Below, one piece after another: positions 1 through 64,000 of a stretch of 64,000 nucleotides of DNA (position 1 is the first letter of the stretch; every line of letters begins with the position of its first letter). A program made the translations under genes and the position numbers. Below the pieces are notes generated by a model. It was not told the origin of the DNA. It did no database searches and saw nothing but the letters and a program-made list of their open reading frames with translations. Origin of the DNA: Phlebopus portentosus (Eukaryota > Basidiomycota > Agaricomycetes > Boletales > Boletinellaceae); assembly GCA_037892935.1 (NCBI GenBank), contig JAYXKI010000019.1, positions 434,001 through 498,000 of the forward strand, given 5' to 3'.

Positions 1-751
1 TATGCACGTCGACCGTGTTCTCCGTTTTGATGAAGAAGTAATCGCTCTGCATGATTTTGTCGCCATTGACTATGCCATAGACATAGCATTCCGCACCAAG
101 AAGTTCGAGGTCGACAGGCCGAATTGTAACTTTGAGCGATGAACTCGACGGAACGGAAGATGAGAACGTGTAGGGAAAGACATTCGGTTGAAGCGAGCCT
201 TTATCGTCATCAATATAGCTGGATGGATTATTGCTGTCCCAAAGCCGATGTTTACCGACAATAAGTTGATCCTTGGAGTTACGGACGGGATGACCAGAGA
301 TAGCGTCTATATGCATAACCCTGAACCTGAATCTCTTCGGGTTGTATTTTATTGTGTACTCGACGTGAACGGGATGCCCATCCTCTTGAACGCCTCCATC
401 GATCCAATCGTTGTCGTCCGAATGGGCGCGCCACGAGACGAGAAATACTGCCTTAGGGTCCGGCTCGCTTGTGACTTTGACCTCGTTGCTGTTAGCCGCG
501 CCATAAGGACAGGTTTGGTATGTCTTGAATAGATGGTTCTCCACGTTGGTGTGATCGGGTGCGACATAGTATGTGAAAGATCCCTCTGAACCGTAAAACC
601 CAGCATTATCCTTCAGCTGGGCCGCTACTGAGGACTGAGGATCGATAGATGATGGCAAGGTCAGCCAATATCCGTGCTCAGCATCAGACCCGTCGAGAGT
701 CAGCCTACTATTGGTCTCGTTAAAGATCTTAATGTAGACTGAGTCGTCCAT
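1..751 (-). CDS. Aegerolysin/ET79-like beta-sandwich protein, 3' truncated by window edge
   Basis: The frame is open from an ATG at 751 to base 1, so the C-terminus lies outside the window (at least 250 residues). The first ~105 residues have the pattern I remember from the aegerolysin / crystal-protein ET79 beta-sandwich: an IFNET strand, HGYW, GFYGSEGSFTY, then a CPYG..N turn. The remainder is polar, beta-rich and unrecognised. The start is chosen because a clean 55-nt intron (752-806, GTAAAA...CCGTAG) lies directly upstream and its 5' exon has an in-frame stop, making it 5' UTR. There is no signal peptide, which fits unconventional export in this family. Members are membrane-lipid binding and some are pore-forming partners; activity here is unknown. 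Family call is from motif memory only. Confidence 0.45.
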   Translation of the reverse strand, partial: MDDSVYIKIFNETNSRLTLDGSDAEHGYWLTLPSSIDPQSSVAAQLKDNAGFYGSEGSFTYYVAPDHTNVENHLFKTYQTCPYGAANSNEVKVTSEPDPKAVFLVSWRAHSDDNDWIDGGVQEDGHPVHVEYTIKYNPKRFRFRVMHIDAISGHPVRNSKDQLIVGKHRLWDSNNPSSYIDDDKGSLQPNVFPYTFSSSVPSSSSLKVTIRPVDLELLGAECYVYGIVNGDKIMQSDYFFIKTENTVDVH

Positions 752-845
752 CTACGGAGAACAACGTTTATCAGACAATGAAATCATGTAGACGGTAATG
801 TTTTACCTTGGTGGTTGATCAGCCGGAACTGCGTCGCGATAAGGG

Positions 846-852
846 ATTTATA
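846..852 (-). promoter_or_regulatory. TATA box of the aegerolysin-like gene
   Basis: TATAAAT on the minus strand, about 95 nt upstream of the start codon. Transcription would begin near 815-820 and leave a short 5' exon before the 5' UTR intron. Confidence 0.5.
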
Positions 853-859
853 CACAAAA

Positions 860-3160
860 TTGCGGAGACAAGAAATAAAATTGGATGATAGCAAACTGGT
901 CCGTGAGAGTAGTAGTTCGCGTCGAAGTCAAAGAAACTATGCAGAACCGAGGTGCGTATGCAGTACGCTACCTTGAAGGAATGGCTTTCACCAATGCGTG
1001 AACTGAACAAAACTTATCACCATTTGATTACAGATTCGCGGGTCAGCTGAGCCTGTCTCAGGTCCTTCATGTTCCAGCACAGTGCCTTCGGGAAGACATT
1101 TACCTGCTCGGAAGATGAGTAGACTGGAACACAGACCCATGCTATGGAAGATTTGTTGATTTTCCATATTTTACCAGTTGACCAATGTAGATAGTTATGA
1201 CACAACACGAGTCAACTTCAATTGACTTAGAACGACAATGCGGGTGTAAAGGTAAGAGTGGCGCGGAATGAAGATCAGAGTAATACTCACTGAATCCGAG
1301 CCTGCGCAAGTAGGATAGTCCTCAGAGCACCCGAGATGGAACATACCGTCGAAGAGTCAGAAGATTCTATAGACAGATACGAGGGAAAAGCGTCTTTTCA
1401 TCACGCCATTCATTTCGCAACAAAAGAAGGAAGTGAAAAAAAAACCGTACCTATTCTTTCAGAATGTGCAGAGAACATGGCAAGTGAAGTTGTGTGGGGA
1501 ACCTACTAACCTAGTTAGTCCCGCGGTAGACATCCGATCTTCTCGGACTATATAATTTGTAAAAAATCTCTGTGGAGCACTGATGTTTCATAGCAGACGG
1601 ACAGGTATGTCGCCGGTCCCATCTGTATACTCACTTATCTACATTGACCTTTGTCATGCTAAAGGTGCCGCTAGAAGACATGTTGAATGCTCTACAAATG
1701 ACTTCGATGAGATCGAAGACCGCATGGATCATTTCGGAGACCGTGCGTGCATGTTTTGATCCTTTTCTTCGAATCTTCTGTCTGAGAAGAACAGAAAAGA
1801 GTCCGCATCGTCTCATGGGGTCAAATCCTGCGTGCTGAAAAAAATAATCATGTCAACAGACCTGACGAAGCGGCTTTCTGTCATAATCGTTTTGGTAAGC
1901 CGAAAATTGATATCTGAAGACTGATCATAAATATCCCTTTAAAGATTGTGACCTTGGGGGAAAATCAATCTCACAAGCAATATCCACAGATTGGCGTACC
2001 TGATCTTGACATCGTACATATTTTCACATTGGTTCCATCACAGCTTTCCTGTACGCCTTCCCGATACCATGCGGTGTCTGATGCATGAACAAACGTCGTG
2101 TTTCAACCGTGTGCGTACGATATACGGGTTCTGTATTAAATTAAGAATGTAAAAATTTATCTTACTCCCCGCATACGGCAATCTCCGTACGTCACGTGCC
2201 CTTTGCAACTCTGCGGACGGACAGTGAGGAGTTCCGGCTGATAGTAATAATAATATAATTAGTATCTCAGGCACAAAGACACCGCGACTACAAGGCGCAT
2301 GAGATGGGAAAACATGAATTTTAGGGCTTTATCTGAGACATGCATGTTACGATTCTGCTAAGAATCGTCCATTCCATGCTGGAGAGAGGTCTCTGATGTT
2401 CGCCATTTGATTTTTGTGACTAGTAGAAGTCAACTAATAGTGCGACAAATTCGCTTACGGAGGTCATTAGTCTGCTTCTAATCGTGGGAGCATCGTCTAG
2501 GCGGTTGCAGTATGGTTGGGTTGCATGGCATTCTTTACGGCTTATGCATTTCCATAATTGATAACCGAATCTCAGCCAACCTGCGCCAGCACTAGTAAGA
2601 TTACTACAGTAGACCAGTATTATTGAATTTATTCAATATATTTATTAATAATATAACCAGTAAGTCATGATCATCAAAGCAGCATAGCCACGAGTATAAC
2701 CTGACCTGAGTGAGATAACAAATTCAAGCGGAATCGTAACCTGGCACACGACAGCATGCGACTCCCCAGTTCGTTCTGTGCCTCCTACCGCCGCCGCCGA
2801 TCACAAAATTCTGCAAGGGATTACAGAATTTGCAAGACAGTCATGAAAATCAATAGGAATGAACTTCACGCGTTTGCGAGAGTTCCCTGCTGCCCAGTGT
2901 ACGTCGTTCCGCGTAACATCTTCCCATCTGCTATGGAACAGTAATTGTCTTATGATGCTCCACAGACAAAGCAGGGAAGCAGATATAATACAATGCACAG
3001 GAAGTAGGTGGCTGACGCAACAATCATCTACTACAGGACTGTCTATGCACCTCGCTCAATTTGAATGGTCATATGCACTATCTGAATGAATATCTCTGAT
3101 ACTCTGCTTCTCTCTCGTTGCAGAATGTGTGACGGGATGAAAGCAAGATTTTGAATCTGC
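860..3160. other. Intergenic, no confident gene
   Basis: No long or recognisable frame on either strand. A chain of short minus-strand exons between about 2213 and 1548 can be joined in phase through plausible GT-AG introns, but the peptide matches nothing I know. Bases 2620-2660 are very AT-rich. Confidence 0.5.
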
Positions 3161-3164
3161 AGCC

Positions 3165-3170
3165 TATAAA
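3165..3170 (+). promoter_or_regulatory. TATA box of the 194-aa protein gene
   Basis: TATAAA about 235 nt upstream of the start codon. The leader contains at least one plausible UTR intron (donor GTGAGC near 3230, acceptor CTCACAG near 3280), which would explain the distance. Confidence 0.45.
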
Positions 3171-3399
3171 GACACCCGACTCTTCTGAAGCTTTCCCCAT
3201 CCTCACCTGTCTGCATAGACACGAATTCAGTGAGCATTATACTCATTCTCATCCCCTCTCTCGTTTCTATACTCACAGACACCTCAGTCTGGCTAGAAAC
3301 CAATTTTCTCTTAGTGCAATCAATTCCGTACCTGCTATCTCGCATACTGTCAGGCGTAGTGTAAACATCACATCCCTTCCAAGGAGCAGAATAACTACC

Positions 3400-4030
3400 A
3401 TGGGGTGAGCAGACTAGCTCCTACTGATGCAGAGCTAATGATGTGCCTAGAATCGGTGTTGATAACAACGTGTACATGGCAAATGACAGTGGCCAAGATA
3501 TCTATGTCATGGCTACCCTTAACCCGGACTGGGCCATTGCCGACTTTGTCTTTGACATTGCACTACTATTTACCGGAATTGAGGAGATCAAGGCAGCCGC
3601 TACAGCAGCTGAGCTACCAGCGACGATTGCTACCGTGCGCGACCTCTACGAGTTTCTCAAAATCGGAGCCGGAATCCTCAGTGGCACAGTCAGTGTAGGC
3701 ACCCGTCCCACGGAGGCCGCCCTTGCACTCGTTGAAGCATTCAAGAAAACCAGCATCCCCATCGCACCGGCAACGTACAAGAATGTAAAGGAGGATGGCT
3801 TCCTAGGAATATATCTCAGCGTGGACGGGATCGCCAGCATTCTTGGCGCAAGCACTGTGTCGCTGATAGTAATGAGTGGTGATGGAAAGCAGGTTGCGAT
3901 GTGGAACAGTGGTGGAGATGACTCGTGGATTGCGACTCGCGCAGAGAAGATCGTCCGTTCCAAGTATGGTACCATTTGGCAGCAGGACGCGGGCGCTGGC
4001 ACAGTTGACTGGCCAGTCGCCTCTAATTAA
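3400..4030 (+). CDS. Unnamed 194-aa protein with a 5-nt first coding exon
   Basis: Exons 3400-3404 and 3451-4030; the 46-nt intron runs GTGAGC...CCTAG. The first exon contributes only ATGGG, so the protein starts MGIGVDNNVYMANDSG. The long frame alone has no ATG at its beginning and is closed by an upstream stop, so this splice is what gives a start. Motifs: NDSGQDIYVMA, LNPDWAIADFVFD, a central Ala/Leu-rich helical part, then VSLIVMSGDGKQVAMWNSGG. It looks soluble with no signal peptide or membrane segment. I have an impression of similar proteins scattered in fungi and other eukaryotes but know no named family or function. AATAAA at 4081-4086 is a possible poly(A) signal. Confidence 0.8.
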
Positions 4031-5353
4031 TGAAGCAGAGACATGCGTATAAATTGTTAGTGAATATTTCTGAATTGATGAATAAAGCATAGATTGTATC
4101 CATTAAGCGTGCCCCAATACTCTTCGACGCTTTGCTATGGGTATATAAGCGATATAATCTGTGTCGCTATTGCGGTAATCCTCAAGTCGTCCTTGTCGTA
4201 CCCTGAAAGTCAGTTCTCACTTTTCTGCTTATCAGGGATTATCCTAGAGCATCCTACTCTCTTTGTGACTTGCTGATCGGCTTCTTTTCGCCATTCCTAA
4301 GTTTTACTGTCTTCTGTTTGTCGCCAGTGCTTTTCTTAGCATTTCGACTTCCAAAAACTCTAACACTGATCATTGTTTGGTGACACGACTACTGGTATCA
4401 TGATAACACCGGAGAGAGCTGTCAGCAAGAAGAGCACAATGGTAGAGTCAATGGCAGGGGCGACAGGCATGAACATACATGCACGTCTCTAAATGTATGT
4501 GTACTGGTGATCGTGACGACAGCATCTATATATCAGGGGACAAGGAGAAGAGTCGTTACAGTCAACATACAATATTTAGATAATTGTGGAGGGTCCACCA
4601 AAAGCATCATTAACACTAGTGCTCCGGGCCGGCACAATTACGTTATTATCCTTCCCCCTCGCCCTATAAACAATGGAAATCTCAATCCGTACCAACGCAC
4701 CAGCCGTCGCAAGTACCTCTCTATGTTTTCCGGGACCTGCAAGAGTTGGCTGCATATAAGCGGTTCGTTGCAGTGGTTGTGTCGCCGAGTCAGACTACCC
4801 AGAGGACGGAGTTGGGTGATGCTTGACCGGGGAAGCAAAAGCCACGGCTAGAAGAGGAGAAAGATGCGCTTCCGGTGTCGAGGGCATCGCGGCGAAGAAA
4901 ACGAGCGGCATACAGAGGACCGTTAGGATTAAGACGGCGAGGAGCACGGCAGTGATTGAGTCTGAATGGATGTACGTGAGCATGACTAAGAGTGAACGGA
5001 TATAGGAAAACACTCCATACATACCTAAACTACTCTTTGAGTATAATGACGGCAATTATCCATAGAGGCGAACGGCTCACGCCTCTCGTCCAAATAATTT
5101 CGACACAACACGCCTTCGGTATCTCATGCATCACATTTTGAGCTGGACTTGCATTGTACTTTACGTCTAGCGAATAGAAATCATTAAATTGATATAGCGA
5201 TACTGAACAGCGAAGGGACCAGGAAAGCGTGAAGTGTGTATACCGAGTAAGCGCGGAATGGAATAATGAACGGGAAGAAAATACGAGGGGTACGCAACGT
5301 GAATTCAATAGACATGTTACTTCGTCCAACTGCACCGAAACCCAACGAAAGCC
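4031..5353. other. Intergenic with two small minus-strand hydrophobic ORFs
   Basis: 3' region of the previous gene followed by unassigned DNA. Minus-strand ORFs 4476-4360 (38 aa) and 4983-4795 (62 aa) each encode a single hydrophobic helix introduced by an Asp-Ser pair. They resemble each other weakly but neither has good gene context, so they are not called. A TATAAA near 4665 on the plus strand precedes only a 28-codon ORF. Confidence 0.4.
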
Positions 5354-8300
5354 TTACCATCCATACATCCGAAGCACCGACTCGAGCTCTATCGATACCG
5401 TTGGTCCTGGCTGGCCAGGATAGGGACACGCGCCGTCCACGACGCGAGCACTATCACATTCATAGGGCAGAGTTGCAGCATGCGCTGGCGATCGAGTCAA
5501 ATTAAGATCAGCTACTCCACGTATCCCAACCAAAGGGTCTGCGGGCGCATTATCGTTTCCACCCAACGTATCACCTGGCGAGTTCATATCGGCACGCAAG
5601 TTAGAGGCACACTGTCCTCCCTGCTGAGCGTCGGCCACCCCATTCCAAAGCGCGCCTTCACCCATCGACATCGACAACAGGGTCATGAAATCACTATCCT
5701 GCATGTCGCCGAATGCCGACGAGAAGTCACTGATCTCCGTCCCGACTCCATTTAGAGCACCCTCTACCTGACCTGCTAGATCACCAAAGTCGGCTGTTAT
5801 AGTAAATGAAGAGGAAGGCACCGATAAAGACGCGCTATTTTGTGCATATTGGTTGCCGGTTGCGCCACCGGTGTCGTTGATAAGAGCGTCGTAGATGCGT
5901 TCAGACGTAGGCCACCCCTGCGTCTGCGACTGCGATGTAGCCTGACTGGGCGAAGGCACGTTCGTTTGATGGCGGAATGTCGGAAATGTCCGACTAATAG
6001 GCAATGCTGAATGAAGCAATTCATCCTCACGGCCAAGACTAAGACTGGTTTCCATCTCGTTGAATGCACAGAGACCGGAAGATGATACGATCCCTTGATA
6101 ATCAAAATCGGATCTCTCAGGACTAGGGACAAGCTCCTTTGCTGTATCCTCACCAGTCTGAGTCAATGGCGTAGTATTCACTTCTCCAAGTGAATTTGTT
6201 ATGTCATGGCCCGCACTTGAAGGAAGTGCTGGAATAGCATTGCTCGACGTGGTTGAGGGCTCATTTGATCCTGACCTTGACATTTGTCCGGAATGCGAGC
6301 AGTTGTTGCTCAATTCCATGCCAGCAGGTGCGTCCATATGGTGATCGTCTGGACTCCTTTTCCCGGTCAAATCCTGTTCGCCACCTCCCTTCTCTAAGGA
6401 CGAATGTCCTGCTCCGAGCTCTTCTACAAGCCTGTCTGGGTCTTTGCCTATGTCAATCAAGGCGTGACGCGCTTTATCCCGAAGGCGCAGTATTACCGGC
6501 TAGAAGGTGTCATGAGTATTTTGAATGTAGATACAAGCTCATGTCTCATGAGTCTTACAAATGCAGCCCCGATTAACGGAAGCGATTGGGCCTTTTCAAA
6601 CGCATCGATGGAAGTAACCAGATCCATATAAGCGCGAGGAGAAAGATCTAATGCCGGTGCATAAGCAGCAACAGAGCCCAGAACAATCTAGACAAGAATG
6701 ATGAATCAATCAGCTCTCAATTCATTTTGGATGAGAGTCTTACGGCAGAGATGGGAGTGAAGGTCCAACTCGACCAATAGGGTATTATCACAGTCGAGAT
6801 GCCATCGTAATGGTCGCGAACAACACGAAGAATCGAGATAGCACTATTATAGCACGATAAGAAGGACGGGGCAAAAGCGCTCTGCATTGGATTCTTCGGA
6901 TTCTTCAGTAGAGCACGTGCGAAAAAGTTACGGTGAAGGAGTTGAAGAGCTGCTCGAAGGACACTATTTGAGACTATTCCGACAATTGAGAGGTTATTTA
7001 GCTTACTGATGTCTTTGAGCATGCTCAACATATACTTCTGCAGATAGGCGCGGATATCCTCTGGAGCAACAGAGTTACCCGACCCGATGGACTTGACAGC
7101 CTGCCTGGTCATGCTCCTGGGACCAAATTCACGCACTTTTCCGTCCAATTCGAGTATTTCGGAATATCTAAGCGGCTTGGAGAAGTTGAGTTTGCGTACG
7201 ACTTCAAGGAATACGTCCCGAAGATACTGATATTTAACGTGCCAAACTAGGATCAGGAAACGATTAGGTGATATTTTATGAACAGACGAAGCTTCACATA
7301 CAACTCGGGATTTCCTTCCCGTGTTCATCCAGACTAGCCTCCTTGTCAAAGGGCAACTCGCAGTCAATGTCGTCTGGATGGACGCCTGTCGGTCTGCCGG
7401 ATGCTACACTCTAATGACAGAGCCTGTTATTGTTGGTTCGATGCACCAAAAAAGATACCGACCTTCCATGCATCAACATATAACAATTCCCAAAATAGTT
7501 CTCTCCGTCGTTGGGCAATTTTGGGATTAAATTTCCAGTGCGATGGGTCTTTATCTGCAACTCCGATATGAGACGTCGGACATCAGTCTCAGTTGTGAGA
7601 CCACTCACGAAGTCCGATCTGGCACCATCTATGAGCTCGAACCATAACAAGAGAAGTACGGAGAAAACTCACGTTAACAGCAAGCATCATGGCAAAGCTG
7701 ACACTCTTGGAAGCCGGCTCAAGAGACCTCTTCCTCCGTGGAATCATATCGAAGGAGGCCATGAGACAAATCGCTTGTACAGCAGCGATGCTAGGGAACT
7801 CTAGAACAGGCTTCAGACAAAGCGCAGCCCGGGCGAGACGGAGATAGAGTTCTCCTTCACTGCAAGGATTAGTCAAAAGGCCTCCTGCGGAGCCCATAGC
7901 TAAGACCATTAACAAGACTGCGAGATCGTGTGAATCCATTTTTGCGCCGTCAATTTTTGATTCAGACTCGAATCCGGCCTGCGTTCCCCTTGTTTGTCGC
8001 CGGTACGCGGCTGGTAACAGCTCCTCGTATATGTGATCATATCCGACAGGTCGAATCCACCAAGCCGCGTATTGTATGTATTGTCCGCAGAGATCCAATG
8101 CGCGTTCGTATGTAGGAAGATGCGCCTGGATAGTTCTTTGTATATCTTCCTTAGGGAGATACAACAGCGAGAAGGGAAATGCACCGCTCAAGTGTTCAAT
8201 TTCAACTGGCAACGGGTCTTCATCCATAACCTCCGTCACAGACTCCGCGAGTTTCAAAGGCTCGTTTTTGTAGACGTTCGACTGTAGTGAATTGTCAAGC

Positions 8301-9199
8301 GAGGGAATAATGCTACTTCATTTTTACTCACGAGAAGAAGCGGCTGCCGTTAAATAAGGTCGAAGCTCGTCAGCAAGCATTTTGCATGAGAAAACGCAAG
8401 TATTACCTCTCCGCTAGCACTAGTCTCGCCAAGACTCAGGTCTTCAAAAGAATTCATGATATCGCCGTCAATCCTATCGTTTGTATTAGCTTGACTTCGA
8501 AGGTCATCGTCCGCGGGGGAAGGTAAGCGATGCTTGATGGCTAGCAGATCAGGCGATAGCATCGGATGAGGATCCCGGGAGATCGTCGCTTGCGCATTTG
8601 CCAAAGCGTCTTCAAGTTGTCGGATACGGTTGCTCATCTCTGCTATCTTGCGATGCAGCTTATCCGTGTCAGCGAGAATAAACCTAGCTCCTCGAGCCTT
8701 TCAGACTTCAAGCTTGAAGAATGCCGCATAGACCCATATACCTCGAGCCCACACCAGACGTCAAAACACCTAGAATTACGGGTAACTCAGGAAAGTTTGA
8801 TAAAATCTCATGAAAAGACGGACCATTTGGACATATCATTGGACAGCCACGACGGACGCAAGAGCTGCACGGTAGCTAGTACTTATTGAAGGTCTTGTAG
8901 GTGTCGTATATTTTGTATGGACAAGTACCTTCTTATCACATCTGAGTTTCAGTCTAGGGTACGAGTTGAGCACATTTTCCGAATACCGACAGAAAGAAGA
9001 CCAGACCTACGCACCTTCGACATTCTGCGCACGAGATCTCACCCTTGGCCCGTTTAAGCTCAACGGTGTCTTTCTCGAGGTTCTTTCCATTTACTGCTGC
9101 TGCTTGATGAGCAATTTGGTGAGAAGAAAGTGGTGGCATTGTGTTGATGGGTCGAAAAGATGTCGAACATTGTGCGCGAAGCGAAATTGCTGCGGACAT
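5354..9199 (-). CDS. Zn2Cys6 transcription factor with fungal-specific TF domain
   Basis: Eleven exons in consistent phase: 9199-9015, 8953-8929, 8875-8824, 8690-8407, 8281-7673, 7618-7609, 7554-7463, 7410-7302, 7246-6744, 6687-6559 and 6499-5354 (about 1047 aa). A further exon of ~12 nt may hide in 8406-8282. Exons 1-3 spell the binuclear zinc cluster: CAEC, RRLKLRC, DKKLPC, SSC, VRRGC, then PMIC. It is followed by a linker/coiled coil (ARFILADTDKLHRKI, MSNRIRQLEDAL). The middle carries the Fungal_trans domain (IGLHKDPSHWKF, RRRELFWELLYVDAWKSV, SGRP). The ~370-residue tail is Ser/Thr/Asn-rich and probably the activation region. Nuclear DNA-binding regulator; targets are not inferable. The start could instead be an internal ATG at about 9139. 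Confidence 0.88.
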
Positions 9200-10058
9200 G
9201 AAAGTACTCCTTGTTATGATGACTCACTTTCGCGTCTCGCTGTCTATTATGTAATTATCGACTCCACTTCGGGCAATACACGGACAAGATCAAGGATCAA
9301 AGAACTGATTTCGCAAAAAAGTTGCATCAAAGAAGCAGAGGCGTATATTCTTCAGCTCCAAATCTGATCCTTCATGTCGATACGTGCTATGGATGAAAAG
9401 CATAGAGGCATATGTTCCGTGGTGGAATTTAGAGCTTCCGATTCCAAGTCACAGACTTGTAATTACGAAACCACATCTATCGCTTGACGAGGAGCAAGTA
9501 TGATTTAGCCAGACATTCCAGAGCCTTGGCGGGAATGAAAATGTCCAGCCAGCGAGCTTTCCGGACTGTCATAAGGCCGCCGAAGTCTACGCCAAGGCCC
9601 TAGTCTGCCTTAGTACACTGAGCTTGGCAACGGAAGTTCGATGAATAATCTATCTTAGGTTGATGTAATATGATGCAACCGGCGAATGATTCTGATCATT
9701 TTGAAGAAGGGAGATTTACGAGACAGACACAACCAGGAGCTCACATGATTCGTCCGTTTAATTTAGTCAGTGAAGTTCTCACTCCTTGTTGGGCTGAATT
9801 GAATCGACAGGAGCTTCTCATCTTCCAAGCCGATCTTCAGTCAGGCTTCCCTATGTTTGATTCCGTTTCCTGTAGTAAAAGCCAAAAAAAAAAAAAAACA
9901 CAGAGAAAATGAAGACAAGAACCAGTCCGACGACAGGTCGTATCCTCCCGCGGATCACATGCAGTCACGCACACTTGCTTACCAAATTTTACTCCTATTC
10001 AGTTCAGTCCGAATCGAAATTTGTCCCGATCGCCCGACAAGTCGTGCCACCGATAGGC
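9200..10058. other. Divergent promoter region between the TF gene and the peroxiredoxin gene
   Basis: No coding frame recognised. Contains a 13-nt A tract near 9886-9898. Confidence 0.5.
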
Positions 10059-10065
10059 TATATAA
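10059..10065 (+). promoter_or_regulatory. TATA box of the peroxiredoxin gene
   Basis: TATATAA about 109 nt upstream of the ATG, followed by a C/T-rich leader typical of strongly expressed fungal genes. Confidence 0.6.
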
Positions 10066-10167
10066 GTCACAACCACTCCTCGTCCTTGCGTCGTATTTAA
10101 TCGTATCTCTTCTCTTTCACTCTATCTCTCAAACTAGTCAATCGAGCAAGAAAACACAACAGACACG

Positions 10168-11057
10168 ATGGTTGCCCAAGTACAGAAGCCTGCTCCCGAA
10201 TTCGCTGGCCCAGCAGTTGTGGACGGTCTCATCACGGACATCTCGTCAAAGGATTTCCTTGGCCAATGGTATGCAACATGTCTATCAGTCTTTTATCTGA
10301 TAAAGACAACTGAGCGCGTTCATAGGGTTGTGTTGCTATTCTATCCAATGTGAGATTCGTTCGCGGCTATTTCAGCCTACGGCTTCTTTGCAGTGGACAA
10401 ACATATTGACACGTGGCATTTTTATAAAAGGGATTTCACTTTCGTCTGCCCGACTGAGATCCTTGCTTTCAATGACAACCTTGCAGCCTTCAAGGAGATC
10501 AACACCACAGTCATCGGTGAGTCGTTTTCATGCTCTGTTTTCACAAACATTCTTAATCTTGGGTCGATCGATAAGGTGTCTCCACCGACTCTCACTTCTC
10601 CCACCTCGCCTGGACGCAGAAGCCGCGCAAGGAGGAGGTCTCGGCCCTGACCTCAAGCTGCCACTCCTTTCCGACAAGTCAATGAAGATTTCGCGTGACT
10701 ACAACGTTCTCCTTGAAGATCAGGGCATTGCGCTTCGTGGACTTTTCATCATCGACCCTCAGGGCAATCTCCGCCAGATTACGGTGAATGACCTCTCAGT
10801 CGGACGCTCTGCCGAGGAGACTCTTCGTCTTGTCAAGGCGTTCCAGTTCACTGTACGTATCTTATCTAGAATGTCTGTTATCAGACATGAAACTTACTGC
10901 GAGTTATTTTTTATAGGATAAGCACGGTGAAGTGTGCCCCGCAAACTGGCAGGAGGGTGGAGCAACACTGAAGGCTGACCCGAAGGGCTCGCTCGAGTAC
11001 TTCGCGACCGCTGGCGAGGGCGGCGCGAACGCGAACAAGCGTAAGCGGCTCGATTGA
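10168..11057 (+). CDS. 2-Cys peroxiredoxin (Tsa1/Prx1 type), with an apparent one-base deletion
   Basis: Exons 10168-10268, 10326-10349, 10431-10516, 10576-10852 and 10917-11057. Thioredoxin-dependent reduction of H2O2 and organic peroxides, cytosolic. Peroxidatic Cys is in DFTFVCPTE, resolving Cys in [20 protein letters not shown] and [17 protein letters not shown] are typical of the family. All splice phases agree, but after PRKE the frame must move by one base to reach GLGPDLK: exon total is 629 nt and 630 would be in frame. The missing base lies in the G/A run near 10630-10634, at the first Gly of the GGLG motif. Assembly error is likelier than a null allele because the downstream part is perfectly conserved. 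The C-terminus keeps LEYF, the second part of the hyperoxidation-sensitivity signature. Confidence 0.92.
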
Positions 11058-11985
11058 TCTCTTGCCGCATTCCTAAACACTGCATTGCTGACCATCCCCC
11101 CTTTTCGCTCTCCTTTGAATCCATCTGCTTGCTATCACGCTCGTGCCTGCGATCGTCCCCGGTATCGTCTTTTCAATTTCATCTTGTCATATTGTTATGA
11201 TTTGCATTTAAAATTCCCGCGCACTAACATCATTCATCACCTCAAAACCACTGTTCGTCGTTCTGAACCGACTTCTGCTTCACACTTTCCCATGACTTGT
11301 CGTCAATGCCGGTCCTCTCTTTTGCAACAATTCTTACCCACTTTCGCAATCCGTCTGTGTTCTTGCTCGTGCAACAGACTGAACGAGCGAAGATCAAAGA
11401 GTTTTAGCTCCTTATTTCACGATACTAATGAAAGAATGTGGGGCTTGAATTGTGTTTCGGGGATGCGATTTAGAGGCGTTCTCGTTGACATAGAGATTTG
11501 GATTCAGATATGCTATCGTCCTTATGTAGAAGCTCGGTTTTGGAACGAATAACAGTGTATCCCCGATTTTTATAAAATCTATATGTTCTCTCGTTTCTTT
11601 TTTTCCCGAGTGACCTTGGGTCAAAGGAGTAAAAAGAAATATATGAATTGGACGTTTCAAACGCGAGTGTCAGGTTCGATTCTGGCAGAAAAGTGCCGAA
11701 AGAATAATACTGGGATCTCTCGACTACAGTAAACCATAATCCTGAAGTGATAAGTAAGTCGAGCAGAAATTACAGTGTAAAAGAGGCGAGAACTTCAGAA
11801 CCTGCTTTCTTATTGTATAAGTTACCTTTTTGCTGAATTCCTCGAAAAGAAACGGTATTTAAGTATCGTTGGTTCAACATTGGGTTCCCAACTTGCGGAA
11901 ATGAGGTAGGAAATAACATTAATTACATTCTCAAATAGCTTCGATGCTCCGAAGTCATGACGTAGCAGAGGTTGATGGGACGAGC
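11058..11985. other. Convergent 3' regions, no gene
   Basis: Space between the 3' ends of the peroxiredoxin gene (+) and the first secreted cysteine-rich gene (-). Contains the first copy of a short duplicated sequence (11503-11553). Nothing else is supported. Confidence 0.5.
11503..11553. repeat. 51-bp duplicated sequence, copy 1
   Basis: Roughly 75-80% identical by eye to 13503-13553, exactly 2000 bp away in the same orientation. Each copy lies about 450-500 bp from the 3' end of a cysteine-rich protein gene or its remnant, so it looks like a trace of a segmental duplication. Confidence 0.55.
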
Positions 11986-12469
11986 TTATGCGGTAGAGCA
12001 GCACCACTGCATTTGTGCATGCTGACATGTTTCCGAGGAAGGGATGCATTTTCCCCAATCAAGACCACCAGGCGTCTGAACTGAGACGGGGATGTTTCTA
12101 TGTAATTGCATTTCAGCAAGATCAAGAACCAAGTAAAGCGAAGAATGCTCACCCATGGTCACAAACGACATAGGAGCCGCCGTCATATCCACTGCAAATG
12201 GTGACACCGGCAGTCTCGGTCTTGGAATCGATACCGTTGCAGTTATTGTCGACGATAACGTAGTCCTCGCCAGATCCGGGCTGCAAGAATCGCCATTAGA
12301 AAGGCAAGCAAGCTAAGAACATAAGCTTAAAGCACGGAAAACGAGCATATGTGGTGAATCCAATGCCAATTTCGCCTGCGAGGCCACAGACAGCGGAGAC
12401 GCTGGTCGCACTGGCAAGAGCGACAAGTGCAATGGTGATCGTCTGAGAGAAGTGCTTTGAGTTGAACAT
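11986..12469 (-). CDS. Small secreted cysteine-rich protein 1 (8 Cys)
   Basis: Exons 12469-12347, 12280-12153 and 12097-11986, 120 aa. The first ~26 residues are a signal peptide ending SVSA; the mature part starts VCGLAGEIG and has eight cysteines, ending TCQHAQMQWCC. It is a clear paralog of the gene at 18802-18337: same intron positions, the MFNSK start, VCGL.GE, WG.C..SSETC and the terminal CC pair. The phase that fits requires intron 1 to use a GC donor (TAT then GCTCGT); the nearby GT (12342) breaks the frame, and the paralog has GTGCGT at the same place. Role unknown; such proteins are often extracellular effectors or wall-associated. No clear TATA box seen. Confidence 0.75.
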
Positions 12470-14014
12470 CGTTATTCAATGTACGTTATGAGGCCTTGAA
12501 AGTTGAGACTTGGATGTCGACCCTCGAGCAAAATATTCTCCTTCATACCTCATGGACAGCTGAGAACCCAAAGAGCTGTGTAGTAATGCTTCGTATCCGT
12601 CGGAATTTGCTTGAAAATGCTAACCCGAAGAAGATAGCTTTGCTTTGCTCCGAAGTAGAACGCTCATCAGAGACACGAGAAGTCCGGGGCAACGTCGGAA
12701 GCTAATAAGACGGTAACTTTCTCATATGACAGAGTATATGATTTCATTTGGGTAAGTTGCCGTGTTTCTCCCCCGAGGATGAGAATATGGTAAAACATCC
12801 AGCCCGAAAAAAACGATGTTTCGTCTTTGGGAAATTCCCATAACAGTAAAGGTCAAAAGTATCCTTGTTAATTAAAATTGAGACGCGTACCTTTGTCACA
12901 AGACTGATTTGCGAAGCCACCGAGGCCATCTTCATGCGATGCGTCTCTCGTTTATCTGCGATCTCCGTGCCGGAGCCTGGGCTATAACGGACTATCCCAG
13001 AAATCCGAGGGGGATAAAGATAGCGCGTATAAATACGTTGACATACGCAAGTAAAGAAGGACAAGTCGGGGAAGGAAGGGACGACCTGTTCAGAGCAGGT
13101 TATGGAGTACGCGTTGTGTCAAAACTTGAAAAGCCATGTTAAAAATAAAAACAAAAAGATGAGCATGTGCATTCGGAAGCTGGTTGAGAGTTGCATCGAA
13201 TATGCGTCCTTCAGATATCGCATGCCAGGTCCGATGTGGTTTGAGAATAGACAGTACTACAGTAGTAGCAGGCGAGTGTTCTGTTACTTCTGTACCAGCG
13301 GGAAAAGAGCAAAGGTGGGTGGGATTCTGCCGATCTGACTTCTCCAGTCACGTGAATTCTCTTTTGGATCGGCACAAGTCCGCTCCAGTTACGAGTCCGT
13401 AAACCAGAAGGCCAACAGTTTCTGCTAGCTTGTAGTACATTAATTGCAAGGGGGTCGAATTTCACCGTGTGGGTAGCAACTTATATTGACGGACAGATAA
13501 TGTTCAGATATGCTATCATCTTTATTCGGAATCTCGGATTTGGAATGAACAACCCATTCGTACTCATGCCATACCCTTTTCTCCTCTGACTGAGCCTGAT
13601 CCAGGTGCACGGAAAAAACTTTTTTTTTACAGGACCAATGATAAACCAAACATATGTCACAGTTAGCCCTCCGGAATCTGTTTTCTTTATTATATAGGTT
13701 CTAGTATTTTTTTATTTTTATTTTATCTGTCAGATTCAGTCAGAGCTTTCCTCGGGATGAAAAGACATTTATTACGATTCAATGTCGGCGATCATTCTTG
13801 CAAAGTCGAATAATACTGCGGAATTGACGTGCATAATAACGTTTGTTCCGTTCTCAACAACCTACTGGCAATTTCCGATCACTTCTGTGCTATTTCGTAG
13901 TATGTCGTGTAATAGGCTACCCTACAAAAATAACAGATTCAAGAAAAGGCCCCGTTCTCGACTAGCTTAGACCGATTTTTAAAGCCGCAATACAGGAGCC
14001 GCTGGTCAGGTCGA
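12470..14014. other. Intergenic, no confident gene
   Basis: Scattered short frames only. Includes a plus-strand TATAAATA near 13027 without a convincing gene behind it, and copy 2 of the 51-bp sequence. Confidence 0.45.
13503..13553. repeat. 51-bp duplicated sequence, copy 2
   Basis: Partner of 11503-11553. A looser T-rich similarity continues downstream (about 13666-13710 against 11800-11835), consistent with an old block duplication. Confidence 0.5.
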
Positions 14015-14095
14015 CTCGTGCTGTAGAGCAGCACTACGCCATCTCTACAAACGGACATTTTCCGTACGAGAGACGCACTTCTCCCAGAACCCATG
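14015..14095 (-). pseudogene. Remnant of a third c-ysteine-rich secreted protein gene (last exon)
   Basis: On the minus strand the sequence aligns with the last exon of the gene at 12469-11986: WEKCVSRTE corresponds to WGKCIPSSET and CCSTA is shared. Between them a one-base loss relative to the parent and an in-frame TAG interrupt the frame. No signal-peptide exon is recognisable upstream, so this is a decayed 3' fragment. Confidence 0.55.
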
Positions 14096-15729
14096 CTTCT
14101 CAACCCGTATGTTCTGTCTACTTTATTTGATCTGAAGTCTATTATAAATCAGCTAGCTCAATGAAGAGCCCGGCGATTGCCTTGGCAATATTTGCGAGCA
14201 TCGTTACCTTCATCCTTACTTTGTCCTCTATTGCGGTCTGGTTATGTTCGATAATGATATATAATAGGCCAGCGATGATTGCGCATACAGGACATATTCT
14301 TCCTGGTTCGTGAGAAATAACGTTGCATCACGCCTTTTCTCGATGTGAATATGTATTCCACAAAGCCGAAGCAGCAACGTTCGCAAACTATGCAATGGGA
14401 GTCCACTTGGACTCGTTGCTTGGATCATCCGATGAATGGTATTGCTAATGGCTCGGAAATACGTCCAAGGAAGATAGACATCGTAATGGAGCCGGATCAG
14501 TGACATTCCGAATACGATAATCCTGAAATTGGGACGTGATTTCATGCATGCAACTTTTGAAATACCCCTACCTAGTGCCTTTGCGAAGGTCGCTACGTCA
14601 GACACGTTGAACGCATAAAGCGCTTCCAGGATACGAGCAAATTGCCATGGAAGAGTCATCGATAAAACAACTCGAGCAAATAGCATCAGAAGCCAGCTGC
14701 TCGTGAAAGAAGAGGGTTTCGAAGGGCAAAAATACGGTGAACTCGTCGAGCAGAAAAGTCCGCAGATTTTGTGTCGTTAGCACGAAGATACGTCCTGGTG
14801 CGTCTTTCCAAACGCAGTCGTCATATACGGAAAGCACCGGAACAATCCGAGCTCAGACTTCGCCGCTTCTGATTGTGGAGACGTCCGTCATCCTCTAATG
14901 CTCGCACAAAATCAAGGCTGGAATGATATGTGCGCACTCCTCTTGACTCTTCTCAACATCGACGAGACTGAGGCTGTACAGGCAACTACTAGCGGCCTTC
15001 CACACTTCCAAGAAACTCGACATAGTGTAGAGCAGGCAATGAGCTCGTGCCGTTGTCCACTCAACAAGAAACTTAAAAAGCATCGGTCCTTTCGGCTTCG
15101 AAATATGTGAGCTGTTTAGAGTTGCTGGCCACTTTTGGAGCCTTGGCCAGATCAGAATGCTGAAAAAGGGATGTTTTTGGAATTCACAAGAGTGAAGAAA
15201 ACCTTGGCCAATGACATGGAGATGGTTGCAGCGAAACGACCGCCGATTAGTTTCTTTCTAACTTTCTCGTCCCTCTCAACACGAAGAGACTAATCTTGGG
15301 TCCCGTTTGAGATTTGGCAGAAACGTACCCAAGAGGCCCAACGAGCTTTGCTCTTCTCGGAAAACTGTGTTGTGCCTGAGAAAGAAAGGCACAGTCAAAC
15401 TTAGAGGGCGAGACAAGGAAGGACATGGATACAACTTTTCGACTCTTGTCCATGCACGTGCCAACAAAAACATCGTGTAAGGTTTTATTGATATCTATTT
15501 GCGTGCCCTGCCAAGAATGGTCATCTCCCTATTTACAACATTCCAAGTAAACTTGGCGCATCCACTCAGCCCCCTCAGCGGATGACAGCACCTCACATCA
15601 TCTTCGTATCACCCACGTTCGATGTCATGCTCGATCTCGCATCTACAGCTATCATATGGTCGAATTCGCTATCCGAACCAATTTTTTCAACCCTATCGGT
15701 ACGGGCAGGGGTCCGGAGAACTTTTATAC
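14096..15729. other. Unassigned region upstream of the phosphate transporter
   Basis: A 152-codon minus-strand frame (14686-14228) and neighbouring shorter frames show no recognisable motif and do not splice into a convincing gene. A 47-codon plus-strand ORF at 14161 encodes one hydrophobic segment. Nothing is called. Confidence 0.4.
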
Positions 15730-15738
15730 TATATAAAA
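15730..15738 (+). promoter_or_regulatory. TATA box of the phosphate transporter gene
   Basis: TATATAAAA, 69 nt upstream of the chosen ATG. Its position argues against the upstream ATG at 15622, which shares the same open frame. Confidence 0.6.
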
Positions 15739-15798
15739 CGCAATGCATTCTACTATGTTGAAGGGCTTCCGAGTGACTTTCCAGCTCAGACTATCGCG

Positions 15799-17691
15799 AT
15801 GGCGCTGCATGATTTTGACTACATCTTCGCCTTTGGCTTGATTTTTGCCTTTCTGGATTCTTGGAATATCGGTGCAAACGATGTCGCAAATTCGTTCGCC
15901 ACTTCTGTCTCATCTAGGTCGTTGACTATGATGCAGGCCATGGCAATTGCAACGGTCTGCGAGTTTGGAGGCGCCGTTTTGGCTGGATCTCGTGTTGCGG
16001 ACACAATTCGGAATAAGATTTTAGATGTCGATGATTTTGAGTCTAATCCCTCCGTGCTCATGCTCGGGATGTTGTGTGCTCTTGTCGGGTCGTCCCTGTG
16101 GCTCACACTCGCTACAAAGATAGGCCTTCCCGTCTCTACAACGTACGTAAATTACTTCTTCTGCATTCACTGCTCGCGTATGACTTTTACCAGTCACTCC
16201 ATCGTCGGTGGCATCATCGGTGTAGGTATTGCTGCGATCGGAGGTGGTGGTGTACATTGGGGCTGGGACGGTGTTAGCCAGGTTTTCGCAGCCTGGTTCA
16301 TTGCGCCAGGAATCTCAGCAGGCTTCGCTATGATCATTTTTGGCATCACTAAATATGGCGTTCTCGAGCGCAGCAGGCCACTTCACAACGGTCTTATGAT
16401 GATTCCAGCCTATTTTGGCGTGACGTCTGCCATTTTGGCTATGGTCATTGTCTGGAAAGGAGGTTCGCGAAAGCAGTCTTCACCCTGCTCATCATCAATG
16501 TCTTACAGACTTTTCTAGCTGCCTCATTGGACCTCGATGACTGGAGCGCTGGCCAGGTCCTAGGATGTGTTTTCGGCGTTGCTGGTGGTGTGGTCGTTCT
16601 ATATGCGACTTTCCTCCTTCCTTTCCTTTATAGACGGCTTGTGAAGGAGGACTGGACGCTGAAGAACTGGGAAGTTATCAAGGGTCCGCTGCTTTGGAAG
16701 CGAGGTCCTGTTCCACCAGTTCCGGAGGGTCACACTAGGCAAATAGTCCAGGATTACTACCGAGGTCATGGAGGCAATCCCCACCTTGACCCTGTCCTCG
16801 CTCCCAACCTTCCTGCGGTCCCGGAATCTGGATCGGACATCGAAAGCAACGAAAAGAAAGGTATGCATAGATTCTAAACTGTTTCCGCAAGAACATGACC
16901 TAACTCGATCCTTCAGCGTCTGTTACTCCAGAACCGACTCTCACCCGACATGCAAAGAGCAAACTTGAAGCTACCGCGGAACCGCTCCTGACCTGGCGCG
17001 GCTTTTACTTACGAGCAAAGTACTACTTTTTCATGGTGTCGATCGGGACGTTGTCTCAGAGCAAATCGGTGTCAATGGCAAGCATCACGGCTTCGCGGCC
17101 AGTTTTTTGGCGAGGGACCTAACTAAGGTCCACCAACCAGTCAAACACTACGACAATAAGACTGAGCATCTTTACTCATTCTTGCAAGTCATGACTGCGT
17201 CGACTGCATCATTCGCGCATGGCGCAAATGACGTCTCCAACGCCGTTGGCCCTCTCTCCGCCATCTACTTGATCTGGAGGTCTGGGGAGACGTCATCCAA
17301 ATCTCCCGTACCTATTTGGGTCCTTGCCTACGGTGGTGCCGCGATCTCCATAGGTCTCTGGACATACGGTTACAATCTCATGATCAACCTCGGCAACCGT
17401 TTGACGTTGCATTCCCCTTCTCGAGGATTCTCGATGGAGTTGGGGGCTGCTACTACCGTCATCCTCGCCACTCGTCTAGGTCTTCCTATCTCGACTACAC
17501 AATGCATTACGGGCGCTACTGTCGGGGTCGGGTTGTGCAGCGGGACGCTCAAAGCAATCAACTGGAGAATGATTGCATGGATCTACTTTGGTTGGCTTAT
17601 TACTCTTCCCGTTGCCGGTTTAATCTCAGGAGGTATTATGGGTATTATTATTAACGCTCCGAGATGGGACTTGCCTACGCCTTCTGCTTAA
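15799..17691 (+). CDS. PHO89: PHO89-type (PiT/PHO-4) sodium-phosphate symporter, with an apparent one-base deletion
   Basis: Exons 15799-16142, 16194-16462, 16519-16860 and 16917-17691. High-affinity inorganic phosphate uptake at the plasma membrane, usually sodium-coupled. Both inverted PiT signature repeats are present: WNIGANDVANSFATS with GLPVSTT near the N-terminus, and FAHGANDVSNAVGP with GLPISTT near the C-terminus, separated by a hydrophilic loop (about 280-400) after FLLPFLYRRLV. Multiple hydrophobic segments flank the loop. Exon phases agree, but the conserved stretch RAKYYFF then HGVDRDVV requires one extra base at 17031-17032 (TTTTTCATGG where TTTTTCCATGG is expected). Exon total is 1730 nt; 1731 gives 576 residues. 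Probably a homopolymer assembly error. An in-frame upstream ATG (15622) is rejected because of the TATA box. Confidence 0.92.
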
Positions 17692-18336
17692 CCAACAGAT
17701 GTTGAAGTACCAAATTTACGATGCGCGAGTTATTAGACTTGGCGAAGAGCCTGTTGTATCACTCCGGGGAATCCTGATATGTGTCTTTTAGTGTTTTATG
17801 AATGATATTTTGTAACTTGCACAATTCAAGCTTTGATATAGCCCCTTCAGTTCGCGCCTATTGCGTGCTGCTTGTCTCGTCCTTTATTTAAACAGCTGGT
17901 TAATGTATCACTACACAGAAGAACTGTTGACATTGCTACAAGCATATGAGTATATGTCGAGGCTTTTAAAAATGAAGATTGCCAGTCCTACAAACTCGAT
18001 GATCAAGCGTTGCGCCTAGGCAGACTTTGTAATCACACAGTACAGGAGCTGGATGAATAAGAATAGCAGAAAGGAAAAGTACCCAATAAAATCGTATTAC
18101 ACCATTACATGCATGTGTATACACAATCATTCAAAGCCCCTGAGAGGCTTCCAAAGTAATCATCGATTCGAACTTCGATTTCCCCGCAGCACAGTAACAT
18201 GTTTGTTGTGCCTTCTCACTAGATACAATATAATAGAAATAGATCAACTATTTCATCCTTCAGAGAACCCGAAAGAATGATAAAAAAAAGAAACTTTGGA
18301 AAAAAAAAAAAAAAAAAAACATCGACAAGAAGCTCG
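17692..18336. other. Convergent 3' regions
   Basis: 3' region of the transporter gene and of the second cysteine-rich gene; no gene seen. Confidence 0.5.
18300..18319. repeat. 20-nt poly(A) tract
   Basis: Uninterrupted A run, just downstream (minus strand) of the second cysteine-rich gene. Confidence 0.9.
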
Positions 18337-18802
18337 TCACCAGGAGCAGCAGAATTGAATCTGCGTCGAACCGCATGTCTCGGATGAAGAAACGCACTCC
18401 CCCCAATTGCGACCATCATACGTTTGCGCAGAGGTGACAAGATTACTTTGAATTCAACGTGAATTAAAGAACTTGATTCAAATAATTAGATTTCGGCACT
18501 TACGAGTTGTCGCATATAACATGAGAGTTCTGATCGTAATCACCACAGATGTCACCGCTCTTTGAGTCGATGACACCACAGTTGTTTGCTACGATGACGG
18601 ACTTACCCTTAGGTTAAAAAGGAATATGTGATCAAGGTTAACCATAAGTATGACCGGAGGAGTTTGTAGCATAACGCACATCACCCGTAGTCCCAAAGCC
18701 AACCTCGCCTCCTAGACCACAGACAGCAAAAACGCGAGTGGAGTTAGTGAGCGCAATGATCGCGACGACAGCTGCTTTAAGATAAAACTTCGAGTTGAAC
18801 AT
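18337..18802 (-). CDS. Small secreted cysteine-rich protein 2 (8 Cys)
   Basis: Exons 18802-18680, 18607-18504 and 18445-18337, 111 aa. Signal peptide to about residue 26 (ends RVFA), then VCGLGGEVGFG, VIVANNCGVIDSK, ICGDYDQNSHVIC, NWGECVSSSETC and a final CCSW. Eight cysteines align with the paralog at 12469-11986, and intron positions and phases are identical. Intron 1 uses an ordinary GTGCGT donor. Expected to be secreted and disulfide-rich; function unknown. Confidence 0.8.
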
Positions 18803-18891
18803 GGTGGACGTCAAGAGGTGCAAATGGAGTACTCCGAAAATTGCAGCACAGAATGACTCGTGAGCGGTGATTATTGCTCGAGAATGCCAGT

Positions 18892-18899
18892 TATTTATA
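18892..18899 (-). promoter_or_regulatory. TATA box of cysteine-rich gene 2
   Basis: TATAAATA on the minus strand about 90 nt upstream of the ATG. Confidence 0.6.
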
Positions 18900-20326
18900 C
18901 CCCGTCCCAAGTGAAGTTGAGATGAAATGTTGCAGGTTGCAAAATGGCGAAGAGCAAACGTCTATTTCAATATCGATGTGGCGCAATCTCGTTTCCAATG
19001 CTGCTCGTAAGGGGATGAGAAAGCAATCGATTGCGCTGGGCCGATCAGCATGGCAGTGATACACACGCCCGTCACATACTTGATTCTCACCATCTGCTGC
19101 GATCTCCTGCTAAGGTCATAATTGAGTATGTAAAGATGTTCTTGATGAGTATCTCAGAAGCATCGTGGCGTGAACTAGTTTGTAAGTTGCTACAGTTGCT
19201 GAGACAGAGACGCTGCACCCGTATCAAGAGACATGCGGCGGAGCAAAGCGGAGAAGAGGAGGTCGATTTGTTTAAATGGATCGGTTTGTATCTATCATGG
19301 ATGCGTGAATCGGCTCAAGTTCGACCCAAGGAAAGAACTTTGCGTGATGTTCAGACGGAGGTGAAAATAAAGCAACGTCATAAGAATGCGGATTACGTAA
19401 GACCACTTTGCGGTTCTCTCGGAGTAGTTCTCTTCTCAACTCAAAACTACTCGCCTTTATTCCATGTCCTATACAAAACAAATTAAATAAGTTGAGTGAT
19501 GAGGAAAAAAGTCGACACTTATGTAAGACGAAGGAATGACTACGCGCTGTCACCGTGATACCAGGCAAGTGAACAGGTACTATGGGAGTTTAGGACGCAA
19601 GTCATCGTTGAGGTGAAGAATTTGATCATTGTGATGAGTCGCTTCAAACAGCTCATGATTTCGGATATCTGGTAAAAAAAAGCTTCGGCCTCAATACGCA
19701 GGTTCGAAAGGGGGACGGGGAAAACAACGAGGAGAAAGAGAAAGGCAACCAACCATGAGCTTCCAGACGAGAAGCAGATCCGGAGAAAAGCAATCGGCAA
19801 AATTGATAGAATCATCAGAGATAGGCTGGATCAATTGATATTAGCAAACACTCCAGCTGGAGCTTTGCGGACAGTGCTTCAGCAGCACTGGACGGATGTT
19901 CGTCGAGAATCCTGGTCAGGTATAGGCACACTTCGAGCTCATTCTTCCATGGTTTGATTTTAATGATGAAGTAATAGAAAAATTACTATTATGTGACAGT
20001 CTCGTGCGTGAGAAATGGTCCGGCGGAATTGGAAAAATGTAAATAGAGAAGTGCAGTCAAACTGAAGAATGGAACGGGTCATGACAGTGTCATCAATAGA
20101 AATAAGCTGATAGAAGCATAGTGGGAGGCAGAGAAAGAGATGAATGATTTTCAGCGGAGAGGTCATTAACAAAGTCATCATTGGTACTGCGATAGAAGTG
20201 TCGGGGTGCGGGGTCATCGATCAGGACGTTAAAGCGTATTCCTTTCGGACTCGAGTAAGGAGCCGAAATTCGGCGCGCCATTCCAAATTAAGCGTACTGT
20301 GATTGCGAGGGTACATACACGCATCA
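18900..20326. other. Unassigned region
   Basis: No recognised gene. On the plus strand 19677-19954 is open for about 90 codons without a usable ATG and encodes a basic, helical peptide (KQIRRKAIGKIDRIIRDRL, then LQQHWTDVRRESW) ending at a TGA; it could be a 3' exon or a gene relic. The frame opposite it (19815-19540) is hydrophobic and probably its shadow. Confidence 0.35.
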
Positions 20327-21211
20327 TTAGAAGCCTCCAAGGCAGCCTTCGTCCGCTTCGCAGCCATGCGCATTCTGCTTGTTGCCTGTCCCGTGCCGGT
20401 CGCGAACAGGGCTCCCTCGGACTCGGCTGCGACTTCGGCGCCGTTGCCGTGTTGGTGAACCGGAAGTCCTACGGACCGAGCGAGAATTTCGAATGAGCGG
20501 CTCCGGAGAATAAAAGGATGGGTGCGCGGTACTTCCAGAGGTAGTCGGAGTTGAATGAGGATATGGAAGAAAAGCTAGTTGGGCAGCATCTGCTTTTGGT
20601 GAGAGTCGCGGCGAAGGGTACGGGAAGTAGCTTGCAGGGGTGGAAGAGGTAGGCGATGAAGAGCGCCTATTGTTGGGCATAGGAGGAACGAAGGGATCAT
20701 TGAAGAATGGCGTTGAGAAGCTGTTGTCAGATTCTTCTGACGTATCTGATGAATCTTGCATGAGGGATGGAGACCGCGACATTTCTGATAAAATAATGAA
20801 TACCAGCAGCAAGTCATAGACAGCTTCGAGCTTACCTCTGGTATCCTCGTCTACGAGAAATCCCATTACTCGAGCACAGGGATGGTGATGATCGCCTCTC
20901 CTTAGGCCTGTACTTTGTTTTACACCATCGACGTCCACATCCATTTGCATCCCGTTTTCCGAGTATGTGCGACCAGGGCAACCGCGTTCAGGAAGAGCGC
21001 AGATGTTCGGCTTTATCCTTATGGGAGACCGGTCGTAATCGTCAGGACTATGCGCAAGGTGGGTACGAGCAAGGGCGTCAGGGTGATTCGGAAAGTGCAC
21101 CTTGTTGGTGCCCGCATTGAAACGCGAGAGACCTCCTTCGCGAGAATTAGGCGAATCGCTATCATCAGAGGATGCACCAAAGCGTTTGAGAATTGGACGC
21201 GGATAACGCAT
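20327..21211 (-). CDS. Conserved fungal protein of unknown function, Ser/Pro-rich
   Basis: Exons 21211-20836 and 20784-20327, 277 aa. The 51-nt intron (GTAAGC...TTATCAG) is a multiple of three, so the frame reads through it. The N-terminal half has a KVHFPNHPDALARTHLAHSP stretch and a compact motif, YDRSPIRIKPN then CALPERGCPGRTY, that I remember from uncharacterised basidiomycete proteins. The C-terminal half is Ser/Pro/Arg-rich with a basic tail that may be a nuclear localisation signal. The start at MRYPRPILKRF is preferred; the frame is open to an upstream ATG at 21313 whose extra residues look unlike the rest. No function is assigned. Confidence 0.75.
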   Translation of the reverse strand: MRYPRPILKRFGASSDDSDSPNSREGGLSRFNAGTNKVHFPNHPDALARTHLAHSPDDYDRSPIRIKPNICALPERGCPGRTYSENGMQMDVDVDGVKQSTGLRRGDHHHPCARVMGFLVDEDTRGKLEAVYDLLLVFIILSEMSRSPSLMQDSSDTSEESDNSFSTPFFNDPFVPPMPNNRRSSSPTSSTPASYFPYPSPRLSPKADAAQLAFLPYPHSTPTTSGSTAHPSFYSPEPLIRNSRSVRRTSGSPTRQRRRSRSRVRGSPVRDRHGTGNKQNAHGCEADEGCLGGF

Positions 21212-22844
21212 TATTTTACTGGTGCCGCTTCGTGTCAGCGTGGAAAGCAGTACGGAGACCTCTCTTATCAGACGCAGGTGGACAGAGATGACCTTGACAA
21301 CTCCGCACGGCACGTCTGTGAGTATAAGTAAGGGAAAAAGTTGATTGCGCGAACATGGTGACCGTCGGAAACAGAAATGGAGCGCAACGAAAATGAAGGG
21401 GCGAAGTAAACGTGAATCAGGTGACTTCCAAACTCAGTAAACTCAGTCCATCGATCCTCACCCTAACTCTCTTTCATCCACATCGTTTCAGTGCAGAAAT
21501 CCGTAAATATTGCTGTTGGACGATATGCACGCATGTGCCCATTCAGCACCAGGAACCCGTCATCTGGTGACTCATGTACTGGACTTACTCGCACACACAC
21601 CCAGGTCAGCAGCCCAAACGCACTCCACGATCTGCACGCGGCCGCGGCCAGGGACAGATCAAGTGCTGAAAGAAGGTTTACTTCCGCCTTTGAAATGAAC
21701 TTCCGTCTCCTCCGTCTTCTTATCTTGTCCTTTTCGGAAACGCTGACTCATCAGATGAGGTGGCAGACGATCATGTTTATTCATGCTCCGTGCTCTCATG
21801 ACCATGTCTATTCTACCCAATCCCCGCTAAACGTAAGTACCCCGGATTCTTTCTTATCGAAGTTCTGCGTTTGAGATAATTTGCCATAGGGATTGATACA
21901 GTGGATGGTCATCCTCAGTAATCCGAAACACCGACAATTTATGGGCACATTCGTATTGAGGCTTGGCACCCTGTTTTGCGAAGTTCATGCCCATACAGTG
22001 TTCGCGTCGGACCCAGTCTGTCTATCGCATCAAAAGATAGCGCCTTCCTCCTTCGTGACCGATTAATCTCAGTGATCAAAAGAAGAAAGATGAGGCGTTT
22101 CTCTTACTATCGCCTTGAAATAGCTCTGTCGACGCGAGTAGAGTCCAAGTGTCACGACAACTTTCTCCATGATTAAGCCCACGTGCATGTATTTTAATGC
22201 CGCCCCGCATCCTGCTTCGTACCTCGGTTCAATCTGGGGCACTGTTAGCAGAGTGAAGGGGAAAAAGGTATAGCAAGACACTTCTTCTCGGAATTCTCTC
22301 GGTTTTCAAGACGGACCAATCCTAGAAGTAATGTATAGAAGCTCTAAGACATATCCGATTCTTTGCCGGATCCAATGGCAAGAAAAGTTATTGGAGAATG
22401 AGGAAGGATGAACCTGTCTTTAGGTAGTTTAGGGGGATATTTCGTAAGTTTGACTAGACTTCAACAACTGGAAGAGAACCAAAGAATGCGGCGGAAGGAG
22501 AGTGAAGGGATGTCATATTGCTTAGAATAATGCCTAACTGCCTGAGCATGCTCCGATTAATTACGCAGTATCCAGCAAGCCCTGCTGAGAGATTTATGTA
22601 GATCTTTTCAGGCGAACATGTTTGTCAACATTGCACGACCTTCCCTCGCAACCCACCTCCCTTTGCATAGTGGCCTGCCGACTTGAGACGCCTATAGGCG
22701 TACAGTACACTGTGGGTGCAAAATGGCCATCGACGTTTAGTATCCTGTCCTCGGCAGACCTCTCTGCTTCATTCACGTTAGGCAGAAGATCGACTCTCAG
22801 AAGCGTTGAACCGAGCAATCGCTCTGTAAAACAAGCTCATAGAC
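21212..22844. other. Intergenic, no confident gene
   Basis: Between divergently transcribed genes. A plus-strand frame at 21491-21874 has no recognisable feature and is probably chance. Confidence 0.45.
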
Positions 22845-23960
22845 ATGGGTGCTGGCAGTCATTCCGAGTCCCATGGGGACAATGCCAGTCCCAGCGCTAT
22901 CAGGGACGTCGGGTCTTCTGTCACCGAAAGAACCTCCAAGACTGATAAAAGAGAAATCAACAACGGCTCGACGGGGCAGGGGGACAATGAAAGGAGACTC
23001 ACCTCCCCGCCTAGGGTCATTCCACTGGGGGTTGCGAGATACCAAGTGGAGAAATACTACAGATCGCACAGACCGGGACCCATCTATTCTTTATTCGAGA
23101 AGACCATTGAGCCTGCTAAGAAATATGAAGCTGTAGAACGGATGAGGCTCGCAGTGGAAGACGTCTTGGAGAAACTGACGTTGATGTATGAAGCTGAAAG
23201 AAGCTTTGAACGGGACTGGACTCGGACGGCCCCTAAAAAGACCAATGAGGAGATATCAAAAGTGAAAGCGAAGAGACGGGAAGAATCAGGAAAGGAGGCA
23301 AGAAAGAGACTGACTGTTGGTACAAGCGCAGAAGATAGAAACAGGGTACAACAAGTCGAACAAGACCTTCGCCAATGTGAAAACAATCTCCTTGTCGAAG
23401 ACAGAAAAGTGAATCAATCCACGGGGGAATGGAGGAGGTCCGTGACGAAGATCCAGACCGCGTTTATGAAGATCTTGAGCATTGATGTACTACATGACGA
23501 TTGGAACGAGGAATTGCTTCGCTTCTGCAAAATTGTCACCGAGTACGTTATTCTAAGATGCGAGAATCTGGGCGATATCAAGGTGGCACTTAGCCTTGCC
23601 AACAATGCGAGCGTAGCTTTGAAAGATTGGAGTGAAATCTATGATTGGAAGGCAATTCAGAAAGTTAAAGAAGACGCAGATGCGTTTAAGGAACAATGGT
23701 TCGGGAGCAAGTTCAACGGAGACTCGAAAAACACTAGGGAAGACATAGTTGATGAGGCAAAGAAGGAATTGGAGAGGATCCAGGAAGAGGCTATCATACT
23801 GGTGGCTCAAGGAAGGGAGAAGGAGGAGAAAACAATACGTGATGTGGAAGGAGGGTTGAATCAGGCGATGGAAGACATGCGGAAGATCTACGAGGCGAGT
23901 CAGAAAGAACCAAAGAAGAAGAACTCGAGGTGGTACAGGATAGTAGATGTCGAGTACTAG
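22845..23960 (+). CDS. Intronless coiled-coil protein with possible N-myristoylation site
   Basis: Single uninterrupted frame of 371 codons starting MGAGSHSESHG: Gly at position 2 and a small residue at 6 fit an N-myristoylation signal, so it may attach to membranes. Residues 1-60 are polar and disordered. Residues ~65-370 are highly charged and helical, with long coiled-coil-like segments (EISKVKAKRREESGKEARKR, then VQQVEQDLRQCENNLLVEDR, and a Glu/Lys-rich C-terminus). A less charged middle part (AFMKILSIDVLHDDWNEELL) may be a small folded domain. No family recognised. It is unusual here in lacking introns. Confidence 0.7.
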   Translation: MGAGSHSESHGDNASPSAIRDVGSSVTERTSKTDKREINNGSTGQGDNERRLTSPPRVIPLGVARYQVEKYYRSHRPGPIYSLFEKTIEPAKKYEAVERMRLAVEDVLEKLTLMYEAERSFERDWTRTAPKKTNEEISKVKAKRREESGKEARKRLTVGTSAEDRNRVQQVEQDLRQCENNLLVEDRKVNQSTGEWRRSVTKIQTAFMKILSIDVLHDDWNEELLRFCKIVTEYVILRCENLGDIKVALSLANNASVALKDWSEIYDWKAIQKVKEDADAFKEQWFGSKFNGDSKNTREDIVDEAKKELERIQEEAIILVAQGREKEEKTIRDVEGGLNQAMEDMRKIYEASQKEPKKKNSRWYRIVDVEY

Positions 23961-24603
23961 GCTCGGTAATAACAGGCTTTTCGAAGAACTCAGGACCACG
24001 ACGACTCGGAGTCATTAGAATCGGAGATTGCGTCGATTTAGAAGCAGCTTTAGGACGCAGTCGCTATGCTACTAGGAGAACTGATCGCCAGTATATACCC
24101 AGCCGCTCATAGAAAGCGAGGACCTGCTTGAAGTTTTTTTAAAAAAAACGCATCCCACTAGCTGTTCATCAACTCAACGTCAGAAATCCTGTTCAAGTTG
24201 ACGATAGCCGAAATTCTTTTCTTTGACAGTCCTAGACTGCGTTTATATAACATACTCGCACGACTTTGCGAAACTCTCCGGACAAGAACACATCTTCCAG
24301 AGGGGTTGGCCGTGGAACTTGAATCACTTTTTTGTCCTCTACTCGTATGAGTTCGAGCTTAAAAATTGTAAACATATTTTACTTATCTACCAGACCGATT
24401 CATACCGGCCCTTAAGTTTCATAAGTACTGTTCTACTGTATTTCCATCACGTGCTCTTTAATACTGCCCGGCGTCTAACACAAGAGGCAATGCTGAGCTT
24501 CTTCACTTGTTCTCTACTCCTATCTCAGACACATCTGTCGAGAATAAAAGGCTTAAATGACTCGCTGAAACTCGTATTTCATTCGAGAAGTCCTAGAGGT
24601 ATT
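23961..24603. other. Intergenic / promoter of the NIF-domain gene
   Basis: No gene seen. The frame of the next gene is open back to 24223, but that extension has no family-like sequence. Confidence 0.45.
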
Positions 24604-26515
24604 ATGTATAGCACTAGAAGGTTTGCATCGGATCGTAACCCTTCGAATGGCACGTCCAACACGTTTCAGGACGAGACGCGTCGCCCAGAACATCGACGGC
24701 GACATCATAGACGGTACGACGATAACGAATACTATGGAGCAGAAGATCAATACGGATACTCCTCGCGGTCCGGGTACTCTGAGTACTACGACAGACGAGA
24801 CCGAACGTATCACCGGACTTTCGATCGAACGTACGAAAACGCGCAGCGCCATGATGAACATCGTCACAGAGAAGAACATTTTGGCCGAGGTACAGATACA
24901 AGCAGCTATGAACCTCATCGCCATCGACAGTCTTACAGTGAGACGAAGACGTACCTTGCAGGACCATCATTATCCAATATTCCTCGACGATCACTTTCCG
25001 CAAGCCCTCCACCGCAGCCCATTCCGTCAGCTCCTTCTCCTGAATATCTCAAATTAGCCTCCGAACCTTCCGAAAAAGTATCCATGCCACCTCGAAAGTT
25101 GATAATCTTGGATTTGAATGGCACATTACTTCTACGCATACGCTCACTCGGCACAGTTTATCCGCGACCGTACATGCCTGCCTTTCGTGATTATCTTTTA
25201 TGTCCTGCAACTCGACAGTGGTTGGACGTCATGGTCTGGTCAAGTGCGCAGCCCCACAACGTCGACCGAATGGTTCGACGATGTTTCTTCGATGCACGAT
25301 TAGGACTGTTACAGGGAGAGCCTGATGGAGAAGAAGCTGGCGAAAGACCCGGGGTAGAGGAGAATGAGGATGATAAACGGCATGGGAAGTTGGCTGCAGT
25401 CTGGGCTCGTGATACACTAGGCTTATCACGGAGTGACTACTGTACGGCATCTAAATTTCTTCTTATTCTGATGAGTGCGACTGACTTTTATAATATCTGA
25501 AATAGCGCGAAAATCACAGACGACCAAAGACTTAGAGAAGCCCTGGTCTACGATTCCAGGAAATCACAGTGCACGAACGACTGTATTGCTTGACGACTCT
25601 CCCAGGAAAGCGCGATTGCAGCCCTTCAATCATGTCTGCGTCGACGAATATTCAATCGAGCAACGTGATGCTGACAAGGCTCTGAAGAAGCGGCAGCGTA
25701 GATTCGAGGAACACGAAAAGAAAGCCATGGTTACTCCCAGCGTAGAGCACTTAGGCGATACGGAACATGAAAAACAGTCTGGTTTGGAAGAGGGTCTCGA
25801 ATGTGTCGAAGAAGAGTTAACAGAAAGGGAAAAGGCACGGAAGAAAAGGAAAGAGGAGAAAAAGAAGAAACGACAGGAAACGATTGATGCTGTGGAGGAA
25901 AAGGAAGCTTTCCTCAGTGAAACTGGCCAATACGATTCGGCGTTACTAGCGATTATTGGCATCCTCGACGCGATTAAACAAGAAAGCAACGTAGCGGGCT
26001 GGATTCGTGCTGGAGGGCTGTGGGCTGGCAAGATGCCGCCACCACATCTTAAGGACTTGGCAAAAGCAGGCGTTTCAGCAGTGAACGGAGAACGAGCGCC
26101 GTCGCCGACCGATCTGGAGGTGAACGACGGAAAAGCAGAAGAAATAGAGCAGCGACCAGTGAGCCCGAGCTTGGCGAAACGTCAGCGATCTTTGGGTTTT
26201 GAGACGTTGGGAACTTCCGCTGGAGATTCCAAACGGACGAAGTTTGATGCAAGCGGAGATGCTCCTGAGCCCGAGCAGCCCATAGAAGCTGGGAATGATG
26301 CGGAGACTGTCGGAGTAGCCGCCGACGGGCATGAGCCTTCAATTCTTCACGGTGTGGATGGCGTTAAGGCTAAACCAAGCCACTCGATCCACGAAGAAAC
26401 TCGTGCGAAAATGTGGTTCGAGGACGGGGAAACGTTCCGAACCTGGGTTATGCGAGGTCGTACGGCACTCAAGCAGTTGGGGATCGAAGAGCGAGATGGA
26501 ATTAGCATGGATTGA
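24604..26515 (+). CDS. FCP1-homology (NIF) domain protein, probable phosphatase fold with altered DxDx(T/V) motif
   Basis: Exons 24604-25441 and 25506-26515, 615 aa; the 64-nt intron joins SDY to SRKSQTTKDLEKPW in phase. Residues 1-150 are low-complexity and rich in Arg, His, Tyr and Ser. The FCP1/SCP1 (HAD superfamily) domain begins at about 163: PRKLIILDLNGTLLLR, YPRPYMPAFRDYL, VMVWSSAQPHNVDRMV, then TTVLLDDSPRKA. The catalytic signature is DLNGT (170-174): the second Asp, the general acid, is Asn. The same DLNG variant is known to me from other fungal and plant NIF-domain proteins. The C-terminal third is a Glu/Lys-rich coiled coil plus a tail with KMWFEDGETFRTWVMRGR. Possibly nuclear; activity uncertain. 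Confidence 0.85.
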
Positions 26516-28500
26516 TTGAGCATATTTGGTCTCACGTTTTCTTTTCTCTGTGTTTTGTTCACTGCTGTGTCATGATGTTAGTGCTCATTACTGCTATGAC
26601 TTAGAGAGATTGATTCCGGTACTTATTTGAGCGAATACGGCGAAAGATATGAGCTAATCTATTACAAGTGTATAGATTATGGTTGCGCAGAAAGTTGAAG
26701 TGTGCTCTATCCTTGAGGTGGAACCCTCTTTTCTGTTGAGCAGCTTAGACTAAATCAAATTAACTCGTAAAACCACGCTATCGCAGCGTGAGTCTGTATC
26801 GATGTATGTATTTCCGCATCGCATGTGCCACTTTCAGTCTGAACAACATGACCATATTTGACGGACGTATAAGCTCGCCACTTGCGCATCACGACAGTTT
26901 CGTTTTGTGCCATCACAATGACTGAATTCATCCTTCGGTTCACGATTTCAGGAGAAAGGGATCAAAGTTAGCACAGGTTCGAATGATGAGAAAAGGGTGT
27001 GATTAATAGATTCCAGTATTTTTCTATTATGTGGATGAATATGCCGGTGAGAACGAATTGACTACTCTAGCGAGTGTCTACTGCAACTTCCTGAGCTTGC
27101 ACAAAACGAAGCCTCTTGATCAAGGATTACAGAGACAGTGGGAAATTCTGACGGTGCTGTTCGTCTCATGCACGAAGGCGATCTCTCGATTTTTACGTTC
27201 AAGTCCGAGTCATCACACTCTGAGTAAGGCTGATCTACCTTGAACAGGTCTTAGAACATGGAGCTTCAGTTTCTTGAATTCATTAGCAGGGAGCTTCCCA
27301 TATCTCGCTCGGTATCAGTTGACGGAGAATTTCCGGACCCGGACAGAATGGACGGAAGGGGAACGAGCTCCTCAATCTACCGCGGCAATGAGAGCTTCAT
27401 TCGATTAGGAAGACAAGGAGACAAGCAAGCCCTAATTGACTCAAGTCTGGAAGCGCCGCTGTTCACACAGACTGGCAATTGAGGCGCTAGAAGGAAGCGA
27501 CGTTTCCTATCCTATGCGAGATTGAAAGAGAATCCGGAAGCAAGAATCCCCGACGGCCTTCCTGCGTAGCATGGAGGGCACTTCTGATAGGTAGATATCT
27601 GACTCGAGATGCCTGTGCTCGGCAGACCAGCTTCAAGGACCTGGAGAAACGTGGAGACAGATTTCGAAAAAGATTGTTCATTGGTGGGCATGAGATAGGA
27701 TCTCACTGACTTTTCATACTAAGGTTCTGTGCATCCTGCTTTTTCGCATCCATCTAATTTAACGGTAATGAAGGATCTAATCGAAGACAGCTCTCCTCAC
27801 CAGAACAAGACCGCAGAAAAGGACGATCTGGCGTCGCTCAATCAAACTGACAGACACTTCGCAATACTGTCGCGCATAAGTCCATGAGTGGAAGCTTCAG
27901 TAATGACAATTAATGACATGAAATATCATGTGGGTAGAAGACGAGGCCGACAAAATTTGTCCGTAGAGGGTACTTGCCAAGAGGTAAATAGAGAAGTTCA
28001 GAACATTGCAGCAAATATAGCACCTTATCGCAGTTCACTCGTATTCTGTGAACAAAAGATGAAATATAAGGAAAGAGAAGGGCGGGCCAGCACATGGACG
28101 TGAAGAGGAATCGGTAATGAAAAGCTCGCACTGATGGGTTCAGTATAGAGGTGTGGGAAATACTTGCCACGTCATGTACTGTATATTCCACTGTCGATCC
28201 CTCTCTTTGCCTCATGCTACCATGTAAAGGCGCGTAGAAAATGCAGAACAGCCCGCGTGGCTTTCTGAGATGCCGATTTGCATAGACACTTCGCTGACCT
28301 TCGACTGATGTACATTTGACACCAGTTCGTGCGAGTAACTCTTTGGTATGATCTCAAGCCATGCGATTCCTTCAATCCAAGACCTCCGGATCCATATGCT
28401 TGGCCTCGAAGCTCTGAAAAGTGCATGGCGGTCTCAAGTCTTCCATCTATTTTCGACTTGATACTAGTATTTCTCCGCGCCGTCTATCCCGCACAATGCC
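26516..28500. other. Intergenic, no confident gene
   Basis: Nearly 2 kb without a recognisable gene. Plus-strand frames at 27031-27243 and 27258-27482 are short and unsupported. The last ~100 bp form the peptidase promoter. Confidence 0.45.
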
Positions 28501-28507
28501 TATAAAA
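28501..28507 (+). promoter_or_regulatory. TATA box of the sedolisin gene
   Basis: TATAAAA 86 nt upstream of the ATG. Confidence 0.6.
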
Positions 28508-28586
28508 TCCGCTCCCGCGACGCTTGTTCTATCTCAGTCTTTGCGGTACTATCCTCAGCCAAGGACGAGACTACTGCTGCTTCATA

Positions 28587-30699
28587 ATGCTGGCCTCCAA
28601 GTTCACCTACCTTGTCTTTGCGTCTTTCGTCGCTGCTGTCTCTGCATCTCCACTGTTCCGCAACTTCGTCGTGCATGAGCAGCGTTCGGAGATTCCGGAT
28701 GGCTTCGTAAAGGTCGGTGCTGCTCCAGCAGACCAGGTCCTCAACCTCCGCCTGGCACTTGTGAATAGTGACATGGCGGGCCTTGAAGAGAAGCTCTACG
28801 CTGTCAGTACTCCAGGTAGTGCTCTCTATGGCCAGCACCTTTCCAAGGAGGAGGTAAGTTAGGTTCTTGATATTGTCGTATTTAATATTTTGAATCCATA
28901 ATTTCAAAGGTCGAAGAATTCGTCAAGCCAAGCCCTGACTCTGTCGCTATTGTCAACCAATTCCTTGCTTCGCATGGTGTTAATGCGACCGTGGCTTCCC
29001 CAGCAGGCGATTGGATGTCATTCCAGGTTCCGGTAAGTATCGAAGGTAACCTCATAATTAGGTGCATAATCTAAATGGCAGCATACAGGTCAGCAAGGCA
29101 AACGAAATGTTCTCTGCCGACTTTACGGTCTTCCAACACCAGGACACAGGGAGGCAATCAGTACGGACCTTAGCATATTCAATTCCGACAGAACTTCAAG
29201 GGCATCTGAACCTGGTACACCCCACAATCACGTTGAGTATCACCCATTGATGTAAGATCCCTAGTATATTCACTCATGGTCTAATCAGGTTTGAAAATCC
29301 ATTCGCGCATCTTCCCGTAGTCTCTTCTCCTTTGACCTCTGCCGCCTCGGAACAAAATCTGACTTCCAGAGCCGTTCCCTCGTCCTGTGCTTCAATTGTC
29401 ACTCCGGCTTGTCTCCAGGCTATGTACGGCATCCCAACCACCAGAGCGACTCAATCGAGTAATATTCTCGGTGTTTCGGGTTTCATTGAACAATTCGCAA
29501 ACTCTGCAGACCTGCAGACCTTCCTCCGTGATCTGCGACCGGATCTCGTTGGTACGACGTTCACGCTTCAGACTCTTGACGGAGGCCAGAATCCGCAAAA
29601 TGCCAACGAAGCGGGAGTTGAAGCGAACTTGGACATTCAGTACACTGTCGGTGTGGCAAGTGGCGTCCCAACAAACTTTATCTCTGTCGGCGAACGATTC
29701 CAAGATGGTGCCCTTGAGGGATTCCTCGATATCATCAACTTCCTGCTTGGTGAAAGCAATCCGCCTCACGTCCTGACGACAAGGTGGGTACTAAAATCGA
29801 TCGATTGAATCACGCTAGCTGAACGTACGCCACAGTTACGGGCAGAATGAGAATACGATCTCCAGTAATCTTGCCAAGTACGTCCTCCGAGTTGTCCGGA
29901 AAGAGTTGATTTTCATTTATATCTTTATTTGTTAGCCAACTTTGCAATGCTTACATGCAGCTCGGAGCTCGTGGGACCTCCATTCTGTTCGCCTCTGGCG
30001 ATGGTGGCGTATCAGGCTCCCAGTCCGCTCGATGCACGAATTTCCTTCCGACGTTCCCGAGCGGGTGCCCATTCATGACTTCAGTCGGGTCAGCACGAAT
30101 TTCATAATTTAAAATCTTCTACAGCTCATCACAATCTTCTCCAGTGCTACAACCGGTATCACCGAGACGGCCGCGTCCTTCTCCTCCGGCGGATTCTCGA
30201 ACATCTTTACTCAGCCATCCTACCAGTCCGCAGCGGTCTCCTCCTACCTTTCTGCCCTCGGCAACACCAACAGCGGCAGGTTCAACAGTAATGGACGAGC
30301 GTTCCCGGATGTCAGCGCCCAGGGTGAGAATGTCGAAATAGTCGTTGGCGGACGTACTGGCACCGTTGCTGGAACGAGCTGCTCAAGCCCGATCTTCGCT
30401 AGTGTCATCTCGCTATTGAATGATAGGCTCATTGCAGCTGGGAGGTCGCCCCTCGGATTCCTCAACCCGTTCTTGTACTCCAGTGCGGGTGCGGCGGCTT
30501 TGAATGATGTTACAACTGGTGCGGTTTCTTTCACTAAGCTCTATGATATAGGGCATGCGGATGCTTACAGACGCGTATCTTCTTAGGGTCGAACCCTGGA
30601 TGCAACACGAACGGTTTCCCTGCTCGTGCAGGCTGGGACCCAGTAACTGGGCTCGGTACTCCGAACTTCGCTGAGCTTCTGACTGCCGTTGGGCTCTGA
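28587..30699 (+). CDS. Secreted sedolisin-family tripeptidyl peptidase (S53)
   Basis: Eight exons: 28587-28853, 28910-29032, 29089-29231, 29289-29783, 29836-29877, 29936-30088, 30145-30518 and 30587-30699; total 1710 nt, 569 aa, all phases consistent. Signal peptide of ~20 residues (MLASKFTYLVFASFVAAVSA). The activation prodomain runs to about 190 (FVKVGAAPADQVLNLRLAL, YGQHLSKEEVEEFVKP). The catalytic domain follows: Glu and Asp in GVEANLDIQY, oxyanion Asp in FASGDGGVSG, nucleophile Ser in AGTSCSSP, and calcium-site elements near WDPVTGLGTPNF. Acid-acting extracellular peptidase releasing tripeptides from N-termini, expected to work in nutrient protein breakdown. The start is fixed by the signal peptide and TATA spacing. 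No lesion seen. Confidence 0.95.
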
Positions 30700-31212
30700 A
30701 TTGTTGTCTTTCCTTCCGACGCTCGAAGCTTTAGCTATACACGTATCTCAATTCCTTCTGACCTTCGTTATATCTATTGGGCAATTATTATGTAGGCAAA
30801 GGCGCAAATTTTGGTGTATCAGTAGAAAAGAGGCAAATATCACGATATCACTACATATATGTACATATATTGCGGGGATACTTGTGGTTTCGGGTGCTTA
30901 GTGCGGCCTCTTCGAACACAGGCTCAGAACGTATGCAATTTCATTGTCTGGTTGGGTCAAATGGTCGGTGTATATATTCCGTAGGAGATCAGTTTAGAAT
31001 TAGCGTGAATCGTTCACTAGCACCGACAGGCTTTTTTTTTTCCTTCGATACTGTACAAAAACATGGATAAAGACGAGAAGATCCTGAGAGCTATCAACCT
31101 AATGAGATGTCATGATCGAGGGTGATACTGATAGGATGATATATGCATATCCCAACAAATAAGATTAAAAGACCCCATACGGCATATGCAGTTCGCGTGT
31201 ATATCTTCATCG
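30700..31212. other. Convergent 3' regions of the sedolisin and MYND genes
   Basis: No gene seen. Confidence 0.5.
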
Positions 31213-32499
31213 TCACCAAACACATGTTGCCTGATCAGGGAGCCGATCAAGGCAAATACCCAAAGTATGATCACCGACGTATTTTGACCAAAGGTAAATC
31301 TTCAGGCCTAGATGGCCAGTGGACACGACACGCTGCAAGCGCTCAAAATTCTCGTGATCATTCGAACGAAGAATTTGGCCAACGAATGAACGCTTCCGAT
31401 CGTAGACCAGCATAGAATTGCCATCGACAGGGGATAGTTGCAATTTGACGATGAATGAGTCGTCCCCATAGCCAGCTGGCTCATTCTCCTGGGGAATGTT
31501 CTCCACAGCTTGAGATGTCCTATTTAGCATGCCTTGAAGATTCGTGGTTGAGTATCTCGTCCGTATCCACGTTCCCGTATCGAGCGCAAGACAAGAGGTC
31601 TTATGGCGTTGCCAATCTGATCGTTGGCACGCTTCACGGGTATAACTCAGTTGTATAATGTGACTTTATCAGAGCTTTACGTACCTGCCCCGCAATAAGG
31701 AATCGATCGGCAACGAGAACAATGGGCTGCTGATGGACTTCCACAGATGATACAACCAACGTCCTTGCATAGAGATCCGATGTCCCTGTGATTAAGTGGG
31801 TGAAGAGGGAGCAGGTAGGACGGTATCATTCCAGTTACGCTCGACCTCGATCTGTCTTCACTCGAGTGAGTTGCATTGACCTCGAGGAGCTTCCGGAACA
31901 CCGTGTGACCGCCAGGAGAGTTGAGCATCAGGTTACCTTCCTCATCATCATCTTTGGCGTTCCCGAGCTTGTATTCGACGGCAATAAGCGGAGTGTCATC
32001 ATCCATCTTGTACAAGCCTGTGACCTTTCACATTTGAGGCAAGATATCGAATTTCGTCAAATACTAGAATAAAGCATTCTTTCCATACCTTCAACTTTAT
32101 TAGTGTATCTCTTTCACTGTCCTCTGAGACGAAGATGGACGCCATCCCAAGCTCGTATGCCATCCCTATGCTCTCTGAAAGCATGATTCGTAGCTCGTTG
32201 AACGAACCGATATCCCCTCCGCCGGCTATTTCTTGCAAGTTGTATGATATCATTGCCTCCTTCAGCGTCTTCCCGGAGCCCATGATCCAAGGTTCGAAAC
32301 TCCCAACATTAGGTCTTCTGTGCTGGAAGAGTTTTGCATGTCGCTGGGAACGGTCGAGTGCCTTTGTCAGACGCTCTTGTAGTGCATCAACGTGTAGTCT
32401 TGTTGACGCAGGTAGTTTCACTCCCATAGAGGAGAGGATTTCGAGAAGCTCATCACGTTCGTTAAGGATGGTCGCGTTTGTAGCAGACCTGGAGGACAT
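31213..32499 (-). CDS. MYND zinc-finger protein (M1)
   Basis: Exons 32499-32089, 32006-31685 and 31631-31213, 383 aa, phases consistent. The N-terminal ~135 residues are helical (LLEILSSMGVKLPASTRLHV, RPNVGSFEPWIMGSGKTLKEA). After MDDDTPLIAVEYKLG comes a complete MYND finger: CIIC, then CSRC, PYC, C, and the W..H...C end (QRSDWQRHKTSC); exon 2/3 splicing joins its halves. The C-terminal ~130 residues are unassigned. MYND domains bind proline-rich partners; the role here is unknown. A decayed second copy lies in the kinase array at 46221-44937, so M1 is probably the proximal edge of that duplicated locus. Confidence 0.8.
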
Positions 32500-32772
32500 T
32501 CGTCAGTAGTAATAAGTAGACAAAGGCGACGTGAGCGTAAGGGTGGAACCCAGGAACAGATATACAAAATATACAAGCGTTAATCTTCCACTGATTGCTC
32601 CGACTATGGAAATCGATTCCCAACACTCTATATTTCAGCAATGACATATATAAACGTAACGAGCTCAGGTTTCTTTGCAGATCATCCTCCTAAACCAGCT
32701 TGTACGTACGGAAGCATGATGAATATGGGAGCAAAGGAGCAGATAAATTGAGAGCTTATTTATTTATTCTTA
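32500..32772. other. MYND gene upstream region
   Basis: No gene. Similarity with the sequence upstream of the second MYND copy (46222-46440) continues here, including a TATATAAACG element. Confidence 0.4.
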
Positions 32773-33220
32773 GGGCCTGATCGGTACAAAAAATAACGGC
32801 GGATATAGCTTATTCAAAGATCAAGGTCGTGAGATTCCTGTTGTGAGGTAATGTAGTCGGCAGCGCTCGGCATCTGCTAAAAACACTGGATTACAAATGT
32901 GATCAATGCATTTGCTACATTTAGAAGTTACGTGTGCCAGCAGCTGATGGTGACTTGGAATTACTTGGTATTTATAAGTGTAACCTTACTCTGCCAGCAT
33001 GCAAGTCAAACTCAACATATTCCTCCTCTATGATTTATTGTTAAGGTGTGATTGAGGCAAATCCCTGCCATTTTGGTACCGGAATGTTACGGATGTGATG
33101 CTTACCCCAACTGAACAAATAGAAACAAATAACGAGGGGAAATGCCGGATCTCACGTCGTTAACTCGTTATCCAGCTATCCGCCCTTATCCACCCGTTAT
33201 TTTTTGTACCGATCAGGGCC
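32773..33220. mobile_element. 448-bp MITE-like element with terminal inverted repeats
   Basis: The ends form an inverted repeat of 27 bp (32773-32799 and 33194-33220) with one mismatch, beginning GGGCCTGATCGGTAC and continuing into an A-rich run. A TA dinucleotide flanks each side (32771-32772 and 33221-33222), as expected for a Tc1/mariner-type target duplication. The interior is AT-rich without an ORF, so the element would be non-autonomous. Flanking sequence beyond the TA is itself partly palindromic, so exact ends and superfamily are uncertain. Confidence 0.7.
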
Positions 33221-33378
33221 TAAGAATTAGGAGGACTTGGGGTGCAGTGTTATGTAAGCATCAATCGCGCGATAGGCGGCAAAAAAACACGTAAGCGCGT
33301 GCTGAAAAGTGGAAGTAACCGACTTCATCGGCAACCCCGGACCCGTGGCTCGTTGAGTTGAGGTGACCACGGTAAGTC

Positions 33379-34558
33379 ATGCAGTGGACAGTAGGAACTC
33401 TCGAAGGTATTCTGTATCATCTCATCTCGCCGATACTTCTTTGTAAACGCAAAGTTCCTCAGGTGTGTCTTGTTGGTCCTTAGCTCCCGATTCACTCGAC
33501 TCATGCTCATGCAGCCGCAGCTGGTACTAAGTACATCACAGCTGAACGATGAATAAATAGTTCAGTTGGTTGACTCGTCTCCCAGAGTCGACAAGGGCAC
33601 ATATATCTGCGCTTTGGATGGTAAACCTAACATTGGAGATGTGGCAAGAATAGCTTCAGATGTTGTGGTGAAGTGTTGTCCTTCAAGTGGAGCTTTTGAG
33701 TGTCTCTCGGCTGAACTTGTACGAAAATATACGGCGATACCAGTTCCGATGCATGAAAGGGTTTTTCGCGGCAGATACGACACCTACTTGGTCCAGCAGT
33801 ATATACCTGGCCGTGTTCTGTTAGACATATGGTCCCAGCTCGGCTTGTGGATGCGTCTACGGATCGCCATTACCCTCCGCTTTTACATCCATGAACAGCG
33901 CTGCATATCTTCTCGAGCAGGCCCACCTCCTTTTCCCGGACCACCTTCGAACAATGGTACCCCGCAGCTATGCACTGGCCGACTGTTCGCCGGAGAGGGT
34001 TCTGGAGAGGGTTCTGGTCCCTTCCACTCATACCGTGAGATGTCGAGATGGTACCAGAACAGGCTTCTTGTGATGCAACGATTCCGGAAAGAAGGCTTGG
34101 ATTGTGCACCGTTCGACGACAACGCCCCTCTCGTATTCACACATATGGATCTCCATCCGCGAAATATGATTTTGGGCGACGATGGGCAATTATGGAGTAT
34201 TGACTGGACCGACGCAGGATGGTATCCATCATGGTTCGAGGCTGCAAGCATGATACGCTTCGCAAAGCATCGTTCGGACATACCGTCCTCCTGGACCTCA
34301 TGGATACCGTTTATAGCGGGATCTTGTGAAAAGCCGGGTCAGCTGCCCTTCATACGAGCTATTTCTTATTCTCTCGACGTTTTGCAAGCTAATATCATGA
34401 ACTTAGTATGTAGTATCATTTGGGATTGGCTGCACGCTGATACGTTTTCTGAGAAGATATATTCCGCTAAATCGAGCTCGCGTGAAACGTCGACACTCAG
34501 AATACTTTTATTGAGACATCTGATCCATTTCCAAAGGTGTATACGATGTGTTACATAG
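33379..34558 (+). pseudogene. K1: APH-fold kinase-like gene with an early nonsense codon
   Basis: Exon 1 33379-33462 (MQWTVGTLEGILYHLISPIL), 52-nt intron, exon 2 33515-34558. Codon 14 of exon 2 (33554-33556) is TAA where every other copy has GAA or GTA; the rest is open for ~330 codons and keeps THMDLHPRNMILGDDGQLW. The motif SIDW replaces IIDW. No alternative acceptor restores the frame, and the long downstream frame has no early ATG. It probably makes no full protein unless translation reinitiates. The 3' two-thirds is almost identical to K3, including an in-frame tandem duplication giving GEGSGEGSG; the 5' third differs from K3. Confidence 0.7.
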
Positions 34559-34630
34559 AAGAGAAAAAGATGATAACTTGTGACTTCTTTGATCAGTGTT
34601 CACTCGATCTTGTCCCGTATCTGGAAGGAA

Positions 34631-35361
34631 CTAGTGGTAGAAGTTACCCTTGATGCGCGGGAGCGGGAACTTCGAACCAAGCTTCGCCTCTTCCTGGATC
34701 TTAGTCTGTGAAATCTTGTGGGGCACTATGGGCAACAAGTTGGTCTTCTGCCAGCTTTTCAAGGACACAGCCATACCAATGGCGACATCCCTGACCTTCG
34801 TCGTTAAATCTACGCGCAATCAGCAAACACTCCTGGAGACATCGGTTGATTATACCTACATGTACTGGTCCATATTGTGCTTGTTGAATATTATGTTCAA
34901 GAGCGCGCCCACTGTCTTACCGGCGGCCAGTAGTTTCTCGAATGGCTCTGGTCCGAATTTCTTGGAGGACGCTACTTCTTGTACTCTATGAGTGCGACGC
35001 CACGCATAGGGCAGCTCATGTCTGTATAGGACGGCTGAATGTCAATACGGACGGACTCCGTCGTTTCCTGACGGAAGGAGAGTCGGAAGTGGAAGAACTT
35101 CCCATCGCTGTTCCGTTCCGACAATAACCAACTTGTCGACGGGCAGCGAGAAAGTATTCAGCTCGGACTTCACGCTGCTGATAGATCTCCAGACATCTTG
35201 CGGCGAAAACCGCTCCGATCTGATCCCCCGTGAATGTAATCCACTTCCCGTCAGCGCTGCCAGACAACATAAATCGTAGGCCTCTTGCGAAGGGTGTACC
35301 TGCAAACGAAACTGTCAACGACGACGTACATGGACTTGAGAAAGTCAACTTACGAGGACAT
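34631..35361 (-). pseudogene. D1: decayed copy of the D gene family
   Basis: Homologous to D3 along its length but broken: after the 8-nt first exon and a normal GTAAGT intron (35353-35300), exon 2 has ~90 bp of extra sequence with stops, a two-base loss, and a TAG near the exon end; exon 3 has TAA in place of a Tyr codon. GCRHW is still readable, but the following Cys is Tyr. It faces K1 tail to tail. Confidence 0.75.
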
Positions 35362-36912
35362 CTTGCAAAAATCGAAGTTGGTGAGGGAAAACAGCAACAC
35401 AAATGAGCGAGGTTGTACAGGATGCATCGGCTTCGAGGGGTATTTATAGGCATCCGAGGCCACAAACACTGACTCAAAAGTTCTGGCCAACATAAAATTC
35501 GCGAGCGGGCCGTCAATGGAAAGGAAGTGCCATTAATCTGGAGATCTTGAACTCCTAAGTTCTGTGGATGCTAAGCAGTGGCAGGGCCCTTCTGGAGCAC
35601 TCAGAGACAAGTAAAATAGTGGAGGCCACCAAAAGTCATCAGTATCGAGTATACAGGTAGTAAGTCTCAGCGTAAATCCGGCATTGCACCTGGTAGATGC
35701 CACCATGAGTAGACCGAATAACAATGACTAATAAAAGAGGCCTCGTGCCTGTGACTCTGTTGTGGTGGAATTACGTGGAGATATGAACTGGCCGAGAATA
35801 ATATAGGTACAAGTCAGATATCCCGATTGAGCGTACACCGACAGGCCACAATCCAGTCAACTTTCGGCTAGTGTCTATCGGCTCCTATCTCTTACCGACG
35901 ACATCTTCACGAGTTTTTACACCGCTTTTATCGTCGGATTAGTCTGAGAAAGGCTAGAATAGGTTGAACAAAAGGCCACAAAACTTCTTCTGGCTCGGAC
36001 AGTGACACGATCCAGACAAAGAGTGAATTTACTGGCAGGGAAGTCGGGTAGGTACATCCCTAGAATTTGATGTCCCTGATCAGGCTGTCGACAAGTCATG
36101 ACTTCATGAGACAAGGGCAACCATATTCGACTACATTCGATGCACAGCCTGAGGTCGGCGACAAAGGATTAACCGCCAGTAGTAGTACTACATTATAGTA
36201 CAGCATAAGAGTGAAGTAACCAGAAATAAATGTTTTATCCAGTAAAGCTCATAGTGTTTCTATTGATTTCCACCATTATTCCTCGCGCATGGAATACAAA
36301 CCGATCAAAGCCGATTCTAAACCCTCGTCAGACGAATTACTTTTCTTTTTCATATGTCGCCTAAATTTGGCAACGTTCACCGGATTTAGTATAGCCTTCC
36401 AGAGATATCTAGCAAGAATCAGTAAGTTGGCGGATACCTACCTTCTCCCGTACTCCTGTCTATCTCATGTTCGCAAAAAATGTTTTAGACCTGCTTGCGG
36501 TAATTCAAGTCGACCAAAATATTATACAAATGTAGATGGGAAATATAATGGAACGGGGACGACGTAAAACTCAACTCTAGATAGTCAGTCATGTAGGCAT
36601 CAGAGCTGGGAGCCAGGACAACTTTCCTGATAATAGTAATGTCTCCACCGATGCATATATTCGTAGGGATTTGTCGACAAGTTGCGCGATAACACTGATA
36701 CGCAATACCGTGAGAGACTGTTATGTTACCGATGAGTATAAGAACCTCTGTGGGCGGAGTAGCCAGAATGGGAGCTTTGATCGTCAAATAACGTAAGCAG
36801 CCAAGAACTTGAAACAGTTCAGGACAGACTGTTCAGGACAGACGATCCGATCGCCAGCAAGCCGAATGCGAGCAGCCTCTTGCCTGCGTTTTGTCGTGTC
36901 TGTATGGAACAT
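35362..36912. repeat. Array spacer between D1 and K2
   Basis: Divergent-promoter spacer. From about 35940 it is nearly identical to 42600-43575 (spacer D3-K4), part of a ~6.7 kb segmental duplication. The D-proximal part is related to the other array spacers. No gene recognised; frames of 60-100 codons here are not conserved between copies. Confidence 0.6.
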
Positions 36913-37930
36913 ATGGGTCGAAAACTCCTGCAGCGTGCATCGGAAGGTCTTGTTGGCCTTTTCTACCGTCTCATCTCGCCGATGCTTCTCTGTAAATCCA
37001 AACCTGCTCAGGTAGGTCTTTCGTGTCCCTAGATCGAGGCTAAGTTGACTTACACTCACGCAGAAGCAACTCATCTTGAGCATATCGCTGCTGAATGATG
37101 AAGTAATAGAAAAGTTGGCTGACTCATCCCAAAAAATCGATAGGGGTACATATTACGACTTTGAGACTGGTGAACTCAATTGCGGCAAGGTTTCAAAGAT
37201 AGCTCCCGATGTTGTAGTGAAGCGCTCTCCTTCAACGGGTATCCGTGAATGCCTCTCTGCAGGACTCGTTCGGCAATATACAGCTGTACCAGTTCCGATG
37301 CATGAACGGGTTTTCCATGGCTGGATCAGCAACTACCTCGTCCAGGAGTATATACCTGGTCGGGTCTTGTTAGATATATGGTCGCAGCTTGGGTGGTGGA
37401 TGCGTCTACGTGTTGTCGTTACTCTTCGCTTCTACATCCATGAATTACGTTCCATATCCTCTCGTGCAGGCCCACCTCCTTTTCCCGGTCCACCTTCGAA
37501 CGATGGAGCTCCTAAGAAGTGTACTGGCCGATTGTTTACAGATGACGGTGCTGGTCCCTTTCATTCATACAGTGAAATGTCGCGATGGTACCAAAACCAA
37601 CTTCTTTTGGTACAACGATGGCGGAAGGAGGGACTGGATAGTGCACCATTTGATGACAGCGGCTCCCTCGTATTCACACACATGGATCTTCATCCGCGCA
37701 ATATAATTCTAGGAGACGACGGTCAATTATGGATCGTTGACTGGACGCATGCCGGGTGGTATCCATCCTGGTTCGAGTCTGCAAGCATGACGCGCTTCGC
37801 TGAGCCTCGTTCGGACATACCGTCCTCCTGGACCTCATGGATACCATTCATAGCGGGCTCCTGTGAGAAGCCAGGTCAACTTCCATTTATCCGAGCCATT
37901 TCCTGCGCCCTCGAGATTTTATTATCATAG
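36913..37930 (+). CDS. K2: APH-fold kinase-like protein
   Basis: Exons 36913-37011 and 37064-37930, 321 aa. The first exon encodes MGRKLLQRASEGLVGLFYRL then ISPMLLCKSKPAQ; an ATG nine bases upstream is equally possible. The phosphotransferase domain has a candidate ATP lysine in APDVVVKRSP, an acidic helix (ECLSAGLVRQYT), the catalytic loop THMDLHPRNIILGDDGQLW and the metal-binding IVDW. The architecture is that of aminoglycoside-phosphotransferase-like kinases (PF01636 group), which in fungi are mostly small-molecule or uncharacterised kinases. Ends EILLS, earlier than K3, K6 or K7. Nearly identical to K4. Convergent with D2, 246 bp apart. Confidence 0.85.
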
Positions 37931-38176
37931 TCTATAGACCCGGTGAGTATTATCACTTGGGGATAGAATGTATACTGATTCCTTTCTTGGGAAGATGTAT
38001 CTCAAGTAGTTGACGTCTCAGAAAGTGGCGATTTTTGACATTCGGTTCATGCATATGATATGTTCACTTCATTTTTGGAGGTATATACGACATACTTCAT
38101 AAAAGAAACAGAATGATGAGTTGTTACCTTTGAACATTTGAGTTCGCATTACGGATCATAGATCTAGAAGAAATCA

Positions 38177-38836
38177 CTAATAGAAAGTGCCCTTGATACG
38201 CGGTATTGGGTAGCTGTACCCAAACCTCGCGTGCTCCTGTGCTTCGCGTTCCGCGAACTGCTGCGGGACGTTACTGTTGACAAGCTGTTCTCGAGTCAGC
38301 ATGTCAAGGACGGTCGCGCACCAATGCCTACAACCCTGACCGGGATCGACCAAGCTAGGTATGCCCAATCAGCGAGATGCGGAAAACAGACAGGCTAGAA
38401 TTACTAACATGTATTGATCCAAATGATACTTAGTAAAGATTACCTCCAGGAATGTGCCCGCTGTCTTTCCAGGGGCCACTGGTACGATGAACGGTTGGGG
38501 TCCATGGGACCAGGAGAAGTCATATGGGTTGTACTCTACCACCGCAATGGCGTACATCGAGATACCCGTGTCTGTCCTGGTCGGTCGCACGTCAATGCGG
38601 ATGGACTCCCTACCACCGCTCGACGTCTGCGGCACGAGTGACAGCCTGAAGTGGAAGGTATTTCCATATGGAGTACCAACGACGGCCAAGTAGCTGATAG
38701 GCATTGACAAGGCACGTGGTGTGTTCCTCAAGGAGTCGCTAATGTGGATGGTATTCCTATAGGGAAGGGCATACCTAGAAATACGACTGTCATCGACAAT
38801 GTACTCATACCTTTGTAAGACTACTTGCGAGGACAT
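38177..38836 (-). CDS. D2: small protein with FHFR / GCRHW motifs (DUF7770-like?)
   Basis: Exons 38836-38829, 38774-38409 and 38354-38177, 183 aa. The first exon is 8 nt and the first intron starts GCAAGT (a GC donor); 54 nt long, it also reads through in frame. Conserved core: MPISYLAVVGTP, TFHFRLSLV, ESIRIDVRP, EYNPYDFS, then in exon 3 DPGQGCRHWCATVLDML and PIPRIKGTFY at the end. The layout recalls fungal DUF7770 proteins, and the His plus GC.HW pair recalls permuted papain-like folds; both are impressions. No signal peptide. TATAAAA at 38934-38928 is its likely promoter. Tail-to-tail with K2. Confidence 0.8.
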
Positions 38837-40100
38837 CTTGCAGAGATAAAAGGTTGGAAATATAAGAAGGCAAGTGTAAGAGAGAGACGAGTGAGTTCGC
38901 AGAGAAAGCAACGGCTTTCCATAGGGGTTTTATAGGCTTTCTGGGCCACAAATACTGACTCAGGATTTCTGGCCAGCATGGAAGATGGAGCGCAGGTTCG
39001 CAAGTGACCTTGTGGAGCACATGTGCAGAGAACATGGAGTCGTCAGTAAGAAGAAAGTGCTATCAGTCTGAAGACCCTGGACTCCAATTTCTAGTCGCAT
39101 TCCTGGAAGAGCCGAGCCCTGGCAGAGCCTTTATGGAGAACAAAGAGATAAATGAGGTAGGAGAGGCCACCGAAGGTCATATTCACCAAGAGAGGTAAAT
39201 AGTCGTTGTTGTGCCTAGCAGGAAACTGAATGGGCATAACTAACACTAGAGGCCCCGTTCCCCTGTGACTCTGATGTGCTGGAACCTAGCAGAGATATGA
39301 GACGGCCACGAATTCTATACACACAAGTCAGATGTCCCAAACAAGCATGCATCGGCAGGCCACAATGGATACATCTTCGACCGGTGCCTATCAGCCCCTG
39401 TCTCTGGCCAGGATCATCTACACGTGTTTTGTGCGGGAATATCATGGGATGAATCCAAGTAAAGTTAGTATTTTGTGAGCGAAAGGCCACAAAATCCCTT
39501 CTGACTCGGCCGGTGCCGCAATGCGGACGACGAGAGAGATGACTCGTAAGGAAATCAGGAAACATCCGATAACTCTGGTCGGGTAGTCGACAGGCTACGT
39601 CTTGATTCAGCCCGGGAAACTACTCTGGGCTAGATTCAGTAACAATAAACAGCCTGGGTTGGCTGAACGGCATGTGAGCAGATGATCCAAATTAATTGCA
39701 ACAATATCATTCATTCCAAGTCTTCCCACCACAGAGCCGAGGTTCATTTCTGTCCGCTTAGAATGAGAATAAGAAATTAAAAATTGAGCCCTTTCGAAAT
39801 CAAGATCAGGATTAAAAGGTAGGAATTAAGCAGGTACGTGTAAGCTTCAGATAGTACGATACGCATCGATTTGATGCCACAAAAAAATCATTACGTAACA
39901 CATTCCTGTTATGGGTACAATCAAGAGGCTGATCCCACGATAGCGTAAGCAATCGACAAGCTCGACTTGAAGACGCCAAGCAACAAATCTGCAAAACAAC
40001 CACTTCACCATTTCGCTACGATCACCATCAAATCGACTGCGTGCTTGTTGCCTCGCCTCCCCTTTTCTGACTCTGTCTCTTTTCGATACATGGGAAAGTC
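38837..40100. repeat. Array spacer between D2 and K3
   Basis: Common spacer: about 38950-39600 is homologous to 49310-49890, 52030-52640, 55160-55770 and 57340-57960. The K3-proximal part is nearly identical to 55440-56296 upstream of K8. It contains a broken version of the ORF seen intact at 52638. No gene called. Confidence 0.6.
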
Positions 40101-41149
40101 ATGGAGTGGGCAGCAGGAGCTCTTGAAGATCTTCTCTACCGCCTCATCTCCCCAATACTTCTCTGTAAATGTAAGCCTCCTCAGGTAGGTCTCGGTGTCC
40201 TCAGCTCGAGAAAACTTCACTCATGCTCGCTCAGAAACAGGTAGGTTTGAGTACATCGCTTTTGAGCGACGAAGAAATTGAGAAGTTAGCCGACTCGTCT
40301 CCAAATGTCGACATGGCCACATATATCGTCTTGGACACTGGACACCCCAATTCTGGCCACGTTGCAAGGATTGCTTCAGACGTGGTAGTAAAGCACTCTT
40401 TTGGAACACCTATGCATGAGCGCCTCTCGGCAGAACTTGTACGAAAATATACGGCGATACCAGTTCCGATGCATGAACGAGTTTTTCGCGGCAGATACGA
40501 CACCTACTTGGTCCAGCAGTATATACCTGGACGTGTTTTGTTGGACGTGTGGTGTCAACTCGGTTGGTGGGGACGCCTACGGGCCATCATCACTCTCCGC
40601 TTTTACATCCATGAACTGCGCTGCATATCTTCTCGAGCAGGCCCACCTCCTTTTCCCGGACCACCTTCGAACAATGGTACTCCGCAGCTATGCACTGGCC
40701 GACTGTTCGCCGGAGAGGGTTCTGGAGAGGGTTCTGGTCCCTTCCACTCATACCGTGAGATGTCGAGATGGTACCAGAACAGGCTTCTTGTGATGCAACG
40801 ATTCCGGAAAGAAGGCTTGGATTGTGCACCGTTCGACGACAACGCCCCTCTCGTATTCACACATATGGATCTCCATCCGCGAAATATGATTTTGGGCGAC
40901 GATGGACAATTATGGATTATTGACTGGACCGACGCAGGATGGTACCCATCATGGTTCGAGGCTACAAGCATGATACGCTTCGCAAAGCATCGTTCGGACA
41001 TACCGTCCTCCTGGACCTCATGGATACCGTTTATAGCGGGATCTTGTGAAAAGCCGGGTCAGCTGCCCTTCATACGAGCTATTTCTTATTCTCTCGACGT
41101 TTTGCAAGCTAATATCATGAACTTGGTATGTAGTATCATTTGGGATTGA
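40101..41149 (+). CDS. K3: APH-fold kinase-like protein
   Basis: Exons 40101-40184 and 40235-41149 (50-nt intron GTAGGT...CGCTCAG), 332 aa. Exon 1 encodes MEWAAGALEDLLYRLISPIL then LCKCKPPQ. The kinase-like core has ASDVVVKHSF, YLVQQYIPGRVLLDVW, THMDLHPRNMILGDDGQLW and IIDWTDAGWYPSWFE. It shares the GEGSGEGSG duplication with K1. Mosaic: 5' third like K8, remainder like K1. A further intron near the end (donor GTATGT after MNL, acceptor AAGATAG) is possible and would replace the last residues. Catalytic residues are intact. Substrate unknown. Confidence 0.85.
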
Positions 41150-41353
41150 CTGCAAGCTGATACATTTCCTGAGAAGATAGATTCCGCTTAATCGAGCTCG
41201 CGTGAAGCGACGTGTTCGACGTTCAGAATACTCTTATGGGATACTCGATTCATTTCCGAAGGTGTATACGATGTTACATAGAAGAGAAAAAGATGATAAC
41301 TTGTCACTTCTTTGATCAGCGTTCACTCGATCATGTCCGATATTTGGAAGGAA

Positions 41354-42009
41354 CTAGTGGTAGAAGTTACTCTTGATGCGCGGGAGCGGGAACTTCGAAC
41401 CAAACTTCGCGTATTCCTGGATTTCATAGTCTGCGAAATCTTGTGGGGCGTTATGGGCAACAAGCTGATCTTCTGCCAGCTTTTCAAGGACACAGGCACA
41501 CCAATGGCGACATCCCTGACCTTCGTCGTTAAATCTACGCGCAATCAGCAAACACTCCTGGAGACATCGGTTGATTATACCTACATATACTGGTCCATAT
41601 TGTGCTTGTTAAAGATAACGTTCAAGAGCGTGCCCACTGTCTTACCGGCGGCCAGTAGTTTCTCGAATGGCTCTGGTCCGAAGTTCTCGGAGAACGGATA
41701 CTCCTTATAATCTATGAGTGCGACGCCACGCATAGGGCAGCTCATGTCTGTATAGGACGGCTGCATGTCGATCCGGACGGACTCGTTCGTCAACTCCCGA
41801 TAGAAGGAGAGTCTGAAGTGGAAGAACTTCCTGTCGCTGTTCTCCGTTCCGACAATAGCCAACTTGTCGACGGGCATCAAGAAAACATCCGGCTTGGACT
41901 TCACATTTCTGGTAACGTAAATTGTAGGCCTGCTGGGAAGGGTGTACCTGCAAACGAAACTGTCAACGACGACGTACATGGACTTGAGAAAGTCAAATTG
42001 CGAGGACAT
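41354..42009 (-). CDS. D3: FHFR / GCRHW protein
   Basis: Exons 42009-42002, 41947-41585 and 41534-41354, 183 aa. Intron 1 would begin GCAATT, a weak GC donor; because it is 54 nt and open, retention would add 18 residues. Core motifs: YTLPSRPTIYV, MPVDKLAIVGTE, FFHFRLSF, ESVRIDMQPSY, IFNDEGQGCRHWCACVLEKL, PLPRIKSNFYH. Invariant His and Cys are kept. TATAAATA at 42087-42080. Faces K3 tail to tail at 204 bp. Confidence 0.78.
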
Positions 42010-43575
42010 CTTGCAAAAATCGAAGTTGGTGAGGAAAAACAGCAACACAAATGAGCGAGATTGTACAGGATGCATCGGCTTCGAGGGGTATTTATAGGCA
42101 TCCGAGGTCACAAACACTGACTCAAAAATCCTGGCCAGTATAAAATTTGTGAGCGGGCCGTCAATGGAAGGGAAGTGCCGTCAATCTGGAGATCTTGAAC
42201 TCCTAAGTTCTCTCGCGTACCTGTAGGCGCTAAGCAGTCGCAGAGCCCTTCTGGAGCACAGAGAGACAGAAAAAGTAGTGGAGGACACCGAAAGTCATTA
42301 GTATCAAGATCACGGTAGTAAGTCTTCGCGTAAATACCCGGCATTGCATCTAGTAGATGCGACCACGAGTAAAACGAATAAGCACGACTAATACAAGAAG
42401 CCTCGCGCCCTGTGACTCCGTTGTGGTGGAATTAGATAGAGATATGAACTGGCCAAGAAAAATATACGTACGAGTCAGTTATCCCGATCAAGCATATACA
42501 CCGACAGGCCACAATCCAGTCAACTTTCGCCCAGTGTCTATCAGCTCCTATCTCTTACCGAGATCATTTTCACGAGTTTTTACACTACTAATGCCGTCGG
42601 ATTAGTCCGAGAAAGGCTAGAATAGGTTGAACAAAAGGCCACAAAACTTCTTCTGGCTCGGACAGTGACACGATCCAGACAAAGAGTGAATTTACTGGCA
42701 GGGAAGTCGGGTAGGTACATCCCTAGAATTTGATGTCCCTGATCAGGCTGTCGACAAGTCATGACTTCATGAGACAAGGGCAACCATATTCGACTACATT
42801 CGATGCACAGCCTGAGGTCGGCGACAAAGGATTAACCGCCAGTAGTAGTACTACATTATAGTACAGCATAAGAGTGAAGTAACCAGAAATAAATGTTTTA
42901 TCCAGTAAAGCTCATAGTGTTTCTATTGATTTCCACCATTATTCCTCGCGCATGGAATACAAACCGATCAGAGCCGATTCTAAACCCTCGTCAGACGAAT
43001 TACTTTTCTTTTTCATGTGTCGCCTAAATTTAGCAGCGTTCACCGGATTTAGTATAGCCTTCCAGAGATATCTAGCAAGAATCAGTAAGTTTGGCGGATA
43101 CCTATCTTCTCCCGTACTCCTATCTATCTCATGTTCGCAAAAAAATGTTTTAGGCCTGCTTGCAGTAAATCAAGTCGACCAAAATGTTATACAAATGTAG
43201 ACGGGAAATATAATGGAACGGGGACGACGTAAAACTCAACTCTAGATAGTCAGTCATGTAGGCATCAGAGCTGGGACCCAGGATAATCCTGATAATAGTA
43301 ATGTCTCCACCGATGCATATATTCGTAGGGATTTGTCGACAAGTTGTGCGATAACACTGATACGCAATACCGTGAGAGACTGTTATGTTACCGATGAGTA
43401 TAAGAACCTCTGTGGGCGGAGTAGCCAGAATGGGAGCTTTGATCGTCAAATAACGTAAGCAGCCAAGAACTTGAAGACAAAGGCAACAACTGTATTCAGG
43501 ACAGACGATCCGACCACCAGCAAGCCGAATGCGAGCAGCCTCTTGCCTGCGTTTTGTCGTGTCTGTATGGAACAT
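42010..43575. repeat. Array spacer between D3 and K4
   Basis: Nearly identical to the D1-K2 spacer over its last ~980 bp, with small indels. No gene recognised. Confidence 0.6.
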
Positions 43576-44593
43576 ATGGGTCGAAAACTCCTGCAGCGTG
43601 CATCGGAAGGTCTTGTTGGCCTTTTCTACCGTCTCATCTCGCCGATGCTTCTCTGTAAATCCAAACCTGCTCAGGTAGGTCTTTCGTGTCCCTAGATCGA
43701 GGCTAAGTTGACTTACACTCACGCAGAAACAACTCATCTTGAGCACATCGCTGCTGAATGATGAAGAGATAGAAAAGTTGGCTGACTCATCCCAAAAAAT
43801 CGATAGGGGTACATATTACGACTTTGAGACTGGTGAACTCAATTGCGGCAAGGTTTCGAAGATAGCTACCGATGTTGTAGTGAAGCGCTCTCCTTCAACG
43901 GGTATCCGTGAATGCCTCTCTGCAGGACTCGTTCGGCAATATACAGCTGTACCAGTTCCGATGCATGAACGGGTTTTCCATGGCTGGATCAGCAATTACC
44001 TCGTCCAGGAGTATATACCTGGTCGGGTCTTGTTAGATATATGGTCGCAGCTTGGGTGGTGGATGCGTCTACGTGTTGTCGCTACTCTTCGCTTCTACAT
44101 CCATGAATTACGTTCCATATCCTCTCGTGCAGGCCCACCTCCTTTTCCCGGTCCACCTTCGAATGATGGAGCTCCTAAGAAGTGTACTGGCCGATTGTTT
44201 ACAGATGACGGCGCTGGTCCCTTTCATTCATACAGTGAAATGTCGCGATGGTACCAAAACCAACTTCTTTTGGTGCAACGATGGCGGAAGGAGGGACTGG
44301 ATAGTGCACCATTTGATGACAGTGGCCCCCTCGTATTCACACACATGGATCTTCATCCGCGTAACATAATTCTAGGAGACGACGGTCAATTATGGATCGT
44401 TGACTGGACGCATGCCGGGTGGTATCCATCCTGGTTCGAGTCTGCAAGCATGACGCGCTTCGCTGAGCCTCGTTCGGACATACCGTCCTCCTGGACGATA
44501 TGGATACCATTCATAGCGGGCTCCTGTGAGAAGCCAGGTCAACTTCCATTCATCCGAACTATCTCCTGCGTCCTAGAGATTTTATTATCATAG
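43576..44593 (+). CDS. K4: APH-fold kinase-like protein
   Basis: Exons 43576-43674 and 43727-44593, 321 aa. Near-identical to K2 (a handful of substitutions, such as a Thr for Pro before DVVVK), reflecting the ~6.7 kb duplication. Catalytic loop THMDLHPRNIILGDDGQLW and IVDWTHAGWYPSWFE are intact. Its D partner has been lost: only a few tens of bases resembling a D 3' end remain near 44838, followed directly by the decayed MYND copy. Confidence 0.85.
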
Positions 44594-44936
44594 GCTATAG
44601 ACTTGGTGGATATTATCACTCGGGGACAGAATGTGTACTGATTCTTTCGTTGGGAAGATAGCTCCTAAGTGGTTGGCATCTCAGGAAGTGGAGATTTTTG
44701 ACATTCGGATCATGTATATGATACACTCACTTCATTTTCGGAGGTACATACGACATACTTCATAAAAGAGACAGAACGATGAGTTGTTATCTTTGACCTC
44801 TGAATATCTGAGTTCGCATTACGGATCATAGAAGGAAATTAGTAGAAACTGCCCCGGGACCAGTAATACAGTATGTACTCGAAGGAGCCCAAAACAACAT
44901 AAATGCTATACATGCATGAGTAAGTTTGCCTCACGG

Positions 44937-46221
44937 TTACCAGAGATACGTGGATTGATCAGATATGCGATCAAGACAAATATTCAAATTATGATTTCCG
45001 ATATATTTTGCCCAAAGATAAAATTTCATGCCTTCGTATCCTGTTTTCACAACATTTTCCAAGCGTCTGAAGCATTCAGGATCTTGAGGGAGGAATATTT
45101 GATCAGTGAACAAGCGCTTCCGATCGTAGACCAGCATAGAGTTCCCGCCGATGACAGCAAGCTGTATTTGACGAGGAATGAGTCGTTTCCGTAGCCGGTT
45201 GGTTCGCTCCCCGAGATGCCGTCTACTGTTCATGACATTGTGATTGAACAAACTTTGAATGTTATTCGTCGTGTATTCCATCCGTATCCACGTTCCCGTA
45301 TCGAGAACAAGACAAGATGACTTGTGATGCGGCCAGTCTGAGCGTTGACAATCTATAATCATGATAGTTAGTAGTACAGTACGACTTGTGAAACGGAAAG
45401 GTGACGAGCCTTTTCCGCAGAAAGGAACGGACTGGCATTGAGAGCAAAGCACCGGCTTCTCGAAGTATTATCGCAGATGATACATCCAATGTCCTTGGAA
45501 AGTGACCCGATATCGATCTGACTACGCGGATTAGAGAAGGCGGGTAGTATGGTGTCGTTCCGGTCCACCTCGATCTGCCTTCACTTGAACGGGCTGCGTT
45601 GACCTCAAGGAGTTTCTGGAACATCGCATGTCCTCCAGGAGAGTGAGCATCTTGATACCTTCCTTATCGTCATCTCTGGTGCGTCCAAGATTGTATTCAG
45701 CGGCAATGAATGGAGTATCATCATCCATCTTGTACACGCCTGTGACCTTTCACGTTTGAGGCAATATGTCAAATTTCGGGAAATATTAGGATAAGGGTTA
45801 TTTTCCATACCTTTAGCTTTATTAGTCTATCCTTCTTACTATCCTCTGAAGCGAAGACGGACTCCATTCCAAGCTCATACATCATCCCTATGCTCCCGGA
45901 AAGCATGATTCGTAGTTCGTTGAACGAACCAATATTCTCTCCCCCGACCATTTCTTGCAAGTTGTACGAGATCATTGCTTCTTTCAGGGTCCCCCCAGAA
46001 TCCGCGATCCAAGGTTCCAAGCTCCCAACGTTAGGTCTCCTATGAGGGAGGAGATCTGCATGTCGCTGGGAACGGTCGAGTGCCTTCGTGAGGCGCTCTT
46101 GTAGTCCATCAACGTGTAGTTTCGTTGACACAGGTGGTTTCACTCCCACAGAGGAGAGGATTTCGAGAAGCCCTTCATGATCGTTAAGGATGGACTCATT
46201 TATACTAGACCTGGAGCACAT
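44937..46221 (-). pseudogene. M2: decayed MYND-protein gene copy
   Basis: Paralog of M1. Exon 1 (46221-45811, 411 nt as in M1) is intact, as is the start of exon 2 (45728, MDDDTPFIAAEYNLG). Then at least three frame changes occur in exon 2 (a base lost near 45640, another change near 45540, another near 45470 within the MYND finger), and the last exon has more around 45190-45240. Pieces of the finger (DIGCIIC, LCSQCQSVPFCGKG, CQRSDWPHHKSSC) are readable in different frames. The number of lesions, against clean kinase copies on either side, argues for true decay. It occupies the place of D4. Confidence 0.8.
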
Positions 46222-47314
46222 CTTCAGCAGTAGTACATAGACAAGCTAGGCGTGAGAGCGAGTCAGATACCGAAATGCAGTATTTTCCTTTAAATATGGT
46301 CTGAGTGCTCCACATGTAGACATTAATGTTGGCTCACACCACACAATATCTCGGCACTGAATCGACAATGACCTACGCTATATAAACGTGGCAGACCTAG
46401 GCTTCTTTAATGAACGGCATCCTGGACCACCTTTGTTGGATTCGGAAATATGATTTCAGTCAACTGGATAACATTGATATTGTCCAGACGCCGTTTCCTT
46501 TCCCTTAAGGATATATTCCTTATGAAGTATATCCAGCACGATTAACACAAGAAGCTTCGCGGCCCTATGAATCTGGTGTGGTGGGACTTAGCGGGCATAT
46601 TGGACGACCAAGAACTTGTATACGCACAAGTCAGATGTCTTCAGAAAGCATGCATCGCATCGACAGGCCAGAATGTGACCAAATTTCGACCATTGTCTAT
46701 CGACTCCTATCTCGCACCCAATTTCCTCGTCTATCTTGTCTGGAGTTAACCCAAAATCGTGAGACTGATCCGAGAAAAGTTAGCATGACTTGAGCAGGCC
46801 ACAAAATTCCTTCTGACTCGGACCGTGAAGCGATGCAGACAAAAGGAGAGCTTACACGTAAGGAAATCGGTAAACGTACTTCCGAAGTAGGCCTGTGACA
46901 AATCGACAGCCCGCGACCTGACTCAATAAGGACAACAACACTCAGAGCGCAGCCTGAAATGACCGAATCGCCATGTGTTGACATTACAGCTATTTGCATA
47001 GGTAATAGCACTCTGGACTTTTTTGAATAAAGAGAACTTGTTTAAGAAGCGGAAATTGGAAAATGGACTTCAACATTACCTGAGGTATTGTAGAATAAAT
47101 GATGTAATAGTTGTAGCGTCTTCAGTGACAGACAAAAGTATCGATGTTGATAGTTTTGGGAAACCCGATTACTAAAAATGCGCCAAGCCGTGATTGTCTG
47201 ATTGCGTAAGCAGCCAAGTTTGTATAACTGGTCGTTGCAACTTGAAGTCGTCTAACACGAACAGCGTCCTGCTTTTCTTGTGAAGTTGTTCTCCGATCTA
47301 TATGCTGGAATGTT
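46222..47314. repeat. Array spacer between M2 and K5
   Basis: The first ~220 bp extends the M1/M2 homology. From about 46550 it resembles the common array spacer in diverged form. No gene recognised. Confidence 0.5.
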
Positions 47315-48299
47315 ATGCAGTTGACAGTACACGCTTTCGAAGGTCTTCTCTACCGTCTCATCTACCCAATACTTCTCTGCAAATGCGAACCTCCTCAGGT
47401 GGGTCTTTCGAGTCCCTGGTTCGAGACTAACTTGACTTATGCTCATGCAGCAGGAGCGCATCCTGAGTACGTCCATGATGAGTAATGAAGAAATAGGAAA
47501 GTTAGTTGAATCGTCTCCCTACGTTGATAAGGCAACATATATCACCGAGACTGGCAAACCGAACTTTGGCAACGTTGCAAAGATAGCTCCCGATGTAGTA
47601 GTAAAGTGCACTCCTTTAACGGGATCTCGTGAGTGTCTCTCAGCAGATCTCGTGCGAAAATATACAGCCGTACCAGTTCCGACACACGAGCGAGTTTTTC
47701 GTGGTTGGATCGACAACCACCTGGTCCAGGAGTATATACCGGGTCGTGTTTTGTCAGATGCGTGGTTTCAGCTCGGGTGGTGGGCGCGTCTTCGCGTTGT
47801 CATCACGCTTCGCTTCTACATCCATGAACTACGCAGCATATCGCTTCGCGCAGGCCCTCCTCCCTTCCCCGGCCCACCTTCGAACGATGGAGCTCCTAAG
47901 AAGTGTACTGGTCGACTGTTCACCGACAACGGCTGTGGGCCCTTCCGCTCATACCGTGAGATGTCGACATGGTACCAAGATCGACTTTTTTTAGTGCAGA
48001 AGTACCGGAAGGAGGGCTTGGACAGTGCGACGTTTGATGACAGTGCCCCGCTCGTGTTCACGCATATGGATTTGCATCCACGGAATATAATCTTGGGGGA
48101 CGATGGCCAACTGTGGATTATCGACTGGAACGATGCAGGTTGGTATCCATCCTGGTTTGAGGCTGCAAGTATGATAGGTTTCGCAAAGTCCCGTTCGGAC
48201 ATACCGTCTTCCTGGACAACATGGATACCGTTCATGGCGGGCTCTTGTGAGAGACCAGGCCAACTGCCGTTCATACGAGCTATTGCCTACACTCTCTAG
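47315..48299 (+). CDS. K5: APH-fold kinase-like protein, slightly short
   Basis: Exons 47315-47398 and 47451-48299, 310 aa. First exon MQLTVHAFEGLLYRLIYPIL then LCKCEPPQ. The most diverged copy: SMMSNEEIGKLVESSPYVDK, APDVVVKCTP, IDNHLVQEYIPGRVLSDAW, but the catalytic THMDLHPRNIILGDDGQLW and IIDWNDAGWYPSWFE are intact. It ends AYTL because a TAG stands where other copies have a Glu or Asp codon, removing ~10-15 C-terminal residues outside the catalytic core. Convergent with D5 at 232 bp. Confidence 0.82.
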
Positions 48300-48531
48300 G
48301 TTTTTACTATTCGGTCCCGTGGATCATGTGGGTACTATTCGTTTGCAATCTGACTGCGTACTGATCCGCCTTGGAGGTAGTTTCTCCGTGGGAAGCGGAC
48401 ATTCTCAACATCACCCACTGGATGCTCTTAATTCACCTTCAATGGTTTATATGAGAATTACATAGGAGGAAAAGGATTAGATGTTACTATTTCTTTATCG
48501 TTTGGGTTCTCGCGACCAAGTATTGAAGGGA

Positions 48532-49195
48532 CTACTGGTAGAAGGTACCCATGACACGTGGCAGCGGGAATATAGAACCAAACCTTCGGTGCTGCTCAAC
48601 TTCATAATCTGCAAATTCATGCGGAATTCCTACAGGGATGAGCTGCTCTTGAGCCAGTCTTTCAAGGACACTGGCGCACCAGTGCCTGCAACCCTGAACA
48701 GAATCTGTGAAGCTACGCATTTCCAATCAGCAAAGTGCTGAAAAACGGAGTGGTTAATTACTGACATGTATTGATCCAAGCTGTACCTAGTAAATATAAT
48801 CTCTAAGAACGTGCCAGCCGATATGCCTGGAGCTGCTGGTACGAGGAACGGCCTGGGTCCAACGTTTCGGGAGTACGCATACGGGACGTACTTTATAACC
48901 GCAATGCCGTCCATCGGCCTGCTGCCCGTCAAGAACGGACGCATGTCGATCAGAACGGATACCTCGCGGGCACCCGGTAACCGTGATACGAGGTACAGTC
49001 TGAAATGAAAGACTTTTCCAAAGGCATTCGGTGTCCCTACCACGGCCAGATAGGAGATGGGCATCGAGAAGAGAGAAGGATTGAACAGCAAGGTGTCATC
49101 CCAATCAATAGTGCGCCTGTTGGGAAGGTTATGCCTGCAAATAAAACTATCATCGTCAACGTATCAGACTTGAAGCAAAGTACTTGCGAGGACAT
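48532..49195 (-). CDS. D5: FHFR / GCRHW protein, obligate GC-AG first intron
   Basis: Exons 49195-49188, 49134-48766 and 48712-48532, 185 aa. Intron 1 (53 nt) begins GCAAGT and ends TTTGCAG; it contains a stop and is not a multiple of three, so the protein exists only if this GC donor is used. Core: MPISYLAVVGTP, VFHFRLYLV, VLIDMRP, FTDSVQGCRHWCASVLERL, PLPRVMGTFYQ. TATAAAA at 49290-49284 lies ~90 nt upstream of the start, as in the other D genes. Confidence 0.8.
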
Positions 49196-50024
49196 CTCGT
49201 ACAGTTCGGGGTTTGATGAGACGAAGAAGCAAGAGTAAGCGAGGCGACTGAGTTCGTACAGAAAGCATCGTTTTCCGGAGGGGTTTTATAGACTTCCTAG
49301 GCCAAAAATACTGACTCAGGATTTCTGGCCGACATAGAATATGGAACACAGGCTCGCAAGTGAGCTCCTGGAGCACATGTGCAGAGAACACGAATCGTCA
49401 ATAGAAAGAAAAGTGTCATCAATCTGAAGATCCTGGACTCCAAATTCTAGTCGTATTTCTGAAAGAGCTGAACCCTTCTGGAGCACAGAGAGACGGATGA
49501 GATCGAAGAGGCCACCGAAGGTCAAAGGTAAACCGAATGAGCATGACTAACAGCAGAGGCATCGCTCCTCTATGACTCTGATGTGGTGGGACTTAGCAGA
49601 GATATGAGATGGCCAAGAATTCTTTAGACACAAGTCAAATAATCCTAAGAGGCATGCGTAGACAGGCCACAATTTGATTTATCTTCGACCAGGATCTACC
49701 CTGTCTCTGGCCAGGATCACCTACAAATATTGTGAGATCTATCCAAGAAAGGTTAGAATGCTGTGAGCGAAAAGCCACTAAATTGGACAGAGACACGAGC
49801 CAGATGAAAGGGAAACTTACCATTAAAGAGGTTGGTAGGTACACTCCTGAAACTTGATGTCCCTGATCAGAACGAGCCACGACTTCATGCGTTCAAAGAC
49901 CAGCACAAGATGGTGGAGGAATCAAAATGGGAGTTTTGATCTTCAAATAACGTAAGCAACCAACGCAGGTCTTCTTATCTCCTTTTTTTTTCGTCTCTGT
50001 ATTGAATGTGTACGTTAAAAACTC
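49196..50024. repeat. Array spacer between D5 and K6
   Basis: Shortest spacer; about 49310-49890 belongs to the common spacer family. No gene recognised. Confidence 0.55.
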
Positions 50025-51058
50025 ATGCAGTGGGCATCTAAAAGTCTTGAAGGCCTTTTCTACCGTCTCATCTCGCCATTACTTCTCTGTAAATCCAAAC
50101 CTCCTCAGGTAAATTCTTTCGTGTCCCTAGATCGAGACTAAGTTGACTTACACTCACGCAGAAGCAACTCATCTTGAGCACATCGCTGCTGAATGATGAA
50201 GAGATAGAAAAGTTGGCTGACTCATCCCAAAAAATCGATAGGGGTACATATTACGACTTTGAGACTGGTGAACTCAATTGCGGCAAGGTTTCGAAGATAG
50301 CTCCCGATGTTGTAGTGAAGCGCTCTCCTTCAACGGGTATCCGTGAATGCCTCTCTGCAGGACTCGTTCGGCAATATACAGCTGTACCAGTTCCGATGCA
50401 TGAACGGGTTTTCCATGGCTGGATCAGCAACTACCTCGTCCAGGAGTATATACCTGGCCGAGTTTTGTTAGACGTATGGGCTCAGCTCGGGTGGTGGATG
50501 CGTCTACGTGTCGTCGTTACTCTTCGCTTCTACATCCGTGAGCTACGCTGCTTATCTTCTCGTGCTGGCCCACCATCTTTCCCCGGTCCTCCCTCGAACG
50601 ACGGTACCCCACAAAGATGTAATGGTCGACTGTTCACGAAGGATGGTTCTGGCCCCTTTGGCTCATACCGTGAGATGTCGAGATGGTATCAGAATAGGCT
50701 TCTTGTGATGCAGCAATTCCGGAAGGAGGGATTGGACAGTGCGCCTTTCGACGACAATGCCCCTCTCGTATTTACACACATGGATCTTCATCCACGGAAT
50801 ATAATTTTGGGCGACGATGGCCAGCTATGGATTATTGATTGGACGGTCGCAGGGTGGTATCCGTCCTGGTTTGAGGCTGTGAGCATGATAAGCTTTGTAG
50901 AGCATCGTTCGGATATACCTTCGTCCTGGATCGCGTGGATACCGTTTATAGCAGGCTCCTGCGAGAAACCGGGTCAGCTGCCGTTCATACGAGCTATTTC
51001 TTACTCCCTTGAAGTTCTGCTGTCCAATATCATGAATCTGGTGAGTATTTTAGATTGA
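50025..51058 (+). CDS. K6: APH-fold kinase-like protein, mosaic
   Basis: Exons 50025-50108 and 50162-51058, 326 aa. First exon MQWASKSLEGLFYRLISPLL. The 5' part of exon 2, to about 50455, is essentially the K2/K4 sequence (SSQKIDRGTYYDFETGELNC); after YIPGRVLLD it switches to a distinct version (RCLSSRAGPPSFPGPPSNDG, NGRLFTKDGSGPFGSYREM). The abrupt change suggests gene conversion. Catalytic loop and IIDWTVAGWYPSWFE are intact. A terminal intron (GTGAGT after MNL, acceptor AAGATAG) is possible. Convergent with D6. Confidence 0.84.
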
Positions 51059-51257
51059 TAGTTGATCGCACGCTAATTCATTTTATGAGAAGATAGATTC
51101 TGACTAGTCTACGTCGCCGGAAGCAGCTCTCTACGGCTTATAACGGCCTTATAAAATGCCAGATTTATTTGGAGGGGTGTATACGACATAATACATACAA
51201 GAAAGAGAATCGTAATTTCTCAAATGCTTTGAGTTCACCCGATTGATCATAGAAAAT

Positions 51258-51920
51258 TTAAAGGTAGAAGGTACCCCTAATACGGGGCATTGGGAACCTA
51301 TCGCCAAATATTGTATGCTGTACAACTTCGTAGTTCGCGAACCACTGGGGACCTGAGCATCGACAACCTGCCTTTGAGCCAGCATATCGAGGACACTGGC
51401 GCACCAGTGCCTGCAACCCTGGCCAGGGTAGACGAAACTACATCCAATCAGCACGAAAAGTTAAATAAACCGGCTGAAGTAACTGACATGTACTGGTCCA
51501 TGTGGGATTGATTGAAGATCATCTCCAGGAGCATGGCGGCTGTGATGCCAGGGGCCACTGGCACGAGGAATGGTTCAGGACCAAAACGCTGGGAATACTC
51601 ATACGGATTGTACTCAACCAACGCGATGGCGTGCATTGAAGTGTCCCTGCCTATGTAGGATGGTTGCATGTCGATACGGACGGATTCCTTATTGCCATTC
51701 GGATTCTGCGATACGAGGGACAACCGGAAATGGAAGACGGCACCAAACGCATTCGGAGTGCCCACCACGGCCAAATAGCCGATAGGCATTGACATTGCAT
51801 GCGGGTTGCCCCTCAAGGTGTCGAGGGGAATAATAGTGCGTCTGTTGGGAAGGGCGTACCTACAAATAAAACTGTCATTGACAATCTACTCAGCCCTGGG
51901 TAAACTACTTGCGAGGACAT
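51258..51920 (-). CDS. D6: FHFR / GCRHW protein with a 3' frameshift
   Basis: Exons 51920-51913, 51859-51488 and 51437-51258. Intron 1 (53 nt) uses a GCAAGT donor and must be spliced to keep frame. Core: MPIGYLAVVGTP, VFHFRLSLV, ESVRIDMQPSY, FVYPGQGCRHWCASVLDML. After AQVP the frame is off by one: restoring a base in the C4 run (plus-strand G run 51347-51350) gives the family-typical WFANYEVVQH and MPRIRGTFYL ending at 51258. As written the exons sum to 560 nt; 561 would be in frame. Either a recent lesion or an assembly indel. Confidence 0.7.
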
Positions 51921-53146
51921 CTTGTAAAGATCAAAGGTTGGAGATGTAAGAAAGCAAGCGTAAGAGAGACGAGTGAGTTCGTACAGAAAGCATCGTTTTC
52001 CGAAGAGAATTTATAGACCTCCTAGGCCACAAATACTGACTCGGGATTTCTGGCCGCCACAGAAGATGGAACACAGGTTCGCAAACGATTTTGCGGGGCA
52101 CATGTGCAGAGAACATGAGTCGTCAGTACGAAGAAAGTGCTATCAATCTGAAGATCCTGGACTCCAAAATCTAGTCGCATTCCTGGAAGTGCTGAGCCCT
52201 GGCATAGCCCTTCTGGAGAACAAAGAGACAAATGAGGTAGGAGAGGTTACATTCACCAAGAGAGGTAGAAAGTCGTCGTTGCGCCTAGCAGGAAACTGAT
52301 TGAGCATTACTAACACTAGAGGCTCCGTTCCCCTGTGAGTCTGATGTGGTGGGACTTAGCAGGGATATGAGATGGCCAAGAATTCCATACACACAAGTCA
52401 AATGTCCCAAACAAGCATGCATCGACAGGCCTCAATGCGACTAATCTTCGACCAGTTTCTATCAGCCCCTGTCTCTGGCCAGGATCACCTACACGTGTTT
52501 TGTACGGGGATAATATCATGAGATGAATCCAAGAAAAGTTAGTATATTGTGAACAAAAGGCCACAAAATCCCTTTCGACTCGGTCAATGCCGAAATGCGG
52601 ACAAAGGGAGAGATGACTCCTAAGGAAATCGGTAAACATGCTTCCTGAATCCGATAACCTTGGTCGGATAGTCGACAGGCTACGTCTTAATTTTCAGCCT
52701 GGACAACTACGTTGGGCTGAATTCAATGACAATGAGCAGCCTGAGATGATCCAAATCAATTGCAACAATATCGGTCCAAGTCTTCCCGCCACAGAGCCGA
52801 TGCTCATTTCTGTCCGCTTAGATTGGAAATATGAGATTCAAGTTGAGCCTATTCGAAAGCAAGACCAGGATTATAAAGCAGGAATTAAGCAGGTACGTGT
52901 AAGGGTCAGACAGTACGATGTCTGCCACAATTTGATGCACAAATATCTTATTACGTAACATATTCCTGTTCTAGGTACAGTACAATCGAGAGGAGTCGAT
53001 AGCGTAAGAAACTCGAAGACGCCAAGCCAACCAATCTACTTCACCATTTCGTTACGATCGATCATCATCAAACCGACTGCGTGCAGCGTCTTGTTCCCCC
53101 TGCTTCCCCTTTCTTTTCCGAGTTCTTTTCGATACATCGGATAGTC
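51921..53146. repeat. Array spacer between D6 and K7
   Basis: About 52030-52640 is common spacer. The rest resembles the region upstream of K3 and K8 but keeps an open frame at 52638 (listed separately). Confidence 0.55.
52638..52958 (+). CDS. Possible small gene or relic in the D6-K7 spacer
   Basis: Open frame of 106 codons starting MLPESDNLG. The composition looks coding (QPGQLRWAEFND, LISVRLDWKYEIQVEP). It runs into GTACGTG at 52893, which could be a splice donor after GIKQ, so the last ~20 codons may be intronic. Homologous DNA upstream of K3 and K8 is interrupted by indels. No family recognised; it may be the only surviving frame of a third gene once present in each unit. Confidence 0.3.
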   Translation: MLPESDNLGRIVDRLRLNFQPGQLRWAEFNDNEQPEMIQINCNNIGPSLPATEPMLISVRLDWKYEIQVEPIRKQDQDYKAGIKQVRVRVRQYDVCHNLMHKYLIT

Positions 53147-54172
53147 ATGGAGTGGGCAACAGGAGCCCTTGAAGATCTTCTCTACCGCCTCATCTCCCCA
53201 ATATTTCTATGTAAACCTTCTCAGGTGGGTCTCGGTGTCCTCAGCTCGAGAAAAACTTCACTCATGTTCACTCAGAAACAGGTAGCCTTGAGTACATCGC
53301 TCTTGAGCAACGAAGAAATAGAAAAGCTGGCTGACTCGTCTCCCAATGTCGATAGAGGTACATATATCGTCCTGGACACTGGACACCCTAATTCTGGCCA
53401 TGTTGCAAAGATTGCTTCAGACGTTGTAGTAAAGCACTCTTTCAGAACGCCCGTGCACGAGCGGCTCTCTGCTGAACTCGTGCGGCAATATACAGCTATA
53501 CCTGTTCCGAAACATGGTCGGTGTTTTCGTGGTCAGTACGATACCTACTTGGTCCAGCAGTATATACCCGGTCGTGTTCTGTTAGACGTATGGTCTCAGC
53601 TCGGCTGGTGGATGCGACTACGGGTCATTGTCACTCTTCGCTTCTACATCCATGAACTACGTTCCATATCCTCTCGCGCAGGGCCTCCTCCCTTCCCCGG
53701 TCCTCCCTCGAACTACGGTACCCCACAAAAATGTACTGGCCGGCTATTCACTGCGGACGGTTCTGGTCCTTTCCATTCATACCGCGAGATGTCGAGATGG
53801 TACCAAAATCGACTCCTCGTAATGCAACGAATCCGGAAGGAGGGCTTGGGCAGTGCTCCATTCGATGACAGTTCTCCTCTTGTATTCACACACATGGATC
53901 TTCATCCACGCAATATGGTTTTGGGCGACGATGGACAATTATGGATTGTTGACTGGGCCGACGCGGGATGGTACCCATCTTGGTTTGAGGCAGCAAGCAT
54001 GACGTCCTTCGCGAAGCCTCGCTCGGACATACCGACCTCCTGGACAACCTGGATACCGTTTATGGCTGGCTCCTGTGAGGAGCCAGGTCAACTGCCTTTC
54101 ATACGAGCTATTTCGTACTCTCTCGATGTTTTAAAGGCCAATATTATGAATCTAGTGGGTGTCGTGGTTTGA
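53147..54172 (+). CDS. K7: APH-fold kinase-like protein
   Basis: Exons 53147-53224 and 53276-54172, 324 aa. The frame also reads through the 51-nt intron, so an ORF caller would merge them. First exon MEWATGALEDLLYRLISPIF then LCKPSQ. Candidate ATP lysine at ~79 (VVVK), catalytic HMDLHPRN at 232-239, metal-binding Asp of IVDW at ~252, then ADAGWYPSWFE. A possible last intron (GTGGGT after MNL to AAGATAG) would end the protein with IPTS. Convergent with D7 at 211 bp. Confidence 0.86.
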   Translation: MEWATGALEDLLYRLISPIFLCKPSQVGLGVLSSRKTSLMFTQKQVALSTSLLSNEEIEKLADSSPNVDRGTYIVLDTGHPNSGHVAKIASDVVVKHSFRTPVHERLSAELVRQYTAIPVPKHGRCFRGQYDTYLVQQYIPGRVLLDVWSQLGWWMRLRVIVTLRFYIHELRSISSRAGPPPFPGPPSNYGTPQKCTGRLFTADGSGPFHSYREMSRWYQNRLLVMQRIRKEGLGSAPFDDSSPLVFTHMDLHPRNMVLGDDGQLWIVDWADAGWYPSWFEAASMTSFAKPRSDIPTSWTTWIPFMAGSCEEPGQLPFIRAISYSLDVLKANIMNLVGVVV

Positions 54173-54383
54173 AGATCGACTGCATTCTGACTCATTCTTG
54201 CGAAGATAGATTCCGACTAGTTGATGACCGTATGCGAATTCGAAGAGTTCCTTTTTCTGCCTTGTGGGATATTCATATCTTTTGCTATACTCATATACGA
54301 CGTATGATTTACAAGAGAAGGAGAAGAATGATGAATTGTTTCTGATTCGGCATGTCGTGTTCAGCTACTGAACGCAGAAAAAA

Positions 54384-55045
54384 TCAATGGTAGAAGGTGC
54401 CCATGATACGAGGCATCGGGAACTTCCAGCCAAACCTCCTGTGTTCCTCGATTTCGCGAGTAGCGAATTCTTGTGAGACGTTGGCGTCGATGACGCCGTC
54501 TTCAGCCAGCCTGTCAAGGACACAAGCGCACCAATGACGACAACCCAAACCTGGCTGCACGAAGCTATGTCCAATCAGCGAAACCCCGAAAAGGAACTAG
54601 CTGAAATTACTCACATGTACTTATCTAGCTCGTGTCTATCGAAGATAATATTCAAGAGCATGCCCGCTGTCATTCCCGGTCTCACCGGTTTGACGAATGG
54701 ACGCGGTCCAGAATTCCGGGAGAAGGAATATGGTTTGTATTCTATCTGCGCGAAGCCACGCATTGAGAAGTCCGGCTCCCTGAAATCCGGTTGCATGTCG
54801 ATGCGGACGGACTCAAATTCGGTATTCGACTTTTGTGAAACGAGCGAGAACCGGAAATGGAAGACTCCATGCACATTCTCGGTCCCTACTACGGCTACGT
54901 AGTGAATGGGCATCGAGATGGCTCGTGGATTGGCCATAAAGCTATCGTCAAGCAAAATGGACTGTCTGAGAGGATGGGCGTTTCTACAAATGCATTTGTC
55001 AATGACTACGGACTCGAGCCCGGGGGCATCTACCTACGAGGACAT
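54384..55045 (-). CDS. D7: FHFR / GCRHW protein
   Basis: Exons 55045-55038, 54983-54615 and 54564-54384, 185 aa. Intron 1 starts GTAGGT, an ordinary GT donor, and an in-frame TAG immediately inside means it must be spliced. Core: MPIHYVAVVGTE, VFHFRFSLV, ESVRIDMQPDF, FVQPGLGCRHWCACVLDRL, PMPRIMGTFYH. Invariant His and Cys are kept. TATA (TATAAATT) about 90 nt upstream. Confidence 0.82.
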
Positions 55046-56296
55046 CTTGCAAAAATCAAATGTCGGTGGAGTGAAGGAGCAAGGGAAACAGAGACAGGAA
55101 CGGGCTCGTACAGAAGGCATCGTTTCATAGAGGGAATTTATAGGCTTCCTAGGCCACAAATACTGACTCAGAAACTCTTGTCAACATAGAATATGAATAC
55201 AAGTTCGCAAGTGTCCTCGTAGAGCACATGTGCAGAGTGCATGAGCGCTCGATAGACAAGGTCTTGTCCATCTGAAGATCTTGGGCTCCTAATTCTAGTC
55301 GCATTCCTGAAAGAGCTGAACCACGGCAGAGCCCTTCTGGAGAATAGATAGACGAAAGAGATAGTAAGGTGACCAAAAGTCATATACATCAAGAGCGGCT
55401 GTCGCGGCATCTAGTAGGTAAACTGAACGAGCATGACTATCAGTAGAGGCCTCATTCCCCTGTGACTCTGATGTGCCGGAACTTAGCAGAGATATGAGAC
55501 GGCCACGAATTCTATACACACAAGTCAGATGTCCCAAACAAGCATGCATCGACAGGCCACGATGGAAACATCTTCGACCGGTGCCTATCAGCCCCTGTTT
55601 CTGGCCAGGATCATCGACACGTGTTGTTTGCGGGATGAATCCAAGTAAAGTTAGTATATTGTGAGCGGAAGGCCACAAAATCCCTTCTGACTCGGCCGGT
55701 GCCGCAATGCGGACGACGAGAGAGATGACTCGTAAGGAAATCAGGAAACACGCTTCAGGAATCCGTTAACTCTGGTCAGGTAGTCGACAGGCTATGCCTT
55801 GATTCAGCCCGGGAAACTACTCTGGGCTAGATTCAGTAAGTAACAATATACAGCCTGGGTTGGCTGACCGACATGCAAACAGATGATTCAAATCAACTGC
55901 AACAATATCATTCATTCCAAGTCTTCCCGCCACAGAGCCGAGGTTCATTTCTGTCCGCTTGGAATGAAAATAGGAGATTAAAACTGAGCCTTTTCGAAAT
56001 CAAGATCAGGATTAAAAGGTAGGAATTAAGCAGGTACGTGTAAGCTTCAGATAGTACGATATGCATCAATTTGATGCCACAAATATATCATTATGTACGT
56101 AACACATTCCTGTTATGGGCACAATCAAGAAGCTGATCGCACGATAGCGTAAGCAATCGATAAGCTCGAACTCGAGCGACAAATCTGGAAAACAACCACT
56201 TCACCACTTCGCTACGATCACCATCAAATCGACTGCGTACTTGTTCCCTTGCCTCCCATTTTCTGACACACTCTCTTTTCGGTACATCGGAAAGTC
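55046..56296. repeat. Array spacer between D7 and K8
   Basis: Common spacer plus a segment nearly identical to the K3 upstream region (offset ~16.2 kb). No gene recognised. Confidence 0.6.
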
Positions 56297-57330
56297 ATGG
56301 AGTGGGTAGCAGGAGCTCTTGAAGATCTTCTCTACCGCCTCATCTCCCCAATACTTCTCTGTAAATGTAAGCCTCCTCAGGTAGGTCTCGGTGTCCTCAG
56401 CTCGAGAAAACTTCACTCATGCTCGCTCAGAAACAGGTAGGTTTGAGTACATCGCTTTTGAGCGACGAAGAAATTGAGAAGTTAGCCGACTCGTCTCCAA
56501 ATGTCGACATGGCCACATATATCGTTTTAGACACTGCACACCCCAATCCTGGCCACGTTGCAAGGATTGCTTCAGACGTGGTAGTAAAGCACTCTTTTGG
56601 AACACCTATGCATGAGCGCCTCTCGGCAGAACTTGTACGAAAATATACGGCGATACCAGTTCCGATGCATGAACGAGTTTTTCGCGGCCGATACGACACC
56701 TACTTGGTCCAGCAGTATATACCTGGACGTGTTTTGTTGGACGTGTGGTCTCAACTCGGTTGGTGGAGACGTCTACGGGCTGTCATCACTCTCCGCTTTT
56801 ACATCCATGAACTGCGCTGCATATCTTCTCGAGCAGGCCCACCTCCTTTTCCCGGTCCACCTTCGAACGATGGTACTCCGCAGCTATGCACTGGCCGACT
56901 GTTTACTGAGGATGGCTCTGGACCATTCCACTCATACCGTGAGATGTCGAGATGGTACCAAAATAGGCTTCTCTTCATGCAACGACAGTGGAAGGAGGGC
57001 TTGGATAGTGCATCATTCGATGATAGTGTGCCCCTCGTGTTCACACATATGGATCTGCATCCGCGCAATATAATTTTGGGTGACGATGGCCAACTATGGA
57101 TTGTTGATTGGTCTGACGCAGGATGGTATCCATCCTGGTTTGAGGCTACAAGCATGATAGGTATCGCGAAAGTCCGTCCGGAGATCCTCAACGAAATCGT
57201 ACTCAAGTTTGAGGACATCTACTTACGAGGACATCTTCCAGAAGTCAAACGTTGGTGGAATAAAGGAGCAAGGGAAAGAGAGACGAGCGGGTTCGTACAG
57301 AATGCATCGTTTTCCGGAGGAGTTTTATAG
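56297..57330 (+). CDS. K8: APH-fold kinase-like gene, C-terminus replaced by antisense D sequence
   Basis: Exons 56297-56380 and 56431-57330, 327 codons. The N-terminal ~265 residues are a normal family member closely matching K3 at the 5' end, with THMDLHPRNIILGDDGQLW and IVDWSDAGWYPSWFEATSM intact. At about 57175 it leaves the family: the usual RSDIPSSW..WIPFIAGSCEKP tail is absent, and the frame continues through the reverse strand of a D-gene 5' end (GHLPEVKRWWNKGARERET) to a stop at 57330. A single deletion joining K8 to D8 explains this. The last conserved helices are missing, so activity is doubtful. Confidence 0.75.
57176..57234 (-). pseudogene. D8 remnant: first exon and part of intron 1
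   Basis: ATGTCCTC followed by a GTAAGT donor, as in D1, then ~40 nt before the deletion junction with K8. A TATAAAA sits at 57329-57323 in the usual place. The rest of D8 is gone. Confidence 0.65.
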
Positions 57331-59150
57331 CTTCTTAGGCCACAAATACTGACTCAGGATTTCTGGCCAGCATAGAAGATTGGATACGGGTTTGCAAGCG
57401 ACCTTGTGGAGTACATGTGCAGAGAACATGAGTCGTCAATAGAAAGAAAGTGCTATCAATCTGAAGATCCTGGACCCCGAAATCTAGTCGCATTCCCGAA
57501 AGAGCTGAGCCCTGGCAGAGCCCTTCTGGAGAACAAAGAGGCAAATGAGGTAGGAGAAGCCGCCGATGGTCATATTCACTGATAGAGGTAAATAGTCGTC
57601 GTTGCGCCTGGCAGGAAACTGAACAAGCATGACTTACACTAGGGGCCTTGTTCCCATGTGACTCTGATGTGGTAGGACTTAGCAGAGATATAAGACGGCC
57701 ACGAATTATATACATACAAGTCAGATGTCCCAAACAAGCATGCATCGACAGGCCACAATGCGATACACCTCAGTTTATCAGCCCCTGTCTAAGGCCAGGA
57801 TTACCTACACGTGTTTTCTACCTCTATAATGTCATGAGATGAATCCAAGAAAAGTTAGCATATTGTGAGCGAAAGGCCACAAAATCCCTTCTGACTCGGC
57901 GGGTGCCGCGATGCGGACAAAGGGAGAGATTGCTTCCGAGGAACTCGGTAAACATGCTTCCGGATTCCGATAGCCATGGTCAGGTAGTCGATAGGTCACG
58001 CATTAATGCGACAAGGATAACCGCGGTTAGTGCACAGCCTGGGCCGCCATAGGTATTCAGCATGTAGATAGACTCGGACTCGAAGTAAGTTCGAAAATAG
58101 ATGATCGCTCACAATGTTTCTGCTCATGTTCAGCAGCATAGCTAGCTTCTCTTCGTCCAGTGAATGGTTACAGTAGATTGAGAAGTCATATCTACAGTTT
58201 ACTTTGGCGTCGTCAACCAAGAGAGGAACATTTACCAGAGTTAGTAAATCCTTCCATAGATGGCCATCTTAGCAAGAATAGAGGCGGCGGCGCTTGGCGG
58301 TCTCATATGATACTTATCCTGTTTTCCTGTATGTCTCCTTTGCAGAGCTTCTTCCGGGGTCCGCTTGCGGCCATTCAGGTCATGCAAGCTAGCGTGAGTC
58401 GATCATTGGTAACTATCTGCCGATGGGGATAGTCAATTCAACAGATGTCGCCTAGATAGGGTGAAGCTCGAAGAAAGAAAAGAACCATGACTTGGATAAA
58501 TTTGTTTCTGAATTTATTGCAGTGTAGCGTATTATGTAACCCGGTGAGCCCATGGTGAAGTCACGGTAGTGTCGGATTAGCTAGGTTGCAGACTTATCTT
58601 GTAGGCTCATGGAGAGATGACTCGGGCACCTCCCTTTCCATTTTGCATTTGATGGTCATGAAGGGAATGCCTGCAATATCCTCAGCTCGTCAGCAGCCAA
58701 TTCGCGACGTTATTCGTTTTTACCAGACGACCGGACATATGCATGCCATTATGGACAAGCGCTACCATTAGAAAGAGGCGGATGAAGATCCAAGTTCCCT
58801 TTTTCGTTGATTGAGTACCTATGGACGACAAGATCGTTCATCTGATTTTTTTATCGGTAGGCGATCGACGGAGCTTCGGTCTGACGATATACAGCGGCCA
58901 TGCTTTGCCATTGACATCAGGGCACTCTTGTCAGCGAGAATTCTCTACTTACAGTGTATCGGTTGGACGAAGTACTAGCTAGTAGGTAGTAAGATAATGC
59001 AATTATCAATTTAATTATCTTATCATCATTATCGTGAGAAGCACTTACCATAACAATAGCAATCCGACTTTACACGATCTTGTAATAGACATTTGGTCGC
59101 TTGGCCCCGACACCGACATTTCAACAGCGACCACCACCTCCGGGCACACA
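57331..59150. other. Distal spacer and unassigned region
   Basis: 57340-57960 is the last copy of the common array spacer, marking the distal edge of the array. 57960-59150 contains only short unsupported frames; AT-rich near 58990-59030. Confidence 0.5.
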
Positions 59151-62100
59151 ATGGCGGCCAGCGCATATTCGACGCCTTCATTGACGCCGTCGCCATCCCG
59201 CTCACCGACGCCAGTGCCGCCGGTCCAACCAGACCACTTTTATTCCCCAGATGGTGATGCGCACCCAGCACCACCGTCACCTGAATCGTTAGCTCACTCT
59301 TGGCTCAGCGCTGATGACGACCCATTAGCTACCAAGGGCATCCCTGTCTTCAGACCTACTATGGACGAGTTTCGGGATTTTGAGGCTTATATGAACCGAG
59401 TGGAATGCTGGGGTATGCGCAGCGGAATCATCAAGATCATCCCTCCAAAAGAGTGGATCGACGCTCTTCCTTCGACGCTTCCTCAACTCTCTTCTGTTCG
59501 CATCAACTCGCCCATAGAGCAGCACATGCTGGGCCATGCTGGTCTCTTTCGGGTGCAGAACGTCGTGCGGCGAAAGGCTGTTAGCGTACGCGAATGGGCG
59601 GAACTATGTGCCAAAGAGGACTACCGCGCGCCCGGGGTTGACGAGGTCGGCCTAAAGGCTGCTGGCGAGCATGCACCTCATGTCAAAAGAAGGAATAAGC
59701 GTAGATCAGCAGTCGCTGCGAAAGAAGAGGAGGTTTTGGTCAAAGCCGAAGGAGATGAAGGGATACATATCGACAATAGCGCACCTCTGCATGAACTAGC
59801 GACACCCATTCCCGGAGCCGATGCTGACTCCGACACGGAGCTCGTAAATGAGCAGCCCGGCGATGGCGACCATCCATCAAAGTCGCGTGCCTCCCCTGTT
59901 CGTAAACGACGCGGTCCTACACGCGAAGAACGCGGAGCTGCGCAAGCAAAGCGTGCCGAGCTGGACGATGCGTTTCTCGAGATATTCGATCCACATACAG
60001 CCTGGCTGCCACGAAACACCTCTGCATCGGATTATACACCGTCCTTTTGCGCTATTCTAGAGCGAAGATATTGGCGAAACTGTGGTTTAGGAAAGCCACC
60101 ATGGTACGGTGCTGATACAGCTGGTACTCTCTTCACGGATGCAACGCAAACTTGGAACGTCGGGTCTCTTCCTTCAGCACTCTCTCGTCTCCTGCCCAAG
60201 AGCTCTGCTGGCCTCCCGGGCGTCAATACCCCTTACCTATACTTCGGGATGTGGAGAGCAACCTTCGCGTGGCATGTCGAAGACATGGACCTTCACTCGA
60301 TCAACTACATTCATTGGGGTGCGCCAAAGCACTGGTACGCGATCCCGCAAGGTAGATCTATGCAGCTCGAAAACATCCTTGGGAGTTTCTTCCCTAGCGA
60401 TGCGTCCAAGTGCCGTCAGTTTCTGAGACACAAATCGTTCCATGCGAGTCCAACCCTCCTCGCTCAGCAAGGGTGCAAGCCCAATGTGCTTGTACAACAC
60501 GCTGGGGAATTCGTCATCACATATCCTCGCGGATATCACGCCGGTTTCAACCTGGGCTTCAATTGTGCTGAGAGCGTCAATTTTGCCCTTGATAGTTGGT
60601 TAGAAATTGGGAGAAAGGCGCAAGCATGTGCGTGTATCGGTGATAGGTATGGGTTCAACTTCTCTTTCTGCGTCAACAGAGCTAATATCGCGTAGCGTAC
60701 GAATCGACGTGGATGCACTTCTTCGTTCTCGAGAGGAAGAAAGGCTTGCAGAGGAGCAGACAAAAGCGGGGAAGCCTCCTTCCAAGCCTCCTTCCAAGAA
60801 GCCCCAAATGGAAGGTGAAGGCTCTGAGAAGGCGAAGTCACCCAAGAAGCGCAAGTCGGACACTGCCGAGGGACGGTCCAGGGCAAAGAAGCAGAAACAC
60901 AACTCAGACGCGGCGCAGGTTGAACCGCCATCCTCATCTTCTGACACTAGACAAAAGCTATTCCTCAAGCTTCCGAGGGATCCTGGTCCATATCCCTGTT
61001 GCCTCTGCGTATCTCGAGATACTACCAATTTACTTCGTGTGCATGATCCACCGGGCTCCTGGTCTGGGTCTCAGAATGTACCGGCGAAAGATGGGTTAGG
61101 GAAAGAGATCTGGCGTGCACACGAGAAGTGTGCACTGTTGGTGCCAGAGACCTGGGTAGATGAGGAGACGAATGAGGAGGGAGAAATGGAGAAGGTGGTG
61201 TTTGGTGTAGATGGAATCGTAAAGGGTCGGTGGGCGCTGGTGAGTTTCTCGGTGCTACTCATACCTGAATTCTATCTCACTCAATTTGCACTGGAATAGA
61301 AATGCTCCTTGTGTCAGAACCCTCGTGCTCGAACTCACGGTGCTAAGATACAGTGTACCAAGGGCAAATGTCCCAAGGCATTCCATATCTCGTGTGCTCG
61401 AGACGGCGGTCAAGATAACCGAGTCCAATTATCAGAACTCCGTGAGGTTGAGAAGGAGGTTGTACTCAATGATGTACCACCGCCTATAGAAGCACCGTCC
61501 TTGTCAGGTGATGAAAGCGTTGCGGTATCAAGTAATGATATGACTATCGATACTGGGACGGCCGACGCCTCTCTGGCCCCCACTGCTTTACCCGTCGTGT
61601 CTTCTCAAGTCGCGAAGGAAGCAACTCCAGAACTTAATGTCGTCAAGACGATAAAGAAAATTGAATACGAGCTACTGTGTCCCCAGCACAATCCGGTACG
61701 TTTTGTTGTATCCTTACACTTTTCTTTATCTGATCACTCATGTTTCTTCCAGGTAGTTGCTGCAGCTCGGCGAGCAAGTAAAGTTGACCGCGTCCGGAAC
61801 GAGTTGCTTGCCCTTCCTGCAATGTCGCGAGTCAAATTACGCGTCTCGTCGGGTGTCTTTGAGGTATCTCTTCTTGCCGTCAATGAAGAACGCGGCACTA
61901 TCGAAGTCATCTGGGACCATGGTATCAAGCGAGAGTTCAAGTGGAGCAGCCTCGTTTGGGGTAAAACCGAGACTGTTGGACAAAAGCCGACTGTTGCTGC
62001 GCCTCCCCCGGAGAAGGTATACGACACTCCAAATCATGCGAATCGATCTGCAACCCCTATAGTGGGACTGAGCAATCCCAATCAGCAGCCGTACACCAAT

Positions 62101-62742
62101 TATTCGAACTATACCGTTGGTCAGTCCCGATATGGTCTTTGGCCTAATCCTTACTACCCGTATATTCAGGGCGTCTCGGGGAACACCAGCAATCCATTAT
62201 CTACAGCGGATGCTTCGAGAATGCAGGCCGGCATGACTCCTTACTTCAACTCTTCCGCCGCTAATCAGCCTCCCATGGCTTCTCTGACCTGGTCACCTGC
62301 ATACGGTCAGCAAGGGTATTCTCTACCCTTTTCTCGGACGTTTGCACAGACTATATCCTCGTCTGTCTCCCTGTTGCCGCCTCGAGCAGAGCTCGCAGGT
62401 TCGGACACTTTTTCTGGTCTGCCAGAGATTCAAAACCTACCGTCATCTCCGGGCACCATCTCTTTCTCAGTCCCTCTGAATACGAGCAGAGCCCCGAGCT
62501 CATCTACGGGGACGTCAGGCAGTGGTTCTCGGCCTCCAGGACAGACGCAGTCTACATCTTCGACGGAAGTTGGAGGTGTACCTGTACCGTCTGAGGTTAT
62601 GCAAGCCATAGCAGAGCTGCAAAAGCTTTCGTCGCTGGATCAGGAAACAATCAAGGACGCCTTAAGGGCGCAACCTGCGCTGACCGAAGCTGTGAAAGTC
62701 CTTGTCGGGCAGCAAACAGTCCCTGTGCCAGCTGTAACTTGA
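59151..62742 (+). CDS. KDM4-like histone lysine demethylase (JmjN-JmjC-extended PHD-Tudor-like)
   Basis: Exons 59151-60646, 60696-61239, 61300-61695 and 61753-62742, total 3426 nt, 1141 aa. JmjN at ~62-102 (IPVFRPTMDEFRDFEAYMNR). The JmjC domain holds the Fe(II) triad H375, E377 (WHVEDMDLHSINYIHWGAP) and H463 (YPRGYHAGFNLGFNCAES), with the zinc-site pair in CACIGD just after. From ~598 an extended PHD module follows (PCCLC, WRAHEKCALLVP, KCSLCQN, CTKGKCPKAFHISC, LLCPQHN), then a Tudor-like stretch (SRVKLRVSSGVFEVSLLAV, IEVIWDHGIKREFKWSSLVW). The C-terminal ~250 residues are low-complexity. Nuclear, 2-oxoglutarate/Fe-dependent; H3K9/K36 methyl removal is the family activity. The start is the first in-frame ATG; the frame continues upstream without one. 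Confidence 0.93.
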
Positions 62743-64000
62743 GGAACAATCCTCAGATGTCTAGTATTACCTGGATAGACAGACGGTTTCGTATCCTTAC
62801 AATTACTTTCCTCCTGACTATTTCTGATGAGCTTACATCATTTTTAATTCGCGTCAGCTCTTTCTTTATACTTATATGAATTATATGCTTTCCTCGTATT
62901 GGACAGAAAATGCGAGAACTTCGGGACGGAGAATTCTCTTGTTTGTTGTATAAATAGTATATACCACAGAGTGGTTGTAGTTGTAGCTCGACAGCCGTAC
63001 CTCTAAAAGCCAGCCCCTTCTCAGTTCTAAGTCTGACCTCTGGTCTGGACGACTTGTTTACCTAGAGCAGAGAGTCGGAGATCGATTCTACTTTGCACCC
63101 ATGGCCGACTCACGCTGATTGGGCGAACTGGAAACTCCAATCCGCCCTCCGCTCCATCGCCCAATCAGGACTTCTTGGCCGTTCCCTGCTCAGGTTCCCA
63201 ATGAGACATCGTTTGGTCATTTAGACGCCTTCTTTTTAATGATAAATGCAAGTAATCAACGACGGATGTCTCGTCGCTCTGCGTGTTCGATTACCACCAG
63301 ACGGACACAAGGTGGAGCCTCCAATGACCGAGTCTTGCCTCCTGTCCGTTTCATAGGCACGCAACTCTCCCTCCGTGGCACTGACTCGGATTCGGATATA
63401 GCTTTCGGGCCGACACTCAGTAATACATACTGTACTTCCAGGGTTTCATCTTCATGTCAAGGCTTCATGATATCGTGGAGTTAGTGATGTTCATCTCGGG
63501 ACTGGCTTATGTTTGCTTATTGGAGGATAGTCACTACTATGGATAAAGTGGTAGGGTTGTCGTGCATGTCGTTCCTCCGAATATGCTAATTGTCGCCTCA
63601 AGTCAAGTACTTCCGGGTAAGCCATAAGGACTTAACGTTATAATGGACGCGTCCATTGAGTGCGTCCGGTGAGATACAATACCAATACGTGCCGTTGACC
63701 ACTGACAGGTTTGAGACCAGCTCCAAGCGCTCCGTTTCGCCGATAAGAATAATGACGAACTGAAAAAAAAAAAGTCGTGTTATGACAGAAATGACTTGGA
63801 TGAAAATTTGCTGAAGTACTTATACTGCAATGTAAGCTCTTTACATATGTTTTCGTCTAATCAATGTTCAACTGAGCAAAAAAACAGATATCACATAGCA
63901 AAGACAGCAGGCAGCATAACATACACAGTATTATAGAGGTGTAGATTTGAAATCAGTGTCAAGCCATTACCAGACGAGCATACTTTGATCAGGTTTTGAA
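62743..64000. other. 3' region and unassigned end of window
   Basis: Downstream region of the demethylase gene. The 121-codon frame at 63119-63484 has no recognisable feature. An 11-nt A run lies near 63761-63771. No gene called. Confidence 0.45.

What the first reader, a model, noticed from the sequence alone, without database searches (positions are those of the whole stretch)
33379..57330. Eight-unit tandem array of convergent kinase-like (K) and GCRHW-protein (D) gene pairs
Seen: eight plus-strand APH-fold genes and, tail to tail with each, a minus-strand D gene or its remnant, in ~2-4 kb units with homologous spacers. K catalytic motifs (HMDLHPRN, DW) are kept in all eight, even K1 and K8, and D proteins keep one His and one Cys throughout. 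Inference: paired retention suggests the two products work together (kinase and substrate, modifier and antidote, or a detoxification pair). A mix of intact, broken and hybrid copies is typical of conflict-driven or dosage-selected loci. I know no described fungal system pairing these families.
Basis: partly seen in the sequence, partly recalled or inferred. Interest (0 to 1): 0.85.

Follow-up and report, generated by a model that had tools for sequence, protein, structure and literature searches.

The report
Tandem kinase plus thiol-enzyme gene pairs
A wood-decay mushroom carries two arrays of repeated tail-to-tail gene pairs, each joining a small-molecule-type kinase to a protein of unknown function that is predicted here to be a cysteine enzyme; relatives of the pair lie side by side in sister species, but joint function is not shown.

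Summary
The array is real: eight K genes (APH family, PF01636) on + face D genes (DUF7770, PF24968) on -. Correction: unit 4 has a MYND-finger gene instead of D. The host is Sanghuangporus sanghuang or very close. New here: (1) A second, inverted array on the same contig, 54 kb beyond the first, holds five more K-D units; searches found no close K or D elsewhere in the genome. (2) D genes are best modelled with an 8-nt first exon and a GC-AG or GT-AG intron (no RNA evidence), so D5 and D7 are intact. (3) D keeps a His (strand), a Tyr and a Cys (helix start); its model's top matches are papain-like thiol enzymes (CLN5; then 2A and a Bacillus amidase, tied with unrelated rows; DUF4105), all weak. 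(4) dN/dS is 0.08-0.44; units 1 and 5 have consecutively tagged relatives in sister species. (5) K has an N-terminal hydrophobic helix ending in Cys, 11 of 11 copies examined.

Best reading: a co-inherited kinase plus thiol acyl/amide enzyme module diversifying by birth and death. Against obligate pairing: K4 has no D, D1, D6 and Db are broken, DUF7770 on C7 lacks K, one His is lost (Dc), K-D congruence is weak.

The parts
33379..34558 (+). K1 (exons 33379-33462, 33515-34558); APH fold; broken by TAA at 33554-33556; orthologues in S. weigelae and S. baumii have no such stop in their models
34637..35361 (-). D1, DUF7770, frameshifted
36928..37930 (+). K2 (exons 36928-37011, 37064-37930); first codon of this exon is Leu, start codon not resolved
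38177..38836 (-). D2 intact: exons 38829-38836, 38409-38774, 38177-38354; GC-AG first intron
40101..41149 (+). K3 (exons 40101-40184, 40235-41149)
41354..42009 (-). D3 intact: exons 42002-42009, 41585-41947, 41354-41534; first donor reads GCAATT, but retention of that intron is in frame
43591..44593 (+). K4 (exons 43591-43674, 43727-44593), recent copy of K2 (dS 0.08); start codon not resolved
44937..46245 (-). MYND-finger gene in the place of D4 (copy of 31213-32502); frames only, not modelled
47315..48299 (+). K5 (exons 47315-47398, 47451-48299); same short C-terminus as its S. weigelae orthologue
48532..49195 (-). D5 intact: exons 49188-49195, 48766-49134, 48532-48712
50025..51058 (+). K6 (exons 50025-50108, 50162-51058); exon 2 query 100% identical to ACEPAF_2161 of S. 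sanghuang by BLASTP
51149..51920 (-). D6: exons 51913-51920, 51488-51859, then a last exon with a frameshift
53147..54172 (+). K7 (exons 53147-53224, 53276-54172)
54384..55045 (-). D7 intact: exons 55038-55045 (GT donor), 54615-54983, 54384-54564; its N-terminus departs from the YTLPNR of the others
56297..57330 (+). K8 (exons 56297-56380, 56431-57330); K-D hybrid, C-terminus read from antisense D sequence
57190..57234 (-). D8, 5' remnant only (ATGTCCTC|GTAAGT); lower border approximate

Best explanation
Each unit is a two-enzyme module. K is a catalytically competent APH-type kinase, probably acting on a small molecule rather than on protein, held at a membrane by an N-terminal hydrophobic helix ending in a conserved, possibly S-acylated Cys. 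D (DUF7770) is a cysteine enzyme with a papain-like, probably circularly permuted (NlpC/P60, LRAT/CLN5-like) fold that makes or breaks an acyl, thioester or amide bond. I infer that the two act in turn on related compounds, most simply to inactivate xenobiotics or competitors' metabolites met in wood, and that tandem duplication, mutation and loss give a panel of units of differing specificity. Shown: array, second array, pairing in sister species (by locus tag only), low dN/dS, conservation of the putative catalytic residues. Predicted: splicing of D, fold and active site of D, membrane anchoring of K. Inferred only: joint action, substrate, detoxification.
Confidence: 0.35

Rival explanations
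1. The pairing is a by-product: a K and a D were once neighbours by chance, and tandem duplication copied the block; the products have unrelated jobs and are retained separately. (This rival concerns the link only; it can be true together with the enzyme readings of K and D, so the odds do not sum to one.)
For: Whole-block copies in self-BLAST; the K2/K4 block ends about 16 bp inside D2, so K4 has another neighbour and yet an open frame; one-sided decay in both directions; DUF7770 and remote K relatives occur alone elsewhere; weak congruence.
Against: Pairs have stayed adjacent through divergence with dS often near or above 1, across two arrays and, by locus tag, in S. weigelae and S. baumii; no close member of either subfamily was found at another locus of this genome.
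Confidence: 0.4
2. Selfish or conflict module: one gene of the pair is a poison or killer element and the other its antidote, with copy-number turnover driven by arms races.
For: Birth and death, hybrids, a copy-number difference between species (3 tag numbers between D1472 and K1468 in S. weigelae against six genes between D1 and K5 here) and larger protein divergence of D between units (dN 0.28-0.47, Dc/Dd apart) than of K (0.04-0.22, K2/K4 apart).
Against: Both genes have low dN/dS; units exist with K and no D and with D and only a K remnant; detoxification families turn over in the same way.
Confidence: 0.08
3. D acts directly on K: it adds or removes the acyl group on the conserved Cys of K's N-terminal helix and so sets where K works.
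For: Conserved P-x-LLC-[KR] end of a hydrophobic helix in K; D's best VIA row is CLN5, called a cysteine-based S-depalmitoylase in a reference title (that paper is not held).
Confidence: 0.08
4. D is not an enzyme; the conserved His, Tyr and Cys hold a structural or metal site.
Against: Order His-(D/N)-Tyr-Cys and Cys at a helix start fit permuted NlpC/P60 enzymes; the top rows of two structure libraries point to papain-like folds.
Confidence: 0.2

Closest known systems
APH / PF01636 small-molecule kinases (APH(2''), APH(4), FN3K; in mushrooms the psilocybin kinase PsiK, whose APH kinship I recall and did not test)
   Same: Fold, HxDxxxxN and DW catalytic residues; PsiK shows a mushroom kinase of a small molecule (PMC11808438, start of abstract in the listing).
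   Different: N-terminal hydrophobic helix with P-x-LLC motif, tandem copies, D neighbour; 9-17% identity to the solved structures listed.
DUF7770 (PF24968)
   Same: D is a member above the cut-off.
   Different: No function or fold on record that I found; 0 papers of the held library contain the name.
[quoted passage not shown] cereus 3kw0, LRAT; with CLN5 and picornavirus 2A (placing of these two recalled)
   Same: Predicted fold, order and place of His, polar residue, Tyr, Cys.
   Different: No sequence match to PF04970; weak structural scores; the GCRHW motif and PSYTDMSCPMRG loop are D's own.
Tandem toxin-antidote or drive loci of fungi (recalled)
   Same: Copy turnover, hybrids, adjacency.
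   Different: No evidence of toxicity; two genes with enzyme-like conservation; units with one partner lost.

Membership tests
APH kinases (PF01636) | Score above the Pfam cut-off | tested here: met
   K1, K6, K7, K8 (the four given); 8 of 8 over cut-off
APH kinases (PF01636) | Catalytic HxDxxxxN and DW/DF residues | tested here: met
   8 of 8 in the window; invariant in 36 of 36
APH kinases (PF01636) | Phosphorylation of a small molecule | not testable with these tools
   -
DUF7770 (PF24968) | Score above the Pfam cut-off | tested here: met
   main-exon frames of D2, D3, D6, D7 (4 of 5 given; D5's had no match); last exon of D5 and others; 14 of 18 relatives
Permuted NlpC/P60 papain-like superfamily | His on a strand before a Cys at the start of a helix, plus polar residue and Tyr | tested here: met
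   Dc lacks the His
Permuted NlpC/P60 papain-like superfamily | Fold match clearly above background | tested here: inconclusive
LRAT family (PF04970) | Pfam match | tested here: not met
   no PF04970 match among 18 relatives of D nor in this genome (control rang in 2 of 14)
Toxin-antidote or drive locus | Killing without the antidote, transmission bias | not testable with these tools
   -
Toxin-antidote or drive locus | No unit keeps an intact poison beside a lost antidote | tested here: inconclusive
   both one-sided losses occur, but other units could supply the antidote

The most novel reading that the evidence does not exclude
K-D units are a lipid-linked regulatory pair: D, an LRAT/CLN5-like thiol acyl enzyme, sets the S-acylation of the conserved Cys at the end of K's N-terminal helix (or of K's lipid-like substrate), a fungal kinase-acyl-switch module present in many specificities in one genome and the first job for DUF7770.
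Probability: 0.07. Interest if true: 0.75.

Novelty: new variant of a known kind. Interest (0 to 1): 0.45.

Why it matters
APH-type kinases and families such as DUF7770 are widespread in mushrooms and, to my knowledge, mostly without a known job. A paired, duplicating module gives a handle on both: if K and D act together, one substrate explains two families. The fold call for DUF7770 is directly testable with two point mutants, and the proposed 8-nt first exon with a GC-AG intron suggests that public gene models of this family are wrong at the N-terminus. If the pairing is only inherited neighbourhood, the locus is still a clear case of how convergent neighbours are carried along and split by tandem duplication.

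Tried and rejected
Rejected: a D gene or remnant in unit 4 (three frames read). Rejected: D5, D6, Dc, Dd as N-terminally frameshifted pseudogenes, my first view; the GC-AG intron puts them in frame. Tried without result: PDB sequence search with the D profile (six glycoside hydrolase chains at E 0.02-0.07, taken as chance); Pfam relatives of D up to E 5 (three unrelated weak rows besides DUF7770); PF20174 (DUF6540) in the genome (nothing rang anywhere, so no conclusion); K in viral contigs (24 pattern matches, 0 relatives); D in prokaryote contigs (73 pattern matches, 0 relatives); D in plasmids (none). K-D distance congruence fell short of significance. The longest-frame script chose introns of 41-52 nt for K; for K1, K3, K6, K7 and K8 I set the exon borders in 'parts' by eye at the CAG|GT...CAG borders printed instead. 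Print: DUF7770, 0 papers; basidiomycete APH expansion, 3 papers and 2 papers; tandem pairs, 650 papers held three or more of the terms and 10 were listed; Sanghuangporus genomes, 63 papers, 15 listed; I saw listings only, and none of the listed titles or abstract starts speaks of this pairing.
Full report
What is there. The window lies at C19:434001-498000 of a 38.4-Mb, 23-contig genome. The second exon of K6 is 100% identical to ACEPAF_2161 of Sanghuangporus sanghuang by BLASTP (99.7% over the stretch aligned); K2 and K7 are 98.6 and 99.6% identical to ACEPAF proteins, though Bb is closest (99.0%) to a protein filed under S. baumii A7U60, so I call the host S. sanghuang or very close. Eight K genes lie on + between 33379 and 57330, spaced 2710-3724 bp start to start, 8 of 8 over the PF01636 cut-off. 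Each has a short first exon coding for a hydrophobic helix, an intron of about 50 nt and a main exon.

D genes. D is DUF7770 (PF24968). Reading the copies showed what looked like frameshifts at the N-terminus of D5, D6, Dc and Dd and a stop at codon 4 of D7. These disappear with an 8-nt first exon (ATGTCCTC in the window; ATGTCCTT, ATGACCAC or a near variant in the second array) and an intron of 53-55 nt. Of 11 copies with this start, seven have the donor GCAAGT, D1, D7 and D8 have GT donors, and D3 has GCAATT. The resulting starts, MSSYALPNRRTI, MTTYTLPDRPTI and so on, match the starts of Laccaria, Heliocybe and Armillaria relatives; D7's does not (MSSNAHPLRQ). This is a sequence model without RNA evidence, and in D2, D3 and Da retention of the intron is also in frame. 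A second intron lies before the GCRHW exon. By this model D2, D3, D5, D7 in the window and Da, Dc, Dd in the second array have complete frames; D6 has a frameshift in its last exon; D1 and Db are broken; D8 and De are remnants. Unit 4 has no D. There the 2.9-kb K2-K4 duplication (93%) ends about 16 bp inside the end of D2, and beyond it lies a copy of the MYND-finger gene from 31213-32502.

Second array. K and D also lie at C19:545.6-582.9 kb in the opposite orientation: three K with open frames (Ba, Bb, Bc), one broken K (Bd), one K remnant, three D with complete frames, one broken and one remnant. Between Ba and Bb lie about 26 kb with long repeats and retroelement-like reading frames (the retroelement reading is by eye, no family search was made). 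K of the two arrays are about 70% identical. At the thresholds used, no other locus of the genome gave a close K (three remote matches at 28-42%) or a D of this subfamily. The two DUF7770 genes at C7:1155-1157 kb are remote, have no K in the 12 kb fetched, and the only APH match on C7 lies 0.88 Mb away. The 12 D genes or remnants that I listed lie 0-251 bp from a K or K remnant.

Sister species. Locus tags in the protein searches give neighbours (that tags run along the contig is a recalled convention; strand is not shown). Of seven D proteins with ACEPA tags, four have a K with the next or previous number: S. baumii 3341-3342, S. weigelae 1464-1465, 1467-1468, 1472-1473; for 9238, 3321 and 2184 the nearest listed K is 5-6 numbers away, but only one protein per 90% cluster is listed. 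K5 and D5 are closest to 1468 (91.9%) and 1467 (89.9%); K1 is closest to 1473 (94.2%) and baumii 3342 (94.0%), which stand beside D1/D3-type 1472 and 3341. So unit 5, and unit 1 by its K, appear to predate these species. K1464 is K8-like and D1465 is D6-like, so that pair is not one window unit. In S. vaninii the listed K 9233 and 4074 lie on contigs of different length, so the two arrays are not on one contig there.

Selection and turnover. Nei-Gojobori dN/dS lies between 0.08 and 0.33 for 55 K pairs and between 0.18 and 0.44 for 28 D pairs; many dS exceed 1 and are near saturation, K1 and K8 are in the K set and D6's shifted tail is in the D set. Over seven units D differs at 44-54% of sites where K differs at 13-31%, Dc/Dd (24%) apart. 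K and D distances correlate at r 0.44, reached by 371 of 5040 permutations, so joint descent is seen in the block copies but not proved by this test.

K. Model pLDDT 90.9, pTM 0.88. Structural neighbours are aminoglycoside kinases, with FN3K and a 25-hydroxysteroid kinase at slightly lower Z. This says kinase of the small-molecule type, not which molecule. The first exon ends in a P-x-LLC-[KR] motif, kept in 11 of 11 genomic copies examined (Bd not examined) and in 17 of 36 relatives.

How it most likely works. A kinase at a membrane and a thiol acyl/amide enzyme, copied together, with copies free to diverge or die, is what a set of two-step modifying enzymes for many related compounds would look like; a detoxification role in a wood-decay fungus is the simplest setting. 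The by-product reading has about equal weight and I cannot exclude it. My searches of the held library found nothing on this pairing (listings only, the last capped at 10 of 650).

Noticed in passing
window 31213-32502 and 44937-46245, also C19:498091-498402 and C17:886698-887171: A small family of MYND-finger genes (four matches), one copy of which sits in K-D unit 4; a weak further match lies just right of the window.
   Followed up: partly
C19:548809-574212 (outside the window): Nested repeats, among them a 459-bp pair at 99.3%, and retroelement-like frames (by eye) split the second K-D array.
   Followed up: partly
C7:1155054-1156792: Two tandem remote DUF7770 genes with GHGCFYW and GHGCLHW instead of GCRHW and no K nearby.
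   Followed up: partly
C5:361017, 376849, 391488: Three APH matches of another kind, about 15-16 kb apart, perhaps another array.
   Followed up: no
window 58998-62742: Right flank: a frame that by eye looks like a JmjC-type gene (no family search made).
   Followed up: no
P0006, P0007 (S. weigelae) and P0004 (S. sanghuang): Public models of D relatives probably start too late (P0006, P0007) or read through the first intron (P0004), because the 8-nt exon and GC-AG intron are missed; S. weigelae DNA was not seen.
   Followed up: partly
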